From: Chitinophaga sp. 180180018-3 | GTDB taxonomy: Bacteria > Bacteroidota > Bacteroidia > Chitinophagales > Chitinophagaceae | Length of the DNA: 64,000 nucleotides | Direction of reading: 5' to 3' | NCBI RefSeq assembly: GCF_037893185.1 | Contig: NZ_CP140772.1 | Location: forward strand, 1,612,001 to 1,676,000 | In this document: positions 1 through 64,000 of the stretch, piece after piece | Layout of the letters: every line of letters begins with the position of its first letter | How positions within the stretch are numbered: position 1 is the stretch's first letter | Translations under genes and position numbers: made by a program | The notes under the pieces: model-generated | What the model was told of the DNA's origin: nothing | The model's database searches: none | The model's input: the letters and a program-made list of their open reading frames with translations, nothing else

Positions 1-2
1 TC

Positions 3-2162
3 TCTGTTTCCGGTGCATCTGACCAGATGAACTACCGGATAAGCGGTAACTACTATAATGAAGGCGGTACCATCCGTGGTACAGGCTTTAAGCGTTATAC
101 ACTTTCCGGTACTATGGGCCTGAGAGTATCGCCCAAACTGAATGTGGTATCCCTATTCCGCCTGAGCCGTGGCGATCGTTCCAGGGGAAGAGGTACCGTT
201 CCCGGAGAGGATGTGATACCACTGATGAACGGGCAATATCGTTCTTCTCTTTACAATCTCTCTGATATAGATAAGAAAAACTTTACCGGCGATCTGGAAG
301 GAGGAAGAGATAAAAACTTCAATGACGATATCACCGCCAGCCTGACGGTTAGCTACGACTTTACGAATAAACTGCGCTTTACTTCTATCGGATCTGTACA
401 GTCGAGCGTTAACGCGCGAGACCTGTTCCGCCCTGGTATCCTGAATCAGCAAGGGTTATCTTATGCGCAAAGCGGCAGATCCAGGTATGAAAATCTGAAC
501 CTGGATAATACCCTGACCTACAACACCAATATCATCAATAACAATCATCACTTCAATGCCCTTCTGGGTAACACTATCAATAATGTAAGGAACGAATATA
601 CCGGTATTGGCAGTGGCTCCCTGGGGAACGACAATGTAAAAGTGGTACAGGGGTATAACCTGAACTATCTGATGTATAAAGATGTGTATGGCAACCTGGT
701 ATCAGGATCTGATTACCAGTCGGCCGGGATGCTGTCGTTCTTTGCCCGTGTTAACTACGACTACAAAGAAAAATATCTCTTGTCCTTCGCATACCGTGCA
801 GATGCGTCTTCCCGTTTCGGCGCAAACAGCCGCTGGGGATATTTCCCCTCAGTATCCGGTGGATGGAATATCTCCGAAGAGCCTTTCATGGCGCCATTGA
901 AAAAATGGGTGGAATATTTCAAAATCCGCGGGAGCTTTGGCGTGACAGGAAGCTTACCTACCAAATATTATCTTCCTTTCAACACCTATATCACCAATCA
1001 GGGTACTTACGGTGGTTCTATCGGAGGTACCTACAATGGCGTGAATGCGGTGACACCTAACTTCTCCGACGGGGTGGCTCAGAACGGGCTGACCTGGGAA
1101 CAGGCTTTGCAGTCGAACATTGGTATCGATGCAAGTTTCTTCGGCGGACGGCTGAACATCGTTGCAGATGCGTTCAACCGGGGAACCTCCAAGAAGTTAT
1201 TTGACCTGATGCTGCCATCTACTACCGGATATGATAAAGTGAATACCAATGCTGTAAGCGTACGTAATACCGGGATGGAATTTACCATACAGGGCCGCAT
1301 TATGCCGCCCACCAGTAAGTTCCAGTGGAACGCGAACCTCATTCTGTCTTTTATCAAAAACCAGATTGTAGAACTGCCAAACAACAACCGCGACCTCGTG
1401 GTGCCGGACAACAACACGGGTATGACCTACATCCTAACGAAAGGCCGCGCCATCAATGAGTTTTACATGATCAAGAGCAAGGGCGTATATGCGTCGGCGA
1501 AAGACATTCCGTTTAACCCATATACCGGTGAAAAGATGACTTACTGGAATGGTAATCATACCGTACAGGCCGGCGATTTCATCTGGGTTGATCAGAATGG
1601 CGACTACGATGTATGGGATTGGAATGACAAGGTGCGCGCAGGTAATCCTAACCCGGCCTGTACCGGCGGTTTCCTGAACAGCTTTACTTATGGCCCGGTT
1701 AGCCTGCAGGTATATACTACGTTTACCCTTAAACGTGATATCTACAATAAGTTTATGTCCGACCGCCTGATAGGGCTCACTACCACTTATGCAGATATCG
1801 CTGCCATCGATCCTTCAACCATCGACAGCTGGCATAAGGAAGGCGATCATGCTAAATACTCAGAGGTAATCCCGTACAGCAAGAATTACTATTATCAATT
1901 CCTGCCTTTTTCGAGTGCCTTTGTGGAAAATGGTTCCTATGTACGTATCAAATACATCAACGTGGCTTATCAGTTTGGGCCTAAGTTTCTGGAAAGAACC
2001 GGTCTTAAAAGGTTTCAGATATATGGCGTGATAGATAATGTGAAGATGTTCCAGAAAGCCAGTGTACCGGATGCAGAAGCCGTAGATGAGAAAGGTACCT
2101 ATACTGGCGGCGGCTACCCGATTCCGAAGAAGTTCACATTAGGTGTAAACATTGGTTTATAA
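3..2162 (+). CDS. SusC/RagA-type TonB-linked outer-membrane transporter, C-terminal part
   Basis: The reading frame is open to the left edge, so only about the last 719 residues are present; the first visible residues SVSGASDQMNYRISGNYYNE continue a typical barrel strand. SusC proteins are 22-strand outer-membrane barrels that import oligosaccharides or peptides with TonB energy and are capped by a SusD lipoprotein. Visible support is alternating aromatic/polar strands throughout, recurrent SusC-like phrases such as FARVNYDYKEKYLLSFAYR and GYFPSVSGGWNISEEPF, and the terminal strand KFTLGVNIGL that ends the barrel. A SusD gene follows at once. The signal peptide, carboxypeptidase-like domain and plug lie outside the window. 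The substrate cannot be told from sequence. The family call is very secure. Confidence 0.95.
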   Translation, partial: SVSGASDQMNYRISGNYYNEGGTIRGTGFKRYTLSGTMGLRVSPKLNVVSLFRLSRGDRSRGRGTVPGEDVIPLMNGQYRSSLYNLSDIDKKNFTGDLEGGRDKNFNDDITASLTVSYDFTNKLRFTSIGSVQSSVNARDLFRPGILNQQGLSYAQSGRSRYENLNLDNTLTYNTNIINNNHHFNALLGNTINNVRNEYTGIGSGSLGNDNVKVVQGYNLNYLMYKDVYGNLVSGSDYQSAGMLSFFARVNYDYKEKYLLSFAYRADASSRFGANSRWGYFPSVSGGWNISEEPFMAPLKKWVEYFKIRGSFGVTGSLPTKYYLPFNTYITNQGTYGGSIGGTYNGVNAVTPNFSDGVAQNGLTWEQALQSNIGIDASFFGGRLNIVADAFNRGTSKKLFDLMLPSTTGYDKVNTNAVSVRNTGMEFTIQGRIMPPTSKFQWNANLILSFIKNQIVELPNNNRDLVVPDNNTGMTYILTKGRAINEFYMIKSKGVYASAKDIPFNPYTGEKMTYWNGNHTVQAGDFIWVDQNGDYDVWDWNDKVRAGNPNPACTGGFLNSFTYGPVSLQVYTTFTLKRDIYNKFMSDRLIGLTTTYADIAAIDPSTIDSWHKEGDHAKYSEVIPYSKNYYYQFLPFSSAFVENGSYVRIKYINVAYQFGPKFLERTGLKRFQIYGVIDNVKMFQKASVPDAEAVDEKGTYTGGGYPIPKKFTLGVNIGL

Positions 2163-2180
2163 TTTTAAAAAGACGTGGAT

Positions 2181-3737
2181 ATGAATTGTCTGAAAAATAT
2201 ATTTACGGTAATAGCTGCAGGTATGCTGTTATCTCCGTTTGTTTCCTGTAAAAAACTACTGAACCAGGATCCGATCAACTCTCCTTATGGTTCCGTATTC
2301 TGGCAAAACCAGCGTGATGCAGAACAAGGTGTGGCAGGAGGATATGCCTTATTGCGCAGAGCACTTACTACCAATACGGACTGGGATAAAAACATGTCAC
2401 ATTTCGCCTATGGTTCATTGCCTGCATTTGAGTTCAGGGATTTTAACGTATACGATGTGCAGTTCCTGGTAAAAGGAGGAGATGGTATGGCCAATGCGGA
2501 TTTCCTGGGATCTTATTTGGATAAATACCACGACTGGTCGCCCTACTACAAGGTGATCACCCAGGCGAACATTATGCTGCATAACATTCCCAACATACCG
2601 GATGCACAGTTTACGGATGCTCCAACGAAGGCCCGTAACCGTTATATGGGAGAAGCCTACTTCCTTCGTGCGTATTCCTATTTCTACATGGTGCGCTTAT
2701 GGGGCGATGTGCCGTTGGTGATGTCCTTTGATGATGATCCGGCGCATTCCGGTAATCTTCCGCGTACCAACGAAAAGGCGGTGCTGGATACTGTGATCGC
2801 TGATCTGAAAAAAGCGGTTGACTTATTACCCTGGGAATATAAGAATGGGGGAGAAAGAGCAGTGAGAGCCAATAAAGGCGCCGCATACGGATTACTGGCG
2901 CATGCTTACATGTGGCGTAATTTCCTGAATAAAGGAAATACCCCGGCTGATCTGACCAACGCCATTGGTGCCGTGGATGCCGTGGAACAAAGTGGGCAAT
3001 ACCAGTTATTGACCGCTGATATGTATCCCAAGATCTTCCACGGTAAATCAAACGAAGGCGTATTTGAAATTAACATGCAGGTGGGTAGCGGAGAACAACA
3101 GGTAGAAAAAGGTTTTTATTACAATATCCTGAAGGCGCCATTCATTGCAAATAGGACCGGAAAACCGGATGCACCGAATAAAGACCTGATCAGTGAGCTG
3201 TACGACGACGATGCCGATTTGCGTCTCAAATATTATTTTGCGAGCCTGGATGTAGACGATCAGTACAGCGTAACGATTTGCAAATTTGCGGGGCCTAACC
3301 GTGAGAATATTTATTATCGCAACCCCGGCACATTCACCGACGCTGCTGTAGATGCCAATATCATCATCATGCGATATGCCGATCTGTTGTTGTTGCGTGC
3401 CGAAGCATACGCCGACCAGGGAAATATTGCAGATGCACTGCGCTATGTGAACATGGTGAGAACCCGCTCTAATGCCTACACACTTACAGCTGCCGATATA
3501 GATGATATTAAGAAGGAGGTTTCCAGAGAACGTTCCCGTGAGTTATACGCCGAAGGGCAACGCTGGTACGACCTGGTGCGCACCGGCTTCCTGACCAGCC
3601 TGGATATGAACGCCGGCGGTAATTTCCCTCAGAGCCGCTACGACGCAGGTGGCTGGAAATGGCCGGTAGGGCGCGTATTGTTCCTCAACAACAGTGTGCT
3701 GCAACAAAATTCTTACTGGTTAGGAAAAGTGAAATAG
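2181..3737 (+). CDS. SusD/RagB family nutrient-binding outer-membrane lipoprotein
   Basis: This 518-residue lipoprotein is the surface lid of the SusC transporter encoded just upstream, from which it is separated by 18 bp. The N-terminus has a lipoprotein signal ending SPFVSC (Cys23). Family features are the TPR-like helical body, the motif AYFLRAYSYFYMVRLWGDVP near residues 155-175, and the C-terminal YADLLLLRAEAYADQGN and RERSRELYAEGQRWYDLVR helices characteristic of RagB/SusD. An in-frame GTG lies six bases earlier (2175), but the ATG at 2181 gives a normal lipoprotein signal and is preferred. It acts at the outer leaflet of the outer membrane and binds glycan or another oligomeric nutrient. 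It is co-transcribed with its neighbours. Confidence 0.95.
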   Translation: MNCLKNIFTVIAAGMLLSPFVSCKKLLNQDPINSPYGSVFWQNQRDAEQGVAGGYALLRRALTTNTDWDKNMSHFAYGSLPAFEFRDFNVYDVQFLVKGGDGMANADFLGSYLDKYHDWSPYYKVITQANIMLHNIPNIPDAQFTDAPTKARNRYMGEAYFLRAYSYFYMVRLWGDVPLVMSFDDDPAHSGNLPRTNEKAVLDTVIADLKKAVDLLPWEYKNGGERAVRANKGAAYGLLAHAYMWRNFLNKGNTPADLTNAIGAVDAVEQSGQYQLLTADMYPKIFHGKSNEGVFEINMQVGSGEQQVEKGFYYNILKAPFIANRTGKPDAPNKDLISELYDDDADLRLKYYFASLDVDDQYSVTICKFAGPNRENIYYRNPGTFTDAAVDANIIIMRYADLLLLRAEAYADQGNIADALRYVNMVRTRSNAYTLTAADIDDIKKEVSRERSRELYAEGQRWYDLVRTGFLTSLDMNAGGNFPQSRYDAGGWKWPVGRVLFLNNSVLQQNSYWLGKVK

Positions 3738-3765
3738 TATTCAGATATCATTTAAACACATTGAC

Positions 3766-4434
3766 ATGAACAAATTCAGCATATTCATTGCCCGGGCTGC
3801 AGCAGGATTAATCCTTGCTTCCCTGTTGTTTTCCGCCTGCAGAAAGGATGATCATTTCATGGGTGGCAGCCCTACAAAAGCGCAGTCGGACCTGACTACC
3901 TACGATTATCTGAAAGCCAATCCGCTTTTTGATACGCTGGTACAGCTGATAGATAAAGCAGGGCTGAAAGAAACCGTTAACAGCAACATCACGTTCATAG
4001 CTGTGACCAATTATTCCGTCAAATCTTTCCTGGACGTGAGAACGAGGCAGTTGCAGAAAGCGACCAACAACGAGAACGTTAAGTATACACTGGATAGCAT
4101 CAAGGCACCGGAGCTGAGAGACTCCCTGCTGGCCTACTGCTTTAAGGGAAGTATTGTAAGATCCGATCTGTCGATGGAATCGCAGGTATACAAAAATATG
4201 GTAGGCGAGGATTTCGCTTTTAAGCTGACCCTGCTGAACAGCGATATTCTTTCCGCAGGCGTCAAATACATCACACTGGCGAAGGTGATCAACGGGCTTG
4301 ATCCCGATCCGCTGCCGGATAACTTCCCGCCGGGCGACAGGGATAAAGTATTCACCCTGCAAACTACCGGTATCCTTACCAAAACGGGCGTATTGCATGT
4401 ATTGCAAAACAACCATGTATTTTATTGGAAGTAG
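3766..4434 (+). CDS. FAS1 (fasciclin)-like lipoprotein of the Sus cluster
   Basis: A 222-residue predicted lipoprotein; the signal peptide ends LLFSAC with Cys25. The mature part begins with the pattern YDYLKANPLFDTLVQLIDKA followed by NSNITFIAVTNYSVKSFL, which resembles the first half of a FAS1 adhesion domain, and the C-terminal TGILTKTGVLHVLQNNHVFY resembles its closing strand. FAS1-like lipoproteins are commonly encoded after susCD pairs in Chitinophaga and Pedobacter relatives and are thought to be surface accessory proteins for binding polymers. It lies 28 bp after the susD gene and 21 bp before the next lipoprotein gene, so it belongs to the same operon. The domain is divergent, so its exact role is inferred. 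Confidence 0.75.
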   Translation: MNKFSIFIARAAAGLILASLLFSACRKDDHFMGGSPTKAQSDLTTYDYLKANPLFDTLVQLIDKAGLKETVNSNITFIAVTNYSVKSFLDVRTRQLQKATNNENVKYTLDSIKAPELRDSLLAYCFKGSIVRSDLSMESQVYKNMVGEDFAFKLTLLNSDILSAGVKYITLAKVINGLDPDPLPDNFPPGDRDKVFTLQTTGILTKTGVLHVLQNNHVFYWK

Positions 4435-4455
4435 TCATTATCAAAATTTAAAAGT

Positions 4456-5445
4456 ATGTCTGAGAAATATAATTTCAAGAAATTACTGGGAGGCGCGTTA
4501 TTACTGGGTTTGCTGATCACAGGTTGTAAAAAAATCAGTGAGGGTTTCCTGAGCGATGGTCTTTATGTACCTGATTCCCCGATCAAAGTAGAACGTGGTA
4601 ATCCTTTCCAGAAAACAAATGCTATCCTGCCGGATGGTACTACCCAGCCAATGACCGTGAAGTTGCTGGATATACGCAGAGCTGATAACAAAAAGCATGC
4701 AGATGAATTCTTCAAAGAATATCCTGTTTACGTATATACGGCATCGGTAGATCCTGCGGTAGATACAACTATAGAACAGGTGAATAAGAAGCGGGCGCTG
4801 AAAAACATGCAGCCCTTTGTATTCCTGCCCAGCGGCCAGTTTTTGTTCAATGGTGCCACTGATAGTTTACCGGTAGGCGTAACCTATGAATATGATGTGG
4901 AAGTATCTAATGTTGCGGGGAGTAAGCTGTACAGGAACATCGGTACCTTAACCACTATTGATCCTCCGCTGGTGACAGAATTAACTGCTAACTGTAACTT
5001 CTTCCCTGATGATGGTTCTGCTACCGTTCCGATGGGAATGCCTGCATTTACCATCTCAAGAATAAGTGAGAGCGGTGCTTCCGTGATCCTGAAACTGACA
5101 GATAAAGATGGTAAGCCTTTCAATCCCGCAAAGGGAGAGATCATCAAACGTGGCGACCGTCCTGTATTTGAGAACTATGCGCGGTTTCACCCAATCCAAT
5201 ACACAGATACCGCGATGATCTGTAATTTCGAAATTGCACCATTCCCCCTGAGCAGATATTCTTCCGGTGGCACCAACTGGAACTACCTGATGTATTATCG
5301 CATCCCATCGAGGTTTGTGAGTGTGGATAAAGGCCTTACCAGTAAAGTCGGCAGCGTGAATCCGCTGTTTGCCTTCCGCCTGATGAAAGCCGGAACGTGG
5401 CTGGTAGAGTATAGAATGCCGAAGACGGTAAGGGTTTCGAATTAA
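4456..5445 (+). CDS. DUF5007-like lipoprotein, last gene of the Sus cluster
   Basis: A 329-residue lipoprotein with signal LLITGC (Cys24). The start SEGFLSDGLYVPDSPIKVE and the following beta-rich body, with a segment TYEYDVEVSNVAGSKLY near residues 136-152, resemble the DUF5007 family found beside SusC/SusD pairs; I assign that family from memory of its look, not from a search. It may be a surface glycan-binding protein positioned like SusE/SusF, but no catalytic motif is visible. No glycoside hydrolase or lyase follows it on this strand: the operon ends in the inverted repeat at 5461-5511. Enzymes of the locus, if any, would lie to the left of the window. Confidence 0.6.
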   Translation: MSEKYNFKKLLGGALLLGLLITGCKKISEGFLSDGLYVPDSPIKVERGNPFQKTNAILPDGTTQPMTVKLLDIRRADNKKHADEFFKEYPVYVYTASVDPAVDTTIEQVNKKRALKNMQPFVFLPSGQFLFNGATDSLPVGVTYEYDVEVSNVAGSKLYRNIGTLTTIDPPLVTELTANCNFFPDDGSATVPMGMPAFTISRISESGASVILKLTDKDGKPFNPAKGEIIKRGDRPVFENYARFHPIQYTDTAMICNFEIAPFPLSRYSSGGTNWNYLMYYRIPSRFVSVDKGLTSKVGSVNPLFAFRLMKAGTWLVEYRMPKTVRVSN

Positions 5446-5460
5446 GAATAAGGAAATTAA

Positions 5461-5511
5461 GCATTAAAGAGAAGAGCTTGGCGGTTAATGCTAAGCTCTT
5501 CTCTTTAATGC
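5461..5511. repeat. Palindromic gene-end element, copy 1
   Basis: A 19-bp perfect inverted repeat (5461-5479 and 5493-5511) around a 13-base loop; pairing continues into the loop as AGCTTGGC/GCTAAGCT with one wobble. It sits between convergent genes, and the right arm covers the stop codon (5505-5507) of the minus-strand PLP-enzyme gene. The core AAGAGCTT.GCG...GC.TAAGCTCTT is shared with the element at 46661-46768. It probably ends transcription from both sides. Confidence 0.85.
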
Positions 5512-6542
5512 TCAATTTCTTTCGATAACGCAATCAGGTCTTCCGGTAAATGCAGGGCTGAAACCACCGCTCTGTTCACCGGCTCACTATGCGGATGTGG
5601 GTAGGGAAAACTGGAAATGATAATATCCCGGTTCATTAACTGGTGTACCAGCTGTGCTCCCTGTTGCAGTATGAACATCGGGAGTGAGTGGGGATTGTGT
5701 ACCGTTGTACCGGAAGTGAGTTGTTGCAGGGTAGAGATGTTGTGTTGGAGTGCAATGCGCATTTTTGCCGCAATACTGGCGGCATTCAGCCAGGTAAAAG
5801 CATTGGCGGGCGCCATGGGAGTACTGCCGGCAAAGAGTGGTGTTCTTTTCAATCCGCTGATATCAGCAGCGTGACCCGCTACTACTCCGCCTTGTACGCT
5901 GTAAGCCTTTGCCAGCGATGCCGTAAGGAGGTAGCGTACCTGCGGAAGCTGTGGCAGGAAATGAATACTGCCTTGACCATCGGGGCCCAGGATGCCGATG
6001 CCGTGCGAATCATCAGCAATAACCAGTACCTTACGCTGCAGTACTTTCAGCCAGTCGAATGAGTGGATGGTGCTGGTCAGCGGATTCACGGTATCTGAAA
6101 CAACTGCAAAGTGATGATCCGGATGTGCATTTATTTTTTCGATGGTCTGTGCAATCCATTCTTCCCGGCTGATGTTTTGCCGGGCTGGTTGATGGTGCCA
6201 GAGCGAGGGATGCGCTCCGGGTGCGTACAGCAACTGGCCGCAGGTGGAGCCGTATTGGGCAGCTGCCTGAGATGCCAGAAAACCGGATGAAAATACAGCA
6301 GCCGATTGCTGGCCCAGATGCGTACAAAGCGCATGCTCTGCTTCTTCATACAACGTCAGTCGCAGGTTACCTGCCCTCGATGAAGGAAACATCGTTCCAT
6401 ATCTGGCAATACCCTCTGCCAGCAAGCGTTGAAAAGCCTCTTGCTGATGCAGGCCCAGGTAGGCAAATCCGGAAAAGAACAGGCAGGTACGCCCGTCTAT
6501 TTCCGCTGTCCGGCCTGGTGTATAAGCTGTATGCTGGATCAT
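5505..6542 (-). CDS. BioF/KBL-like PLP-dependent acyltransferase or aminotransferase (class I/II fold)
   Basis: A 345-residue protein with the alpha-oxoamine synthase look: an N-terminal FSGFAYLGL turn, ADDSHGIGILG (Asp178/His180 region, PLP pyridine contacts) and the lysine motif LLTASLAKAYSVQGG with Lys212 as the likely Schiff-base residue. BioF makes 8-amino-7-oxononanoate from pimeloyl-thioester and alanine in biotin synthesis; a bioA gene lies in this window near 50 kb but is not linked. At 345 residues it is shorter than usual BioF (about 385), so another acyl-CoA or amino-acid substrate is possible. It is the last gene of a tight minus-strand cluster, 6 bp after the small lipoprotein gene. 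The stop codon lies in a palindromic element. Confidence 0.7.
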   Translation of the reverse strand: MIQHTAYTPGRTAEIDGRTCLFFSGFAYLGLHQQEAFQRLLAEGIARYGTMFPSSRAGNLRLTLYEEAEHALCTHLGQQSAAVFSSGFLASQAAAQYGSTCGQLLYAPGAHPSLWHHQPARQNISREEWIAQTIEKINAHPDHHFAVVSDTVNPLTSTIHSFDWLKVLQRKVLVIADDSHGIGILGPDGQGSIHFLPQLPQVRYLLTASLAKAYSVQGGVVAGHAADISGLKRTPLFAGSTPMAPANAFTWLNAASIAAKMRIALQHNISTLQQLTSGTTVHNPHSLPMFILQQGAQLVHQLMNRDIIISSFPYPHPHSEPVNRAVVSALHLPEDLIALSKEIEH

Positions 6543-6548
6543 CCCGGA

Positions 6549-6971
6549 TCAGTCTTTTTTAGTACATAAGATAAACTGGAAATCAGTGGAAGTAACTTTC
6601 ATATCGAAATGATCTTCATCCAGCCGGGTGATAGTAACCAGGTTTTCTACCTTGCGGTCGCCGTTCTTTGCGGTAACCGAGATCATTTCTCCGTTGCTGA
6701 GCAGGAAGTATTTTCCGGTATCAGATTTTCCTGCGATAGTAGCAATAAACATATTATTATCGAGGAACTGATAATAGGCATCACTGTAATAGCCTTTCTT
6801 CAGATCTTCTGCCTGAATATACTGGGTATTGCTGATAGGCGCATCAGGCGGGATCTTAACATCGTAAACCCTCCACTTTTTATTCATCAGCAGTTCATTA
6901 TTCTTTTTACTCCGGCAAGCGGTCGTCAGGGATAGTGCGGCGAGTACAATTGATATGGTGCGTATTTTCAT
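6549..6971 (-). CDS. Small lipoprotein of unknown function
   Basis: A 140-residue protein with a clear lipoprotein signal (SLTTACRSKK, Cys19). The mature part is a small beta-rich domain: KKWRVYDVKIP, a tyrosine-rich stretch (AYYQFLDNNMFIATIAG), then alternating strands ending DFQFILC. This shape resembles the lipocalin-like lipoproteins of Bacteroidota that sense or bind small molecules, but no specific family is certain. It lies 3 bp after the DinB-like gene and 6 bp before the BioF-like gene, so it is almost certainly co-transcribed with both. Confidence 0.7.
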   Translation of the reverse strand: MKIRTISIVLAALSLTTACRSKKNNELLMNKKWRVYDVKIPPDAPISNTQYIQAEDLKKGYYSDAYYQFLDNNMFIATIAGKSDTGKYFLLSNGEMISVTAKNGDRKVENLVTITRLDEDHFDMKVTSTDFQFILCTKKD

Positions 6972-6974
6972 GAA

Positions 6975-7505
6975 TTACTTTTTCTCAGTTTTAGCCTGAT
7001 TGAAAGCAGCAGAGCCTCCTTTGGGGATCGACAGGCTTTCCCATTGATCTTTAAGAAGCATTTTGCCAATATATACGATCTGTCCTACATGATAGGGAAC
7101 ATGCGCCAGTTGCCGGTTAATGGCATCTATCACTATATGCGGCTCGCTGCGGATATACACTGTTTTTTCAATGTCTTCCTCACGCAGGTTGCGGATAGCG
7201 TTCATCATGCAGTCCCAGCCTGCATTCCAGTGTTCGAGCAGTTGTTCCTTACTGGCAGTATGGTCTTCAAATTCCTGATCACGATGGCGATTGGGTTTTT
7301 CACCATCGCTCGTGAGGAAGTCGGTCCAGCGCGATAACATATTACCATGCAGGTGCTGAATGATCAGCGCAATGCTGTTGGGCTCACCTTCCGGTTGCCA
7401 ATGCAGCTGTTCTGTGCTGAGGCGCTCTATGGTTTTAAGGCCCAGCTGCCGGTGCATTTCAAATCGTTGCAATACACTTTGCAGATATATACTTTGGATA
7501 GACAT
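6975..7505 (-). CDS. DinB/DUF1572-family protein
   Basis: A 176-residue all-helical protein. The order of motifs IALIIQHLHGNMLSRW (about residues 45-60), LEHWNAGWDCMMNAI, and INRQLAHVPYHVGQIVYIGK (about 130-149) matches the DinB superfamily branch known as DUF1572, with three spaced histidines (His51 or 53, His135, His138/139 region) that bind a divalent metal. Members are linked to thiol-dependent transferases, but the function of this branch is not established. It sits 18 bp after the gamma-glutamyltransferase gene, which suggests a shared transcript; a glutathione- or thiol-related role is an inference only. Confidence 0.8.
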   Translation of the reverse strand: MSIQSIYLQSVLQRFEMHRQLGLKTIERLSTEQLHWQPEGEPNSIALIIQHLHGNMLSRWTDFLTSDGEKPNRHRDQEFEDHTASKEQLLEHWNAGWDCMMNAIRNLREEDIEKTVYIRSEPHIVIDAINRQLAHVPYHVGQIVYIGKMLLKDQWESLSIPKGGSAAFNQAKTEKK

Positions 7506-7523
7506 AACGATGTTTTATTTACT

Positions 7524-9230
7524 TTAATAACCTGCAGCGCTGTCGTCGCCTCTTTTATCTCCGGATGCTTCCAGGAAGCGGCTTTCAGGCGCTCTTTTTA
7601 TTATTTCTGTACGGCCTATAGCACCGCGTTTCACTACTTTGTAGCCCATCTTTTCCAGTGCCGTGATAGTAGAATCAGGGAAATCTTTCTCTACAGCAAT
7701 CTCGTCAGGCAGCCACTGGTGGTGGAATTTAGGTTTGTTGATTGCCTCCGATGGTGATAGCCCGAATTCCAGTGTATTCATTAACGTTTGAAATACGGAC
7801 GTAATGATGGTAGAGCCGCCGGGTGTTCCGAGTGAATACAGCACTTCATTTTTTTGCAGCACAAGCGTGGGCGTCATGGAGCTGAGCATGCGCTTGAAAG
7901 GTGCAATGGAATTGGCTTCTGTGCCAACCAGTCCGTACATGTTGGGCACGCCCGGTTTTACGCTGAAATCATCCATTTCGTTGTTCAGGAGAAAGCCTGA
8001 TTTTCCTACCACTGTTCTGCTGCCAAAGTGCCCGTTGAGCGTAGTGGTAACTGCAATGGCATTACCATCTGCATCGATAATACTGAGATGCGTGGTTTCT
8101 TCGCTTTCAGGGAAAATACCGGCTTTGGTTTTATCGCTGGAGCCGGCCTGGCCCGGTGTATAGTCCTGCATACGTGCGGCGAGATACTTCTTGTTAGTCA
8201 GCCTGGCCACCGGTACCTTTACAAAATCCGGATCGCCGAGGAATTGTGCCCGGTCGGCATAAGCCCTTCTTTCCGCTTCTATCATCAGTTGCACGGCCTG
8301 GGCAGAATGAAATCCCCATTGTGACAGCGGATAGTTTTCCACCATTCCCATCAATTGCTGCAGGCAGATACCGCCGCTGGAAGGAAGCGGCATCGTCACA
8401 ATCGTGTAGCCTTTATAGTCAAAAGTAACAGGTGTTCTGTCTTTAGCCTTGTAGTTTTTCAGATCCTGTAGGGAGATGATACCTTTACCCCGTTTCATCT
8501 CAGCTACTATATTCGCCGCAGTTTCGCCCTGATAAAAACCAGCTGCTCCTTTATTTCGTATAAGCGTGAGCGTATGAGCCAGTTCCTTTTGTATCAGGGT
8601 ATCGCCAGCCTTCCATGGTTGTGCTTTAACAAAAGCTGTAGGTGCTGTATTGAGCTTTTCGAAATCGCCTTTGTAGGTATTCAGCCCATTTGCTTCTGCT
8701 GCTGTGATAACGAATCCTTTCTCCGCCAGGCGTATGGCCGGATCTATCAGTTTCGTGAAGGGCAGTTTCGCATATTTCATCGCAGCAAACAAGCCTGCCA
8801 CCGTACCGGGTATACCAGCTGCCAGATGGCCATCGAGGCTCAACTGTGTAATGGCATTGCCGGCTGAATCGAGGTACATATCCCTGCTGGCTTTGGCGGG
8901 AGCTGTTTCGCGATAGTCGATGGCAATGTTGCGGCCGTTTTTCAGGTGCCCGACCAGAAAGCCGCCACCGCCCAGGTTACCTGCACCCGGATATACCACT
9001 GCCAAGGCCAATTGTGTGGCAATGGCTGCATCCACTGCATTGCCGCCCTGCTCCAGTATTATCGAGCCTACCCGGCTGGCCAGCGGATGTGCAGATACCA
9101 CTGCGCCGTGCAAAACCTTGATATCTTTATCAATGGAGTAATCGTACGGGTGTAAATCATCTATGGTTTGTTGGGCAAAGGCAGTATGTAACGTGCATAC
9201 CGTGAGCCCCAGCAGGATCAGGAAGCGCAT
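7524..9230 (-). CDS. ggt: Gamma-glutamyltransferase precursor
   Basis: A 568-residue Ntn-hydrolase that transfers or hydrolyses the gamma-glutamyl group of glutathione and related peptides. The signal peptide ends around LHTAFAQ. The proenzyme cuts itself before the catalytic threonine, seen here as EETTHLSIIDADG with Thr380 as the probable nucleophile (E. coli Thr391). Other family signatures are QGGNAVDAAIA (62-72), PGAGNLGGGGF (81-91), YRETAP and PLPSSGGICLQQL (281-293), and a C-terminal GTPGGSTI loop. Length is normal for the family. The protein is expected in the periplasm. It is the first gene of the minus-strand cluster that continues with the DinB-like, lipoprotein and BioF-like genes. 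Confidence 0.96.
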   Translation of the reverse strand: MRFLILLGLTVCTLHTAFAQQTIDDLHPYDYSIDKDIKVLHGAVVSAHPLASRVGSIILEQGGNAVDAAIATQLALAVVYPGAGNLGGGGFLVGHLKNGRNIAIDYRETAPAKASRDMYLDSAGNAITQLSLDGHLAAGIPGTVAGLFAAMKYAKLPFTKLIDPAIRLAEKGFVITAAEANGLNTYKGDFEKLNTAPTAFVKAQPWKAGDTLIQKELAHTLTLIRNKGAAGFYQGETAANIVAEMKRGKGIISLQDLKNYKAKDRTPVTFDYKGYTIVTMPLPSSGGICLQQLMGMVENYPLSQWGFHSAQAVQLMIEAERRAYADRAQFLGDPDFVKVPVARLTNKKYLAARMQDYTPGQAGSSDKTKAGIFPESEETTHLSIIDADGNAIAVTTTLNGHFGSRTVVGKSGFLLNNEMDDFSVKPGVPNMYGLVGTEANSIAPFKRMLSSMTPTLVLQKNEVLYSLGTPGGSTIITSVFQTLMNTLEFGLSPSEAINKPKFHHQWLPDEIAVEKDFPDSTITALEKMGYKVVKRGAIGRTEIIKRAPESRFLEASGDKRGDDSAAGY

Positions 9231-9341
9231 GAAAATCGTGTTTGAGGCTAAATTAAGACTTGCGGGGGACTGTAGGAAATTTAATTAGCCTGGAAAACAA
9301 TCCCTATCTTACAGTTGTATTAATTAACAGCAAGGCTTTAT

Positions 9342-11864
9342 ATGCGCAGATATATCTTAATGGCAGCCATACTGCTTGGTTTTCTCAGATCAGGCGCTCA
9401 GGCACCTACGCCCGACCAGTTCCTGGGTTATCCGTTGGGTACCAGGTTTACTCCCCATTACCGTGTAATTGATTATTTCCGGCAGGTAGCCGCTTCTGTA
9501 AAGAACGTGAAGCTGGAGCAATATGGCACTACCTACGAAGGCCGGCCACTAATGATGGCTATCGTAGCGTCGCCGGAAAATGCGGCCCGGCTGGACGAAA
9601 TACGTCAACATAGCCTGGATATGTCTAACGCCCGGGGGGCCGGTACCGCAAATCAGCCGGTAATTGTATGGCTCAGCTACAATGTGCACGGCAACGAATC
9701 GGTTTCCACAGAAGCAGCGATGAAAACGCTGTATGAACTGGTTAATAACGGAAACGCACAAACGCAGCAATGGCTGAAGAATACCGTTGTCATCATAGAC
9801 CCTTGCCTGAACCCGGATGGAAGGGAGCGCTACGTGAATTTTTACAATACCACCCGCGGTGCAAAACCGAATGTAAACCGCTATGCCCGCGAACATAATG
9901 AGCCATGGCCGGGAGGAAGATCGAATCATTACTATTTTGATCTGAACCGTGATTGGGCGTGGCAAACGCAAAAAGAATCGCAGCAGCGTGTAGCAAAGTA
10001 TAACCAGTGGATGCCGCAGCTGCATGTAGATTTTCACGAACAGGAAATTGAAGCGCCTTATTATTTTGCTCCCGCTGCAGAGCCGTTTCATGATGCCATT
10101 ACTCCCTGGCAGCGACAGCTTCAGCTGATGATTGGTAAAAACAATGCAAAATATTTCGACGAACAGGGTTGGCTTTACTTCACCAAAGAGCGCTTCGATC
10201 TTTTCTATCCCAGCTATGGCGACACGTACCCCATGTACAATGGAGCTATTGGTATGACCTATGAGCAGGGTGGTGGCGGCCGCGCAGGCCTGGCCGTAGT
10301 GAAGAAAGATGGGGACACGCTTTCACTGGCCGATCGTATCGCACATCATTTCACGACGGGTATGTCGACTATAGAAGTAGCCGCTCAAAATGCAGATAAG
10401 ATCATTACCGAATATGCACAGTATTTCGAATCTGCCCGGAAATCGCCGCAGGGCGGATATAAAGCTTATGTAGTGAAAGCCGGCGGCAATACGGAAAAAC
10501 TGAATACCCTCGCAGAGCTGCTGCGCAAAAACAACATCGCATTCGGCTATGGCGCTACCATAGGCGCCGCCACCGGGTTCAATTATTTTACAGGAAAAAA
10601 TGAAAATTTCGGCATTGATAAGGAAGACCTGGTGATCAACGCTTTTCAGCCTCATTCCAATATGCTCAGGGTACTGTTTGAACCGGTGTCGCATCTGACA
10701 GACTCCGTAACCTACGACATTACCGCATGGGCGATTCCTTATGCCTACGGGCTCACTTCCTATGCACTCAAACAACCATTAACACCTGCGGCCGATGCTC
10801 CTGTGATAAAGAACAATGCTCCGCTTTCGGCGCAGCGTCCTTACGCCTATCTGGCGCAATGGAACAGTCTGCGGGATGTGAAATTCTTATCCGCATTGTT
10901 GGAAAGTGATATCAAAGTGCGGTTTACTGAAACGCCTTTCACTGTGGGTGGAAAAGATTTTCCTGCCGGCACATTGGTCGTAACCCGCTCGGGTAATAAC
11001 TCTTCTCAGTTCGATCAGTTTATCACATCGCAGGCCGACCGGTTCAAAATCTCCCTCGACGCAGTATCCAGCGGGTTTGTTGACAAAGGGATGGATTTCG
11101 GCTCCGACAAGATCAGGTTCATTAAGAAACCAAACGTGGTCGTGTTGGGTGGCGATGGTGTTTCATCGCTGGGAATGGGCGAGGTATGGCATTTCTTCGA
11201 GCAGCAGCTCGATTTTCCGGTGACAGTAGTGGATGTAAAAGACATAGGTGAAATCAATTGGGATGGAACGGATGTGCTGATTATGCCTGACGGGGATTAT
11301 AAATTCCTCACCGATAAAGCGTCGGCCGACAAACTGAAGGAATGGGTAAGCAATGGCGGAAGACTGATTGCGCTGGAAAGTGCCGGCGTGCAACTGGCGG
11401 CAACAGACTGGGGAATCAAACTGAAGAAGAACGCCGACAATGATAAGGATGTAAAAGAGAAAGGCAACGAAAAAACATACGATGTGCTGAGAACCTACGC
11501 CAACAGGGAGCGGGAAAGCATCCGGCAGTTTGTACCCGGGGCCATCTATAAGGTGCAGATGGACACTACTCATCCACTGGCATTCGGCTATCCGGCTTAT
11601 TATTACACGTTGAAACAGGATACCCGCTTATACGAGTTTATTGAGAACGGCGGCTGGAATGTAGGCGTGCTGAAAAAAGACAGTTACCTGAGCGGATTTG
11701 TAGGTGCCGACACCCGTCAGCAGATGAAAGATGGGCTGGTATTCGGCGTAAAGGAAATGGGGAACGGACAGGTGATCGTGATGGCGGATAATCCATTATT
11801 CAGAAGCTTCTGGGAGAATGGGAAATTGTTGTTTAGTAATGCGGTGTTCCTGGTAGGACAATAG
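9342..11864 (+). CDS. M14-family zinc carboxypeptidase, secreted
   Basis: An 840-residue secreted metallopeptidase. A signal peptide (residues 1-20, ending SGAQA) is followed by the M14 catalytic domain: Zn ligands HGNE (His116, Glu119) and the third His in LHVDFHEQ (probably His232), the substrate-carboxylate loop NPDGRERY, NRDW, and the catalytic Glu in MTYEQGGGGR. The second half (about 400-840) contains a Rossmann-like section VVVLGGDGVSSLGMGEVWHFFE and LIMPDGDYKFL that resembles the amidotransferase-like C-terminal domain seen in long Bacteroidota M14 proteins. It probably trims peptides in the periplasm or outside the cell. It is monocistronic, with a hairpin after the stop. Confidence 0.93.
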   Translation: MRRYILMAAILLGFLRSGAQAPTPDQFLGYPLGTRFTPHYRVIDYFRQVAASVKNVKLEQYGTTYEGRPLMMAIVASPENAARLDEIRQHSLDMSNARGAGTANQPVIVWLSYNVHGNESVSTEAAMKTLYELVNNGNAQTQQWLKNTVVIIDPCLNPDGRERYVNFYNTTRGAKPNVNRYAREHNEPWPGGRSNHYYFDLNRDWAWQTQKESQQRVAKYNQWMPQLHVDFHEQEIEAPYYFAPAAEPFHDAITPWQRQLQLMIGKNNAKYFDEQGWLYFTKERFDLFYPSYGDTYPMYNGAIGMTYEQGGGGRAGLAVVKKDGDTLSLADRIAHHFTTGMSTIEVAAQNADKIITEYAQYFESARKSPQGGYKAYVVKAGGNTEKLNTLAELLRKNNIAFGYGATIGAATGFNYFTGKNENFGIDKEDLVINAFQPHSNMLRVLFEPVSHLTDSVTYDITAWAIPYAYGLTSYALKQPLTPAADAPVIKNNAPLSAQRPYAYLAQWNSLRDVKFLSALLESDIKVRFTETPFTVGGKDFPAGTLVVTRSGNNSSQFDQFITSQADRFKISLDAVSSGFVDKGMDFGSDKIRFIKKPNVVVLGGDGVSSLGMGEVWHFFEQQLDFPVTVVDVKDIGEINWDGTDVLIMPDGDYKFLTDKASADKLKEWVSNGGRLIALESAGVQLAATDWGIKLKKNADNDKDVKEKGNEKTYDVLRTYANRERESIRQFVPGAIYKVQMDTTHPLAFGYPAYYYTLKQDTRLYEFIENGGWNVGVLKKDSYLSGFVGADTRQQMKDGLVFGVKEMGNGQVIVMADNPLFRSFWENGKLLFSNAVFLVGQ

Positions 11865-11874
11865 CAGCTGCTGG

Positions 11875-11938
11875 TCTTTAGTAAAATGCAGCGGAGATCA
11901 CGTTATATTATTAATACAATGTGATCTCCGCCGCATTT
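11875..11938. terminator. Bidirectional terminator, repeat family TCTTTAGTAA/GCGGAGATCAC, copy 1
   Basis: A 19-bp inverted repeat (11883-11901 with 11920-11938, one mismatch) lies between the convergent peptidase and redoxin genes. The outer arms AAAATGC/GCATTTT give a U-run in both directions. The left flank TCTTTAGTAA and the stem GCGGAGATCAC recur at 34949-35013, so this is a repeated sequence and not only a chance hairpin. Confidence 0.8.
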
Positions 11939-11947
11939 TATCAAAGG

Positions 11948-12556
11948 CTAAAACCTTTTGATATTGCACCCCAAACTATGTGATGCATTCACGCTAACAG
12001 CTTTACCAGCCAGCATTTCGTTGATGGCATTGTGGAGATATTTGTTTTTAACAGCTTCGGCGTTTCCCGGGCTGTCGTCAATTCCTCCTTTGTATACGAG
12101 CCGGCTGTTTTTATCAAACAGGAAGCATTCCGGTGTGTGGTTGGCATCGAAAGCATCGGCCAACAGGGCGTTCCGGTCGAGTATATAATGCCACGTGAAT
12201 TGTATGGACGCCGCATATTGTTTCATGGCGGCAAAGGATTCACTTCCGTTGCGGGCTGCCTCATTGGAATTTACCATTACCACCCCGATATTGTTTTTAT
12301 GTGCGTACGCGCAGATGTTATGTAGCCTGTCGTGGTTACGTAACATGTATGGACATTGGTTGCTGGCGAAAATTACGAGCAAACCATTGCCCCCTTTGGC
12401 AGCGCCCAGTGAAATATCTTTCCCGGAGATATCCATACAGGCAATTTCCGATTTAGGCAAAAGCGCCCCTGGCTCCAATGGCATTTCCCGGTCAGGTGGT
12501 TGAAAGGAGGACAGCAAAACAGCACAACAGGATAAATAAAAAGCGGACTTAATCAT
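11948..12556 (-). CDS. Redoxin (AhpC/TSA-like) protein with a single active-site cysteine
   Basis: A 202-residue protein with an N-terminal hydrophobic signal (ending near LLSSFQP) and a thioredoxin-fold domain: LLPKSEIACMDISGK, then LLVIFASNQCPYMLRNHDR, VVMVNSNEA, and the cis-Pro loop HTPECFLFDKNSRLVYKG. In related extracytoplasmic redoxins the motif reads C-N-x-C-P-Y; here the first Cys is Ser (Ser65) and only Cys68 is left, so ordinary disulfide reduction is unlikely. It could act as a one-Cys peroxidase or have lost redox function. A start 14 codons upstream is possible, but ATG 12556 begins a normal signal peptide. Expected in the periplasm. Confidence 0.8.
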   Translation of the reverse strand: MIKSAFYLSCCAVLLSSFQPPDREMPLEPGALLPKSEIACMDISGKDISLGAAKGGNGLLVIFASNQCPYMLRNHDRLHNICAYAHKNNIGVVMVNSNEAARNGSESFAAMKQYAASIQFTWHYILDRNALLADAFDANHTPECFLFDKNSRLVYKGGIDDSPGNAEAVKNKYLHNAINEMLAGKAVSVNASHSLGCNIKRF

Positions 12557-12701
12557 TACTAGTGGTTTACAGGTCCAGGTTAAATATAGTAAATGCAACA
12601 GTAAATGTGATACAACTTCATTATTCTATCGAAATATAATAAAAAATATTATAATTAATAATTGTCAGATATATTACGGAAGATATGTGCCAGCGCAGGT
12701 A

Positions 12702-13661
12702 TCATGCCGGTACCTGGTGCTTTTTCTCGTCCTGTCGCGCATCGCTGAGCGTTCTGATGCTGGCATTCAATTCAAACCCTACCAGCAGGATGAGAGAGTT
12801 GAAAAAGATCCATAACATGAGTACGAGGATCGTACCAATAGATCCATAGATCTTGTTATAGTTGCCAAAGTTATTTACGAACCAGGAGAAGCCCAGGGTA
12901 ACGAGTATCATGAAAGTAGTAGCCACGGTAGCGCCGGCAGTAATAAACTTCCACTTTCTGGTAGTGGCGGCGCCTATACGATACAGTACGGCATTGATGG
13001 AGTAGAAGAGTAGTATAATCAGTACCCATCTTGCTATATCAATCACATGCCTGAGCGGAATGCTTTCAATACCCAGGAGGCTGAATACCCAGCGTAGTGT
13101 GGCACCCTGCACAATCACCAGCGCCACGCAAATAAGCAGGATCAGCACCACAATGGCCGTGAGCTGCAGCGCAATGAGCCGGTTTTGCCACCATTTTCGT
13201 TTCCGGAAGCCCGCACCCTGTATTTTACTGAAAGAGCGGAGTATGCCCATTACACCATTGGAGGAATAGAAGTAGCCCATTACGAAGGCAATCGACAACA
13301 GGCCGTTCCGGTGTGTGTAGAGGAAATCATGTATCATTCCTCTTACGATCATGTAAGTATTGTAATTGGGCGTAAGGTCCTGCGCAAGGTCGTACAGGGT
13401 GGATTCGATGTTGGTAACAGGGATGTATGGCACCAATGTGAACAGGAAGATAAAAAACGGCGGAATCGCCAGCAGGAAGTTAAAAGAGATGGCCCTGGCA
13501 CGGTCGCCCAGGCCTCTGTTTTTGACCTCCTGCATAAAATGTTTCAATACATCATATAAGGGCAAGCCTTCAAACCCGGGTAGTATCAGGGTTTTAGTGC
13601 GTTCCACCAGGCGGCGCCAGGGGCGGGAATGCAGTATAATGTTCTCGGGTTTGAAGGGCAT
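12702..13661 (-). CDS. YihY/BrkB-family integral membrane protein
   Basis: A 319-residue inner-membrane protein with about six hydrophobic segments. Family signs are RARAISFNFLLAIPPFFIFLF near the first membrane segment, GLLSIAFVMGYFYSSNGV, and ATVATTFMILVTLGFSWFVNNFGNYNKIYGSIG, which match the YihY (formerly called ribonuclease BN) family. Its function is not established; the old RNase BN label is known to be wrong. The longest frame starts with TTG at 13667, but ATG 13661 (MPFKPENIIL) is the better start. It lies on the same strand as mltG, with two strong palindromes in the 93-bp gap. Confidence 0.9.
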   Translation of the reverse strand: MPFKPENIILHSRPWRRLVERTKTLILPGFEGLPLYDVLKHFMQEVKNRGLGDRARAISFNFLLAIPPFFIFLFTLVPYIPVTNIESTLYDLAQDLTPNYNTYMIVRGMIHDFLYTHRNGLLSIAFVMGYFYSSNGVMGILRSFSKIQGAGFRKRKWWQNRLIALQLTAIVVLILLICVALVIVQGATLRWVFSLLGIESIPLRHVIDIARWVLIILLFYSINAVLYRIGAATTRKWKFITAGATVATTFMILVTLGFSWFVNNFGNYNKIYGSIGTILVLMLWIFFNSLILLVGFELNASIRTLSDARQDEKKHQVPA

Positions 13662-13675
13662 TAGCAATTAGCTTT

Positions 13676-13705
13676 TAGCCTTTAGCTGCTAGCAGCTAAA
13701 GGCTA
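13676..13705. repeat. Perfect 30-bp palindrome without loop
   Basis: TAGCCTTTAGCTGCT (13676-13690) is followed directly by its exact reverse complement (13691-13705). The surrounding sequence repeats the word TTAGC several times. It lies between brkB and mltG on the minus strand and could form a cruciform or RNA hairpin. Confidence 0.85.
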
Positions 13706-13735
13706 GTCGGATCACATATTAAAACAATTATTATT

Positions 13736-13763
13736 GGCTACTGGCAGCTACCAGCTAGTAGCC
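13736..13763. repeat. Imperfect palindrome over the mltG stop codon
   Basis: Outer arms GGCTACT/AGTAGCC enclose a second stem CTGG/CCAG around CAGCTA. The mltG stop codon (13755-13757) lies within it. With the palindrome at 13676-13705 it makes a double hairpin after mltG; bases on the brkB side are A/T-rich. It uses the same TAGC words as the neighbouring palindrome and so may be a related element. Confidence 0.65.
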
Positions 13764-14804
13764 TCTTTTATTCAGCTCCGCCTGGTACAATCTTGCGTTC
13801 ACCAGGTGGTCTGCATAGGTGGCTGCAAAAGCATGATAGCCAGAGAAATCGGATCTCGCACAAAAATACAGGTAATCTGTTTCCGGTGTGTTCAACACGG
13901 CATTTAATGTTTTCTCAGAAGGAGTACAAATGGGGCCCGGTGGTAATCCTTCATAGCGGTAGGTATTGTAGGGAGAATCATACTGCGTATGAGTTTCCCT
14001 GATGCGTTTCAGGCCGAAGTCCTGTAAAGCAAATTTAACTGTTGGATCAGCCTGAAGGCGCATGCCTTTGCGGTAGCGGTTCAGATACACACTGGCGATC
14101 AGCGGTTTCTCATCATTTTTATTGGTTTCTTCCTCTACAATGGAACCAAGAATGGTTACTTCGTTGAGTGAAAGTCCGAGTTTGGCCGCTTTTTCTTTCT
14201 TTTCCGGCGTCCAGAAGGCTTCTCTGGCTTTTTCGAGTTTCTTGAAAACCGCTTCAGCTCCGGTATTCCAGTAGAATTCGTAGGTATCAGGTACTACGAC
14301 GCACATGACAGTGTTGGTATCCAGCCCGAACTGGCGGAGGTAAACAGGGTCGGTCATCAGCGAACGAAGCACGCCGGAATCGGCTTCCAGGTTATTGGAG
14401 ATCTTCCTGACAAAATCATCTTTTGTGCGGATCTTATTGATGACCAGATCAACGGGCGATTGTTTACCTGAACGGAGCATGCGGGCAATATCAAAATTGC
14501 TCATGCCTCTCGTGATTTTATACCGGCCTGCCTTTACCCGGGAGGGGTAGTCGAGTTGCCTGGCTACCCAGTTGAAACTATTCCGGTTACGGACGATCCC
14601 CTGTTCTTCCAGTCCATCGAGCACATTGTTATAGGTGCTGTTGGTGCGTACATAGAAATACTTGCTGTCGCCGAAAGCCTTGGTATTAGGACCAAATACG
14701 CGATAGGAAATATAGACCAGTACCCCGGCGAGCAAGCAGCCGGCAATAACCAGTCCCCGTCTTAACCAGACTGTTTTTCTGCTGGAAGATTTTTTCTTAG
14801 CCAT
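13755..14804 (-). CDS. mltG: Endolytic peptidoglycan transglycosylase MltG (YceG-like)
   Basis: A 349-residue inner-membrane lytic transglycosylase that cuts nascent glycan strands and so sets their length. A basic N-terminus (MAKKKSSSRK) and one membrane span (about 16-34) anchor it; the YceG domain follows. The catalytic motif SIVEEETNK has Glu224 where E. coli MltG has Glu218, and the substrate loop reads YDSPYNTYRYEGLPPGPICTPS in shape (about 278-300), as in the family. Length is normal. It is the last gene of the long minus-strand run, separated from secG by a terminator and about 137 bp. Confidence 0.95.
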   Translation of the reverse strand: MAKKKSSSRKTVWLRRGLVIAGCLLAGVLVYISYRVFGPNTKAFGDSKYFYVRTNSTYNNVLDGLEEQGIVRNRNSFNWVARQLDYPSRVKAGRYKITRGMSNFDIARMLRSGKQSPVDLVINKIRTKDDFVRKISNNLEADSGVLRSLMTDPVYLRQFGLDTNTVMCVVVPDTYEFYWNTGAEAVFKKLEKAREAFWTPEKKEKAAKLGLSLNEVTILGSIVEEETNKNDEKPLIASVYLNRYRKGMRLQADPTVKFALQDFGLKRIRETHTQYDSPYNTYRYEGLPPGPICTPSEKTLNAVLNTPETDYLYFCARSDFSGYHAFAATYADHLVNARLYQAELNKRGY

Positions 14805-14887
14805 AAATAATATTGGACGTTACAATTTCGGGCGAAATGCACTAGTCAGCCAGGTTTTTCAAGATACTCCTTCAGTTCGCCATTAAA

Positions 14888-14915
14888 AAAACCTCGCTTT
14901 TAACGGCGAGGTTTT
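14888..14915 (-). terminator. Rho-independent terminator after secG
   Basis: A 10-bp perfect stem AAAACCTCGC/GCGAGGTTTT with an 8-base loop, followed on the minus strand by a run of seven U. It lies 27 bp past the secG stop codon and separates that operon from mltG. Confidence 0.9.
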
Positions 14916-14941
14916 AAATATTATTATTCAGGTAATGTTAA

Positions 14942-15313
14942 TTACTTGCCCTGACCCGGAGTAGCGGGAGCAGGATTTTGTGCAGGGGCCTGAGCCGGAG
15001 CTTGTACCGGAGGCGCCTGTTGAGGAACAGGTTGGCCGGCAGATGCTCTTTCAACAGCGCTGGGCGCAACAGTTTGTGTTCTGCTGGTTTTGCCAATGAA
15101 GAAAGGAGCAGTGAGGCACAGTAATGCAATGATTACAGCCAGTACCCAGGTACCTTTTTCTAATACGTCAGTAGTCTGACGTACCCCGATCACCTGATTA
15201 CCAACACCGCCAAGAGCGCCGGAAAGACCACCGCCTTTAGGGTTTTGGATCAGCACAAAGAAGCCTAACAACACACAGGCTAAAATGATCAGGACACCAA
15301 AAATTATCAACAT
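14942..15313 (-). CDS. secG: Preprotein translocase subunit SecG
   Basis: A 123-residue membrane protein with two hydrophobic segments (about 2-22 and 57-76) joined by the SecG loop LIQNPKGGGLSGALGG and GVRQTTDVLEKGTW. SecG joins SecY and SecE in the inner-membrane channel and assists export. The tail after residue 80 is a Pro/Ala/Gln-rich stretch (QQAPPVQAPAQAPAQNPAPA) of low complexity, as is common for SecG in Bacteroidota. It begins 6 bp after the stop of the upstream repeat-bearing gene and ends with a strong terminator, so it is the last gene of its operon. Confidence 0.95.
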   Translation of the reverse strand: MLIIFGVLIILACVLLGFFVLIQNPKGGGLSGALGGVGNQVIGVRQTTDVLEKGTWVLAVIIALLCLTAPFFIGKTSRTQTVAPSAVERASAGQPVPQQAPPVQAPAQAPAQNPAPATPGQGK

Positions 15314-15319
15314 AAATTA

Positions 15320-16600
15320 TTACTTATTTTTGTCTGTTAGTGACTTTAATTCTAATATCTTTTGCGCAAAATAAGCGTTTTTGTCGGGATTAAGCAAACT
15401 TAATTTTTGATATATCTTAATCGCGTTGCCATATTGCTGTTGCCGTATCCAGATTTCTGCCAGGGTTTCAGAAACGATGTCGTTGTTAAACACAATAGAG
15501 TCCATGGCCATCTTTTCTACTGTTTCTGAAATTTCCGGTTCTGTTTCTTCTTCATAAATACGGTGCAATTGCTGATGGTACCAGTCTTTGCTGGTTCTGC
15601 CGGAAAAATTATCCTTTATCTGGCGCAACCATGAGGTAAAGCTTTTCATTTCAGCGGCGCCCTGGTCGCTCAGTTCATCTGCTTCTTCCGGACTTTTCAG
15701 CCGTTTATAGGCGAAATAGTCGTCAGTATATAAAGGTTGAAAGATCAGTTCTGTATCTGCGGTTTCTTCTACTGCCAATGGGAATATTTTAATGGGTCCG
15801 GACGACTCAGGCTCATCGTCGCTGTTGGCATCACTGGCAGTGATGCTTTCCACGTCCGGAGGTTGTACGCCGGCCGCTGTATGGGCGGGGTTTTCGGCGG
15901 GTTCATAATCGGCCACGGCTTCCAGCGGTGCTGTTTCAATTGCCTCGCTGGCCAATGGCTGTTCCTGCATAAGAGGTATTACTTCTTCGCGAGATGCAGT
16001 ATGGGTGGGTGCTTCCACTGCGTCACCGGCTATCGGTTGTTCCTGCATAAGAGGTATCACTTCTTCGCGAGATGTCGTATGGGCGGCAGCTTCCACTGCG
16101 TCACCGGCTATCAGTTGTTCCTGTATAACAGGTATTACTTCTTCGTGGAAAGCGACAGGGGCAGCTTCTTCTTCCTGCATCAGCGCAACTGGCTCCTCCA
16201 CTGTGTTTTCCAGCACCAAAGGAGCAGTTGTTTCTTCAGAGGCCGGCAGCACAGCTGCTTCCTGCACTTCTGCAGCAGCCGTTGCTGCCGCTGAAGGGAT
16301 ATCCTCTTCCGGCAGGCTATCATCCGGTATAACCGGCGCCACGCGGGTTTCTACTTCCTGTAATACCTGTTCTGCCGTGATCACACGATAGGCATGATGT
16401 GGCTGACCGGTATATAGCAACGCCTGTTTAACAGCTGTTTCATGCAGGTTGCCGGTTTGCTGAAATACCTTTTGGGCCAGCAACAGGCGTGCAGCGGCGA
16501 AATACGGGTGGTCTGCCACCAGTTGTTCCATGGCCGCTTCATCCACCTCCCGCAGGGAAGGTTGCTGAAACACATGCGCTATAATCCTGTTTACCGTCAT
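15320..16600 (-). CDS. Repeat-bearing acidic hypothetical protein (between lptE and secG)
   Basis: A 426-residue protein of unknown function. Residues 1-100 form a helical section (MTVNRIIAHVFQQPSLREVDEAAMEQ) and the last 100 contain a TPR-like pair ending QYGNAIKIYQKLSLLNPDKNAYFAQKI in shape. Between them is an acidic, low-complexity linker rich in Glu, Ala and Val. Within it three near-identical 26-residue tandem units run through residues of the type EEVIPLMQEQPIAGDAVEA (DNA period 78 bp, about 15930-16160). Only the linker varies; the ends look folded. The gene sits in the order miaB, sigma-54 activator, lptE, this gene, secG, which recurs in Bacteroidota, so an envelope-biogenesis role is plausible but unproven. 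Confidence 0.8.
   Translation of the reverse strand: MTVNRIIAHVFQQPSLREVDEAAMEQLVADHPYFAAARLLLAQKVFQQTGNLHETAVKQALLYTGQPHHAYRVITAEQVLQEVETRVAPVIPDDSLPEEDIPSAAATAAAEVQEAAVLPASEETTAPLVLENTVEEPVALMQEEEAAPVAFHEEVIPVIQEQLIAGDAVEAAAHTTSREEVIPLMQEQPIAGDAVEAPTHTASREEVIPLMQEQPLASEAIETAPLEAVADYEPAENPAHTAAGVQPPDVESITASDANSDDEPESSGPIKIFPLAVEETADTELIFQPLYTDDYFAYKRLKSPEEADELSDQGAAEMKSFTSWLRQIKDNFSGRTSKDWYHQQLHRIYEEETEPEISETVEKMAMDSIVFNNDIVSETLAEIWIRQQQYGNAIKIYQKLSLLNPDKNAYFAQKILELKSLTDKNK
15930..16160 (-). repeat. Tandem 78-bp coding repeat
   Basis: Three in-frame units of about 78 bp, the two most alike sharing GCGTCACCGGCTATC and TTCCTGCATAAGAGGTAT. They encode 26-residue units inside the acidic linker of the protein at 15320-16600. 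Such repeats change copy number readily by slippage. Confidence 0.8.
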
Positions 16601-16632
16601 AGGTTACTAATGTAGTAAAAAATGAATTTACA

Positions 16633-17154
16633 TTACCAGTTTGCAAACGCCCTGTTGAAGATATCATCGATGATACCAGGGATGATCTTGTCGTCGAGCA
16701 GGCCATTTTCCACACTGCTGGGCAACTGCGATGCCGAGAACTCCCCAGAGCGGGTGAACGACTGGGTGAATCCTTTTTTATCGCCTATACGTTTGATGAA
16801 GGTTACATTTACGGTCACATTCAAACGGGAAGTGGCCGCTTTATCCACGTCGGTTACCGCGGCGTTGGAGAAGGAGTAGCCGGTAATGGTGGCCTTGAAC
16901 TCATAGTCGGCCCTCGGTTCTGTTTCATTCACCTGCGTCAGACGGGTCTGGGAAGTGATTTTATCGCGCAACTTCTGAGTCAGTTTCTGGCTCAGGGTTG
17001 GGTTATTGATGGGCGCGCGGTTTTCTATAAATCGAACATTTACAGTTTTAGCCTCCTGATCGATACTGGCGCCTGTGGTAGAGTATTTAACACTACAGCC
17101 GGCCAGCATGGCCAGAAACGATATAGATATGAATAATCTGATATTACGGATCAT
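16633..17154 (-). CDS. lptE: LptE-family outer-membrane lipoprotein
   Basis: A 173-residue lipoprotein (signal ending SFLAMLAGC, Cys20). The mature domain has the LptE plan of Bacteroidota: an opening beta pair (KTVNVRFIENRAPINNPTLS), a helix TLSQKLTQKLRDKI, then DYEFKATITGYSFSNAAVT and RLNVTVNVTFIKR. LptE plugs the LptD barrel that carries lipopolysaccharide to the cell surface. It is 25 bp downstream of the sigma-54 activator gene, and its position in the conserved miaB-to-secG order supports the call. Length is usual for the family. The lptD gene is not in this window. Confidence 0.88.
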   Translation of the reverse strand: MIRNIRLFISISFLAMLAGCSVKYSTTGASIDQEAKTVNVRFIENRAPINNPTLSQKLTQKLRDKITSQTRLTQVNETEPRADYEFKATITGYSFSNAAVTDVDKAATSRLNVTVNVTFIKRIGDKKGFTQSFTRSGEFSASQLPSSVENGLLDDKIIPGIIDDIFNRAFANW

Positions 17155-17179
17155 TGTGATGCTGATATTAAAAATTCGT

Positions 17180-18418
17180 TTATTCGGCGATGTTATATTC
17201 TTTTAATTTGCGGTAAAGCGTTCTCTCGGAAATCCCCAGATCAAGTGCGGCGTCTTTACGTTTACCCTTGTGCTTTTTCAGTGCTTTCACAATGAGTTCT
17301 TTCTCCTTGTCGGCAATAGATAAGGTTTCTTCCACCTCTTCATGATGATCTATTTTATTATCGGCGATGATAATCGGCTGCGTGCTGCTAAGGCCAGGAG
17401 CCGCTGGTGTAGCTACTTCCGGAGCAGAAGGGTAACTGTGCAATACATGATTATCCGGATGGTATTCTGCAGTATGCGCAACATTGGGATTCTGCAGGAT
17501 ATCGAAAAACATTTTCTTCACCTCAGTCACATCTTTCTTCATGTCGAAGAAAAGCTTGTACAGGATATCTCTTTCGCTGGCGAAATCGCTGTTCTGCTGC
17601 TGAGGCGCTGCCAGCATTGGCAGGCGGTTTACTTCCGGCTGTTCCGGCAGGAAGCGCTTCAGATCGTTAGCGGTAACCAGTTTATCCGTAGCAAGAACGG
17701 AAATCTGCTCTGCAATATTTTTCAGTTCGCGGATATTTCCCCTCCAGGTATAGTTGACGAGTATATTACGCGCTTCTTCATCCAATTGTATGGCAGGTGT
17801 TTTATATTTTTCGGAGAAGTCGACCGAAAACTTTCTGAACAGCAGCGGAATATCTTCCTTGCGGTCGCGCAGCGCAGGTACGCGGATAGGTACCGTATTG
17901 AGCCTGTAGTAAAGATCTTCACGGAATTTTCCCTGTTGGGTGCGTTCCAGCAGATCCCTGTTGGTAGCGGCTACCACGCGTACATCGGTTTTTTGTACTT
18001 TGGAAGAACCCACCCTGATATATTCCCCGGTTTCCAGTACACGGAGCAGGCGGGCCTGGGTGCCCATTGGCATTTCCCCGATTTCGTCGAGGAAAATAGT
18101 GCCACCGTTCACCGTTTCGAAATAGCCTTTGCGGCTGTCGACAGCTCCGGTAAAGGAGCCTTTTTCATGACCAAAGAGTTCCGAATCGATGGTTCCTTCC
18201 GGAATGGCGCCGCAGTTAACGGCTATGAACGGATTATGTTTCCTGGCGCTCAGGGCATGAATAATCTGTGAAAAAACTTCTTTACCAACACCACTTTCAC
18301 CATTAATGAGTACGGTGAGGTCGGTATTGGCTACCTGAACAGCCACCTGCAATGCGTAGTTGAGAGCAGGGCTACTACCAATAATGCCAAACCTGTTTTT
18401 TATAGCCTGAATGTCCAT
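17180..18418 (-). CDS. Sigma-54-dependent transcriptional activator without receiver domain
   Basis: A 412-residue bacterial enhancer-binding protein. The AAA+ domain starts almost at residue 1: Walker A GESGVGKE (40-47), the sigma-54 contact loop GSFTGA (87-92, a natural variant of GAFTGA), Walker B TIFLDEIGEM (107-116), and the arginine-finger region. After a linker (about 250-365) that includes a helix on DILYKLFFDMKKDVTEVKKM, a Fis-type helix-turn-helix closes the protein (KRKDAALDLGISERTLYRKL). There is no N-terminal receiver or PAS domain, so control must come through another partner or through expression level. It lies 89 bp after miaB and 25 bp before lptE. Confidence 0.93.
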   Translation of the reverse strand: MDIQAIKNRFGIIGSSPALNYALQVAVQVANTDLTVLINGESGVGKEVFSQIIHALSARKHNPFIAVNCGAIPEGTIDSELFGHEKGSFTGAVDSRKGYFETVNGGTIFLDEIGEMPMGTQARLLRVLETGEYIRVGSSKVQKTDVRVVAATNRDLLERTQQGKFREDLYYRLNTVPIRVPALRDRKEDIPLLFRKFSVDFSEKYKTPAIQLDEEARNILVNYTWRGNIRELKNIAEQISVLATDKLVTANDLKRFLPEQPEVNRLPMLAAPQQQNSDFASERDILYKLFFDMKKDVTEVKKMFFDILQNPNVAHTAEYHPDNHVLHSYPSAPEVATPAAPGLSSTQPIIIADNKIDHHEEVEETLSIADKEKELIVKALKKHKGKRKDAALDLGISERTLYRKLKEYNIAE

Positions 18419-18507
18419 AAGCGGTTATTCGTAAGTTTGATGGTTTAAAATTGTTTCAGCGTTTTGCATGGTAACCAACACTGAATATTAGTAATGTTGC
18501 CAGCCCT

Positions 18508-19920
18508 CTACTCAACAGCCTTTCCTATCAACGTACCTGAAGTACAGCTTTCCACTTTCACCATTACATAATCACCTTTTTTATAGCGCTCCTTAGGGAA
18601 CACTATCGCCTTGTTCTGATCGTTACGGCCAAAGAGGTCATCTTCTGAGCGTTTGGAAAAGCCTTCTACCAGTACTTTGAAGGTTTTACCTATTTCTTTT
18701 TCCATGTTTTCCTGAGAATGCCGGCGGTGAAGCTCCACTATTTCAGCTAACCGTCTTTTCTTTACATCTTCCGGTACATCATCCTGATAACGACGCTCCG
18801 CCAATGTACCCGGGCGTTCAGAGTAGAAATACATATATGCCAGATCGTAATGGGCATATTCCATCAGGCTAAGCGTTTGCTGGTGGTCTTCTTCTGTTTC
18901 TGTGCAGAAGCCGGCGATCACGTCGGTCGACAAGCCACAATCGGGCAACAGCTCACGGATGCGTTCTACCTTTTTGATATACCATTCCCTGGTGTAAGTA
19001 CGGTTCATCAGCTGTAATATACGGGAGCTGCCGCTTTGTACCGGCAGATGGATATAATTACAAATATTCTCGTATTTCTGCATGATGAACAACACTTCAT
19101 CCGTAATATCTTTCGGATGGGAAGTGCTGAAACGCACGCGGAGCAATGGATCGATGAGAGCAACCCTCTCCAGCAGCATCGCGAACGTAACGGTTTCGCT
19201 GTCATCCGGACTGGTCCAGTAGTAGGAATCCACGTTCTGACCCAGCAGGGTGACCTCACGATAGCCATTCCGGAACAATTCTGCAGCTTCTCTAACAATG
19301 GAGTAGGCGTCGCGACTGCGCTCCCGGCCACGGGTAAATGGTACCACACAAAAGGCGCACATGTTATTGCAACCCCGCATAATGGATACGAAAGATGTAA
19401 CTCCGTTCTGATCCAGTCGTACCGGGCTGATATCTCCATAGGTTTCTTCGCGGCTCAGCAAAACGTTCACGGATTTCTGTCCGCCTTCTGCTTCTGCGAT
19501 CAGGGCAGGCAGGCTGCGGTAAGCGTCGGGGCCCACTACCAGGTCTACCAGTTTTTCTTCATCCAGCAGTTTGGCTTTGATACGTTCAGCCATACATCCC
19601 AGTACGCCTACCAGCATTCCCGGCGTTTGTTCCTTTATTTTTTTGAATTCGGTAAGACGTTTACGCACTGTTTGTTCCGCTTTCTCGCGGATGGAACAGG
19701 TGTTTACCAGTATCAGGCTGGCTTCTTCGGCATTCCGGGTAGGACCATAGCCTTCTTCTCCGAGTATGGAGGCTACAATTTCACTATCATTGAAGTTCAT
19801 CGCACAGCCATAGCTCTCAATGTAGAATTTTTTAGTATATGTTTGGGTGCCGGCCGCTGTGGGAGCATAAGCTTCTCCCTGGCGACTTTCATCATGCACT
19901 TTGGTATCCAGATCTAGCAT
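18508..19920 (-). CDS. miaB: tRNA-2-methylthio-N6-dimethylallyladenosine synthase MiaB
   Basis: A 470-residue radical-SAM enzyme that methylthiolates i6A37 of tRNAs reading UNN codons. Motifs in order: [16 protein letters not shown] (first auxiliary-cluster Cys), [23 protein letters not shown], the radical-SAM triad [15 protein letters not shown], and a C-terminal TRAM domain (about 400-470). The open frame extends upstream to 20046, but that part reads through an inverted repeat and gives an unlikely hydrophobic leader; ATG 19920 ([12 protein letters not shown]) gives the usual length. It follows the palindromic element at 19995-20097 in the same direction. Confidence 0.96.
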
Positions 19921-19994
19921 CCTGACAAAAATTTTGGAAAGCAAAAATAGGCAAAAAAAAATAACAAAATGACAGAATGGCAGAATGGAATGAA

Positions 19995-20097
19995 GAATTG
20001 GGAATGAAGAATTAAGAATGAAAGCGAAGAACTTAGCGATTGACAATACTATCCGCTAAGTTCTTCGCTTTCATTCTTAATTCTTCATTCCCAATTC
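19995..20097. repeat. Palindromic gene-end element, copy 2 (44-bp perfect arms)
   Basis: Arms 19995-20038 and 20054-20097 are exact reverse complements over 44 bp, with a 15-base loop. The inner core reads GCGAAGAACTTAGCG; the outer arm is built of GAATTGGGAATGAAGAATTAAG. It lies between the conserved hypothetical gene (stop at 20098-20100) and miaB, both on the minus strand. It is expected to end or strongly weaken transcription into miaB, or to protect the 3' end of the upstream RNA. Confidence 0.92.
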
Positions 20098-20601
20098 TCA
20101 ATTCGTAATTGCCAGTTTTCTGGCAATCCACGAATCTTTCAAGGGCACCAGCCAGTTCTTATCCAGATCCTGTTTGGTTAGTACGGTGTTGTTCAGATAG
20201 AGGGTATTTTCGTTGATATACCCTTTTTCAAGCGCGTAGGCCACCTGCGCCATGGGCAGGAGTTGTACTTTATCGTTGACGAGGAAGCCCAGCAGGAGGC
20301 GATCGAAAAGATTGACCTCGTACTGTTTTTCCAGGCTCTTGATGATACGAACGGAACTATCTGTGCTGCAACCACTTACGGTTGTTTGTGTTTCGTCGGC
20401 CAGCAGTACTATTACCTGGTTCAACACTACACCGCCCCATCCTTTCACAGGATCGCCATGGGCATTCCACTGGGCAGTGAACTGATGAAGCTGCTCGTTG
20501 ATCTCCAATATCTCCTGTTCATTAAATGGTCTGTTGCTCTGGTAGATCCAAACCCTGGAGGAGGGAGAAAATCCTTCAGGGAAGATATTGCTGCTATTCA
20601 T
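20098..20601 (-). CDS. Conserved hypothetical protein (sometimes mislabelled ABC transporter ATPase)
   Basis: A 167-residue protein beginning MNSSNIFPEGFSPSSRVWIY. It contains RPFNEQEILEINEQLHQFTAQW, GWGGVVLNQVIVLLADE, and a cysteine-containing SGCSTDSSVRIIKSLEKQY segment, and ends with LVPLKDSWIARKL. This matches a Bacteroidota family that carries the name ABC transporter ATPase in many records, yet no Walker A, Walker B or LSGGQ motif is present, so that name has no support here. It appears cytoplasmic. A -7 box (20606-20613) touches the start codon and suggests a leaderless transcript. It follows the Fe-S protein gene by 23 bp. Confidence 0.8.
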   Translation of the reverse strand: MNSSNIFPEGFSPSSRVWIYQSNRPFNEQEILEINEQLHQFTAQWNAHGDPVKGWGGVVLNQVIVLLADETQTTVSGCSTDSSVRIIKSLEKQYEVNLFDRLLLGFLVNDKVQLLPMAQVAYALEKGYINENTLYLNNTVLTKQDLDKNWLVPLKDSWIARKLAITN

Positions 20602-20605
20602 GGTA

Positions 20606-20613
20606 CAAATTTA
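20606..20613 (-). promoter_or_regulatory. -7 promoter box abutting a start codon
   Basis: On the minus strand TAAATTTG is followed by four bases and then the ATG at 20601. It fits the Bacteroidota consensus TAnnTTTG. If used, the RNA would start at or within two bases of the ATG. No clear -33 TTTG is visible. Confidence 0.45.
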
Positions 20614-20624
20614 AGTAAATGAAA

Positions 20625-21404
20625 TTACTTCATGCTTTCGGCGATCAGCTCTGCGATATCCAGTACCTTGACTGAATCTTCCTTACCGGCTTCTTTTACG
20701 CCGTCGGTGAGCATAGTCATACAGAATGGGCAGTTCGCGGCGATCACAGATGCCCCGGTAGCCACCGCTTCATTTCCACGCTCGAAATTGATACGGGTGG
20801 CGCCTTTCTCTTCTTCCTTAAACATCTGCGCGCCACCGGCACCGCAACAAAGCCCTTTGCTACGGCAACGCTTCATTTCCACCAGCTCAGCATCCAGCAC
20901 CTCGAGTACCTTCCGGGGAGCTTCATATATGCTGTTGGCACGGCCCAGATAACAGGAGTCGTGGTAAGTGATCTTTTTTCCCTTGAAGGAGCCACCTTCC
21001 TGCATTTTTATTTTCCCTTCATCAATGAGGGATTGGAGGAAAGTGGTATGATGTATGACTTCGTAGTGGCCGCCGAGTGCCGGATATTCATTTTTAAGTG
21101 TATTGAAGCAATGAGGGCAGGCAGTAACAATTTTCTTCACCGCATACATATTCAGGAGCTGTATATTGTTCTGGGCCATCATCTGGAAGATGAATTCATT
21201 GCCGGCCCTTCTTGCCGGGTCGCCTGTACAGTTTTCTTCCTTACCCAGGATCGCAAATTTGATCCCTACTTTATCGAGAATGGTAGCAAAAGCCCGGGTG
21301 ATCTTCTGGGCACGCTGATCGAAACTTCCCGCGCATCCTACCCAGAACAGTACTTCCGGGGTTTCTCCATTCGCGGCATATTCTGCCATTGTCTTAATAT
21401 GCAT
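20625..21404 (-). CDS. Fe-S oxidoreductase subunit with CCG domains (GlpC/LutA/HdrB type)
   Basis: A 259-residue cytoplasmic protein with two cysteine-rich CCG-type modules: FWVGCAGSFDQRAQ early, CTGDPARRAGNEF and TACPHCFNTLKNEYP, then SCYLGRANSIYEAPR, LCCGAGGAQMF (about 205-215) and ANCPFCMTML. Such domains bind Fe-S clusters in subunit B of heterodisulfide reductase, GlpC and LutA. It lies 24 bp downstream of a membrane protein with two [4Fe-4S] motifs on the same strand, so the two probably form a membrane-bound electron-transfer unit. The donor and acceptor are unknown. Start MHIKTMAEYAAN is the only good candidate. Confidence 0.9.
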   Translation of the reverse strand: MHIKTMAEYAANGETPEVLFWVGCAGSFDQRAQKITRAFATILDKVGIKFAILGKEENCTGDPARRAGNEFIFQMMAQNNIQLLNMYAVKKIVTACPHCFNTLKNEYPALGGHYEVIHHTTFLQSLIDEGKIKMQEGGSFKGKKITYHDSCYLGRANSIYEAPRKVLEVLDAELVEMKRCRSKGLCCGAGGAQMFKEEEKGATRINFERGNEAVATGASVIAANCPFCMTMLTDGVKEAGKEDSVKVLDIAELIAESMK

Positions 21405-21428
21405 TCCTAAGAGTTTAAATTAATTAAG

Positions 21429-22742
21429 TCAGATGCTGGTCCATTTGTCGCGATCGTCCATGCTGAACTTCCACGGGGCCATATTATTTTCGATGTTACT
21501 GAACATCCCTGTCCATTCAGCCGGAGCACTGGATTCTTCCATAACCAGGTGCCGGCGCAGCTGCAGTATAATGTCGAGGGGACTGATGCTAACCGGGCAT
21601 TCCTGTACACAGGCGTTGCAGGTGGTACATGCGCGTAATTCTTCTTCCGAAATATAATCCCGCAACAAGCTTTTATTATCATCCTGGAAACTGCCGTTAG
21701 CGCTGATGTTGCGTCCTACTTCTTCGAGGCGGTCGCGGGTGTCCATCATGATTTTGCGGGGCGAAAGCCGCTTGCCGGTGATGTTAGCCGGGCAGGCCGC
21801 ACTGCATCTGCCGCATTCTGTACAGCTATAGGCATCCAGCAGATTTTTCCAGGTAAGGTCTGTAACGTCTTTTGCGCCAAATTTAGGCATAGTGGTAGTT
21901 GCCGGTTCATTAGCCGCCAGCTCGGGCTGCAGCATCAATTGTACTTCATGTTGTACTGCAGGCATATTCTCCATTTCTCCTTTAGGCTCCAGGCTGGAGT
22001 AGTAGGCATTGGGAAATGCCAGGATAATGTGCAGGTGCTTGGAATAGGGGAGGTAGTTGAGAAATGCCAGTACACCTAAGATATGCAGCCACCAGCAACC
22101 ACGTTCCAGCGCGGTCAGCGTGGTGTCGGACAAACCGTTGAACAAAGGGGTGAACATCCCGGTTATCCAGAAATTACCGGTGGGCAGGTAATGAGCTGCC
22201 CCTCTTGTCTGTAGCGTAAGGTCGGCCGTATTCATGGTCAGGAACAAGGTCATGAGCGCTATCTCCGTGATGAGGATATAATTGGCATCAGAACGCGGCC
22301 AGCCATCCAGGTCTTTGCTTCTGAAGCGCATGATCTTCAGGATATTCCTGCGTATCAGGAAGATGGCACAACCGGTGATCACCAGCACGGCCAGTATTTC
22401 AAATAGACTGATCAGCACAGGATAGAGATCTCCTAAAACGGGAACGAATAAACGATGTTTACCCAGTATCCCATCGAGTATGATTTCCAGTATCTCGATA
22501 TTAATGATCAGGAAGCCAGCGTATACAAAGAAGTGAAGGACAGCTACCAGTGGGTTGCGGAACATCTTTTTCTGACCGAATGCGAGTAACAGTACATTTT
22601 TCCAACGTTGGTCAGGGTGGTCGTTCAGGTCTTTATCGCGACCCAGCAGGATGTTTTGCCGTATTCTGCCAGCCTTCCGGGAAAAGAGGTAGACGGCGGC
22701 TCCAAATAGGATTACAAATAACAGTTCTTGTACAATATGCAT
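21429..22742 (-). CDS. Membrane-bound ferredoxin-type oxidoreductase, HdrC/NarI-like fusion
   Basis: A 437-residue protein. The first 250 residues hold about five membrane spans (for example LLFVILFGAAVYLFSRKA, FFVYAGFLIINIEILEI, VISLFEILAVLVITGCAIF) with spaced histidines that may hold heme, as in NarI-type subunits. The second half has two [4Fe-4S] motifs, CTECGRCSAACP (about 311-322) and CTTCNACVQECP (about 374-385). It is the upstream partner of the CCG-domain protein and likely passes electrons between that protein and the quinone pool. Its target is not known. The gene is divergent from the phosphoribosyltransferase gene. Confidence 0.88.
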   Translation of the reverse strand: MHIVQELLFVILFGAAVYLFSRKAGRIRQNILLGRDKDLNDHPDQRWKNVLLLAFGQKKMFRNPLVAVLHFFVYAGFLIINIEILEIILDGILGKHRLFVPVLGDLYPVLISLFEILAVLVITGCAIFLIRRNILKIMRFRSKDLDGWPRSDANYILITEIALMTLFLTMNTADLTLQTRGAAHYLPTGNFWITGMFTPLFNGLSDTTLTALERGCWWLHILGVLAFLNYLPYSKHLHIILAFPNAYYSSLEPKGEMENMPAVQHEVQLMLQPELAANEPATTTMPKFGAKDVTDLTWKNLLDAYSCTECGRCSAACPANITGKRLSPRKIMMDTRDRLEEVGRNISANGSFQDDNKSLLRDYISEEELRACTTCNACVQECPVSISPLDIILQLRRHLVMEESSAPAEWTGMFSNIENNMAPWKFSMDDRDKWTSI

Positions 22743-22869
22743 TATATCAGATTTGACTCCCTAATTTAGGGCTTTTTTGACTGCCGGCCAGCAGCTTTAG
22801 GCTTTCGTTTTTTATGTCAGGGGCTTTTTAATTTTTTCGTTAAAAGCGGACGACTAATACCTAATTGCT

Positions 22870-22877
22870 TATTTTTG
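22870..22877 (+). promoter_or_regulatory. -7 promoter box abutting a start codon
   Basis: TATTTTTG followed by CGGCT and the ATG at 22883. It matches TAnnTTTG. The downstream string TTTTGCGGC(T/C)ATG is the same as before pcm at 26304, so both genes may be transcribed without a leader. Confidence 0.5.
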
Positions 22878-22882
22878 CGGCT

Positions 22883-23380
22883 ATGGAAAGCAGGAATATC
22901 ATTCTCACACAGGATATCATTCAAAAGAAACTCGAGCGCATCGCTTATGAGATATACGAACTTAACAGCGACGGTACCGATATTATACTGGCTGGTATAT
23001 GGGACCGCGGTGTGATCATTGCTCATAAAATAGCGGCTATCCTGGGGCAGATTTCTCCGCTTAAAACACATATCATAGAATTGCGGCTGGATAAGCAGCA
23101 TCCGGGAGAAGTGAAAGTTTCTGAGGCGATCGACTTTACAGACAAAGTGGTAGTAGTAGTGGATGATGTGGCTAACTCAGGTCGTACGATGTTATATGCC
23201 CTGAAGCCCCTGTTGGAATACCTGCCTAAGAAAATACAAACGGCCGTGCTGGTAGACCGCAGGCATAAATCTTTCCCGCTTTCTGTTGATTTTGTTGGAT
23301 ATTCACTGGCCACCACCATGCAGGACATGGTACTGGTAGAAATGAACGGAGAAGAAATTGTATCGGCTTATTTCGAATAA
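22883..23380 (+). CDS. Phosphoribosyltransferase (PyrR/Hpt-like type I PRTase)
   Basis: A 165-residue enzyme of the type I PRTase fold. The PRPP loop VVVVVDDVANSGRTMLYAL (about 91-109) is nearly canonical, and the early IILAGIWDRGVIIAHKIA segment is the PPi-loop region. Relatives include PyrR (uracil PRTase and attenuation regulator) and hypoxanthine PRTases; length and the AILVDRRHKSFP-like segment favour PyrR-like, but no specific base can be assigned. The longest frame starts with TTG at 22865, which would overlap the promoter box; ATG 22883 is chosen. The stop codon is directly followed by that of the convergent neighbour, with no base between them. Confidence 0.85.
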   Translation: MESRNIILTQDIIQKKLERIAYEIYELNSDGTDIILAGIWDRGVIIAHKIAAILGQISPLKTHIIELRLDKQHPGEVKVSEAIDFTDKVVVVVDDVANSGRTMLYALKPLLEYLPKKIQTAVLVDRRHKSFPLSVDFVGYSLATTMQDMVLVEMNGEEIVSAYFE

Positions 23381-24319
23381 TTAAAACCAGAGTGCATGTA
23401 ACTTCGCTGTGCCGGCCGAATTGATCTCCAGCGCCGGAGCAGGAAATTTCACCATATTCAATACCTGCAATAATACTTTCACACCTTTTTTCCGGGTGGG
23501 GATCTTCGTAAAATCCACATCCGGAGAAATATAGAAGCGCCGCAACCGGGGAATATGACTATAGTCCCTCTCTATACCGTGGGCGTCTGTCCAGGTATTG
23601 TCCGTGCCACCCAGCATTCCCTGTGCGCCGTATCCTATTGCTACGTTCAGCCATTTGGGTAAGTGACTGTCTTTCCGGAACGACCACAGGTTTACAGACA
23701 GCCAATAGGTTTGTCCGTTGTAGTCTTTCAGCGTCCGTTCCCAATAGGGATCTCCGAACAGCTGTTTGGCTTTGTCGTGCAACACAGGATCGCTGTATCG
23801 TTCGGGATGTGCGGAAAATTTCATTTGTATCCTTTGTTCGTTCCAGGCAAGTTCCTGGCTGATCAGCATACCGGAACCGATGGCGTTGGCGGCCATGTCG
23901 CCCCAGGAAAAGCCCCATTCAGCGGAGAATCCGTCCAGTATTTCAATGACTGATTGATACCCAAGGCCGCTCAGCCCTCCGATCCAGATCTGTTGCTTTC
24001 TCGGCAAGCCCGACCAGCGCCACATTTCGCGGCTGTATTTTCCTATAAAGTAAGCGCTGAATATGTGTCCGGCTTTATCCATCTGGTTCCATTCGCCCAT
24101 ATCGTTGAAGAAATGAAAGCCGGAGCGGGGATAGCCTTTATACCAGGCAACATTAAGCGCAGCAAGACTGGCGCCATAGAGTGCAACGGTGGTGCCGCTC
24201 AGCAGCCATACATGGGATTTGACAGTAGTATCGGGTATAGAGAAGAACGGCACTTTTTTTTGTGCCCTGCTGTTCATGGTTAACAGCAATATCAGGAAGA
24301 TAAGCAGTGGTTTTTTCAT
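23381..24319 (-). CDS. DUF2279-type envelope protein
   Basis: A 312-residue protein with a signal peptide (residues 1-19, ending NSRAQ). The body contains GSLSGLGYQSVIEILDGFSAEWGFSWGD in outline (about 113-141) and DKAGHIFSAYFIGK (about 82-95); this His/Asp pattern is that of the DUF2279/YfiM group of Bacteroidota. A hydrophobic stretch at residues 37-56 and the DMGEW..MDKAGH region suggest membrane association. Function is unknown; related small lipoproteins are phospholipid-processing candidates. The gene is convergent with the PRTase gene with zero spacing. A 55-bp palindrome separates its start from the upstream phosphomutase gene. Confidence 0.7.
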   Translation of the reverse strand: MKKPLLIFLILLLTMNSRAQKKVPFFSIPDTTVKSHVWLLSGTTVALYGASLAALNVAWYKGYPRSGFHFFNDMGEWNQMDKAGHIFSAYFIGKYSREMWRWSGLPRKQQIWIGGLSGLGYQSVIEILDGFSAEWGFSWGDMAANAIGSGMLISQELAWNEQRIQMKFSAHPERYSDPVLHDKAKQLFGDPYWERTLKDYNGQTYWLSVNLWSFRKDSHLPKWLNVAIGYGAQGMLGGTDNTWTDAHGIERDYSHIPRLRRFYISPDVDFTKIPTRKKGVKVLLQVLNMVKFPAPALEINSAGTAKLHALWF

Positions 24320-24335
24320 GTAAGCAGCTGATGAG

Positions 24336-24457
24336 AATTAAGAATAGAGAATGAGGAAATTAAGAATGATGAGCGAAGACCAAAGCGATTGACCACGTTT
24401 GTAATCGCTTTGGTCTTCGCTCATCATTCTTAATTTCCTCATTCTCTATTCTTAATT
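24336..24457. repeat. Palindromic gene-end element, copy 3 (55-bp perfect arms)
   Basis: Arms 24336-24390 and 24403-24457 are exact reverse complements over 55 bp with a 12-base loop, the longest flawless pair in the window. The inner core reads GCGAAGACCAAAGCGATT. The phosphohexomutase stop codon (24452-24454) lies inside the right arm. The outer arms contain two GAATTAAG/AAATTAAG words. Confidence 0.93.
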
Positions 24458-26179
24458 AGTCAGTTTCAGATCCTGAATAATACCATTTATTTTCTGATCC
24501 AGTTGGGCTGTTACTTTATCAAAGTCGGCCGCACTTGCCAGTGGAGCATTGACGCTGAAGTAAAATTTGATTTTAGGTTCTGTTCCTGACGGACGGGCGG
24601 ATATTTTGCTGCCGTCGGCGAGCAGAAACTGCAGTACATTGGATTTGGGAAGATCCAATGGCTTGATATCACCGGTTTTAATATCCCTGATCTGCTGCAG
24701 TTGATAGTCATACAGGGTTACTACCGGGGAGCCATTGATGGCAGCCGGCGGGTTTTCCCTGTAACCACGCATCATTTCGGCAATTTCTTCTGCTCCTCTC
24801 ATACCTTTTTTGGTAATAGAGATCAGATGTTCTTTATAATAACCGTAGCGGACATAAATATTAATCAGTTCCTCGAAGAGGGATTTTCCCTGGCTGCGGG
24901 CATATGCTGCCATCTCACAGATCATGGCTACAGAAGCCACTGCATCCTTGTCGCGTACATTCTGGCCAATCATATAACCGTACGACTCTTCACCGCCACA
25001 GATAAAGTTTTCCTGTGCTTCTTTGCGACGGATCATATCGGCAATCCATTTAAAGCCGGTCAGTACATTATAGCAATTGATATTGTTTTTTGCAGCAAAT
25101 ACATCGATGAGATCGGATGTTACCACCGTTTTCGCGATATAATCGTTGGGTTTAGCCAGCCCTTTACGTTTGCGGGCTTCAACGATATAGTTGAACAGCA
25201 GTACGCCGGTCTGGTTGCCATTGAGGAGTATCCATTCGCCTTTCAGATCCTTTACGGCAATGCCTACACGATCAGCGTCAGGGTCCGTTCCGAGCAGGAT
25301 GTCTGCATCCAGTTCTTTGGCTTTTTTCAGGCCCAGGCTCATCGCTTCGGATTCTTCCGGGTTGGGATATACCACGGTCGGGAAGTTGCCATCCGGTGTA
25401 GCCTGCTCCTGTACAATATTAACATTGGTGAACCCATAACGCTCCAGTACCTGGGGCACCTGGGTAATACCGGTACCGTGGATTGGGGTGTATACTATTT
25501 TAAGGTCGTGTTGCTGTTTATTGATCTCAGGGTTGATAGACAGGCTCACCAGCTCTTTTCTGTAAGCCTCATCCACCTCCTCACCTATGATAGTGATATT
25601 GGCCTCGCCTCCGGTCCATTTTACATCATCCGGAGAAGCAATGCTCTCTACTTCGTGGATCACGTTACTGTCGTGCGGCGGAACCAGTTGGGCGCCATCG
25701 TTCCAGTAAGCTTTATAACCGTTGTACTCCCGGGGGTTATGGGAGGCAGTAAGCACTACTCCGCCATGGCATTGAAGGTGACGGATGGTGAAAGATAACT
25801 CCGGGGTTGGACGGAGGCTTTCAAAGAGAAATACTTTGATACCATTGGCCGCAAATACATTGGCTACTGTTTCGGCGAAAAAGCGTGCATTATTGCGGCT
25901 GTCGTGCGCAATGGCTACTTTGATTTCACCGGAAAAGCTCTTTTTGAGGTAGTTGGCAAAGCCCTGGGTAGCCATACCTATGGTATATTTATTCATGCGG
26001 TTGGTACCCACGCCCATGATACCTCTCAGGCCTCCGGTACCGAATTCGAGGTTACGATAAAAAGCATCGGTGAGCTCATCGGAGTTGCTTTCCTGCATTT
26101 TCCGGATAGTGGCGATGGTTTCCGGGTCGAAATTACCATTGAGCCACTGAGATACTTTGTTTTGAATATTAATATCCAT
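24452..26179 (-). CDS. Phosphoglucomutase/phosphomannomutase (alpha-D-phosphohexomutase)
   Basis: A 575-residue enzyme that interconverts hexose 1- and 6-phosphates. All four domain signatures are visible: the phosphoserine loop VLTASHNPREYNGYK, the Mg loop GTDPDADRVGIA, the sugar loop CGGEESYGYM, and the phosphate-binding RPSGTEPKIKFYF. Length and sequence are of the PgcA/PGM2-like phospho-sugar mutases. The frame opens at 26203, but ATG 26179 (MDINIQNKVSQW) matches the family start. It is divergent from pcm. It would supply glucose-1-phosphate or mannose-1-phosphate for envelope glycan synthesis. Confidence 0.95.
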   Translation of the reverse strand: MDINIQNKVSQWLNGNFDPETIATIRKMQESNSDELTDAFYRNLEFGTGGLRGIMGVGTNRMNKYTIGMATQGFANYLKKSFSGEIKVAIAHDSRNNARFFAETVANVFAANGIKVFLFESLRPTPELSFTIRHLQCHGGVVLTASHNPREYNGYKAYWNDGAQLVPPHDSNVIHEVESIASPDDVKWTGGEANITIIGEEVDEAYRKELVSLSINPEINKQQHDLKIVYTPIHGTGITQVPQVLERYGFTNVNIVQEQATPDGNFPTVVYPNPEESEAMSLGLKKAKELDADILLGTDPDADRVGIAVKDLKGEWILLNGNQTGVLLFNYIVEARKRKGLAKPNDYIAKTVVTSDLIDVFAAKNNINCYNVLTGFKWIADMIRRKEAQENFICGGEESYGYMIGQNVRDKDAVASVAMICEMAAYARSQGKSLFEELINIYVRYGYYKEHLISITKKGMRGAEEIAEMMRGYRENPPAAINGSPVVTLYDYQLQQIRDIKTGDIKPLDLPKSNVLQFLLADGSKISARPSGTEPKIKFYFSVNAPLASAADFDKVTAQLDQKINGIIQDLKLTN

Positions 26180-26290
26180 GGTACTTATTTTGTAAGCCGT
26201 CAATCATAAATGGATTGTAAAGTAAAAATAAAAAAATGAATGTCCGAAATTACAGCCCCCAAAAAGAGATGGAAAATCGATGGTATTGGT

Positions 26291-26298
26291 TAATTTTG
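26291..26298 (+). promoter_or_regulatory. -7 promoter box abutting the pcm start
   Basis: TAATTTTG then CGGCC and the ATG at 26304. It fits TAnnTTTG and the arrangement seen before 22883, predicting an RNA that begins at or next to the start codon. No strong -33 box is seen. Confidence 0.45.
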
Positions 26299-26303
26299 CG
26301 GCC

Positions 26304-26957
26304 ATGAGGCGGTATGAAGATACTTATAAACAAAAAGGATTACGTAAACAGCTGGTTGATGGCATCCGTCAGAAAGGTATTACAGATGAAAATGTACTGG
26401 CGGCTATCGGCAATATTCCCCGGCATTTTTTCCTTGATACGGCTTTTGAGAGTATAGCATACGACGACAGAGCCTTTCCTATCGGAGAGGGGCAAACTAT
26501 TTCACAGCCCTATACGGTGGCCTATCAGACCCAGCTGCTGGAGGTGAAACCTTATGAGAAGGTACTGGAAATAGGTACGGGGAGCGCTTACCAGGCCTGT
26601 GTACTGGCAGAGCTGAAAGCCAATGTTTTTACCATAGAACGTCAGCGTAAGCTGTTCGACCAGGTGAAAACCTTTCCTTTTAAGTCGCAGTACCGTAATC
26701 TCCGTTTCTTTTATGGCGATGGCTATGAAGGATTATCTACCTACGCGCCATTCGACAAAATACTGGTTACTGCTGCGGCTCCTTATGTTCCCGAAAAGCT
26801 GCTGCAACAGCTCAAAATAGGTGGTAAAATGGTCATCCCTGTTGGCGGACACGACGTGCAGCGTATGTTGCGCATCACCCGCACCAGCGATACCGATAGC
26901 GAAGAGGAAATCTTTGATAATTTTTCCTTTGTGCCAATGCTGGCAGGAAAGAAGTAG
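26304..26957 (+). CDS. pcm: Protein-L-isoaspartate O-methyltransferase
   Basis: A 217-residue SAM-dependent methyltransferase that marks isoaspartyl residues for repair. Family motifs: IPRHFFLD, YDDRAFPIGEGQTISQPYTVA (about 52-72), the SAM loop VLEIGTGSAYQACVLAEL (about 87-104), FFYGDGYEGL, and ILVTAAAPYVPEKLLQQLKIGGKMVIPVG in outline. The frame opens eight codons earlier, but ATG 26304 follows the promoter box and aligns with the family. Its stop codon is followed at once by the stop of the convergent TonB-dependent receptor. Confidence 0.95.
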   Translation: MRRYEDTYKQKGLRKQLVDGIRQKGITDENVLAAIGNIPRHFFLDTAFESIAYDDRAFPIGEGQTISQPYTVAYQTQLLEVKPYEKVLEIGTGSAYQACVLAELKANVFTIERQRKLFDQVKTFPFKSQYRNLRFFYGDGYEGLSTYAPFDKILVTAAAPYVPEKLLQQLKIGGKMVIPVGGHDVQRMLRITRTSDTDSEEEIFDNFSFVPMLAGKK

Positions 26958-29444
26958 TTAAAGTCTTCCTTCTTTGGGCTTCTCCTTTTCGTCTTTTTCT
27001 TTTTCTTCAGGCTTCTCTTCTTCTTCCTGCTGGTGTTTCTTCTTTTTGAAGAGATTCGGATCCATTTTTCCGAAACGATAACGCACATTCAGCCGGATGA
27101 ACCGGGTAACCCTTTTCCGGTCGTAGTCCTGTATGAAGGTAGCTGTTTGATAGTGTGAGCTGAATTGCTGGGTGTTAAAGAGATCTGCCACATTCAGTGC
27201 CACCACCAGGTTCCTGTTTTTCAGGAATTCCTTACGTATGCCCATGTCTATACCATTCATTGCTTTGAAGGTACCCTGGGGCTGTATCCGGGGCGAGCGG
27301 AAATGGCCGCTTACTTCCACACTAACCCTGGCGGGCAAACGAAATTGGGTGTTCCCATTGAGCCCGTAGCTTAGATTCTCGTTATTGATGGTTACACTGG
27401 TCAGCTTGTTATATTCAACATTCAGGTTAGCCCACACTTTCCACCATTTTGTAAGATTGAGGCTGTAGGAGATATTACCTCCCATATTCTGCTGGGTGGC
27501 CAGGTTCATGGGTTTGGTGGTGGTCACACCACTGATGGTGTCGAGTGTACTGATACGGTCGATATTATCGTTGGTTTGCGCGTAATACAAACTCGTGCTC
27601 ATGTAATTGTTCGTCTTGGGATAGTATTCCGAATAGCTGATCTCAAATTTGTGAGACAATGCCGGCTGCAGATCAGGATTTCCGACACGGATATTCTGCG
27701 GATCGGAGTTATTGATATAAGGCAGCAACTGATCGAAATTAGGCCGGTCTATTCTCGTGGAGTAATTGAAAACAAGGCTCTGGTTCTGGTTTTTAGGCAG
27801 GTTATACTTCAGGAATACACTCGGGAAGAGATTGAAGAAACGGTTGTTCACTGTAGTGTCACGTGAATAGGAATAACCTTTCAGGTGCGATTGTTCAGCC
27901 CGTACCCCAACCTGGTAGCCGAGATTCCCGATGGCGTTTGCAAAATTGATATAACCGGCAAAAATATCTTCTTCATAACTATACTCGTTCGACAATAATT
28001 TGCTGACTACATAATCATTTACGTTCCAGTTATAGAGAGATGCGATATAGTTGTTGTCGATGCGGCGCATAGTCGATTTTACCCCCGCTTCGATCTTACC
28101 TTTCTTACCGATCGGGGAAGTGTAGTCCGACTGCAAATTCCAGAAGCGGTTGCCGTTGCGGCCGTTGTTACGTTGTTTATCGGCATGGGGCAACGTATCA
28201 ATATTGATGATATGATACTGTGTGAAGTAGTCACTCCCGCTGCTGTTCCCGTTACGGCTATAGGCAACATAGGCGGTAAGTTCCTGGTTGGGCTTGTCGA
28301 AAGTATGTTTGTAGCTGATGTTGGAATTGACATTATTACCGTTGCCGTAGCTGGAATTATGCCGTTCACCATCGCGCAGGGTTGATTTTTTGTTATCCAT
28401 GTAGTCCAGGAAGATATCATCCTGGTTACGGTTCTGGCTGAAATTAAAACCCTGTGAGAAGGTGAATGTGTTATGATCGTCCATGAAATAATCAAACCCC
28501 AGGCGTCCGCCATCGTTGCTGTTCCTGTTCTTGTTTTTGCTGCTTTGGGAGAAGAACCTGGTATTGCTGCTGTCGGCAATCAGATTCTGGCGATAGCTGA
28601 ATCCGCTGCCATTTGTTTGTTCATATCTGCCATTGTAGTTGCCGAAGAAGTTGAATTTTCTGATACGCAAACTGGCATTGGCGCTGCCGCTTCCTTCGCC
28701 GCGGGTGGCCCCACCCAGATTGAACATCACGTTGTAACCGATCGCTTTATCTTTTTTCAGCACAATGTTGATAATACCACCAGCGCCATTGGCTTCGAAT
28801 TTGGCGGAGGGGTTGTTGATCACTTCCACACGATCGATGGTTTCCGCAGGAATCATCTGCAGTGCTGTTTTAGCATCACCGAAAGGAGAGGGCTTGCCAT
28901 CCACATAAATCGTAACACTTTTACCGCGAAGCGTGATATTATCATCGATATCCACATCCACACTCGGAATATTTTTCAATACATCCGTTCCTGTTCCTCC
29001 TTCCGCATTGATCATGCTGCCGGCGTCGAATACCTGCCGGTCGATCTGCATGGAGAACGCAGGTTTCTCTGCTTTGATCTCTACCGCATTCAGTTCCTTA
29101 CCGGCTGTATGCAGGCGAATAGTACCTGCCAGCGTATTTTTCCCTTCTACTACTTTAATGGCTTTCTCCAGTTTCTGATAACCCATGAAAGTAATGCGGA
29201 GCACGTAAATGTCCGGGGCAACATTGCTGAATGTAAAAACACCGGCGGGCGTAGTGTAAGCACCGGTTACCATAGAAGAATCCGCCTGTTTCAATAACAC
29301 AACAGAAGCATATTCGATGGGCTTGGATGTAACAACATCCACTACCTTTCCGGTAACTTTCAGTGCGCCGGCATTGGGCGTTTGTGCGTGAACGTTATAC
29401 GACATAACGATCAGCACCAACATGAGTGAGAAGAAATTACGCAT
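26958..29444 (-). CDS. TonB-dependent receptor-like outer-membrane barrel protein (OMP_b-brl_3 type)
   Basis: An 828-residue outer-membrane protein: signal peptide (ending YNVHAQ), a carboxypeptidase-like beta-sandwich (about 25-110: KVTGKVVDVVTSKPIEYASV), a plug domain (DVLKNIPSVDVDIDDNITLRGKSV in outline, about 140-240), and a long barrel. The last strand FIRLNVRYRFGK is not the end: about 30 charged residues follow (FKKKKHQQEEEEKPEEKEKD...KPKEGRL). A paralogue lies upstream at 29637-32231. Such proteins are energised or gated differently from SusC; the ligand is unknown. ATG 29444 is preferred to the TTG at 29459. Confidence 0.9.
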   Translation of the reverse strand: MRNFFSLMLVLIVMSYNVHAQTPNAGALKVTGKVVDVVTSKPIEYASVVLLKQADSSMVTGAYTTPAGVFTFSNVAPDIYVLRITFMGYQKLEKAIKVVEGKNTLAGTIRLHTAGKELNAVEIKAEKPAFSMQIDRQVFDAGSMINAEGGTGTDVLKNIPSVDVDIDDNITLRGKSVTIYVDGKPSPFGDAKTALQMIPAETIDRVEVINNPSAKFEANGAGGIINIVLKKDKAIGYNVMFNLGGATRGEGSGSANASLRIRKFNFFGNYNGRYEQTNGSGFSYRQNLIADSSNTRFFSQSSKNKNRNSNDGGRLGFDYFMDDHNTFTFSQGFNFSQNRNQDDIFLDYMDNKKSTLRDGERHNSSYGNGNNVNSNISYKHTFDKPNQELTAYVAYSRNGNSSGSDYFTQYHIINIDTLPHADKQRNNGRNGNRFWNLQSDYTSPIGKKGKIEAGVKSTMRRIDNNYIASLYNWNVNDYVVSKLLSNEYSYEEDIFAGYINFANAIGNLGYQVGVRAEQSHLKGYSYSRDTTVNNRFFNLFPSVFLKYNLPKNQNQSLVFNYSTRIDRPNFDQLLPYINNSDPQNIRVGNPDLQPALSHKFEISYSEYYPKTNNYMSTSLYYAQTNDNIDRISTLDTISGVTTTKPMNLATQQNMGGNISYSLNLTKWWKVWANLNVEYNKLTSVTINNENLSYGLNGNTQFRLPARVSVEVSGHFRSPRIQPQGTFKAMNGIDMGIRKEFLKNRNLVVALNVADLFNTQQFSSHYQTATFIQDYDRKRVTRFIRLNVRYRFGKMDPNLFKKKKHQQEEEEKPEEKEKDEKEKPKEGRL

Positions 29445-29567
29445 GCGTGGATTTAGCAACTTTAAAACAGCAGCCGTTGGCTGCTATCTGATACAACAAC
29501 GGTATAAAAGTAATAGGTGAATGTTTAAACATTCAGGAAATATGATGAGTGGTCAGGATAAAAAATA

Positions 29568-29599
29568 GCCGGCAGAGTGCTGTAACACTGCTAGCCGGC
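29568..29599 (-). terminator. Terminator after the upstream barrel protein gene
   Basis: Arms GCCGGC/GCCGGC (29568-29573, 29594-29599) and inner AGTG/CACT form a stem with a small bulge, followed on the minus strand by six U. It lies 38 bp past the stop of the gene ending at 29637. Confidence 0.8.
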
Positions 29600-29636
29600 C
29601 TGTGGTTTGCATTCACCGTCTTGAATATTGTATGTC

Positions 29637-32231
29637 CTAGAAACTTTGCATTTGGTCGCCCATTTGTGAGTCAGTTCCCTGATCTCTTTTTTTCTTTTTG
29701 AACAACGAGGCATCGAATTTACCGAAACGGTACGCGAAATTTACCCTGAAGATACGTGATTCGCGTTTACGGATGTAATCCTGTGCAAATTCAGGTGATA
29801 CCTGGTTCAGTTCATACTGGCGTGTATTGAAGATATCTGAAACGCTCAGTGTAACGGATGCTGCTTTGTTTTTCAGGAAGTCTTTTTTTACTGCCAGATC
29901 CACTGTACTGAAGCCTTTGATAGTACCCTGGGCAGAAGACGGAATCTGGTTGAAGCCGCCACCACCGCCACGTCCGCCGCCACCATTGCCGCTGGAGGCA
30001 GGCAATGCAATAGTAGGAGCCTGGTAAGTAGCGTTTACCTGCACCGTGAAATTGGCCGGCAGCTTCGTTTCAGAATTGATTTTAGCAAACCAGCTGAAAC
30101 CACTGTTGGTAAAATTCTGTCCGTTAGTATTAACCTTCATATCTGTCTGGTACAGGTTTACGTTACTGGTCAGATCCCATCCTTTTATGATCTGGTTTTT
30201 GAAGGTCAGTTCCGCACCATATGAATTGGCCCTGTTAGCATTGATATAGCGTGTCAGCAGGGTATCTGCTCCGATAGGTGTGCTGAGGGTGGAGATCATA
30301 TTGTTGGTATTCCTGAAGTAAATGCTTCCCAGGAAATTGCTGGTAGTCCAGTTTTTTACATATGAAAACTCAAAGCTGTTGGTGTATTCCGGTTTCAGGT
30401 TAGGATTTCCTTCCCGCTGGTTTTGCGGATCACTGTAGTCGCGGTAGGGTATCAGCTGAAAGAAATTGGGCCTGTTCACGCGACGGGTATAGTTAAGTTG
30501 CAGTTCCTGATCGTGTTTGAGTTTTTGAGACAGGAACAGGCTGGGGAAGAGGCCAGGCACGGCCCTGGTGGGTTTGTATTTGGTGCCCTGATTTTCCCCT
30601 GCATATACGTACTGCTCCATCCGTACTCCGGCCTGGTAGCCAAAATTGCCAATGGTATTGGCAAAATTGGCGTAGCCGGCGTAGATCTCCTCGTTGTATT
30701 TATAATTATTGGACAGTAACGGATTGTAGATAAAGTTACCGGTGGTAGTATCCTTATCATACACGTTATATATACTGGTGTAATTCCTGATAGTGGCCTT
30801 TGCACCGAGTTCCAGCTTTCCGTTTTTTCCGACCGGATTGGTATAATCCGTCTGCGCACTGATGTAAGTGGTTTTCCCGGAAGTAGTGTTATTCTGCAAC
30901 AGGGATTGCCCTACGGGATTGCCGGCAGCATCCTGTGCCTGCGTGAGGTAATCTCCGTTGCGGCTGTTATTGCTCCTGTTATAGCTGAAATCTGCGGTCC
31001 ATTCCTTGTTGGGTTTGGCGTATGTATGCCTGAAACCCAGTGTGGTAGTGTAATTGCGGAAACTGAAATCACCATTGTTCAACCGGTTGGATTTACCACT
31101 GATCAGATGGTTTTTATCGGAGAAGGTACTGGTCAGGTCTTCCGAGTTTTTGAAATCACCTGCAACAATATTCTGTGCAATTGAAATCGTGTTACGGTTA
31201 TCGGGCATGAAATCCATACCAAATCTGCCAAACTGGAACAGCGGTTTGCTTTTGCTGTTGCTGCTCTGAAACAGGTAGCTGGTATCTGATTTGCTGCCGC
31301 TGCGGTAATTGCTGCGGTTGGTGGTACCATCCGCCCAGGCATGATTGGAGTTGATATTGTAGTTGGCGAAAACGTTGAATTTACCCTGACGGATATTGAT
31401 ATTGCCACCGCCGTTATATTTATTGCCGGTGCCGATACCTACATTCACAGACCCGTTGAAACCGGCTTTACGGTTTTTCTTCAGCACGATATTCAGGATG
31501 CCTGACATCCCTTCCGCATCGTATTTGGCAGACGGGTTAGTTACCAGCTCTATGCTTTCAATGGCATCCGCCGGTATCTGATCGAGTGTGAGCGTAGACG
31601 GCTTTCCATCCACGAAAATATTGGGCGTAGCATTGCGCACGGTAACGTTTCCGTCGAGGTCTACATTCACCGCCGGCACGCTTTTCAGCACATCCTGTGC
31701 TGTACCGCCCACGCTGCTGAGGTTCCTGTCTACATTAAACACTTTCTTATCGATGCCCATGGTGAAGGCGCTTTTCTGACCGGTAACTTCCACCGCCTGC
31801 AGTGTTTTGGTGTTGGCGGTGAGTTTAATATTGCCGAGATCCTGTTCGATCGACTGCCCGGTGATCATCACTTTTTTCTGCAGACTGGTATAGCCCATAA
31901 AATTGACACGCAGTATCATAGGACCGAACGGCAGGTTCTCCAGACTGAAATCACCATTGGGTTTCGATAGCATACCGGTTACCAAAGAAGAGTCTCTTTG
32001 TCTTATCAGCGTAACAGATGCGTATTCTATTGGTTTGTTGGTTTTGGCGTCAACCAGTTTGCCGTAAAGGTGGCCGATCTGGGGCATATTAGGCCTGCCT
32101 TGTTGTCCTGTCGCTGCCTGTTGTCCTGTTGGAGCTTGTCGTTGCCGGGGCGCTGTGGTGCCAGGCGCCTGTGCAAATAGTTGCGCCTGCCACAGGAATA
32201 TACCAGCAAGAACTGCGTAGCATTTATTCAT
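29637..32231 (-). CDS. TonB-dependent receptor-like outer-membrane barrel protein, paralogue
   Basis: An 864-residue protein with the same plan as its downstream neighbour: signal peptide ending LFAQ, a Gln/Gly-rich spacer (APTGQQAATGQQGRP), carboxypeptidase-like domain (YGKLVDAKTNKPIEYASV), plug (DVLKSVPAVNVDLDGNVTV), and barrel. A glycine run GNGGGGRGGGGGFN near residue 765 forms a flexible loop. The barrel strand FRVNFAYRFGKFD is followed by FKKKKRDQGTDSQMGDQMQ, a shorter charged tail. The two genes are separated by 190 bp and a terminator, so they are probably controlled separately. Ligand unknown. ATG 32231 replaces the TTG start at 32237. Confidence 0.9.
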   Translation of the reverse strand: MNKCYAVLAGIFLWQAQLFAQAPGTTAPRQRQAPTGQQAATGQQGRPNMPQIGHLYGKLVDAKTNKPIEYASVTLIRQRDSSLVTGMLSKPNGDFSLENLPFGPMILRVNFMGYTSLQKKVMITGQSIEQDLGNIKLTANTKTLQAVEVTGQKSAFTMGIDKKVFNVDRNLSSVGGTAQDVLKSVPAVNVDLDGNVTVRNATPNIFVDGKPSTLTLDQIPADAIESIELVTNPSAKYDAEGMSGILNIVLKKNRKAGFNGSVNVGIGTGNKYNGGGNINIRQGKFNVFANYNINSNHAWADGTTNRSNYRSGSKSDTSYLFQSSNSKSKPLFQFGRFGMDFMPDNRNTISIAQNIVAGDFKNSEDLTSTFSDKNHLISGKSNRLNNGDFSFRNYTTTLGFRHTYAKPNKEWTADFSYNRSNNSRNGDYLTQAQDAAGNPVGQSLLQNNTTSGKTTYISAQTDYTNPVGKNGKLELGAKATIRNYTSIYNVYDKDTTTGNFIYNPLLSNNYKYNEEIYAGYANFANTIGNFGYQAGVRMEQYVYAGENQGTKYKPTRAVPGLFPSLFLSQKLKHDQELQLNYTRRVNRPNFFQLIPYRDYSDPQNQREGNPNLKPEYTNSFEFSYVKNWTTSNFLGSIYFRNTNNMISTLSTPIGADTLLTRYINANRANSYGAELTFKNQIIKGWDLTSNVNLYQTDMKVNTNGQNFTNSGFSWFAKINSETKLPANFTVQVNATYQAPTIALPASSGNGGGGRGGGGGFNQIPSSAQGTIKGFSTVDLAVKKDFLKNKAASVTLSVSDIFNTRQYELNQVSPEFAQDYIRKRESRIFRVNFAYRFGKFDASLFKKKKRDQGTDSQMGDQMQSF

Positions 32232-32269
32232 CCTCAATTTTTTTATCCGGACTTTTCAATCAGATGTAG

Positions 32270-32277
32270 CAAAATTA
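32270..32277 (-). promoter_or_regulatory. Candidate -7 promoter box for the barrel-protein gene
   Basis: TAATTTTG on the minus strand, 38 bp before the ATG at 32231. It fits TAnnTTTG; no convincing -33 box is seen. Confidence 0.35.
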
Positions 32278-32387
32278 TCAGGCACCTGGTATGAGTGGTC
32301 GAAGATTGTGATGAATGGAATTATTCACAGGGGAACAGCAAAAAAGAGGCTCCGGAAGGTCTTAACAGTAGTTAACAGAGATAGCAG

Positions 32388-32945
32388 TTACTGGTGGCCG
32401 ATCAGCGTGATAACAATAGCGAGCAGGCCGGTAATCAGCCCGGTTAGTGCGCCGAGAAGACGGAACTGGTTTAGTTCTTTCCCGAATTGCTGACGGGTAG
32501 TGCTTTCCAGTTTTTCGGCAGAAATGCTGCTGATTTTATCTGTTACGATTTTTTCAAGATTCAGATCCTGCTGCACATTGTCGAGGTACTGACTGATCAG
32601 GATCGGGAACAGCGCATCAAGTTCGGTAACGAGATGTGATTTTATCTGATTGATGGTGCTATCGCCTATGAACATCGACAGCACAGGCATTGCTTTCGGG
32701 AGCCTTTCGCGAAGGAAGGAGTCGAGGTGTGTTTCTACTACCGGAATAATGGAGCGTATTTTCTCCGGATCAGTAAGCCTGCTTTTTATATCATTGATGG
32801 AAAATAATTGTGAGCCGGCATACGCGCCCAGGCCAGCGGCAATGCCGGATTGATTTTGAGAGAATTTACGGAAGATGATATTAATGGCCAGGCTGTTCAT
32901 AAACCAACCGATAACAGCAGCAATAACCGGGAGCAAAAAGATCAT
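32388..32945 (-). CDS. DUF445-family membrane protein
   Basis: A 185-residue protein with a membrane segment at each end (FLLPVIAAVIGWFMNSLAINII and LLGALTGLITGLLAIVITLI) and a central helical section LTDPEKIRSIIPVVETHLDSFL. This pattern is that of short DUF445 proteins, whose function is unknown. The frame opens at 32987, but MIFLLPVIAAV at 32945 is the natural start for the first membrane segment. It lies next to the tRNA-His genes and reads in the same direction, but a terminator separates them. Confidence 0.8.
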   Translation of the reverse strand: MIFLLPVIAAVIGWFMNSLAINIIFRKFSQNQSGIAAGLGAYAGSQLFSINDIKSRLTDPEKIRSIIPVVETHLDSFLRERLPKAMPVLSMFIGDSTINQIKSHLVTELDALFPILISQYLDNVQQDLNLEKIVTDKISSISAEKLESTTRQQFGKELNQFRLLGALTGLITGLLAIVITLIGHQ

Positions 32946-32999
32946 GGAATGAATTGATTTTCGCAAATGTATAGAAATGCCGGGCAAATAGGAACAATA

Positions 33000-33028
33000 A
33001 AAAAGGCTTCCTTTTGAGAAGCCTTTTT
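33000..33028 (-). terminator. Terminator of tRNA-His copy 1
   Basis: An 11-bp perfect stem AAAAAGGCTTC/GAAGCCTTTTT with a 7-base loop, directly after the tRNA on the minus strand, ending in U. It is duplicated with the tRNA at 33200-33230. Confidence 0.85.
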
Positions 33029-33034
33029 AACCAG

Positions 33035-33108
33035 GGTGACTGAAGGGTCTCGAACCCTCGACCCTCAGAACCACAATCTGATGCTCTAACCAACTGAGCT
33101 ACAGTCAC
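33035..33108 (-). tRNA. tRNA-His(GTG), copy 1
   Basis: A 74-base cloverleaf: acceptor GTGACTG/CAGTCAC, D stem GCTC/GAGC, anticodon stem TCAGA/TCTGA with loop TTGTGGT (anticodon GTG), T stem GAGGG/CCCTT with loop TTCGAGA. The discriminator base is C and the base before G1 is G, as required for the G-1:C73 pair of tRNA-His. No CCA end is encoded. It is identical to copy 2 and has its own promoter and terminator. Confidence 0.97.
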
Positions 33109-33131
33109 CGTTTTTCCCGTTTTTGGGAGTG

Positions 33132-33161
33132 CAAATATAAGTGAAACTTTCGTCTGCCAAA
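33132..33161 (-). promoter_or_regulatory. Promoter of tRNA-His copy 1
   Basis: On the minus strand TTTG (33158-33161), an 18-bp spacer, and TATATTTG (33132-33139) match the Bacteroidota sigma-A consensus TTTG/TAnnTTTG. Transcription would start about 15-20 bases before the tRNA. Confidence 0.8.
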
Positions 33162-33199
33162 ATATTTTTTTCGGTTCTTTTTCACAGCAAATGAAAATA

Positions 33200-33230
33200 A
33201 AAAAAGGCTTCCTTTTGAGAAGCCTTTTTT
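33200..33230 (-). terminator. Terminator of tRNA-His copy 2
   Basis: A 12-bp perfect stem AAAAAAGGCTTC/GAAGCCTTTTTT, the duplicate of that at 33000-33028, directly after tRNA copy 2. Confidence 0.85.
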
Positions 33231-33236
33231 AACCAG

Positions 33237-33310
33237 GGTGACTGAAGGGTCTCGAACCCTCGACCCTCAGAACCACAATCTGATGCTCTAACCAACTGAG
33301 CTACAGTCAC
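33237..33310 (-). tRNA. tRNA-His(GTG), copy 2
   Basis: Identical over all 74 bases to the copy at 33035-33108, 202 bp away in the same direction. Anticodon GTG, discriminator C, preceding G present. The promoter and terminator are duplicated with it, while the spacer between them has diverged. Confidence 0.97.
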
Positions 33311-33329
33311 CGTTTCCGTGTTGGGAGTG

Positions 33330-33362
33330 CAAAGATAAGCGAAACTATTTTTAAAATCCAAA
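33330..33362 (-). promoter_or_regulatory. Promoter of tRNA-His copy 2
   Basis: On the minus strand TTTG (33359-33362), a 21-bp spacer and TATCTTTG (33330-33337). The GTGCAAA.ATAAG.GAAACT region is shared with the promoter of copy 1. Confidence 0.8.
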
Positions 33363-33488
33363 TACTTTGAAGAAAAAAAATCCAGTAGGTTATATATATC
33401 GACAATTCAACAAATGATGCCTTATCATTACTGTTGTGTTTGCCAATATGGTGGCTGTTTTGAAGAATTCCAGGAATACGGTTTTGGT

Positions 33489-33519
33489 TTTGTTTGGGTC
33501 CGGAAAAGATGTATCTTTG
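33489..33519 (+). promoter_or_regulatory. Promoter for the long-leader transcript
   Basis: TTTG (33489-33492), a 19-bp spacer, and TATCTTTG (33512-33519): the best match to the Bacteroidota TTTG/TAnnTTTG promoter in the window. The start point would be near 33524, giving a leader of about 205 bases before the gene at 33731. Confidence 0.8.
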
Positions 33520-33581
33520 CGCACTTTCCCATTCCATTCCCATTTTTTTAAGTAGTTGATAATCAACTGAGAGTTGTTTTT

Positions 33582-33674
33582 ATGGCATCAGAGGAGCCCC
33601 TGACTTCAGGTGTTTCCATGCCGCCGATCCGGATGTATGGTCCGGAACAAAAAAAAATTAACAAATATCCCTGA
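33582..33674 (+). CDS. Possible small protein of 30 residues in the long leader
   Basis: An ATG frame of 30 codons begins MASEEPLTSG, continues through VSMPPIRMYG and ends INKYP before a TGA, 56 bp upstream of the next gene. The only strong promoter is at 33489-33519, so it would be the first frame of that transcript. The DNA between 33593 and 33650 can also form short hairpins (GGCAT/ATGCC, TCAG/CTGA, TCCGGA/TCCGGA), so the region may act as a structured leader instead. No family is recognised. Confidence is limited because a 30-codon frame can arise by chance. Confidence 0.35.
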   Translation: MASEEPLTSGVSMPPIRMYGPEQKKINKYP

Positions 33675-33730
33675 ACACTGTTGTCAATTAGAGAGAATAT
33701 AGGTTTTTAATATTTAATTGTATATACATT

Positions 33731-34936
33731 ATGGATCAGCTTAAACTGAAATTACAGGAATACTATCAGCGTTACCAGCAGATGGATCAACGGGTGAAGC
33801 CTGGAAAGGAGGAGCCTGGTTTTGAGGACGTGCTGGACATGGAAAACGATATTCTTTCGCAATTTGGATTACCTGCATCGCGGCGTTTTGTACAGATCTT
33901 ACATGATTTTGTGCATCATGGCCAGGTAAGCGATCAGTTGCTGGATTATGTGAGTAAGAAACTACGTGCGGCCGCACGCAAGTACCTTTTGGCGCCGGTT
34001 ATGTCTGATATAGATCTGTTGGAAGGAGCCCGCGAACAAAAGCGGAGTCCCTACGATGTGCTGCCTGAACTGGGATACCCGATACATGAATATGCCCAGT
34101 TCCTTATATCCGAGCTTTACTATCGCCGGAATATGGCAGCCACCGATGTACTTGATGAGCTGAAGAAAATGCAGCATTCCGATAGCTGGAATGATCTGAT
34201 GTTGTTGACTAAGATCCACAACCATACTACGCATGAGCTGTATACTAAATTGAAGAAACAGGATCTGCGTTTTGTAGATGAGTTCATTCAGTTTACCCGC
34301 CGCCAGGAACCGGCGCGACTGGTTAACAAACGGGCTACGCCATTGGAAGAAGGATATGCGCCCAATTATAAAACTATCACCAAGGTACAGGTAGAGGATA
34401 TCATTTTTGATGAGCAAACTTCTCCCAGTCTTTTCGGTAAAATCAAAAGTGGCCGTGGCTATGCACGTATCACTATCAGCCTGGAATTCTCTGAGCTGAA
34501 CCAGATTCTGATGAGCAGCGATGAACTGGGGGTGGAGATCAGTAATCATATAAAGAAAAGGCTGGCAGATCCCGCAGCAGAGAAGCCAACAGTAATAGAT
34601 ATACGTGCTGAATTCGGAGATGTGCTGAAGCTTGATAACTGCTACCTGGAAGTTTATAAACCTCAGCACAGGGAAGGTAAGAAATGGGTAGAAGATAAGG
34701 ACAACTTCTACTTTGTGGATAAGATACTCAGCAAGAAAGAATTTGAGAAGAGAACAAAAGAGGCAGAAGTTAAACGTAAGATACAGGAGTGCCTGGAACT
34801 GATCGGGGGCTCTTATGTATACTACCAGCGTCTGCGCCGCCTGGGGATCACAGATGAAGAAGCCAAGCTGAGAGCGGGATTACAGGATGAGCTGTTGTTT
34901 AAATTGTCATTCTTCCTGAATAAAGTGAAGGAATAG
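33731..34936 (+). CDS. Unrecognised 401-residue cytoplasmic protein
   Basis: I do not recognise a family. The protein is hydrophilic, with no signal peptide or membrane segment. The first 170 residues are largely helical (MDQLKLKLQEYYQRYQQMD; a repeated Leu/Tyr pattern at SELYYRRNMAATDVLDELKKM). Residues 205-330 look beta-rich (TITKVQVEDIIFDEQ, SGRGYARITISLEFSELNQI). The C-terminus is a charged helix pair (KKEFEKRTKEAEVKRKIQ; RRLGITDEEAKLRAGLQDE). A strong promoter and a 205-base leader precede it. After the stop is a repeat-family terminator at 34949-35013. It might bind nucleic acid or be a structural protein; neither is shown. Confidence 0.85.
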   Translation: MDQLKLKLQEYYQRYQQMDQRVKPGKEEPGFEDVLDMENDILSQFGLPASRRFVQILHDFVHHGQVSDQLLDYVSKKLRAAARKYLLAPVMSDIDLLEGAREQKRSPYDVLPELGYPIHEYAQFLISELYYRRNMAATDVLDELKKMQHSDSWNDLMLLTKIHNHTTHELYTKLKKQDLRFVDEFIQFTRRQEPARLVNKRATPLEEGYAPNYKTITKVQVEDIIFDEQTSPSLFGKIKSGRGYARITISLEFSELNQILMSSDELGVEISNHIKKRLADPAAEKPTVIDIRAEFGDVLKLDNCYLEVYKPQHREGKKWVEDKDNFYFVDKILSKKEFEKRTKEAEVKRKIQECLELIGGSYVYYQRLRRLGITDEEAKLRAGLQDELLFKLSFFLNKVKE

Positions 34937-34948
34937 AATAGTTATTAA

Positions 34949-35013
34949 TCTTTAGTAAGATACTGCGGAGATCACATTATGTTGTTTACATATTGTGGTC
35001 TCCGCTGCTTTTT
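34949..35013 (+). terminator. Terminator, repeat family TCTTTAGTAA/GCGGAGATCAC, copy 2
   Basis: TCTTTAGTAA is followed by stem GCGGAGATCAC (34965-34975) pairing with GTGGTCTCCGC (34995-35005, one wobble), then TGCTTTTTG. It shares its flank and stem with 11875-11938. It lies between two plus-strand genes. Confidence 0.75.
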
Positions 35014-35056
35014 GCCGGAAGCTAGCAACCGTTTTATTATTTTTACAAAAAAAACG

Positions 35057-35599
35057 ATGGAAGAACTTACACTTGGCGTTGGCTCCAGAGTTCAGCATGC
35101 TCACTATGGTCCCGGAGTGATTGTAGCAGTTAAATATGCCCAGTACAGGGTTACTTTCATGGATCATGGCATTAAGATGATCGATAAAACAGATCCGCTT
35201 TTTGAAGTGCTGGTAGCAGAGAATGTTACTCCGGAAGTAGAAACTACTTCCGACGTGGAAACTTCTTTGTTAAAGATCCTCCGCCTGTGGGGCGGCATTG
35301 CTGAGGTGGTGCCGATGGGCGATCGCTGGCGGGGTGGCATCATGATCCTGCAACCGGCCGATAATAGCCTGAAACCAAAAGAAGTTCCTATTGATACATT
35401 CTTTCATAAAATAGTAATGCTACGCGACCGCCTGCGTGTATTGGAACAAAACATCAACAGCCATAAGGTGCTTACTGATGAAGAGAAGGTAAACATGCAG
35501 CAATATATCACCCGCATCTATGGTTCCCTGACTACTTTCAATGTACTGTTCAGAGATAAAGAACACTGGTTTACGGGTGAAAAAGGCGCTAACGATTAG
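35057..35599 (+). CDS. Unrecognised protein with an N-terminal Tudor/KOW-like module
   Basis: A 180-residue cytoplasmic protein. Residues 8-40 (GSRVQHAHYGPGVIVAVKY..YRVTFMDHGIK) have the G-x-V-x-H-x-x-(Y/F)-G-x-G-x-V pattern of small SH3-like modules such as those at the end of UvrD/PcrA or in CarD, which bind RNA polymerase or nucleic acid. The rest is a mixed domain (KILRLWGGIAEVVPMGDRWRGG) ending in a helix with KVLTDEEKVNMQQYI. A longer frame from 34979 runs through the terminator repeat, so ATG 35057 is chosen. The stop overlaps the convergent lipase stop by four bases. Function unknown. Confidence 0.8.
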   Translation: MEELTLGVGSRVQHAHYGPGVIVAVKYAQYRVTFMDHGIKMIDKTDPLFEVLVAENVTPEVETTSDVETSLLKILRLWGGIAEVVPMGDRWRGGIMILQPADNSLKPKEVPIDTFFHKIVMLRDRLRVLEQNINSHKVLTDEEKVNMQQYITRIYGSLTTFNVLFRDKEHWFTGEKGAND

Positions 35600-36696
35600 T
35601 CGGTGCTGATGTGATAAATCTTTTCCAGCTCCCAGCGGTAAACAGCTGGCATGTGGTGTACGAAGATATTTTTTCCGTTGAAAGGAAAGGTGTCATCATA
35701 CCCCGCTACCGGATACAGGATGACCGGCGTGCCTGCCGGAGTATAGTTATGGCTGTTTACGAATGGCGGCCGTTCATACTCCGGCAGTATTTTTTTTACG
35801 CGCTTGTAAGCGAGTTTGCCCAATATCCGCTGCATCCGGCGTGCCGACCGCTTCGTGGGCCTGTCGAGCCGCCCGTACATATACCGTAGCACACTCCGTA
35901 CCGGCCACTTTTGCTGCTTCAAAGCGGCGTTGATGTTAGCGAATGGGCTGACCGCCGTAAAATCTCTGGTAGTTTGTATGGAGAAAGGCGTTTCCGCCAC
36001 CCAGTCGCGGGTGTTCACCACCCGTAATCCCCAGCCTCCGGCACAAATCCGGTCGAAATCGTAGGCATAATAAAGATTACCAGGCTTAGGCGCCGCACTG
36101 GCGTAGGTCTTGAATACAATATCTTTCGGTAGTCCATCTGCATAGGCAAGATAAGAACGCATCAGGAAACTGATAGCCCCTCCCTGGCTATGCCCGAATA
36201 CAATAAAATCGTGTATGCCTTGCTGATAGTATTCGTTAATTTTTCGGATCATTTCCGGCGCCATCGCAGCTACGCCTATCATCCAGCCGGCATGTACATA
36301 TGCTTTCGGATCTTCTGCCACTTTATAGGGGAAGCTGGTGCTGTCGTTGAGCCGGAGTACGCCCTGAGAGGGGATCATACCTGCATAGAAATTTTCCAGC
36401 CAGGAGTCGGCCGTGCCGTTGGTACCGCGGATTACAATAACGACCGTGCGATCATCGCGCAGCCATAGATCCCAGCGGTTCTCCAAACCAGATGTAGCTG
36501 AGCGGTACACCATCCGGGCATTGCGGGGTGGCTTACTTTTTACATTCGTCCACGGGGTATCGACAACTCGTTCCATCATTTTCAGCAGGTCATCGTATTC
36601 CATGGGATCAAAGCCGGGCAACAAATGCTGCGCAAAACAACTATTTCCTGCAAATAATAAAAATAGAAAACAGCACAGCGAAATACCAAACTTCAT
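35596..36696 (-). CDS. Class 3 lipase-family protein, secreted
   Basis: A 366-residue protein with a signal peptide (ending GNSCFAQ). The nucleophile elbow FVIFGHSQGGAISFL-like segment (FIVFGHSQGGAISF, about residues 175-188) is the GxSxG motif of alpha/beta hydrolases, and VVIVIRGTNGTADSW upstream is the oxyanion loop region typical of lipase class 3. A downstream Asp (RDWVAETPF) and His (HMPAVYRWELEK or NSHNYTP) complete the likely triad. Substrate is probably an ester or lipid in the periplasm or outside. The open frame extends to 36768, but MKFGISLCCFLF at 36696 begins the signal peptide. Convergent with its neighbour. Confidence 0.87.
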   Translation of the reverse strand: MKFGISLCCFLFLLFAGNSCFAQHLLPGFDPMEYDDLLKMMERVVDTPWTNVKSKPPRNARMVYRSATSGLENRWDLWLRDDRTVVIVIRGTNGTADSWLENFYAGMIPSQGVLRLNDSTSFPYKVAEDPKAYVHAGWMIGVAAMAPEMIRKINEYYQQGIHDFIVFGHSQGGAISFLMRSYLAYADGLPKDIVFKTYASAAPKPGNLYYAYDFDRICAGGWGLRVVNTRDWVAETPFSIQTTRDFTAVSPFANINAALKQQKWPVRSVLRYMYGRLDRPTKRSARRMQRILGKLAYKRVKKILPEYERPPFVNSHNYTPAGTPVILYPVAGYDDTFPFNGKNIFVHHMPAVYRWELEKIYHISTD

Positions 36697-36830
36697 AGAC
36701 AATTGCAAATTATAGATTACTAAAGATGAATGAAAGCTAATAAAACACTTCTCTTTAAAACAAAACACAACAATTGAACAGGCGCTATTGTTGTAAATGC
36801 GATTAACTTCAAGCCTAAATTAGTTTAAAT

Positions 36831-38234
36831 ATGTCAAAGAGAATTGAGCACGACTTTCTGGGAGAAAAAGAGATACCACATGACGTATACTATGGCATAC
36901 AAACGCTTCGTGCCATTGAGAATTTTCATATAACAGGCATTCCGCTCAAGGTGGAGCCCATTTTCGTACAGGCGTTGGGTTATGTTAAGAAAGGCGCAGC
37001 TATGGCTAACCGCGATTTAGGCGTGCTGGATAAAAATATTGCAGATTATATTATCCGGGCATGTGACCGCGTGATTGCCGGCGAGTTCAACGATCAGTTC
37101 CTCAGCGATCTGATTCAGGGTGGTGCAGGGACGTCGGTAAATATGAATGCCAACGAGGTGATTGCTAATATTGCATTGGAGATGATGGGGAAAGAAAAAG
37201 GACAGTACGAATACTGTCACCCTAACAATCATGTGAACTGCTCACAATCGACCAACGATGCTTATCCGACCGCTTTCCGCATCGCACTGATCAACAAATT
37301 ATCCGGCTACCAGACTACATTAAGTGAGCTGGCAACGGCATTCGGTGCCAAAGGCGAAGAGTTTAAAGATATATTGAAGATGGGGCGTACGCAGCTGCAG
37401 GATGCTGTTCCGATGAGTATGGGAGATGAGTTCAAGGCATTTGCCACCAATATCAACGAAGAGTTTTCGAGGATAGAAGAAAGTAAACGGCTTATTTCCG
37501 AAATTAATATGGGAGCCACTGCTATCGGAACCGGTGTGAATGCACCCAAAGGATATTCCCAACTGGTGACTAAACATCTGGCAGATATCACCGGGTTAGC
37601 ATTGATACTGGCCGGCGATCTGATAGAAGCAACCTACGATACCGGTGCATATGTGCAACTGTCGGGTGTGCTGAAACGTACTGCGGTAAAGATCTCCAAA
37701 ATATGTAACGATCTGCGGTTGTTATCTTCCGGACCACGTACAGGGCTAAACGAAATTAACCTGCCTCCGATGCAGCCAGGATCTTCTATTATGCCCGGAA
37801 AAGTAAATCCGGTTATCCCTGAAGTAGTGAACCAGACAGCTTTTTACGTGATAGGTGCGGATCTGATGGTAACCATGGCGGCAGAGGCAGGCCAGCTGCA
37901 GCTGAATGTTATGGAGCCTACCATTGCGTTTGCACTCTTTACTGCCATCACTTATATGAACAATGCCTGCAAAACGCTGAAGGATAAATGTGTGGTAGGA
38001 ATCACCGCCAATGCCGACCGGACACGGGAGATGGTAATGCAGAGTATTGGTATCGTTACCCAGCTCAATCCTATTATCGGATATGAGAAATGTTCTGCAA
38101 TTGCCAGGGAAGCGCTGGAAACGGGCAAATCGGTACACGATCTTGCTGTAAAAGAAAAGCAATGGGTGACCCAGGAAAAATGGGATGAAATTTTCACCTT
38201 CGATAACCTGATCCGACCTCAATTCAAGCAATAA
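36831..38234 (+). CDS. aspA: Aspartate ammonia-lyase
   Basis: A 467-residue aspartase/fumarase superfamily enzyme that converts L-aspartate to fumarate and ammonia. The superfamily signature GSSIMPGKVNPVIPE (about 318-332) holds the catalytic Ser; the N-terminal GTSVNMNANEVIANIALE and SQSTNDAYPTAFRIA loops match aspartase. Full length. The next gene in the same direction is a Dcu-type C4-dicarboxylate carrier, which fits aspartate uptake with fumarate or succinate export. A 10-bp GC-rich hairpin lies between them. Start MSKRIEHDFLGEKEIP is the family start. Confidence 0.95.
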   Translation: MSKRIEHDFLGEKEIPHDVYYGIQTLRAIENFHITGIPLKVEPIFVQALGYVKKGAAMANRDLGVLDKNIADYIIRACDRVIAGEFNDQFLSDLIQGGAGTSVNMNANEVIANIALEMMGKEKGQYEYCHPNNHVNCSQSTNDAYPTAFRIALINKLSGYQTTLSELATAFGAKGEEFKDILKMGRTQLQDAVPMSMGDEFKAFATNINEEFSRIEESKRLISEINMGATAIGTGVNAPKGYSQLVTKHLADITGLALILAGDLIEATYDTGAYVQLSGVLKRTAVKISKICNDLRLLSSGPRTGLNEINLPPMQPGSSIMPGKVNPVIPEVVNQTAFYVIGADLMVTMAAEAGQLQLNVMEPTIAFALFTAITYMNNACKTLKDKCVVGITANADRTREMVMQSIGIVTQLNPIIGYEKCSAIAREALETGKSVHDLAVKEKQWVTQEKWDEIFTFDNLIRPQFKQ

Positions 38235-38242
38235 ATCTTTGT

Positions 38243-38270
38243 CCGGCCAGCCATTCTCCCGGCTGGCCGG
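38243..38270 (+). other. GC-rich hairpin between aspA and the carrier gene
   Basis: A perfect 10-bp stem CCGGCCAGCC/GGCTGGCCGG with an 8-base loop, 8 bp after the aspA stop. No U-run follows, so it is more likely an RNA-stability or attenuation hairpin than a full terminator. Confidence 0.6.
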
Positions 38271-38365
38271 AAACACTATACCCAACTGCACACCCCATGC
38301 AGTAAAATGTTGCAGGAAAATACAGCTGTTTATCATTATCTTCAGACATACTTCTTACTATTTAT

Positions 38366-39703
38366 ATGATCTGGATACAATTTGCAATCTTACTGGCTGC
38401 TATTCTGATTGGAGCCCGCATGAAAGGCATAGGACTGGGTGTAATGGGCATGGCGGTGATGGCTGTTTATGTTTTTCTTTTCAGGATGCGGCCCGGTGAA
38501 CCACCGATAGATGTGATGTTGATTATACTGGCGGTAGTGACCACTGCTGCTACGTTACAGGCGGCAGGAGGGATGGACTACATGGTACGGCTGGCGGAAA
38601 AAATCCTTCGCAGCAAACCATCGCTCATCGTTTTGTTTGGTCCGCTGGTGACCTACCTGTTTACTATTTTCGCGGGTACTTCGCACATTACTTATTCGTT
38701 GTTACCCATTATTTCCGAAGTATCTGTGATGAAACGCATCCGCCCGGAGCGGGCGCTGAGTATTTCTGTAATAGCAGCGCATCTGGCCATCACTGCCAGC
38801 CCGATATCGGCGGCAACTGCTGCCATGCTGACCATTCTGGGAAGCAGTATATCGTTATTAACCATTCTGAAGATATGTATCCCGGCTACCATCGTAGGTA
38901 CGCTGGCCGGTGTAGCTGTATGCTGGAAGAAAGGCCGGGAGCTGGAAAAGGATCCGGTGTTCCTGGAGAAAATGAAGGATCCTGAATTTGCCGCCAGCAT
39001 TGATATTGATACTTCGGCAAACAGGGCTCCGCTGGCCCGGGGCGCCAAAACATCCGTAGCCATATTCGTCGTAGCTGTTTTACTGATCGTATTGGCCGGA
39101 TCGTTTCCCGGTATGCTGCCATCTTTTGGAGAAGGTAAAAGCAACCTGGCTGTTGATGCCAGCGGAAAGATCAAGATGGCGGCTGTTATTGAGCTGGTGA
39201 TGCTGGCTGCTGCTGCCGCTATTATGCTGATCTGTAAAACTACCGCAGCTGCTGTAGCCAAAGCCAGTTTGTTTAGTTCCGGCGCACAAGCTGTTGTATC
39301 TATCTTCGGCGTGGTTTGGATGAGCGCCACCTTTATGCAAACCAACAGTGCATTGATAGAAGCCACGCTCGGCGGTATGGTGCGTACAGCCCCCTGGACT
39401 TTCGCCATCGCGCTGTTCCTGCTGGGTATCCTGCTATTCAGCCAGGCTGCCACCACCAAAGCCCTGATGCCGCTGGGCGTGGCATTGGGTATATTCCCGC
39501 TTCACCTGGTAGCCATGTTCCCTGCTGTGAACGGCGATTTCGTACTTCCCGGCTATCCCACGCTGCTGGCCGCCGTTAATTTTGATCGCACCGGCAGCAC
39601 TTATTTCGGTAAGTACCTGGTCAATCACAGCTTTATGATACCAGGATTAGTGAGTGTGGCGGTGTCGGTGGCAGCTGGTTTTTTGATAGCAGCCAGCTTT
39701 TAG
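38366..39703 (+). CDS. Anaerobic C4-dicarboxylate transporter, DcuA/DcuB family
   Basis: A 445-residue inner-membrane carrier with about ten membrane spans. The family signature PPIDVMLIILAVVTTAATLQAAGG (residues 51-74, given in outline) and FAGTSHITYSLLPIISEV agree closely with DcuA/DcuB. These exchange aspartate, fumarate, malate and succinate under low oxygen; here the upstream aspartase makes aspartate/fumarate exchange the natural role. DcuA and DcuB cannot be told apart with confidence. The gene ends just before a palindromic element and is convergent with the next gene. Confidence 0.9.
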   Translation: MIWIQFAILLAAILIGARMKGIGLGVMGMAVMAVYVFLFRMRPGEPPIDVMLIILAVVTTAATLQAAGGMDYMVRLAEKILRSKPSLIVLFGPLVTYLFTIFAGTSHITYSLLPIISEVSVMKRIRPERALSISVIAAHLAITASPISAATAAMLTILGSSISLLTILKICIPATIVGTLAGVAVCWKKGRELEKDPVFLEKMKDPEFAASIDIDTSANRAPLARGAKTSVAIFVVAVLLIVLAGSFPGMLPSFGEGKSNLAVDASGKIKMAAVIELVMLAAAAAIMLICKTTAAAVAKASLFSSGAQAVVSIFGVVWMSATFMQTNSALIEATLGGMVRTAPWTFAIALFLLGILLFSQAATTKALMPLGVALGIFPLHLVAMFPAVNGDFVLPGYPTLLAAVNFDRTGSTYFGKYLVNHSFMIPGLVSVAVSVAAGFLIAASF

Positions 39704-39712
39704 CTATTAGCT

Positions 39713-39768
39713 ATAAAAGAGAAAGACCGAAGCGGATAATATCTATCGCTTCGGTCTTTCTCTTTTAT
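39713..39768. repeat. Palindromic gene-end element, copy 4
   Basis: Arms 39713-39734 and 39747-39768 pair perfectly over 22 bp with a 12-base loop. The core AAAGACCGAAGCGGAT is a variant of the family core. It lies between convergent genes and the outer flanks repeat TAGCTATTAGCT, with weaker pairing. Confidence 0.85.
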
Positions 39769-39776
39769 GGCTATTA

Positions 39777-42233
39777 TTAGAATTCCTGTTCCAGTCTACC
39801 AACGCTTCCATCATCTCCGATACCTTCCACTACCATACGGAAACGCTTGCTAAAGTCGTTGTTGTAGAATTGTACCCTCGCGGTGTGGGTAAGGGTATCC
39901 ACCGCTACAGTTGGGTTCCAGTAGAGGGTGAGGCGTTTATCAGGAAGTGCGTGCACTTCTTTCTTTACTGAATAATCCGGTGAGTAGAATTGCTTAACAA
40001 TGGCATAGCCGGCTTTTTTATACAGTTTGAAACCACGGATGCTTGGGTCGTTTTTAGGTGTATTATCGCCTCCTTTTTTGGTATAAATGGCGATAGCACC
40101 ATTAGCGCCACCGGCTGCACCCATGAACGGTGGACGGAGTACCTTCACCAGCGCGATGTCCTGTATGGCGATGGAACTTATCATACTAACATCTGTCTGC
40201 ATTTCATTGAGATAAAGACCCGGTGCGCCGCCTCTCCAGGAAAGAGAAGGATTGTTCAGATCGCCCGAGATCTGGAGCCCTGCTACCCTTGACTGAAGGT
40301 ATTGGAAGATGTTCATGGCGATGGGTGTTTCCTTGGTAAGGTCAAATGTATAACCATCTCCCCCCGCAAACATACCGGATACATAACGTTTCTCGGTTGT
40401 TTCTTCCGGTTTTGCTTTTTTCGCATTTACGTTTACTTCCTGCAGATAAACCGTTTTGTTGTTGATAGAACGGTTTACCTTATTGCTTTCCGATGCGTTG
40501 ACCAGGAATTGTTTGAGAGCGTTGTTATCTACCACGGGCGGAATACGCAGTGGGTAAGGGATCTTCACCTGGGTAGGGCGCTCGAAGAAATGATTATCAA
40601 ATTTCACATTCACATCCACACCCTTTTTCACGAGGTCGTTGCCCTGGTAGTAGATGTAGGCAGTATCCGGGAAGATCATGTTGGCTACTTCAAATTGTCC
40701 TTTGTCGTTGATAGGAGCAGAAGCAAACATGGAGGAACTGTCTATCGGCAGGCGGATGATCATGTCCAGTTTACCGGTAGGCATAGGCCGGCCATTCATC
40801 AGCGTGGCTATACCTTTCATCATCAGTCCCTGTTCGTATGGATAGCGTATTTCAGGCATTTCATTCTTCAGCATTTTCTCCCAGCTGAAGCGCCTCCATC
40901 CGTTTGTCATCATTACAAGGTCGAGGCCATGTAAGGTGGAATCGGCAGTATTGCGGAAGTACCAGGCCGGATTATATACATAGCCCTTGATATCGGAGGT
41001 CAGCAGGAGCGATGAAACGATGCTGCCGGCATTTTTATCAACGGGTACCGCATCTGCATCAGTGATGGCTACCGAGATGTTAGACTGCATGGAATCCGGC
41101 AGGCGAAGTTCGATGGTGCTTTGTTTTCTGGGTTCCTTGTGCATATCTGCGTCCAGTACATCCATCTGCAGCAGATCGCTCTTACGCACGAATACGAGCC
41201 GCTCTGCGAGCGGCACGCCGGATTTGGCAAAGAGGGTGATCTGCAGGATGCCGCTGGGCAGGTGATCAGCCGGAATGAAGCCGCTGATACGGCCTTCAGG
41301 CACGTTCAGGTTGGCTTTATACACCAGTTGTTGTCCCATTTGCGCAATGATAGCCAGCTCGCTGGTGGCAGTATCGTTGTTGTTGGCGGCAACTGCCTGA
41401 TAGAAAATACGGAGGCCTTTATTGAATACTTTCAGGGAAGCGCCGGAGCTGGCAACCGCCGGCAGCTGAATAGTTTTAGTTTGTCCTTTGGCGCTCTTCA
41501 CTGTGGCCTGAAAGGCATCCTGTGCATCGCCAGGGGTAATTTCAAAGGAGCCCATACCATCGTGAACGGATTTGATGGCTGCGCTGCCACCTTTGTTGCC
41601 CTTGATGGTACCAGACACTTCGATGGGGTAGCCATTGTTGTCGATCGCTTTGAAGGCTACGACATTCGGCTGACCGGGAATAAGATTGCCCCCTTCAGGA
41701 AAAAACTGCACGGAAAAATCGGGAGCACTGATACTGTCTGCTTCCGGCTGTGTTTTTTTAGAAGGATCAAATATTTCAATGGTTCTGGAGTAGGTAAAAG
41801 CCGGATCAAAATTGAGCATCCACGCAGTATAAGCTCTCAGTTGGTATACGCCGGCTTTCTGCGTTTCAGGCAATTCGAAATTGCCCGGGGCACCGCCATT
41901 GCCAACGGCAAACAGCTTCTTCTGAACAATATTATTATTCTTATCCAGCAATTCCACATACAGGTTGGTAGCGGAAGTAGCGGGCATGCCCTGCAGGGTT
42001 ACATAACCTTTGAACCAGATGGTTTCCCCGGCAGCGTAATAGTCCTTGTCGAGATGCAGGTATACTTTTTCAGCCGGATAATGCCTGCCATAATTCTGCA
42101 ATGCCTTTATGATACGGTCGGACCAGTCTTCGCGTGCGGGTATAATAGCCAATGCACTTACTATGCCGGTCAACAGAACGGCCGGGATCATCCATTTCAG
42201 GTGATGTCTCTTTTTCTTCGGGTGCGGTTGCAT
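39777..42233 (-). CDS. Envelope protein with macroglobulin-like (MG2) and TonB plug-like domains
   Basis: An 818-residue protein. After a basic start and one membrane segment (MIPAVLLTGIVSALAII, about 15-31) comes a bacterial alpha-2-macroglobulin MG2-like domain: KVYLHLDKDYYAAGETIWFKGYV in outline (about 54-76) and QLRAYTAWMLNFDPAF. The middle is beta-rich. Near the C-terminus a segment like a TonB-receptor plug appears (NIFQYLQSRVAGLQISGD; GLYLNEMQTDVSMISSIAIQDIALVKVL), but no 22-strand barrel follows. This layout recurs in Bacteroidota without a known role. The frame extends to 42530, but that part overlaps the divergent flavoprotein and the promoter box at 42265; MQPHPKKKRH at 42233 is the start. 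Confidence 0.82.
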   Translation of the reverse strand: MQPHPKKKRHHLKWMIPAVLLTGIVSALAIIPAREDWSDRIIKALQNYGRHYPAEKVYLHLDKDYYAAGETIWFKGYVTLQGMPATSATNLYVELLDKNNNIVQKKLFAVGNGGAPGNFELPETQKAGVYQLRAYTAWMLNFDPAFTYSRTIEIFDPSKKTQPEADSISAPDFSVQFFPEGGNLIPGQPNVVAFKAIDNNGYPIEVSGTIKGNKGGSAAIKSVHDGMGSFEITPGDAQDAFQATVKSAKGQTKTIQLPAVASSGASLKVFNKGLRIFYQAVAANNNDTATSELAIIAQMGQQLVYKANLNVPEGRISGFIPADHLPSGILQITLFAKSGVPLAERLVFVRKSDLLQMDVLDADMHKEPRKQSTIELRLPDSMQSNISVAITDADAVPVDKNAGSIVSSLLLTSDIKGYVYNPAWYFRNTADSTLHGLDLVMMTNGWRRFSWEKMLKNEMPEIRYPYEQGLMMKGIATLMNGRPMPTGKLDMIIRLPIDSSSMFASAPINDKGQFEVANMIFPDTAYIYYQGNDLVKKGVDVNVKFDNHFFERPTQVKIPYPLRIPPVVDNNALKQFLVNASESNKVNRSINNKTVYLQEVNVNAKKAKPEETTEKRYVSGMFAGGDGYTFDLTKETPIAMNIFQYLQSRVAGLQISGDLNNPSLSWRGGAPGLYLNEMQTDVSMISSIAIQDIALVKVLRPPFMGAAGGANGAIAIYTKKGGDNTPKNDPSIRGFKLYKKAGYAIVKQFYSPDYSVKKEVHALPDKRLTLYWNPTVAVDTLTHTARVQFYNNDFSKRFRMVVEGIGDDGSVGRLEQEF

Positions 42234-42264
42234 GCAATATAGTTTGAGCCTGTATAATATATGC

Positions 42265-42272
42265 CAAAAATA
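42265..42272 (-). promoter_or_regulatory. -7 promoter box for the MG2/plug protein gene
   Basis: TATTTTTG on the minus strand, 31 bp before the ATG at 42233. It supports that start and makes the longer frame unlikely. Confidence 0.5.
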
Positions 42273-42354
42273 TAAACTTCGGAAGATTAATCGGTAAGAA
42301 TACTCCAGGTTTGTTATTATTGCATGTTCAACCCAGGGTTTTAACAAGATTTTA

Positions 42355-43590
42355 ATGAGTTCAGGACAAAAACGTTTGGTAGTGGCGGGCGGTGGGGCCG
42401 CAGGTTTCTTTTGTGCGGTGAATGCAGCCCGGATGTCGCCCGGGCTGGAAGTGGTACTGCTGGAAAAAACAGGGAAGCTGCTATCCAAGGTGAAGGTAAG
42501 CGGGGGAGGGCGTTGCAACGTTACACACAATGCCCCTGATATTACGTATATGGCTAAACGTTATCCCCGTGGCCAGCACTTTGTAAAGAAAGCTTTCTCC
42601 AGGTTTTTCGTCTCTGATACCATTGCCTGGTTTGCGGAGAGAGGAGTGAAGCTGAAAGCAGAAGACGATGGAAGGATGTTCCCGGTAACGGATAATTCGC
42701 AAACGATCATCGACTGTCTCCTGCGGGAGGCAGATAAGTATGGGGTAAGTATCCGTATGCATACCGAAATAACAGGTTTCGGTAAAGAACCGGATGGCCG
42801 CTGGCGTTTGCAGTTACAGGGAGGGCAGGCAATACCTGCTGATTACCTGTGTATAGCCACCGGAGGTTTTGCGCAGGCAGATAAATTCAACTGGCTGGCA
42901 GCATCGGGGCATACTTTCGCGATGCCCGTTCCGTCGCTCTTCACTTTTAACATGCCAGGTAACCCGGTAACAGCCCTGATGGGCGTAGCTGCCACGGCAC
43001 ATGTGAAAATAGCCGGCACCAAACTACAGGAGCTCGGGCCCTTGCTGATCACGCATTGGGGGATGAGCGGACCGGCAATCCTACGGTTATCGGCCTGGGG
43101 TGCCCGCGAACTGCAACAGCTGCAATACACCTTTACTGCCATTGTTAACTGGCTGCCCGACTATAACGAAAATACGTTACGTGAGCACTGGCAGGATCTC
43201 CGTTTTGAACTGGGCAAACAAAAGCTCTACCATAAAAATCCTTTCGGCCTGCCGCAGCGCCTCTGGCAATTCCTGCTGGAGCAAACCGGTGCCGGAGCCG
43301 AGCTTCGCTGGGCTGATCTCTCCGCCAAAGACCAGAACAGGCTGATGAAGCTCCTCGTAAACATGGAGTTTCCTGTAAAAGGTAAAACCACCTTCAAAGA
43401 AGAATTTGTTACCTGTGGCGGTATCACGCTTAGTGAAATAGACCCGGCCACTATGGAGAGCAAGCTGGTACCTGATCTCTTTTTCGCCGGTGAAATCATG
43501 GACGTAGACGGCATAACAGGAGGGTTTAATTTTCAGCATGCCTGGACGAGTGGATTTGTAGCTGCGCTGAGAATTACGAATATGGAATGA
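42355..43590 (+). CDS. YhiN/HI0933-family flavoprotein (BaiN-like)
   Basis: A 411-residue FAD-dependent oxidoreductase. The Rossmann start RLVVAGGGAAGFFCAVNAAR, then LLEKTGKLLSKVKVSGGGRCNVTH, and a C-terminal GEIMDVDGITGGFNFQHAWTSG-type segment (about 382-402, given in outline) are diagnostic of the HI0933/YhiN family. Members include BaiN, which acts in bile-acid dehydroxylation in gut bacteria, but most are of unknown reaction. It appears cytoplasmic and monocistronic. Its stop codon lies in the left arm of a palindromic element. Confidence 0.92.
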   Translation: MSSGQKRLVVAGGGAAGFFCAVNAARMSPGLEVVLLEKTGKLLSKVKVSGGGRCNVTHNAPDITYMAKRYPRGQHFVKKAFSRFFVSDTIAWFAERGVKLKAEDDGRMFPVTDNSQTIIDCLLREADKYGVSIRMHTEITGFGKEPDGRWRLQLQGGQAIPADYLCIATGGFAQADKFNWLAASGHTFAMPVPSLFTFNMPGNPVTALMGVAATAHVKIAGTKLQELGPLLITHWGMSGPAILRLSAWGARELQQLQYTFTAIVNWLPDYNENTLREHWQDLRFELGKQKLYHKNPFGLPQRLWQFLLEQTGAGAELRWADLSAKDQNRLMKLLVNMEFPVKGKTTFKEEFVTCGGITLSEIDPATMESKLVPDLFFAGEIMDVDGITGGFNFQHAWTSGFVAALRITNME

Positions 43591-43679
43591 AGAATTAAGA
43601 AACAGAGTGAAGACCTTAGCGGATACCACAATACTCGCTAAGGTCTTCGCTCTGTTTCTTAATTCTTCATTCCATATTC
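43578..43679. repeat. Palindromic gene-end element, copy 5 (44-bp arms)
   Basis: Arms 43578-43621 and 43636-43679 pair over 44 bp with one G/T mismatch and a 14-base loop. The core reads GAAGACCTTAGCG; the outer arm contains GGAATGAAGAATTAAG as in copy 2. It covers the flavoprotein stop (43588-43590) and ends 8 bp before the deoxynucleoside kinase stop. Confidence 0.92.
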
Positions 43680-43687
43680 TTCATTCC

Positions 43688-44320
43688 CTACGATAGCTTC
43701 AGGTAGTGAACGCCCGGTTCATACTCTTCTTCCAGTGCTTTCAACAAGCTATTAAAATCTTTAGGATTACGAAGGAAATCTACTTTGGTGGTATCTACGA
43801 TCAGCGTTCTGACAGGATGTTGCTTGATGTACTGCATGTAGGTATCATGTACACTCAGAAGATACTCATCCGGTATCTGTTGCTCATAAGACCGGTTGCG
43901 GTGGCGAATGTTCTCCTGCAGCTTTGTAACAGGCGCATTCAGGAAAATGAGCAGCTCCGGTTGCATGAGCTGGGGATTAATAATATCAAAGAGTTTCTGG
44001 TAAAGGGAATATTCTTCTTCCGGCAGGTTGATCTTGGCAAATAACAGGCTTTTGATGAAAAGATAATCTGAGATGATTACATCGCTGAAAAGGTCCTGTG
44101 CCTGCAGCATCTCTTTTAGTTGTTTATATCTTTCCGCCATAAAAAACAGCTCCAGTGGAAAGGCATATTGTTGAGGGCGGTCATAAAAAAGTGGGAGGAA
44201 GGGGTTATCAGCAAATTCTTCCAATATCAGTTTTGCGGAAAAATGATTGGCGAGCATATTGGCAAGGGTGGTTTTTCCAGCGCCTATATTCCCTTCTATC
44301 GTAATAAATTTATAATGCAT
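43688..44320 (-). CDS. Deoxynucleoside kinase
   Basis: A 210-residue P-loop kinase of the dNK family that phosphorylates deoxynucleosides for salvage. The P-loop IEGNIGAGKTTLANML sits at residues 8-23, followed by LEEFADNPFLPLFY, which fits the substrate-binding EEP-like region, and by HRNRSYEQQIPDEYLLSVH (about 139-157), the DRS/lid region. Full length. Which deoxynucleoside is preferred cannot be told. It is 6 bp downstream of folK and clearly in one operon with it. Confidence 0.92.
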   Translation of the reverse strand: MHYKFITIEGNIGAGKTTLANMLANHFSAKLILEEFADNPFLPLFYDRPQQYAFPLELFFMAERYKQLKEMLQAQDLFSDVIISDYLFIKSLLFAKINLPEEEYSLYQKLFDIINPQLMQPELLIFLNAPVTKLQENIRHRNRSYEQQIPDEYLLSVHDTYMQYIKQHPVRTLIVDTTKVDFLRNPKDFNSLLKALEEEYEPGVHYLKLS

Positions 44321-44326
44321 GAAATG

Positions 44327-44833
44327 TTATTTTGAAGTAATGCTGTTATTTTCCCTGTATACACTCACCGGACATGTATCCTCACAGTGCGCTGCCAGAT
44401 AACTTACTGTTTGCTGCAGTACCGGATGTACATAATTGGGAACGATTTCATTCAGTGGAACCAGCACAAACTGCCGGAGATGCATCCGCGGATGCGGGAG
44501 CTTCAGCTCCGGGAGGTTCATGATACTGTCGTTAAAAAAGATAAGATCGATATCGATCACCCGCGCTCCCCATTTTTCCTGGCGAACACGCCCGATCGTT
44601 CGTTCGATCTCCAATAGTGTATGCAGTAACGTTAGTGCATCCAGTTCAGTGTGGATCTCCAATCCCTGATTCAGGTAGTCCGGTTGTTCTACGTGCCCCC
44701 ATGGGGCAGTCTGGTATAAGGCGGAAATCTGTACGATTTCCCCGGCTGATTCCGCGATCAATCCGGCCGCCTTCCTGAGGTTCCCGGTACGATCGCCTAA
44801 ATTGCCACCTATAAGTAATATTGCTGTATTCAT
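44327..44833 (-). CDS. folK: 2-Amino-4-hydroxy-6-hydroxymethyldihydropteridine pyrophosphokinase
   Basis: A 168-residue folate-synthesis enzyme that transfers pyrophosphate from ATP to the pterin. The motifs are complete: LLIGGNLGDR (6-15), YQTAPWGHVEQPDYLNQ, ERTIGRVRQEKWGARVIDIDL (about 85-105, given in outline) and LPHPRMHLRQFVLVPL. Length is normal. The frame opens six codons earlier, but MNTAILLIGGNLG at 44833 is the family start. It is divergent from sppA, with -7 boxes back to back between them, and followed by the deoxynucleoside kinase gene. Confidence 0.95.
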   Translation of the reverse strand: MNTAILLIGGNLGDRTGNLRKAAGLIAESAGEIVQISALYQTAPWGHVEQPDYLNQGLEIHTELDALTLLHTLLEIERTIGRVRQEKWGARVIDIDLIFFNDSIMNLPELKLPHPRMHLRQFVLVPLNEIVPNYVHPVLQQTVSYLAAHCEDTCPVSVYRENNSITSK

Positions 44834-44848
44834 GTATATTTCAAGCCC

Positions 44849-44856
44849 CAAAAGTA
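44849..44856 (-). promoter_or_regulatory. -7 promoter box for folK
   Basis: TACTTTTG on the minus strand, 15 bp before the folK ATG at 44833. The sppA -7 box lies 11 bp away in the opposite sense, so the two promoters overlap. Confidence 0.5.
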
Positions 44857-44867
44857 GCCATATTCCT

Positions 44868-44875
44868 TATTTTTG
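44868..44875 (+). promoter_or_regulatory. -7 promoter box for sppA
   Basis: TATTTTTG on the plus strand, 45 bp before the sppA ATG at 44921. It pairs with the divergent folK box. Confidence 0.5.
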
Positions 44876-44920
44876 AAAAAATGTATCTTTCTACGTCAGT
44901 TTCATCTTAACCAAAAAAGT

Positions 44921-46681
44921 ATGCGTTTCTTTAAAGTATTTTTTGCTTCCCTGCTGGCATTCATCGTGTTTACCCTGCTGTGCGGGGTAGTTTTATTGAT
45001 AATGATCGGGAAGGCCCTTACCGCTGAAAAGGTGACAATATCCCCCAACGGCGTGTTAACCCTCCAAACCGGACAGGCTTACAACGAACAGAAGCTGGTG
45101 AACCCCGTTAACAAATTGATGGGAGGCGAGTCGGCCGAAACCCCGGGTTTATTCCAGGTATTAAGACTGATCGATAAAGCTGCCGGCGACGACAACATTA
45201 AAGGGATCTACCTCAAGGTAGACGGTAACCCCAATGGTTTTGCCACCACAGAAGAGCTGCGTGACGCCCTGCTGCGTTTTCGCAAATCCGGGAAATTTGT
45301 AATTGCCTATGGAGAGGTGATGACACAAAATGCCTACTACCTGGCTTCCGCCGCGGACAAAATTTACCTGAATCCCAAAGGTGGCGTGGATTTTACCGGT
45401 TTTGCCAGTGAACTTCCTTTTGTAAAGGGTACCCTGGAGAAGCTGGAAATCAAACCGGAGATCTTTTACTGCGGTAAATTCAAAAGCGCTACTGAACCAT
45501 TACGGGAAACAAAAATGACGGATGCCAACCGTATACAAACTACCCAGTTCCTCGGTGAACTGTACGGAAATTTCCTTACCGGCATCAGCCAGACCAGGAA
45601 AATTGATACCGCCACTTTACATGGTTACGCCAATGAAAACCTGATACAGGAAGCGGCGGATGCGCTTAAATATAAGCTGGTAGATGGTCTGAAGTATGAT
45701 GATGAGGTGATGTCGGAACTGAAGGGAAAGACAAATACCAAGGAAGATGAGCAACTGAATGCAGTGACCCTCAATAAATACAATAGCGGCACCGACTTGT
45801 CTGATGGCAGTGGAGATGGACGTATCGCCGTTATTTACGCCCAGGGAGATATCGTTGGTGGGCAATCGGACCGGAATAATACCATCGCCAGCGAAGACTA
45901 TCTGCAAACAATCCGTAAGGTGCGTGAAGACAAGCACATTAAAGCCGTGGTATTCCGGGTTAACTCCGGCGGAGGCAGTGCACTGGCGTCTGAGATCATC
46001 TGGAGGGAGTTATCGCTTACGAAGAAAGTGAAACCGGTAGTAGTATCCATGGGCGATTATGCAGCTTCCGGTGGCTACTATATCTCCTGTATGGCCGACA
46101 GCATCTTTGCGGAACCCAATACGCTGACCGGTTCTATCGGTGTTTTCGGAGTGATGTTCAATATGCAGGATTTCTTCAAAAATAAGCTTGGGGTTACCTT
46201 CGACGGGGTAAAAACTGCCCAGTACGCCGATCTGGGCTCTATGGGCCGCCCGCTCACCGATGTTGAGCGGAAATTCATTCAAAATGGGGTCGACAGTACC
46301 TATGCCTCCTTTAAATCGAGGGTAGTGGCTGGTCGTAAGCTGAATCAGGCCGTTGTCGACAGCATCGCCCAGGGCCGTGTCTGGAGCGGGCTGGAAGCCA
46401 AACAGCTGGGCCTGGTAGACCGTATCGGCGGTATTAAAGAGGCACTGGCATCCGCTGCTGCCCTTGCGAAGCTCAAAGAATACCGGTTACGCGAGTACCC
46501 CGAAATAAAAAGCCCGCTCTCCAAACTGATAAAAGGCCTCGGCGCCGATGCCAGCCTGAACATCGTGAAGAAAGAGCTGGGCATCAATTACGAGTTGTAT
46601 CAGCAACTAAAGGAAGTCCAGCAGATGCATGGCTCGATTCAGGCGAGAATGCTGTTTAAAGAATTGGGAATTAAAAATTAA
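44921..46681 (+). CDS. sppA: Signal peptide peptidase SppA, 67-kDa type
   Basis: A 586-residue membrane-anchored serine protease that degrades cleaved signal peptides. One N-terminal span (about 8-30) is followed by two SppA repeats. The Ser/Lys dyad is visible: Lys188 in GKFKSATEPL (E. coli Lys209) and Ser383 in MGDYAASGGYYIS (E. coli Ser409), so the double-domain form is complete. The frame opens 16 codons upstream, but ATG 44921 (MRFFKVFFASL) is the natural start. The stop codon lies within the next palindromic element. Confidence 0.95.
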   Translation: MRFFKVFFASLLAFIVFTLLCGVVLLIMIGKALTAEKVTISPNGVLTLQTGQAYNEQKLVNPVNKLMGGESAETPGLFQVLRLIDKAAGDDNIKGIYLKVDGNPNGFATTEELRDALLRFRKSGKFVIAYGEVMTQNAYYLASAADKIYLNPKGGVDFTGFASELPFVKGTLEKLEIKPEIFYCGKFKSATEPLRETKMTDANRIQTTQFLGELYGNFLTGISQTRKIDTATLHGYANENLIQEAADALKYKLVDGLKYDDEVMSELKGKTNTKEDEQLNAVTLNKYNSGTDLSDGSGDGRIAVIYAQGDIVGGQSDRNNTIASEDYLQTIRKVREDKHIKAVVFRVNSGGGSALASEIIWRELSLTKKVKPVVVSMGDYAASGGYYISCMADSIFAEPNTLTGSIGVFGVMFNMQDFFKNKLGVTFDGVKTAQYADLGSMGRPLTDVERKFIQNGVDSTYASFKSRVVAGRKLNQAVVDSIAQGRVWSGLEAKQLGLVDRIGGIKEALASAAALAKLKEYRLREYPEIKSPLSKLIKGLGADASLNIVKKELGINYELYQQLKEVQQMHGSIQARMLFKELGIKN

Positions 46682-46768
46682 AAGCTAAGAAAGAAGAAAT
46701 AGCAGGAAGAGCTTAGCGGATATCCGCTAAGCTCTTCCTGCTATTTCTTCTTTCTTAATTCCCAATTC
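46661..46768. repeat. Palindromic gene-end element, copy 6 (35-bp arms, no loop)
   Basis: Inner arms 46687-46721 and 46722-46756 are exact reverse complements with no loop. Outside them GAATTGGGAATT (46661-46672) matches AATTCCCAATTC (46757-46768), with 14 extra bases on the left only. The core is GAAGAGCTTAGCGGAT. The left arm holds the last codons and stop of sppA. Confidence 0.92.
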
Positions 46769-46815
46769 TTAATTTTTCTCGTAGTTTTACCGCCGGTTTT
46801 TAAAAAGCAGATCAG

Positions 46816-47925
46816 ATGAATGGAGCCAAGTACAGTCAGTTGAGGGCCATGCTAGCCATTACGAAGGGGAGTTTGAGAGGTATTTTCCGTAGCCCTTCCG
46901 CCGTAGTGTTCAGTTTGGGCTTTCCGCTGGTATTTATCCTGGTGTTTGGATTTATTGGTAACAGCACCGTTTCCGTGAAAGTGGGAGTGGATCGTGAAAC
47001 CGATATTAAAACGCAGTTCTATCAGCGGTTGTCGCATGTGGGAACATTGAAGCTGGTGACCGACGAATCGGCCGATGAAATGGAAGATGACCTGAAAAAA
47101 GGCCGGCTGGTGGCGGTTTTGAATATCGTACCAACTCCGGGAGCCGATTCAGGGGCCGTGCATTACACCGTGAATATCCGTACTTCTACGGCATCCGATG
47201 CTAATAAGAAGGCCATTCTGATGTCGGTGCTGAAAAATCTGACAACGCAACTGGACAATGAAACCTATACCCGGCCTACGGTGGCTACTTTTAAGGAAAC
47301 CGAGATACCGGGGCGGATGTTCAAAACCATCGATTTTATCCTTCCTGGTCAACTGGGTTTTGCGCTGATGAGTGCAGCGGTATTTGGTACTGCATTTCTC
47401 TTTTATAATATGCGTCAGACGCTGGTACTGAAGCGTTTCTTTGCCACTCCCATCAAACGTACCTATATTGTGCTGGCGGAATCGCTGAGCCGTATGATAT
47501 TTCAGCTGATCAGCTCCGTAGTGATCATCGGATTGGGGCATTTTGCCTTTGGTTTCACGCTGGTAAACGGTTTGGCTACTTTCCTGGAGATGCTGGTATT
47601 ATCGGTATTCGGCCTGCTGGTATTCATGGGCTTTGGCTTTGTGGTAAGCAGTCTGGCAAAGAACGAGAGCACCATTCCGCCGCTGGCCAACATTTTCACC
47701 CTGCCGCAGTTCCTGCTGGCGGGTACTTTCTTCCCGATCGACTCATTCCCTGGCTGGCTGCAGCCGGTTTGCAAGCTGATGCCGCTGACCTGGCTGATTG
47801 ATGCCCTCCGTAAAGTAGCCTTTGAAGGGCAACATTTATGGAACGTAGGGGGCGATATTGCCATCCTCACCCTATGGGGCATCGTCGTATATGCGGTAGC
47901 CGTGAAAGTATTCAAATGGGAATAG
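46816..47925 (+). CDS. ABC-2 type transporter permease
   Basis: A 369-residue membrane protein with the ABC-2 permease plan: a first span FSLGFPLVFILVFGFIG (about 33-49), an external loop of about 130 residues, then five spans from LGFALMSAAVFGTAFLF onward, ending GIVVYAVAVKVFKWE. The amphipathic start KGSLRGIFRSPSAVV is usual for exporters of drugs or glycolipids. No ATPase gene lies beside it; the partner must be elsewhere, or the gene has been separated from its operon. The substrate is unknown. Confidence 0.88.
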   Translation: MNGAKYSQLRAMLAITKGSLRGIFRSPSAVVFSLGFPLVFILVFGFIGNSTVSVKVGVDRETDIKTQFYQRLSHVGTLKLVTDESADEMEDDLKKGRLVAVLNIVPTPGADSGAVHYTVNIRTSTASDANKKAILMSVLKNLTTQLDNETYTRPTVATFKETEIPGRMFKTIDFILPGQLGFALMSAAVFGTAFLFYNMRQTLVLKRFFATPIKRTYIVLAESLSRMIFQLISSVVIIGLGHFAFGFTLVNGLATFLEMLVLSVFGLLVFMGFGFVVSSLAKNESTIPPLANIFTLPQFLLAGTFFPIDSFPGWLQPVCKLMPLTWLIDALRKVAFEGQHLWNVGGDIAILTLWGIVVYAVAVKVFKWE

Positions 47926-47936
47926 TGCTATTTCGT

Positions 47937-47944
47937 TAGCTTTG
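47937..47944 (+). promoter_or_regulatory. -7 promoter box before the first SRPBCC gene
   Basis: TAGCTTTG, 20 bp before the ATG at 47965; fits TAnnTTTG. It would allow the SRPBCC pair to be expressed separately from the permease. Confidence 0.4.
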
Positions 47945-47964
47945 TGCTAACAAAATCCCTTCAC

Positions 47965-48492
47965 ATGCAAGCCTTGTTCATTATCCTGGGTGCGTTTATT
48001 GTTTTTGTGCTGGGACTGTTTATTTTCAGTCTGTTCCTGTCATCTTCTGTTAAAATAGAACGTTCGCTGGTGATCCCGGCTGAGGCAGGGGTCGTGTTTC
48101 CCCTTGTAAACGTAGTCCGCAACTGGGAGCGGTGGTCGCCCTGGATGCAGGAAGATCCCGGCGTAAAGATCACCTATGGCGAGAAGGAAAGCGGAGTGGG
48201 CGCCAGCTATAGTTGGGAGAGCCGTAACCGCAATGTGGGAAAGGGCCATATGACGTTAACAGAGTCGAAACCCGATCAGTATATCGCTACCAGCATTGAT
48301 TTTATGAAGATGGGTATTGCCAAAGGGTATTTCCGCTTCGACCCGGTGGCCGGTGGCACCCTGCTTACCTGGGGAATGGTGTGCGACATGGGGCATCATC
48401 CCTTGAAAAAGGTAATGGGATTGATGATGGACAGATGGGTGGGTAATGATTTTGAAAAGGGACTGGAAAATATAAAGCGCCTTCCCAAGTAA
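47965..48492 (+). CDS. SRPBCC-fold protein with an N-terminal membrane anchor
   Basis: A 175-residue protein with one membrane span (ALFIILGAFIVFVLGLFIFSLF, about 3-24) and a START/Bet v 1-type lipid- or ligand-binding domain. Signs are IERSLVIPAEAGVVFPLV, the WxxWSPWM loop (NWERWSPWMQEDPGVK), ASYSWESRN, and LLTWGMVCDM. Proteins of this fold bind hydrophobic ligands; none can be named. The next gene (48508) is a clear paralogue with the same plan, so this is a tandem duplication. A -7 box precedes it. Confidence 0.85.
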   Translation: MQALFIILGAFIVFVLGLFIFSLFLSSSVKIERSLVIPAEAGVVFPLVNVVRNWERWSPWMQEDPGVKITYGEKESGVGASYSWESRNRNVGKGHMTLTESKPDQYIATSIDFMKMGIAKGYFRFDPVAGGTLLTWGMVCDMGHHPLKKVMGLMMDRWVGNDFEKGLENIKRLPK

Positions 48493-48507
48493 TAATATAT
48501 TTTTTCT

Positions 48508-49038
48508 ATGCGTTTTTTTAAGTTAGGGCTGATCAGTGTAATTGTAATAGGCGGCCTGATGTTTTTTTTGTCCCTGGCGATGCCGTCGACAGCAGTAGTG
48601 GAGCGTACCGGGGTAATACAGGCCCCGATCGACACCGTTTATGCGCACATCAGCAACCTGCGTGCCTGGGCAGCCTGGAATCCCTGGACCCGGCCGGATA
48701 CTACGGCTCCGCTGGTATTTTCGGAACCATCTGCCGGCGCCGGCGCCTGGTATAGCTGGAATGGCCAGCTCAATAGTGGTAAAGTGACGGTATTAGATAG
48801 TGATCCGGGCAAAGGGTTACATTATCTCCTGGATATCAAAAATATGAGACCCGTAAAAGCCGGAATTGAATTGAAGCCTACGGCAGATGGAAAGGCCACC
48901 GCTATTTTCTGGCATATGGAAATCAAACTGGGGCTTTTGCCCTGGTGGAAGCTGCGCGGTTTTGTGGCCGACAGGATCTACGGACCCGCTATGGATCATG
49001 GCTTAACGACGCTGAGCCGCATCTGCGAAGGAAAATAA
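48508..49038 (+). CDS. SRPBCC-fold protein, paralogue of the preceding gene
   Basis: A 176-residue protein with an N-terminal span (LISVIVIGGLMFFLSLAM) and the same domain: VVERTGVIQAPIDTVYAHI, RAWAAWNPWTRPD, GAWYSWNGQLNSGK, and AIFWHMEIKLGLLPWW. It differs from its neighbour over most of its length, so the duplication is old. It starts 15 bp after the first gene stops, in the same direction. Function unknown, likely a membrane-anchored lipid-binding protein. Confidence 0.85.
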   Translation: MRFFKLGLISVIVIGGLMFFLSLAMPSTAVVERTGVIQAPIDTVYAHISNLRAWAAWNPWTRPDTTAPLVFSEPSAGAGAWYSWNGQLNSGKVTVLDSDPGKGLHYLLDIKNMRPVKAGIELKPTADGKATAIFWHMEIKLGLLPWWKLRGFVADRIYGPAMDHGLTTLSRICEGK

Positions 49039-49065
49039 TATCTATTTATTTTACCATTGATCCAA

Positions 49066-49073
49066 TAGTTTTG
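49066..49073 (+). promoter_or_regulatory. Candidate -7 promoter box for the DUF2911 gene
   Basis: TAGTTTTG, 75 bp before the ATG at 49149, fits TAnnTTTG. No clear -33 box. Confidence 0.35.
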
Positions 49074-49148
49074 TTTTTGCCCGGTTTTATCGCTTAACTT
49101 GATAATATCAATTACTACTATTCTTTTACACCGGAAAAACTTAAAAAA

Positions 49149-49643
49149 ATGAAACATTTCTTTCTGGCAACCTTATTTCTGGCTTTCAACAGCCTTCTTT
49201 TTGCACAGGAAAAACCACCTAAAAGTCCACATGTTACAGCGGAAGGCAACGGGATCAAAATCGTATACGGACAACCCTCCAAAAGAGGCCGCGTTATATT
49301 TGGCCAGCTGGAGCCCTTTGGCAAGGTTTGGCGCACCGGCGCTGACCAGGCTACTGAGATCACCTTCAGCAAAAATGTTGTTTTTGGTGGTAAACCAGTA
49401 AAAGCAGGTACTTACACCCTGTTCACCATTCCTGATCCCAAAACCTGGACCGTTATCCTGAATGGAAAGCTGGGCCAATGGGGTGCTTACGACTATGAGA
49501 AGAACAAAGGGGAAGATGTACTGGCTGTTAAAGTAAAACGTGAAGCATTAACTACTCCTGTAGAGAAACTTACTTTCACAGTACCAGCCAATGCAGTAGT
49601 GTTTGAGTGGGATGATACGAGGGTAACGATTCCCGTGAAGTAA
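49149..49643 (+). CDS. DUF2911-family secreted protein
   Basis: A 164-residue protein with a signal peptide (ending FNSLLFAQ). The motif order KIVYGQPSKRGRVIFG, LEPFGKVWRTGADQATEI, VKAGTYTLFTIPDPKTW and VILNGKLGQWGAYDY is that of DUF2911, a small beta-sandwich family common in Bacteroidota. Its function is unknown. Length is usual for a single-domain member. The stop codon is the first base of the left arm of a palindromic element. Confidence 0.88.
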   Translation: MKHFFLATLFLAFNSLLFAQEKPPKSPHVTAEGNGIKIVYGQPSKRGRVIFGQLEPFGKVWRTGADQATEITFSKNVVFGGKPVKAGTYTLFTIPDPKTWTVILNGKLGQWGAYDYEKNKGEDVLAVKVKREALTTPVEKLTFTVPANAVVFEWDDTRVTIPVK

Positions 49644-49785
49644 GAAAGAATTACGAATTAAGAATTACGAATTACGGATCAAAGCGAAGACTTTAGCGAA
49701 TGATAATGATATTTTGTCATTTGCTAAAGTCTTCGCTTTGATCCGTAATTCGTAATTCGTAATTCTTAATTCGTAATTCTTTCTT
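49642..49785. repeat. Palindromic gene-end element, copy 7 (62/69-bp arms)
   Basis: Left arm 49642-49703 pairs with right arm 49717-49785 except for one C/T mismatch; the right arm has one extra CGTAATT heptamer (three copies against two). The core is GCGAAGACTTTAGCGAAT. The left arm includes the DUF2911 stop; the right arm encodes the last residues of BioA (about ERITN) and its stop at 49766-49768. Confidence 0.92.
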
Positions 49786-51061
49786 GCAGCGTCGCAATCA
49801 ATTCCCTGATACTGGTATACACCTGCTCAAGCTGCTCATTGGTGATGCAGTATGGAGGCAGGATGTACAGGGTGTTGCCGAGCGGGCGGAGCATGATACG
49901 TCTGGCTCGGAAAAACCGGTGAAGTTCATCTGCGAGTTCGTTCGTGTATCCGTCGGCGTTAGCTGTTGCGATATCGAAGGCCAGGATGGTGCCTAGCAGT
50001 CGTGGTTGTTTGATGATGGAGTAGGTGTGCAGCTCTTCCAGGAACGCTGCATGTTTTTCGTGTATGCGTTGCCGGTTGGCGGCGCAGGCCGGATCTGTAA
50101 ACAGATCGAGGCTGGCCAGGGCCGCCGTGCAGGCGAGCGGATTGGCTGTGAAGGAGTGGCCGTGGAAGAGGGTCTTGAGTTTATCGTTTGAGAGGAAGGC
50201 TTCGTAGATGTTGGCCGTGCTGGTAGTTACGCCCAGCGCCATTGCCCCACCGGTGAGTCCTTTAGAGAGGCATACGATATCCGGCTGGGTGTGCAGGTAT
50301 TCCATCGCGAAATTTTTTCCGGTTCTGCCAAAGCCGGTCAGCACTTCATCGGCGATCAGCAGGATATCATGGGCATGGCAGTAGCGCAGCAGCTCATCAA
50401 AGGCAGTTGCATCGTACATGATCATACCACCGGAGCCCTGTAGCAGCGGCTCGAATATAAATGCCGCAATATCTTCGGGCTGAAGCGCTGTGATAGCCGC
50501 TTTCAGCTGATCTATATTATCAGTAGTGGGCACATCCAGAAACTGCACATCAAACAGGCGATCATCAAATACCCTCGTGAATACGCTTCTGCCACTAACA
50601 CTCATAGCGCCGAAAGTATCGCCGTGGTAGGCATTGTTAAAAGCAAGCAACTTGTGTTTTCGGATACCTTTATTGTCCCAGTACTGGATCGCCATTTTCA
50701 ACGCCACTTCAATGGCTGTAGAGCCATTATCTGAATAAAATACCCTGCTTTGATTTGATGGCAGGAGCCGTAACAGCCGTTCGGCAAGGTTTACAGCCGG
50801 AGGATGTGTATAGCCCGCAAAGATACAATGCTCCAGTTCCATCGCCTGTGCTGCTAACTGTTGCGCAATATGTGGATGCGCGTGCCCATGTATATTTACC
50901 CACCAGCTGGAGGTAGCATCCAGGTAGCTGTTGTTTTCTTCATCAAAAAGCAGCGCACCCTGGCCCCGAACAATACCTACCGGAGCAGGTGCTGTTTGCA
51001 TTTGGGTGTAAGGATGCCAGATGATGTTGAGATCTCTTTCTGCTAAAGATCCTTTCTTCAT
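49766..51061 (-). CDS. bioA: Adenosylmethionine-8-amino-7-oxononanoate aminotransferase
   Basis: A 431-residue class III aminotransferase of biotin synthesis that makes 7,8-diaminopelargonate with SAM as amino donor. Motifs: WHPYTQMQTAP (residues 15-25), YLDATSSWWVNIHGHAHPHI, VFYSDNGSTAIEVALKMA, LLIADEVLTGFGRTGK (PLP Asp) and IVCLSKGLTGG with the Schiff-base Lys, all BioA-like. Full length. The C-terminal codons fall inside the palindromic element at 49642-49785, so the protein tail is partly written by that repeat. No other bio gene adjoins it; a BioF-like gene lies near 6 kb. Confidence 0.94.
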   Translation of the reverse strand: MKKGSLAERDLNIIWHPYTQMQTAPAPVGIVRGQGALLFDEENNSYLDATSSWWVNIHGHAHPHIAQQLAAQAMELEHCIFAGYTHPPAVNLAERLLRLLPSNQSRVFYSDNGSTAIEVALKMAIQYWDNKGIRKHKLLAFNNAYHGDTFGAMSVSGRSVFTRVFDDRLFDVQFLDVPTTDNIDQLKAAITALQPEDIAAFIFEPLLQGSGGMIMYDATAFDELLRYCHAHDILLIADEVLTGFGRTGKNFAMEYLHTQPDIVCLSKGLTGGAMALGVTTSTANIYEAFLSNDKLKTLFHGHSFTANPLACTAALASLDLFTDPACAANRQRIHEKHAAFLEELHTYSIIKQPRLLGTILAFDIATANADGYTNELADELHRFFRARRIMLRPLGNTLYILPPYCITNEQLEQVYTSIRELIATLQERITN

Positions 51062-51112
51062 AAATTAAGAATTGAGAATGAATGCGAAGATAGATCATCG
51101 GGAATTCCCAAT
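51062..51112. repeat. Probable decayed palindromic element
   Basis: AATTAAGAATTGAGAATGAATGCGAAGATAG-type sequence (51063-51093) resembles the left arm of the gene-end family. Instead of a full right arm only CGGGAATTCCCAAT (about 51099-51112) follows, which looks like the outer flank of copy 6. It lies between the stop of the hybrid kinase and the start of bioA. Confidence 0.5.
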
Positions 51113-51118
51113 ACTAAC

Positions 51119-53575
51119 TTACAGCTTCTTCCTCTTCAAAATCTTCAACAGATCTTCTGCTGCATATGGCTTCGGCAGTATTTCAGTGATGCCAAGGCTG
51201 GAGAGGCGTTCACTCACGTCGGGCATGATATCGGCGGTGAGTATAATAATAAAGGCTTTTGGCTGGAGATTCCGGATATGCGGGATGGTTTCATAGCCGT
51301 TCATTTCAGGCATGTGCAGGTCCATGATGATACCATCGAAATCCTGTTGCTGCATTTTTTCCAATGCCTGCCTGCCATTAGTAGCCGTTGTAATGGTGGC
51401 TCCTGACTTCCGCAGCTGAAGTTCGAGGATACGGATATTGATGGCATTGTCTTCTACTATTAGTAATTTCATATCATTCAGAAGGCCGTCGATTTGTTTA
51501 TCTGATTGATGGATATGGCTGGTATCTGTTTCCGGTAGCCGGAAGCAGATATCGAAATAGAAAGTGGTGCCTGTGTTTTTCCGGCTATCGAGCCGGATCT
51601 GGCTTTTATGCAGTTCTACCAGTTTGCGGGCGATAGTCAGGCCCAGACCGGTGCCGCCGTGGTGGCGTGTGGTGGCTGCATCTTCCTGTATAAACGTATC
51701 GAATATTTTCTCCTGCATGTCGGAGGCAATACCAATGCCGGTATCTTCCACCGAAAAGGCGAGTGTACATTCGCTGTCTGATATACTGCTTACCCGAACC
51801 TGAAGGCATACGCTGCCTTCTATGGTAAATTTAATGGCATTGTCGAGCAGGTTATTAAGTATCTGCGACAGGCGATAAGGATCTCCCAGCAGAATAGAAG
51901 GAAGCTGTTTGTCTGCTTCCAGCAACAGCTGAACGCCCTTGGAATCGGCCAATGGCTTATGATTTCCGGTAATGCCCCGCAGCAGGTGGGTGATATTGAA
52001 CCGGATGTTTTCCAGCTCAATCCGGCCAGCCTCCATCTTGCTGAAATCAAGGATATTATTGATCAGTCCCAGTAAATGGTGAGAAGAAAAATCAAGATTC
52101 CGGATCATTTCCATCTGACCGGGAGCCGGGTCTTCGTTCATCAGACCGGCGATACCGATGATGGCATTTAGTGGTGTCCGGATTTCATGGCTCATTACCG
52201 ACAGGAATTCGCTTCTGGCCTGTGCAGCTTTCTGTGCGGCGTCGCGGGCATTCATCAATGCCAGTTCTGCATCTTTCTTATCTGTTATATCCATCAGGAT
52301 ACCCCTGAAATGAGTCAACTGTCCGTCGGCGTTATATTCCGGGCGGCCAACAGTACGCATCCAGGTTCTTTTCCCTTTGGCGGAAATATGCCGCAGTTCC
52401 AGGTCGTAGGGGATCTTGTCGTTGAACAGGTGTTCGCGGGCTGTATGTAATACACTAATCTCGTCGGGATGATAGAATTTCAGGGAGGCGTCCAGGGATA
52501 CGGAAAAATCATGGGATACTTCCCGCAGCTCATACATTTCCTTTGTCCAATACATCTCTCCGGTATCTACATTAAATTCCCAACCGCCCATTTTACCCAT
52601 CTGCAAACAGATACTTAAAAGCTGGTTGCTACGCCTGAGATCAGCCTGTGCCTGCAGGTATCCGTTGTTCTTTTTCTCGCTTTCAGAAATATTCCTGATC
52701 AGCAGCAGCATACGTTTAGGGGTGGGATATATGCTTTTTATCAGCCGCATTTTCAGTTGGTACCAGTTCTGGGGGCTTTGCCTGATATCGGGATATACAA
52801 ACAGCTGCTCTTCCCCGGTGCGCAGCAACTTATCCGCCAGCTGGTTAAAGCCGTGAGCATGTTCGCCAAGTGCTTCTGCAATGGTTTTGCCGAGTATTTC
52901 TTCCTTAGGCCGGAAAAGCAGATGCTCCTGGGTACACCACACATGTGTGAATACCTTCCGGTCGTTCAGCACAAATACAATATCGTCCAGCGTATTCATC
53001 ATCGCTTCCCGGTCTTCTTCCATTTGCCGGCAACGGTTTTGCCATTCCATCGCTTCTGCGGTGCTACGGGCATGTGTATGCAGGTGCCCCAGTACCTGCA
53101 GCAGTGGCTGAAAGAAGGCAATGGTATCTGGTGTATATCCTTCCTGATTGCCTCCCAGGCCAATTACTGCAACAACTGTTTGTTTATGCACGACCGGAAG
53201 CCCCAAAAAGCTGCGCGTAGTACCGGAATCGGCAAGGATGACGGGTTGTTCGCCGGAAACAACAGCCTGAAGAGGGGCTGTGAAATTCCAGTTGAACTGA
53301 GGCGCCAGGTTGATGGTCGCCATCGTATGAAGAAAAGGAATATTATCTTTTTTACTGATCTCACCGGCAAACCCATACTGGCTGTTGGTAAGTTCCATCA
53401 TTTGCTGTAGCAGCCGTTCTACCTGATACCGGGTATGGTCGCCGGAGGCATAATCTGCAGACAGGTTGCCTATCAGCTCCAGCAGCTGTTGCTGCCGGAC
53501 GAACAGGGATTTTCCCGGTATATTTTTTCCGTCAGGATCTCCTTTCAGTGAATCGTTAAAGGGACTTGCCAGCAT
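51119..53575 (-). CDS. Hybrid sensor histidine kinase/response regulator
   Basis: An 818-residue signalling protein with no membrane span. In order: a GAF-like domain (about 28-165), two PAS domains (about 190-300 and 320-435, the second ending FRGILMDITDKKDAE), HisKA with His463 (FLSVMSHEIRTPLNAI), the ATPase N, G1 and G2 boxes (NNLLDNAIKFT, DTGIGIA, GGTGLGLTIA) and a receiver with Asp752 (IIMDLHMPEMNG) and Lys802. It senses a cytoplasmic cue through GAF/PAS and phosphorylates its own receiver; an outside phosphotransfer or output protein is needed. No partner lies beside it. The gene is alone on its transcript. Confidence 0.95.
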   Translation of the reverse strand: MLASPFNDSLKGDPDGKNIPGKSLFVRQQQLLELIGNLSADYASGDHTRYQVERLLQQMMELTNSQYGFAGEISKKDNIPFLHTMATINLAPQFNWNFTAPLQAVVSGEQPVILADSGTTRSFLGLPVVHKQTVVAVIGLGGNQEGYTPDTIAFFQPLLQVLGHLHTHARSTAEAMEWQNRCRQMEEDREAMMNTLDDIVFVLNDRKVFTHVWCTQEHLLFRPKEEILGKTIAEALGEHAHGFNQLADKLLRTGEEQLFVYPDIRQSPQNWYQLKMRLIKSIYPTPKRMLLLIRNISESEKKNNGYLQAQADLRRSNQLLSICLQMGKMGGWEFNVDTGEMYWTKEMYELREVSHDFSVSLDASLKFYHPDEISVLHTAREHLFNDKIPYDLELRHISAKGKRTWMRTVGRPEYNADGQLTHFRGILMDITDKKDAELALMNARDAAQKAAQARSEFLSVMSHEIRTPLNAIIGIAGLMNEDPAPGQMEMIRNLDFSSHHLLGLINNILDFSKMEAGRIELENIRFNITHLLRGITGNHKPLADSKGVQLLLEADKQLPSILLGDPYRLSQILNNLLDNAIKFTIEGSVCLQVRVSSISDSECTLAFSVEDTGIGIASDMQEKIFDTFIQEDAATTRHHGGTGLGLTIARKLVELHKSQIRLDSRKNTGTTFYFDICFRLPETDTSHIHQSDKQIDGLLNDMKLLIVEDNAINIRILELQLRKSGATITTATNGRQALEKMQQQDFDGIIMDLHMPEMNGYETIPHIRNLQPKAFIIILTADIMPDVSERLSSLGITEILPKPYAAEDLLKILKRKKL

Positions 53576-53854
53576 ATTGCGACGTCGGTTTAGTTAGTGA
53601 TATGGCCACTTATGTACAGAAGCCTGTTTAGGGGGCTGACAATGCGTAACCAGTTATTAGTTCTATATAGCTGCTCGTTTCGTATGGCCGGATGTGAGCG
53701 ATCCTGCTCCAATCTTGAATGTGTGCAGATAAATTTAATGAATAAACCGGAAAAAGGAACACCGTTGTTAGTTATTTTCTGTTACCCGGTATTTGATTGA
53801 AAAAATGCCCGATGCGCTCATCACACATCGGGCACTGATCTTCAATGAAGTTGT
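53576..53854. other. Gene-free stretch, 279 bp
   Basis: Upstream of the hybrid kinase. The only clear structure is the terminator at 53806-53834. One short frame on the plus strand (53597-53800) has no support from composition or motifs. Confidence 0.6.
53806..53834 (-). terminator. Terminator after the LTA-synthase-like gene
   Basis: A perfect 9-bp stem TGCCCGATG/CATCGGGCA with an 11-base loop and a U-run on the minus strand, 21 bp past the stop at 53855. Confidence 0.88.
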
Positions 53855-55804
53855 TTATTGTTTCATCCCATTGTTTTTAAACAGGGAGTAAGCAGTCTGA
53901 TAGTTAGCAATGCTATTCTTCAGAAGGTTGCTGTCCATCGGCGCGGGATGCTGCTCGTTCTTTTCGCTGTTCCAGCTAAAGTATTCTGCTTTTTGCTGCG
54001 GGCTCAGGATAAGCAGCTTACCAGGTTCCAGGTAGCCCAGTTTCTGATAGGTGCTGATCATGGCCCGTGGCTGGTAGCCCGGCGTCAGCACGTTTTTTCC
54101 GTAGAGCCTGGTGGAGTAAGACCAATGCAGCATACCCAGCAGGGTAGGATATATATCGATCTGTGAACACATCGCATTTATCTCCTGTGGTGCGTAACCA
54201 GGAACGTTATAGATAATACAGGGGATATGATACTTGCTGATCTCTATTTCATTTTTGCCGGCGCTGCTGGCACAGTGATCTGCTACGAAAATGACGATTG
54301 TATTTTTAAACCAGGGTTTGGTACTGATTTTTTTCAGGAATTCGCCAATCGCGTAATCTGTATATTTCACGGCGCCTTCCCGGCTGGAGCCGGAAGGAAT
54401 ATCAATTTTGCCGGAGGGATAAGTAAACGGCCGGTGGTTGGAGGTAGTCATGATGAAATCATAGAAAGGCTTGCCTGTAGCGTATTTTTGGTCTGCGCTT
54501 CTAATGGCGGCTGAATAGATGTCTTCATCACAGATGCCCCAGGCATTTTCGAACTGTACTTCGTTGTCGGGGATATTGGTACGGGTAGTGGTGATCCGGT
54601 CGTTGCCCAGTTTGTGGCGCAGGCGGTCGGTAATATCGTAGCCATTATTACCGAAGAATTTATTCATATTGTCGAAGTAACCATCGCCACCATAAAAGAA
54701 CGTGCTTTCGTAGCCAGCCTGTTCAAACAGATAGCCGACGGAGAAAAGATTTTCGTTATTCCTGCGTCGTACGATACTTTGGCCGGGAGTGGGAGGAACG
54801 GCCAGCGTTAGTGCTTCCATGCCCCGCACGGTACGGGTGCCGGTAGCGTACATATTAGTGAACAGGATACCTTCCCGGGCAATGCTGTCGAGTACAGGAG
54901 TGATATGCTGCGTATTTCCGAAGCGGGTCATAAAATCCGCACTGAAACTTTCGATGGTCACCATGATCACATTCGGTGTAATACGTTGGGTGGTATCCGT
55001 TATATTCCGGCGTATATTTCTGCCGCTATCGGCGAATTGACTGCCCGGTTCCTGCAGGAGAGAGCGGAGGCGCCGGAAGGCCCTGTTCTCATCTTCCATC
55101 AGGTAATACTTATCATAAGCCAGTTCATTATTGAAATAAGCCGATACGAAGGAATATACACCGGCTTTGGCCAGCTCCTGGGCGTAGCGGTTGGTGCCTT
55201 TCTCGGCCCAGGTGTTACTCACCACCAAAACATGGAGTATAGTGAGGCCCAGCAGCGAGCCGAAGATAGTCAGCCGTTGCCGGAAAGGTGTATGGGAACG
55301 GAAGCTGTTACGGAATATACCACGGCGACTGAGTATCCAGGTGATTAGTGCGGCAAGCAGCAGCACACCGCCAATCAGGAGAGGCAATGGATACGACTGG
55401 TTAATATTGCTGATCACTTCATAGGTGTAAATCAGGTAATCCACGGCGATAAAATCGAACCGGGCAGCGTATTCTCCCCAGAAGGTAAATTCTGCAAAAA
55501 AGGAAAATATCAGGATCACCGTGGCCAGGAAAAAACCGGTGTAGGTGAATATCCTGTTAAACAAAGTATTGTTAAGCCTTTGTGGTAAAACCAATAAATA
55601 AAAGGCGTAACCGATGGTGAAGAAAAGCGCAACTCCTGCGTCGTAAATAAAGCCCCTGGCAAATATCGCGGGTATATCGGTGGCATTCAGCCCGGCCTGA
55701 GGGAAGGCCCAGATTAACAACGCGGTTCGTACAAGGAAGGAGAGAAAAAATATCAAAACACCAAAGCCAAATAAAACAGCGTACCTGCTTCTAAACGATC
55801 TCAT
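53855..55804 (-). CDS. LTA synthase-like membrane sulfatase-fold protein
   Basis: A 649-residue protein with five N-terminal spans (about 10-30, 50-73, 88-108, 138-158, 179-196) and an extracellular sulfatase-fold domain. PNVIMVTIESFSADFM opens the catalytic domain; ATGTRTVRGMEAL (about 320-332) holds the likely nucleophile Thr323 or Thr325; EYTDYAIGEFLKK-like YTDYAIGEFLKKI and IVIFVADHCASSAGK supply the metal-binding Asp-His. Gram-negative relatives transfer phosphoglycerol or phosphoethanolamine to glycans or lipid A, since these cells have no lipoteichoic acid. The acceptor is unknown. A -7 box at 55828 gives it its own promoter downstream of the TonB-receptor gene. Confidence 0.9.
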   Translation of the reverse strand: MRSFRSRYAVLFGFGVLIFFLSFLVRTALLIWAFPQAGLNATDIPAIFARGFIYDAGVALFFTIGYAFYLLVLPQRLNNTLFNRIFTYTGFFLATVILIFSFFAEFTFWGEYAARFDFIAVDYLIYTYEVISNINQSYPLPLLIGGVLLLAALITWILSRRGIFRNSFRSHTPFRQRLTIFGSLLGLTILHVLVVSNTWAEKGTNRYAQELAKAGVYSFVSAYFNNELAYDKYYLMEDENRAFRRLRSLLQEPGSQFADSGRNIRRNITDTTQRITPNVIMVTIESFSADFMTRFGNTQHITPVLDSIAREGILFTNMYATGTRTVRGMEALTLAVPPTPGQSIVRRRNNENLFSVGYLFEQAGYESTFFYGGDGYFDNMNKFFGNNGYDITDRLRHKLGNDRITTTRTNIPDNEVQFENAWGICDEDIYSAAIRSADQKYATGKPFYDFIMTTSNHRPFTYPSGKIDIPSGSSREGAVKYTDYAIGEFLKKISTKPWFKNTIVIFVADHCASSAGKNEIEISKYHIPCIIYNVPGYAPQEINAMCSQIDIYPTLLGMLHWSYSTRLYGKNVLTPGYQPRAMISTYQKLGYLEPGKLLILSPQQKAEYFSWNSEKNEQHPAPMDSNLLKNSIANYQTAYSLFKNNGMKQ

Positions 55805-55827
55805 TTTGTACAGAATGATTAGGATCG

Positions 55828-55835
55828 CAAAGGTA
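55828..55835 (-). promoter_or_regulatory. -7 promoter box for the LTA-synthase-like gene
   Basis: TACCTTTG on the minus strand, 23 bp before the ATG at 55804; fits TAnnTTTG. Confidence 0.45.
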
Positions 55836-55866
55836 CGCTGTTCCAGGTATTTATAGTGCTCTCGAC

Positions 55867-57852
55867 CTATAAATTAAATTTGATGGAGGCGTTGATGGTA
55901 CGGCCATCAATAGGGCCCCAAAGCGGTGCAAAAACCGGGTTGCTCACTGAGCCGGTATAAAGCGGTGTATTCTTACCCTGACGGGCATCGAAGATGTTTT
56001 CCGCATTCAGCACCACGGTAATATGTTTGCCGAACTGGCGGGAAATCATAGCTGCCCAGAACCAGTAGTTCGGCGTTTTCTGATTGTTATAATCGTATTG
56101 GTTGCCCACCCAGCTGTTCTCAATACCGAAGCGCCATTTCCCTTCGATTTCGTAAGCCAGGGTGCTGGCAAATTTATCTTGTGGTGCAAAAGCAACGTTG
56201 GTGGAGCCGTCGTTGTTATAGTGAGAAACAGTATGGTTGTAGCCCAGGTAAAGTTCCAGTGCATCCAGTTTGAAACGCAGGTAACTGTCGGTACCCAAAC
56301 TGTTTACTGCGTACGGCATGTTTGCCAGCAGGTACATATTGTTCTTATCCTGCACGGGGAGGATAGGATCTTTGATATGTGTATAATACAACGCCTGGTT
56401 GATGGTTACATCCACTTCACCGAGTGTGGTATGATAGTTACCATCGAAGTTGACGCCTCCACTTTTTTCGGCCTTAACATCGGCGCCAAGAGGCAACAGG
56501 TTGCGGTAGCCCAATGTTTGGGTTTGCGTGGTAAAAATAGCGGGCGACTTGTAACCGGTACCGCCACTGAGTCTCAGCGAAAGTCCTTCCACAGGTTTGT
56601 AAACGAAAGCCAGGCGGGGAAGTATAAACCAACCGAATACATTGTGGTAGTCGGCCCGCAGTCCGGCTTCTGCCATAAACTGATCGGTAAAGTGATAGCC
56701 GTCCTGTACGAAAGCGCCCATTGTGTTGTAGGTATAGTTGTTCAGCAGGGTGCTGTCGCCGCTGGCGCGGCGGTAAATTTCGCCGGTGTTGTTGAGGCCT
56801 GCCACCCAGTCGTGTTTGCCGCTGGTTTTGTGGTAAGCTGCTTCCAGGTAAGTATTGGTTTGGTTACCTATCAGTGCAAATGTACCTTCACTGTTTTGCA
56901 GATGGAAGAAGCTGCCGTTTCCTTTTACAGAAAGGGTACCGCCGCCGAGGTTTTTGCGGGTGAGCTGCAGTTCCACACTATGGCGGTTGCTGTTATTCAC
57001 TTCTGTGTATTGATGAATGCCTTCCGCATGGTGTTCGAGTACCTGCATATCTCCGCCTTCGCGTTTTTCGATAGTACCGTTATAGCCGGCAATAAAGGTG
57101 GTTTGCGGATTGATATACCAGAAGAAGCGGGGATGCAGCAGATACTGGCGGAGGCGGGGAACGTCGCTGAAGCCGTCTTTGTTCACATCTACGGGATTCT
57201 GTGTGGTAACGCCGGCAAAGAGGGAGAGGCCCGTTTTGCCATAACGCTGGGAGTAGAAGGTATTGAAATTAGTTTCTTTCAGGGTAGAGCGGTTCACGAG
57301 TACGGACAGTTCCGGTTCGCTGCCGGGTGTTTTCGCAATGAAATTGATGATACCGGCAATGGCGCCGCCACCGTAGAGTGTAGATACGGAGCCTTTGATG
57401 ATCTCGATCTGTTTCAGATCCAGTGGAGGAATGGCCAGCACACCGAAATTACCGCTGAGACCTTCGTACACGGGCATACCATCGCGCAGCAGCTGTGTAT
57501 ATTTACCATCGAGTCCCTGCATACGGATAGCGTTATTGCCGTTCACCGCGGAGGTGTTCTGAATATGAATAACGGAAAGGTCGCCCAGGATACTGGCCAC
57601 GTTTCCGGGTTTTATACCGCTTTCCTCCATCATTTCTTCTTTGCCTAACACTTCTACTTTCATGGGAAGGTCTTCAATACGGCTATTGTTTCGGGTAGAG
57701 GAAATGATCACTTCGTTGAGGTCTGATACTTTGCTGATAGTATCCTTAGGGGGTAATTGCGTGGTGTCTTTAACATTACCGGGCACGCGGTTTTGCGCAT
57801 TCAATACGGATGCCGCACCCAATAAAATTCCTGCCAGTAGAATATGTTTCAT
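55867..57852 (-). CDS. TonB-dependent receptor next to a two-component system
   Basis: A 661-residue outer-membrane receptor: signal peptide (ending SVLNAQ), plug with EVIISSTRNNSRIEDLPMKVEV in outline (about 40-62) and VYEGLSGNFGVLAIPPLDL, then a barrel ending RTINASIKFNL. The size and plug (IKPGNVASILGD, IEIIKGSVSTLYGGGAIAG) fit the siderophore/metal/cobalamin class instead of SusC. It follows the sensor kinase gene by 60 bp on the same strand, so the system probably controls it, and metal or iron-chelate supply is a reasonable but unproven ligand. The frame begins 9 codons upstream; ATG 57852 starts the signal peptide. Confidence 0.92.
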   Translation of the reverse strand: MKHILLAGILLGAASVLNAQNRVPGNVKDTTQLPPKDTISKVSDLNEVIISSTRNNSRIEDLPMKVEVLGKEEMMEESGIKPGNVASILGDLSVIHIQNTSAVNGNNAIRMQGLDGKYTQLLRDGMPVYEGLSGNFGVLAIPPLDLKQIEIIKGSVSTLYGGGAIAGIINFIAKTPGSEPELSVLVNRSTLKETNFNTFYSQRYGKTGLSLFAGVTTQNPVDVNKDGFSDVPRLRQYLLHPRFFWYINPQTTFIAGYNGTIEKREGGDMQVLEHHAEGIHQYTEVNNSNRHSVELQLTRKNLGGGTLSVKGNGSFFHLQNSEGTFALIGNQTNTYLEAAYHKTSGKHDWVAGLNNTGEIYRRASGDSTLLNNYTYNTMGAFVQDGYHFTDQFMAEAGLRADYHNVFGWFILPRLAFVYKPVEGLSLRLSGGTGYKSPAIFTTQTQTLGYRNLLPLGADVKAEKSGGVNFDGNYHTTLGEVDVTINQALYYTHIKDPILPVQDKNNMYLLANMPYAVNSLGTDSYLRFKLDALELYLGYNHTVSHYNNDGSTNVAFAPQDKFASTLAYEIEGKWRFGIENSWVGNQYDYNNQKTPNYWFWAAMISRQFGKHITVVLNAENIFDARQGKNTPLYTGSVSNPVFAPLWGPIDGRTINASIKFNL

Positions 57853-57912
57853 ATATTGATTTATACAGCAAAGAAACAAAGTGAATCTGGAGCAATTCTG
57901 AATGGTGGCGTT

Positions 57913-59175
57913 TTACAGGGTGGCAGTGAAAATATGCCGATCATTCCTGTAATGATATTGTAGGGAGAAGTGATAAGAACCGGCAATTTTTTTAATGATG
58001 GCAAGGCCAAGGCCATTCGAATTGGTATAGCTGCTGTTATGTTTTTTGAAACGCTGAAAAACAATGTCGGACGGGATTTCGGGGAGATGACTGGTATTGG
58101 AGATGCTGAAGTATCCCGGAGCCAGCCGGATGTCGATACTGCCATGTTCATAATTGTATTTGATGGCGTTGCCGAGCAGGTTGCTGACCAGTATATCCGC
58201 CAGGGCGGGGTGCAGGGGCCAGGGAACGTTCGCTGTCATATCCTTGTTGATGTGGAGTTCTTTTTCCCGGATCAGCTCTTCAAACAGCAGCAGGTATTTT
58301 TCAACAACGGCATACAGATCCGGTTGTTCGGTAACAGGATACTGCTGGTTCTCGATCTTCGCCAGCAGCAACAGGTTATGATTAAGACGGGAAAGGCGCT
58401 GCAGTTCGTCGTAGCTAATGAGGATGCCCTGCTGCTGGGCTTCTGTCAGCGTATCATCCTGTAACAGTAGCTCCAGCTTGCTCTGAGCAATCGCCAGCGG
58501 TGTTTGCATTTCATGCGCAGCATCTTCTGTCAGCTCTTTAATATTGACGTAATCCTGGTGGATACGATTCGTCATGTTGCGCAGTGCATTATTCAGCTGG
58601 TTGAATTCGAAGGTATCGGTACGCTCAAATACTGCATTGGTCAGCTTATTCAGCTGCAGCTGCTGAATGTTGTAAAGCGAGCGGTAGAAGGGCTTCCAGA
58701 CCTGGCGGCTGATCAGCCAGTTAGACACCAGCACAAACAGCAGTAGTCCGCCGAAAGCAACCAACATCACATGTATGACATTTTTGATCAGGTCATCTTT
58801 TTCAATCAGCGATTTACGCAATATCAGCTCATATTTCCGGCCATGTACATCCACCACCTGGCTTAGCTGCCGGAATGGGGCATAGTCATCTTCCGATGCC
58901 TGGTAAATTTTGACGCCCTTCAGCTTAGGTTCATCCTGTACCGGTTTGTCAGTAGGCAGCAATATGAATTCCGAGGTTTGGATATTAAAGATCGGGTTGC
59001 TGATGCTGGCGGTATCAAGATAGTGCATCCATTGTTGCTTATCATTCACCAACTCCTCATCCGTTTCATGTTTGATCTCTTTATTGAATTTTACGTACAG
59101 GTAATAGGCGCCGCCCGCAAAGATGGGCAGCATAATAAAAAGAAAAAAGATTGTTGTCTTGGAAAGTAATTTCAT
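57913..59175 (-). CDS. Sensor histidine kinase (two-component)
   Basis: A 420-residue inner-membrane kinase. Two spans (about 8-28 and 131-153) flank a periplasmic sensor of about 100 residues. HisKA holds His221 (DAAHEMQTPLAIAQSKLE), followed by the N box (NLLGNAIKYNYEHG) and a G-box region SNGLGLAIIKKIA. It lies 18 bp after the response-regulator gene and before the TonB-receptor gene, in an RR-kinase-receptor operon. The ligand sensed is unknown; the sensor has no recognised domain. This pairing resembles the RprX-like kinases of Bacteroidota. Confidence 0.94.
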   Translation of the reverse strand: MKLLSKTTIFFLFIMLPIFAGGAYYLYVKFNKEIKHETDEELVNDKQQWMHYLDTASISNPIFNIQTSEFILLPTDKPVQDEPKLKGVKIYQASEDDYAPFRQLSQVVDVHGRKYELILRKSLIEKDDLIKNVIHVMLVAFGGLLLFVLVSNWLISRQVWKPFYRSLYNIQQLQLNKLTNAVFERTDTFEFNQLNNALRNMTNRIHQDYVNIKELTEDAAHEMQTPLAIAQSKLELLLQDDTLTEAQQQGILISYDELQRLSRLNHNLLLLAKIENQQYPVTEQPDLYAVVEKYLLLFEELIREKELHINKDMTANVPWPLHPALADILVSNLLGNAIKYNYEHGSIDIRLAPGYFSISNTSHLPEIPSDIVFQRFKKHNSSYTNSNGLGLAIIKKIAGSYHFSLQYHYRNDRHIFTATL

Positions 59176-59193
59176 AATAGCTGATCGCTTTAG

Positions 59194-59865
59194 CTAACCA
59201 AACCGGTATCCGGTACCATATACAGTTTTAATATAATCTTCGCCGCCGGCTTCCAGCATTTTCTTGCGCAGGTTCTTGATATGGGTGTATATAAAATCAT
59301 AGGAACCTGCCTGGTCGTATTCGTCGCCCCAAAGGTGACCGGCCAGGGCCGACTTGGTAACCACCCGGTGCTGGTTGGCGATGAAATAGAGCAGCAGCTG
59401 GTATTCTTTACCAGTGAGGGTGATAGACTTGTTATGTACCAGTACCGTTTTGGAGATTGGTTTAACGGTTATTTCATGAAAGCTGATGGTGGTATTGCCA
59501 TCGAAATTCTTGCGGCGGAGAATCGCATTAACGCGGGCATTCAGCTCCGAAAGATGGAAGGGCTTTGTCAGGTAGTCATCGGCGCCCAGTTCGAGGCCCT
59601 TGAGCTTATCTTCGAGAGAGTCTTTAGCGGAAATAATGATAATGCCCGCGGTGGATTCCTGTAGTTTCAGCTCCTTCACTATGTCCAATCCGTTACCCAT
59701 GGGCAGTCCTATATCGGCGATGATGCAGTCGTAGTCAAATTCATTGACCTTGTCGCGGGCGGCCGGGAAATCCGCCGCCACTTCCACAATATAGCCCTGC
59801 TTTTCCAGGTATTCCTCTATACTGGCCCTGAGCACGGGCTCATCTTCTATAATGAGTACTTTCAT
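59194..59865 (-). CDS. Response regulator, OmpR/PhoB family
   Basis: A 223-residue DNA-binding regulator. Receiver residues: acidic pocket IIEDEP (5-10), phosphoacceptor Asp51 (IIADIGLPMGNG), SAKDS and LTKPFHLSEL. The C-terminal winged helix (about 125-223) ends YDFIYTHIKNLRKKM and VYGTGYRFG. It begins the operon of regulator, sensor kinase and TonB-dependent receptor and is expected to control at least that receptor. No autoregulatory binding repeat was found by eye in the 250 bp upstream. Confidence 0.95.
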   Translation of the reverse strand: MKVLIIEDEPVLRASIEEYLEKQGYIVEVAADFPAARDKVNEFDYDCIIADIGLPMGNGLDIVKELKLQESTAGIIIISAKDSLEDKLKGLELGADDYLTKPFHLSELNARVNAILRRKNFDGNTTISFHEITVKPISKTVLVHNKSITLTGKEYQLLLYFIANQHRVVTKSALAGHLWGDEYDQAGSYDFIYTHIKNLRKKMLEAGGEDYIKTVYGTGYRFG

Positions 59866-60115
59866 GGGGCTAAAAGTAGGGATAATTCCTAAAGAAATTC
59901 TGTAGCAGGGAGTTCAGGGGAGATAGTAGCTGTTAATAGGCTATGGTGCTGCTTTATGGAGTTATATTGTTAGGTGTCCGTATTTATTTTTGAGAGACTT
60001 TTCATACGTAAATGATATGAGCAGGGGCAGTTTTTTCTTTTCCACATTAAAACTAAGCGTGGTCACTTATCGTAGATAAATACCAAATAGCAAATCATTT
60101 CATGCAAGCATTATT
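59866..60115. other. Divergent intergenic region
   Basis: A 250-bp A/T-rich gap between the response regulator (leftward) and a small protein gene (rightward). It holds TATTTTTG at 59985-59992 on the plus strand, a candidate -7 box, 124 bp before the ATG at 60116. No RNA gene or repeat is seen. Confidence 0.45.
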
Positions 60116-60502
60116 ATGAATTCTTATTTAAAGATGATTGCAGGCAGGTTATTGCAGAAGAAATACTCGTCCATGGCAGTTTCCCGGCGGCCCAGGCCGG
60201 ATAAAGATACGAGGGAACTGATAGCGCTGATGGATAATATCCCCAATGCCAGGCTGGTAGCGGCAGCCTATCAGCGAATGATGAGAACAGGCCGGCTGGA
60301 AAGGCGTTTCACCAGTGGTGATCCCTGCAGAGGCTGGCTGGAAATGGAACAGATGATATTAGACCGGGAGTTGAGGCGTAAAGAAAATCGCCGTAAAATT
60401 ATTTGGATGGTGCTGGTGTTTGCTGTGGTAGGGGCTGCTTCTTATATTGGAGGCGTTTACCTGCTGAATCAGGGAAAGAACCTGTCTGTACAGGCAAGAT
60501 GA
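60116..60502 (+). CDS. Unrecognised small membrane protein
   Basis: A 128-residue protein, strongly basic over its first 100 residues, with Arg/Leu-rich helices (LMDNIPNARLVAAAYQRMM; RLERRF; DRELRRKENRRK) and one C-terminal membrane span (IIWMVLVFAVVGAASYIGGVYLL, about 99-121). The layout is that of a tail-anchored inner-membrane protein with a cytoplasmic helical domain. No family recognised. It is convergent with the next gene: the stops are one base apart. Confidence 0.7.
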   Translation: MNSYLKMIAGRLLQKKYSSMAVSRRPRPDKDTRELIALMDNIPNARLVAAAYQRMMRTGRLERRFTSGDPCRGWLEMEQMILDRELRRKENRRKIIWMVLVFAVVGAASYIGGVYLLNQGKNLSVQAR

Positions 60503-60503
60503 A

Positions 60504-61124
60504 TTATACCCTTTTTTCTGAAGTCATGTGAATGGTGCGGGTGCCCGCTTTCACCAATAGTTGTTTACGCGTTTCAGTTAGCCCGTTTGTAAGAATAGTT
60601 ACTAAATCTTCATGATGACCATCTTCCTGCGTGAAGGAAATTATGCAGGGTTGCTGGTTAATGCCTATGCTGGTCAGATCCAGATAGTGCCCGGTTGCAA
60701 TTGTTCCGCTGATTAACCGGCCAGAAATAGTGAAATGGGTGCCAGGTTCGGGAAAGGGATACCTGAACTCCAGCTCGGCTACGGTTTGATGGTGCCAGCT
60801 GTAGAAGCAATGAGGACATTGCCTTGCTGAAATGGTTCTTGCCAACCCGTTGCAGCGGGGGCAGGTGTTCATGAAAATTTCTTCCCGATGTTTTTCGAGG
60901 ATGCCTGATGCAATGTTCAGGTAGCACTGATCTACTCCCCGAGCCAACAGCGATAATATTTCGGGATCTTTGGTAAGCCACCCCCGGTCATACATTTTCT
61001 CCCGCAGGTGAGGAGCAGTTTCGCTTTGCGCGTAATAGAGTGCATGCCGCATTGCTACCGTTTCTTTAAAAGTCATCAGGTATCCGTAGTGATCGGCAAT
61101 ATATCTGGCGGTAGCAGGATCCAT
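60504..61124 (-). CDS. Unrecognised protein with a zinc-ribbon motif
   Basis: A 206-residue protein. Its middle has CPRCNGLARTISARQCPHC (about 101-119), two CxxC pairs that form a zinc ribbon, between a helical N-terminal domain (TARYIADHYGYLMTFKETVA) and a beta-rich C-terminal domain (TIATGHYLDLTSIGINQQ). No family recognised; it could bind nucleic acid or another protein. The frame opens at 61148, overlapping the region upstream of a divergent gene; MDPATARYIADH at 61124 is a better start. Confidence 0.75.
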   Translation of the reverse strand: MDPATARYIADHYGYLMTFKETVAMRHALYYAQSETAPHLREKMYDRGWLTKDPEILSLLARGVDQCYLNIASGILEKHREEIFMNTCPRCNGLARTISARQCPHCFYSWHHQTVAELEFRYPFPEPGTHFTISGRLISGTIATGHYLDLTSIGINQQPCIISFTQEDGHHEDLVTILTNGLTETRKQLLVKAGTRTIHMTSEKRV

Positions 61125-61229
61125 AGTGTAGATAAATGAGTGCAGCAAAATACATATAATTTATTTTCTTTAAAAACGATGAGAACATCCCCGACACATG
61201 CTCTTTGTGTGAACAGGATAACTCTCTTT

Positions 61230-62396
61230 ATGACCAACAAAACACAACGACTATACTCCATCGACGCATTCCGTGCAATAACCATGCTGCTGATGATCTT
61301 TGTGAACGATGTAAGCAGCGTAAGCCACATCCCTTCCTGGATTGGGCATGTGAGCGCCGATACCGATGGTATGGGCTTCGCCGACACCGTATTCCCGTCT
61401 TTTCTTTTTATTGTCGGCTTGTCGCTGCCTCATGCCATCGGATACCGGCTGAAAAAGCAGCAGTCTTTTCTCTCCATTGCATCGCATATCTTTTTGAGAT
61501 CCCTGGCGCTGATCGTAATGGGGTTTTTCCATGTAAACCTGGAGAGCTACAACGACGCTGCCGTGCTGCCATACCCGGTATGGGAGCTGGTCATTACAGT
61601 AGCTTTTTTCCTGATATGGCTGGATTATCCGGATACGCTTTCCCGCAAGCTTCGCTACAGCCTGATCGGCGTGGGGATTGCTGCACTGGTGGCCATGGCC
61701 TGGTTGTATAAAGGAGGAGAGCCGGGGCACCCGCACTGGATGGAGCAATCGTGGGGCGGCATTCTGGGAATCATTGGCTGGGCTTACCTGGTGAGTGCCC
61801 TGGTGTTCCTGCTGGTTCGCGGGCAATTTGGCTGGTTGCTGGGCGCCACGTTCTTATTCCTTGCGATCAATATCGGTACGCATGGCGGGTGGTGGCACGT
61901 GCAGCTGCCGGTAATAGGGGATGCTTCCGCTATTGTGCTGGTTATGGGAGGAACCGTGATATCCGTTTGTTACAGCCGTTTGCTGGCGCAGCAAAGGCTG
62001 GTATGGCCGGTACTGACCATCGCAGGCGTTATCGCCATTGTGTTGGGGTTTATAGTGAGACCTTATACGGGAGGTATTTCCAAGATAGGCGCTACGCCGG
62101 CATGGGTGCTGATTTGCGGCGGTATCAGCATATTGGTATTTGAGCTGCTGATATACGTGGTGGATGTTTGCGGGAAAACCCGCTGGTACCGCCTGATCCG
62201 GTCGGGAGGCACTGCTACACTCACCTGCTACCTGATGCCTTACCTTTTCTACTCCCTGATGATGTTGGCCGGCATCAGCCTGCCGGCATGGTTCAATACG
62301 GGCATAGGCGGTATACTGCGCTCCTTTGCCATAGCATTACTACTGATTATGCTGGCAGGGTGGATGGAAAAGAAACACCTGAAGCTGAAAATATAG
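61230..62396 (+). CDS. DUF5009/HGSNAT-like multi-span acyltransferase-type membrane protein
   Basis: A 388-residue inner-membrane protein with about ten spans. The start YSIDAFRAITMLLMIFVND and the following FADTVFPSFLFIVGLSLPHA are the typical opening of the heparan-alpha-glucosaminide N-acetyltransferase-like (DUF5009) family. Members carry acyl groups across the membrane onto sugars; here the acceptor is unknown. The frame begins at 61140 and would overlap the divergent gene; MTNKTQRLYS at 61230 is chosen. It ends one base before the minus-strand serine hydrolase stop. Confidence 0.82.
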   Translation: MTNKTQRLYSIDAFRAITMLLMIFVNDVSSVSHIPSWIGHVSADTDGMGFADTVFPSFLFIVGLSLPHAIGYRLKKQQSFLSIASHIFLRSLALIVMGFFHVNLESYNDAAVLPYPVWELVITVAFFLIWLDYPDTLSRKLRYSLIGVGIAALVAMAWLYKGGEPGHPHWMEQSWGGILGIIGWAYLVSALVFLLVRGQFGWLLGATFLFLAINIGTHGGWWHVQLPVIGDASAIVLVMGGTVISVCYSRLLAQQRLVWPVLTIAGVIAIVLGFIVRPYTGGISKIGATPAWVLICGGISILVFELLIYVVDVCGKTRWYRLIRSGGTATLTCYLMPYLFYSLMMLAGISLPAWFNTGIGGILRSFAIALLLIMLAGWMEKKHLKLKI

Positions 62397-62397
62397 G

Positions 62398-63513
62398 TTA
62401 TAGCTTCACCCGGCGTGGCCAGGGTGTTTTGGGATCATTCACTGCACTCCATAGCAGCCCGTCAAGATCATTGAAGAAGGCGCCATTTGTGCGGGTATTA
62501 CATAGTATTACCCAATTAAATCCCTTTTTAGCCCGGATGATTTCTGTGGCTGTACCTGGCAGGGAGCCTGCATGCCACCAGTTTTGATAGGCGTTCACAC
62601 CCCAGCCGAGCGCATATCCTGGATTGGCCGCAGAACCGGTGGTCATAGCTGTAATGGAACTATCGCGCAATACATCAGGAGGATTCGGAAACCCGTCTAC
62701 ATGCAGGAGGAAACGGGCCATATCGATGGCTGAGGCGATCCATCCGCCGTGGGCATCCATGCGGCTGATGTTGTACATATACGGATCCTCGCTATTCTGG
62801 CCATAGTAGATGACTTCACCGGGTTTGCGTTGCTCCCGGGTATTGCCGCCTATTTGCATGGAGCTGATGCCTGCCGGGGTGAGAATGAGCTTTTTCACTG
62901 CTGCGTCATAAGGCATGCCAGTCAGTTTTTCGATCACACGGCCCAGGATGCAATATCCAAAATTAGAGTAGGCGAATACTTTGCCTGGCTGGTTGGTGAG
63001 GCCCTGGTGGTCCAGCGTCCACGAGATCAGTTCTTCCGCAGTCATTTCCGGGTGATGAAACATCGGATCGGTGAAGTTGTTGGTCCAGCCACCGCTCGTA
63101 TGCTGCAACAGCTCCCGGATGGTGATCTATTGAACGCCGGTCGCATAGGGAGGATGGCCATATTGGGTACCCAGTATGGAGCCGGGGCCAAATACCCGGT
63201 CGTTGAGGGTGAGTTTCTTTTCTTCCACGAGTTTTAGTATAGCCGTGGCTGTTATTGGTTTGGAAACACTGGCGAGGCGGAAAAGACTATTCGGAGTAAT
63301 GGCTGTTTTGAGCGAGGTATCTGCATAGCCATACCCTTTGGCATATACGATTTCGCCGTTGCGGGTAACAACAACAGCGATGCCGGGAACATGATAATGT
63401 TGCATAAAAGCGTGTACGCTGTCATCTATCCCGGGCAGGGATTGGGCATTGGAAAGAAGCCCAGGGGCAAGGCTGCAAAGCAGGCAAAGCAATAGTTTAC
63501 ATGGGGCTGTCAT
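62398..63513 (-). pseudogene. Serine hydrolase (beta-lactamase/DD-peptidase family), interrupted by one in-frame TAG
   Basis: The gene is one frame of 372 codons broken only by TAG at 63127-63129 (codon 129). The first part has a signal peptide (ending LLSNAQ) and the nucleophile motif SVSK (Ser82, Lys85). After the TAG the frame continues ITIRELLQHTSGGW, exactly as expected in this family, then YSNFGY (the Tyr-x-Asn motif) and HAGSLPGT. The residue before the break is Gln and the lost codon was probably CAG (Gln), a single C-to-T change. If real, translation stops before the Tyr and HxG motifs, so no active enzyme is made. A sequencing error or readthrough would restore it. Confidence 0.85.
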
Positions 63514-63517
63514 GATA

Positions 63518-64000
63518 TTAAGGTATTAAAATATTCCCTTCGAGGAAAGTCCGGCAGGAGCCACCAATGAGCACTCTGTCGCCCATATCTTCACAATACA
63601 ACTTTCCCGCTCTTGGCGATACCTGTAGTGCCGTGAGTTGCTTTTTCTCTAATTGCCGGCTCCAGAAAGGAATCAGGGAGCAATGAGCGGAACCGGTAAC
63701 AGGATCTTCAAAGATGCTGGCCTGTGGCGTAAAGAAGCGGGATACAAAATCTACTGTACGACCTTTTGCGGTGGCGATGATTCCGCCGGGATCGAGGTTG
63801 ATCTGGTTGAGAATAGCCTGATCCGGCCGGAGGTTGCGAACGATGTCTTCATCATGATACACCAGTACATAATCCCGGGCTTTGAGCACTTCCATCGGAT
63901 AAGCGCCCATTCCGCGGAGGATCTCCGGTGGTAATGAGGCGGCAGTAGCGGGGCGCGACGGGAAGTCGAGCATCAGCATATCGTTGTGCCGCGTTACAGT
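63518..64000 (-). CDS. PhzF-family isomerase-like protein, C-terminal part
   Basis: The frame is open to the right edge (residues TVTRHND precede the first Met), so the N-terminus is missing. About 160 residues remain. The motif EDPVTGSAHCSLIPFW is the signature of the PhzF fold, and LDFPSRP and LIGGSCRTFLEG are also usual. PhzF in phenazine synthesis isomerises DHHA; most relatives in non-producers have unknown substrates. It ends 4 bp before the start codon of the serine hydrolase, so the two probably share an operon. Confidence 0.9.
   Translation of the reverse strand, partial: TVTRHNDMLMLDFPSRPATAASLPPEILRGMGAYPMEVLKARDYVLVYHDEDIVRNLRPDQAILNQINLDPGGIIATAKGRTVDFVSRFFTPQASIFEDPVTGSAHCSLIPFWSRQLEKKQLTALQVSPRAGKLYCEDMGDRVLIGGSCRTFLEGNILIP

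Follow-up and report, generated by a model that had tools for sequence, protein, structure and literature searches.

The long inverted repeats described here are probably repetitive, lineage-specific elements that sit at gene ends, in a place frequently taken by a transcription terminator. Each copy has a core, GCGAAGA..TTAGCG with its mirror or a related sequence, inside mirrored arrays of 7-nt words. These palindromes recur at gene ends that are syntenic across the genus, in vocabularies that differ between lineages, and their two arms change together. In one species pair, palindromes that look young stand at places where the sister carries an ordinary terminator or a different palindrome, one of them within a terminator's loop.

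Long palindromes in the window

The window is a 64-kb stretch of a Chitinophaga genome of 8.1 Mb (G000). A first-pass annotation had listed seven inverted repeats in it; all seven are real and lie where it placed them, but it overlooked two weaker relatives. The nine features are as follows (lengths in nt).

5461-5511: palindrome 1, at a convergent site; short, arms of about 20-25; encloses the stop of ORF 5505-6542 (minus strand)
11876-11946: weaker copy, imperfect; its words are of the TTTAG type and its core is GCAGCGGAGAT; flanked by convergent ORFs 9342-11864 (plus strand) and 11948-12598 (minus strand)
13676-13705: weaker short palindrome TAGCCTTTAGCTGCT with a TTTAG word; flanked by ORFs 12702-13667 and 13755-14804 (both minus strand)
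19995-20097: palindrome 2, adjoining the stop of ORF 20098-20601 (minus strand); arms 45, loop 15; exact core on both strands
24336-24457: palindrome 3, arms 55, 100% complementary, loop 12; encloses the stop of ORF 24452-26203 (minus strand), which encodes a phosphoglucomutase/phosphomannomutase family protein
39713-39768: palindrome 4, arms 22, loop 12; DcuA/B and MG2-domain genes converge on it
43578-43679: palindrome 5, arms 44; HI0933-like and deoxynucleoside kinase genes converge on it
46661-46768: palindrome 6, inner arms 36, loop 0; the S49 peptidase and ABC-2 genes on its two sides run in the same direction
49642-49785: palindrome 7, arms of about 65-70 with a 7-nt bulge; DUF2911 and class-III aminotransferase genes converge on it

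Palindromes 1 to 7 have hairpin scores (matched pairs, with a penalty for mismatches) of 22, 45, 55, 22, 39, 36 and 41, and five resamplings of the window with a second-order Markov model gave no hairpin scoring 14 or more. Their predicted RNA folds range from -34.8 to -94.9 kcal/mol (z from -9 to -23). When the window was compared with Rfam, two tRNAs alone reached the thresholds, and there was no rRNA match. Loops of the seven copies measure at most about 15 nt. In the long copies the arms span about 35-70 bp (83 in a relative, G039), and words are 8 or 9 nt long instead of 7 in the palindromes of some relatives. The earlier description of the arms as mostly perfect holds except for palindrome 6, with about 14 unpaired nt in its left arm, and for the bulged palindrome 7. 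That of the copies as much longer than ordinary terminators does not extend to palindromes 1 and 4, which are short and resemble ordinary bidirectional terminators.

Every copy had also been said to touch or closely follow a stop codon, and the edges of the window palindromes indeed lie between 21 nt inside a coding end and 15 nt beyond it. The stop is within the palindrome in five copies (stops ending at 5505, 24452, 43590, 46681 and 49766), and a palindrome edge meets a stop at 49643. Palindromes 5 and 6 supply the final codons and the stop of the upstream ORF and of the S49 ORF, respectively.

Copy number and position in the genome

The annotation had staked its reading on an excess of such repeats elsewhere in the genome, and this excess is present: the core GCGAAGRNCTTAGCG, with up to two mismatches, occurs 201+204 times genome-wide, against 37+42 for the reversed control. 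We sampled 40 stretches of 20 kb, with a spacing of about 100 kb over the first quarter of the genome and about 300 kb over the remainder, and found 17 hairpins scoring at least 26 in these 800 kb, i.e., about 170 per genome by scaling. The window, with five such hairpins in 64 kb, is denser than the genome average. A search of a public genome collection with a strict version of the hairpin gave matches confined to Chitinophaga records, which agrees with the Chitinophagaceae proposed in the first-pass annotation.

In 864 kb of G000, 21 out of 22 long hairpins have a stop codon at -19 to +23 nt from an edge, and the 22 are found in 77 convergent (10 hairpins), 370 co-directional (11) and 70 divergent (1) spacers, stop distances and spacer classes both being based on crude gene calls. 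The words form 42 arrays in G000: 30 at hairpins, eight as four facing pairs, three in imperfect palindromes and one apparently alone (the last 12 were classified by eye).

Gene ends across the genus

We analysed four syntenic gene ends, picked because G000 bears palindromes there, in the congeners where both genes were found. Hairpins scoring at least 12 are present in 13 out of 15 congeners at the DcuAB/MG2 end, 15 out of 19 at DUF2911/aminotransferase, 16 out of 20 at S49>ABC2 and 6 out of 18 at HI0933/dNK, where the other 12 have no hairpin of that score. At S49>ABC2, scores reach at least 20 in 10 of the 20 congeners and at least 35 in six, and the hairpins are written in four vocabularies. 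Away from this end, many congener hairpins are A-stem-T terminators. Congener hairpins at syntenic ends are either ordinary or in the 7-9-nt words of another lineage.

The vocabularies are lineage-specific. The junction motif GAATTAAGAANNNNNGCGNAGA occurs 60+56 times in G000, 4+6 times in G048 and never in 58 other genomes (control, 0). G048, which has SbcD, carries these words as imperfect inverted arrays. Words of the type CACGCAAAG are found 26+22 times in G018 versus 1+2 times in its sister G019, and are common in other congeners. The words could in principle be DNA-level signals, such as uptake sequences, with a second role as terminators where inverted pairs of them stand at gene ends; passages of PMC2267715 describe inverted uptake sequences that form terminator hairpins in other bacteria. 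Nevertheless, the junction motif is present in just some hundred copies, the words occur almost exclusively as inverted pairs, and sister species differ in vocabulary, which makes this explanation very improbable.

Turnover between sister species

The genomes G018 and G019 belong to species that are 94% identical, and we compared them over about 610 kb. Nine G018 palindromes with a syntenic place are made of words nearly absent from G019; two more, of a young family (at 62445 and 93637), are outside the nine, no syntenic place having been found for them. The nine seem young, judging from the rarity of the words in G019, although loss in G019 is possible. One is a clean insertion flanked on both sides by CAAAAA, a possible target duplication seen at this site alone. 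Another sits within the loop of a terminator retained in G019. In this single species pair, the other seven occupy places where G019 has another hairpin, gone from G018 (three of the G019 hairpins were read by eye, and two score just 13). The reverse arrangement is found at G019 315136: here G019 carries an AAAGC palindrome, and the hairpin of G018 looks ordinary. All six G018 copies that were aligned begin on the left with TTTCTCGC, whereas the G000 copies showed no fixed outer end.

The G018 family has matches at 33 or more places, a lower bound since 40 of 94 candidates were scored, versus one weak match in G019. This difference, the lineage vocabulary, the clean insertion and the insertion inside a terminator loop make a mobile palindrome that has adapted to gene ends the best fit among the readings offered in the first-pass annotation.

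Concerted change of the two arms

The 5-nt linker is identical between the arms in 28 of 29 listed pairs, with 16 different linkers in all (shuffles: mean 2.4, maximum 12). At 17 sites chosen by the core alone, arm identity is 0.954 within sites and 0.819 between them; these are the sites, among 30 loci, where the core was detected mid-locus in plus orientation, and the comparison leaves aside the remaining 13. The 22 hairpins common to G018 and G019 differ by 63 changed base pairs, including 23 double changes that still pair, no double change that does not, 13 G-U pairs and 27 broken pairs. In the young G018 family, the two arms of one copy are no more alike than arms taken from different copies (0.763 vs 0.761). 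Two loci, L019 and L020, have the core and the asymmetric loop ATAATTTCAAA in common, with different outer arms. A process that makes the arms of inverted repeats more alike is known from template switching at quasipalindromes (PMC8604942 and PMC3820800). It is a mutational process rather than an element, and does not by itself disperse copies.

Relation to transcription terminators

The palindromes resemble intrinsic terminators by their place just after stops, their hairpin RNA and their covariation. In E. coli, too, inverted repeats are enriched after stops and are mostly parts of terminators, according to PMC6060812. The long copies of the window type differ from terminators by their arms, their word arrays and the U-tract that most of them lack, and their words are common to many sites and replaced between species. 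A T run of at least five is found at a foot of just 3 out of 22 long palindromes, versus 16 out of 34 shorter hairpins, which makes ordinary intrinsic termination doubtful. The idea of terminators of an unusual kind is thus supported by position and not by the usual signature. Long palindromes probably act as gene-end hairpins in place of terminators; since most long copies have no U-tract, termination by them is putative.

Could they be ordinary bidirectional intrinsic terminators with stems lengthened in situ by selection and slippage, without a mobile element? Canonical terminators of relatives occupy the same position, compensatory changes also occur in ordinary terminators, and two of the window copies, palindromes 1 and 4, resemble ordinary terminators of greater length. 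However, lengthening in situ is difficult to reconcile with one vocabulary that stands at many gene ends of one genome and is missing from 58 of 59 relatives, with different words at one site between 94%-identical species, with the clean insertion, with the asymmetric loop common to two copies and with the absence of U-tracts from most long copies. We therefore consider it unlikely.

Candidate mobilising proteins and SbcCD

REP and REPIN sequences form lineage-specific families, with many inverted pairs between genes, and REPINs are moved by a RAYT (TnpA_REP) transposase. The palindromes are similar in being lineage-specific families of numerous intergenic inverted pairs of a short sequence around a short loop, with an estimated >100 per genome. 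They differ by their outer word arrays, by G000 arms that match one another better than those of other copies, and by the lack of a Y1_Tnp gene in the genome. The first-pass annotation had proposed a link with RAYT, which the search did not support: Y1_Tnp (PF01797, E 0.001) has no match in G000, G018, G019, G027, G030, G034, G037 and G054. It is present in 13 of 60 genomes of the genus, including one gene in G039, a genome with long palindromes. Ten congener loci were inspected: other repeats (GGGCTGAAGCCCTGGG and similar) flank six of them, and no flanking repeat was seen at the remaining four. That the palindromes are REPINs is thus the least probable of the explanations considered, and extremely so.

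Reverse transcriptase was rejected as a mover: seven of nine genomes have one match, and the long-palindrome genomes G030 and G039 have none. The searches for Y1_Tnp and reverse transcriptase identified no mobilising enzyme. The G000 reverse transcriptase match lies within an open frame of 512 aa.

The palindromes may alternatively be gene-less relatives of the 23S rRNA intervening sequence (IVS), spread by the IVP four-helix-bundle protein (PF05635). Both are stem-loop elements, and the sole IVP gene of G000, with secA and deoC as neighbours, has the same words and core around it. Passages of PMC4990558 describe tandem heptamers ahead of the ORF in the Coxiella IVS. Taking the flanks of 522 G000 genes as the reference distribution, the inverted flanks of IVP loci exceed the 99th percentile in 26 of 29 cases in the genus (35 matches, 30 loci retrieved, L136 dropped as too short) and in 17 of the best 30 in the phylum. 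Earlier flank controls were set aside: cross-pair scores were very high, probably from homologous loci in opposite orientation, and random intervals were mostly coding. On the other hand, the G000 IVP locus is outside rRNA, nearly all palindromes lack a gene (none of the seven window copies encloses an IVP gene, and one other G000 copy does), and a single IVP copy faces about 170 hairpins. The palindromes could instead have captured IVP genes. A role of IVP as a mover in trans is further weakened because PF05635 has no match (E 0.001) in G018, despite its amplified palindromes, nor in G019. Spread by IVP is, in our estimate, slightly less probable than lengthening in situ.

SbcCD is a hairpin nuclease. 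None of the nine long-palindrome genomes first tested has SbcD (TIGR00619) over the cut-off, one (G034) having a weak sub-threshold match; among 14 control genomes, 13 "ring" and eight exceed the cut-off. Long palindromes are perhaps tolerated through the absence of SbcD. Nonetheless, the SbcD-bearing genomes (13 of 17 were examined) are mostly within one clade, and this association is thus confounded.

Other known systems

Group IIC (bacterial C) introns also prefer transcription terminators, according to passages of PMC8919778. They insert directly after the terminator and carry a ribozyme and a reverse transcriptase, whereas the window copies have neither. Sponge mitochondria contain repetitive hairpin-forming elements with recurrent invasions, divergent structure and composition, and scattered distribution (PMC2800124). 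These resemble the palindromes in all these respects; they are mitochondrial, and the abstract mentions no link to terminators. Within the open-access library searched, titles and abstract openings gave no description of these word palindromes, and the papers matching six of the words as letters were all unrelated by the same measure.

A possible mechanism

A new palindrome would be copied into or next to an existing hairpin, and the older hairpin, now redundant, would be lost. The long RNA hairpin could then serve as the 3' boundary of the gene, from both sides, while DNA synthesis templated by the opposite arm would keep the arms complementary. Loss of SbcCD perhaps permits long arms. More speculatively, these palindromes might form a class of their own, selfish or domesticated and free of transposase, that lands on terminator hairpins and displaces them genome by genome, with both arms rewritten at once in lineage-specific 7-9-nt words. 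Some loops would then hold IVP genes, as passengers or helpers, and SbcCD loss would be the permissive condition; we see this as possible, without thinking it likely. If palindromes do displace terminators, repetitive DNA would be exchanging the gene-end signals of a bacterial genus next to genes that keep 94% identity, a departure from the usual view of terminator evolution. The system would provide a natural setting for measuring concerted change in hairpin arms and a testable link between palindromes and the presence or absence of SbcCD, and would tie the unexplained IVP genes to a dispersed palindrome outside rRNA.

Palindromes and protein ends

The idea that the words act as stop cassettes, giving stops in all frames, was rejected: the first 35 nt of the arm stop an average of 2.00 frames in 22 G000 copies, versus 2.06 in dinucleotide shuffles. 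The palindrome also encodes the last residues of several window proteins, e.g., RITN. Such C-terminal tails were equally discarded as a genome-wide sign: in 558 called genes, none of them ranks with the eight commonest endings of three residues.

The palindromes form a repetitive family

The seven long inverted repeats that the first-pass annotation had reported in the window are all present as described, and two weaker copies can be added to them:
11876-11946 of the window, weaker further copy
13676-13705 of the window, weaker further copy

These palindromes form a repetitive family. From its outer end inward, each arm is an array of period-7 words followed by the core GCGAAGANNTTAGCG or a variant of it; the loop between the cores mostly measures 5-25 nt. 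The words of the source genome (G000) are GAATTAA, GAATGAA, and GAATTAC, and their arrays match themselves at 0.64 at lag 7, compared with 0.22-0.38 at lags 2-6 and 8-12. In 864 kb of this genome, 30 of the 42 arrays lie at hairpins, and the words are rare elsewhere. By eye, 8 of the other 12 make up four facing pairs over longer loops, 3 belong to imperfect palindromes, and 1 is apparently alone; between the arms of these pairs we see an IVP gene (23S-rRNA intervening-sequence protein) in one case and an apparent IS3-type insertion in another. At locus L066:4268-5851, two facing word arms stand 1.5 kb apart with inner edges resembling IS3-type ends, probably an insertion sequence sitting in a palindrome loop.

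Copies beyond the window, which the annotation proposed seeking in the rest of the genome and in relatives, were found in both. Hairpins scoring at least 26 (matched pairs, mismatches penalised; hereafter long) number 17 in 40 stretches of 20 kb, i.e., about 170 when scaled to the single contig of 8,131,986 bases, where the window occupies 1612001-1676000. A slightly looser pattern searched over whole genomes gave 35 copies in the source genome. It was also present in 3 of 98 others (59 from the genus and 39 from the order), all three Chitinophaga, with 6, 1, and 1 copies; the control matched nowhere. In a public contig collection from which records of the source genome may be absent, the strict core hairpin is confined to six Chitinophaga stretches, five of C. 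solisilvae and one of a Chitinophaga MAG. The window also carries two equally scoring tRNA genes on the minus strand, separated by about 130 bp (33035-33108 and 33237-33310).

The words differ between genomes

The word vocabulary is a property of the genome. Relatives use other period-7 words (AAAGCAT, AATTACG, TTAGCTT), or words with a lag-8 peak (GATTTACG, four hairpins of G030) or a lag-9 peak (GGATTAACA, two hairpins of G039). The source genome has the junction GAATTAAGAANNNNNGCGNAGA 60+56 times and G048 has it 4+6 times; it is absent from the 58 other genomes of the genus searched (control 0). The CACGCAAAG words are found in G038 (53+54), G029 (34+38), G018 (26+22), G042 (23+23), G011 (17+17), and G027 (8+9), just 1+2 times in G019, the sister species of G018, and not in G000. 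With 40 of 94 candidates scored, G018 carries a young palindrome family with at least 61 matches at no fewer than 33 places, at least 20 of them of 100 nt or more; this family has one weak match in G019, 6 in G037, and none in G000. Palindromes of G004 and G027 (loci L092/L091, in the S49>ABC2 and HI0933|dNK spacers) end in TTGTCTTTCTC and its mirror, possibly a fixed terminal repeat.

The two arms change together

In the source genome and in the hairpins common to the sister pair, the arms change together. Among the matches listed in G000, 28 of 29 forward/reverse junction-motif pairs have an identical 5-nt linker, with 16 different linkers (shuffling gives a mean of 2.4 and a maximum of 12). 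At 17 sites picked by core alone, arm identity is 0.954 within and 0.819 between sites; one of the sites reaches only 0.69. Loci L019 and L020 have core and asymmetric loop in common; their outer arms differ, each perfectly mirrored. In 22 hairpins common to G018 and G019, selected as hairpins in one of the two, 63 base pairs differ. Both sides changed in 23 that remain Watson-Crick and in none that lost pairing; another 13 became G-U, and 27 are broken. The arms may have been corrected through template switching. In 14 copies of the young G018 family, by contrast, the arms match about equally well within copies (0.763) and between them (0.761).

Palindromes stand in terminator positions

With genes called by a simple in-house codon-usage script, the 22 long hairpins in 864 kb of the source genome, window included, are spread as 10 over the 77 convergent, 11 over the 370 co-directional, and 1 over the 70 divergent spacers, and 21 of them have an edge -19 to +23 nt from a stop codon. 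Within the window, the closing codons of a gene are often part of the palindrome. The S49 peptidase ORF terminates in ELGIKN; in the spacers of relatives, endings such as PFKYSF can be read by eye. The HI0933-like ORF terminates in RITNME. This suggests that, at these ends, the palindrome arrived after the gene.

Twenty syntenic stretches from congeners span four gene ends (39.7, 43.6, 46.7, and 49.7 kb), picked for the palindromes that the source genome has there. At DcuAB|MG2, 13 of the 15 congeners with both genes have a hairpin scoring at least 12 (the spacer exceeds 1.3 kb in several). The counts are 16 of 20 for S49>ABC2 and 15 of 19 for DUF2911|aminotransferase, falling to 6 of 18 for HI0933|dNK. 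These hairpins are either ordinary-looking, in many cases with A and T at the feet, or long palindromes in the words of their own lineage; the longest perfectly mirrored arm has 83 bp (G039). At the DUF2911 end, by eye, G029, G038, and G042 have word arms around a terminator of ordinary appearance, and G044, G045, and G011 have an ordinary terminator only.

The palindromes stand in terminator positions. Their predicted RNA hairpins are very stable. Given this stability and a position often holding relatives' terminators, they probably serve as gene-end boundaries, but most long ones lack a U-tract; the palindromes may act as terminators.

Turnover between sister species

G018 and G019 share 94.15% identity across 18 kb of the syntenic locus. 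Long hairpins number 16 in 608 kb of G018 and 7 in 618 kb of G019. Five of the 16 have a same-kind counterpart in G019, one lacks a syntenic place, two, in AAAGC words, face an ordinary hairpin in G019 (a change that could have gone either way), and eight are in words almost missing from G019. A ninth palindrome in such words scores 17. The nine are:
G018 29502, clean insertion, CAAAAA flanking both sides
G018 153495, inside a terminator loop; both species share the stem of this terminator
G018 46544, AAAGC palindrome at the same place in G019 (G019 hairpin read by eye in the alignment)
G018 145816, AAAGC palindrome at the same place in G019
G018 435880, AAAGC palindrome at the same place in G019
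G018 126572, ordinary hairpin at the same place in G019 (read by eye in the alignment)
G018 162769, ordinary hairpin at the same place in G019 (score only 13)
G018 455878, ordinary hairpin at the same place in G019 (score only 13)
G018 550336, ordinary hairpin at the same place in G019 (read by eye in the alignment)

We take these nine to be young because they are rare in the sister. Eight lie at gene ends bearing a hairpin in G019, and in seven cases that hairpin is gone from G018. The reverse also occurs: at G019 315136, an AAAGC palindrome faces an ordinary-looking hairpin in G018. Palindromes might spread by being copied into hairpins.

Candidate movers and keepers

The RAYT transposase gene that the annotation suggested looking for in palindrome-bearing genomes has no match in the source genome. 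Another repeat lies alongside 6 of ten RAYT loci in congeners, and none was seen at the rest. In G039 (L140), a Y1_Tnp gene has tandem GC-rich hairpin repeats with GGTAG on both flanks, a classical-looking REP array.

The only gene for the four-helix-bundle IVP in the source genome (L117:1498-1872, about 8116181-8116555 of G000), between secA and deoC, has palindrome arms (word arrays) and core on both sides. By eye, G054 has one at seemingly the same place, in words of its own. Of the IVP loci examined, 26 of 29 in the genus and 17 of 30 in the phylum have flanks whose inverted match exceeds the 99th percentile of 522 source-genome genes. Since IVP has no match in G018 or G019, a role as passenger or occasional helper is more likely.

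SbcD is part of a nuclease that cuts long DNA hairpins. It is over the cut-off neither in the source genome nor in the eight others first tested, with one weak match (G034); in a control set of 14 genomes, 13 gave a signal and 8 exceeded the cut-off. In the genus, 17 of 60 genomes are over it. In the syntenic region, hairpins scoring at least 30 number zero in 136.5 kb from 13 genomes with SbcD and 24 in 330 kb from 19 genomes without (in 9 of the 19). As 10 of these 13 genomes belong to one clade, the association is a lead and not proof; SbcD loss could be permissive for palindromes. In G048, which has SbcD, the words of the source genome make up mismatched inverted arrays, most of them around wide loops. 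Beside the core, this genome has long tandem arrays of pure GAATTAA (L280-L289), some with ten or more units.

Of nine genomes searched for reverse transcriptase, 7 gave a single match. In the source genome this is a single chromosomal gene (L267 from about 1493; match at 3198553-3199185 of G000) with an open frame of 512 aa.
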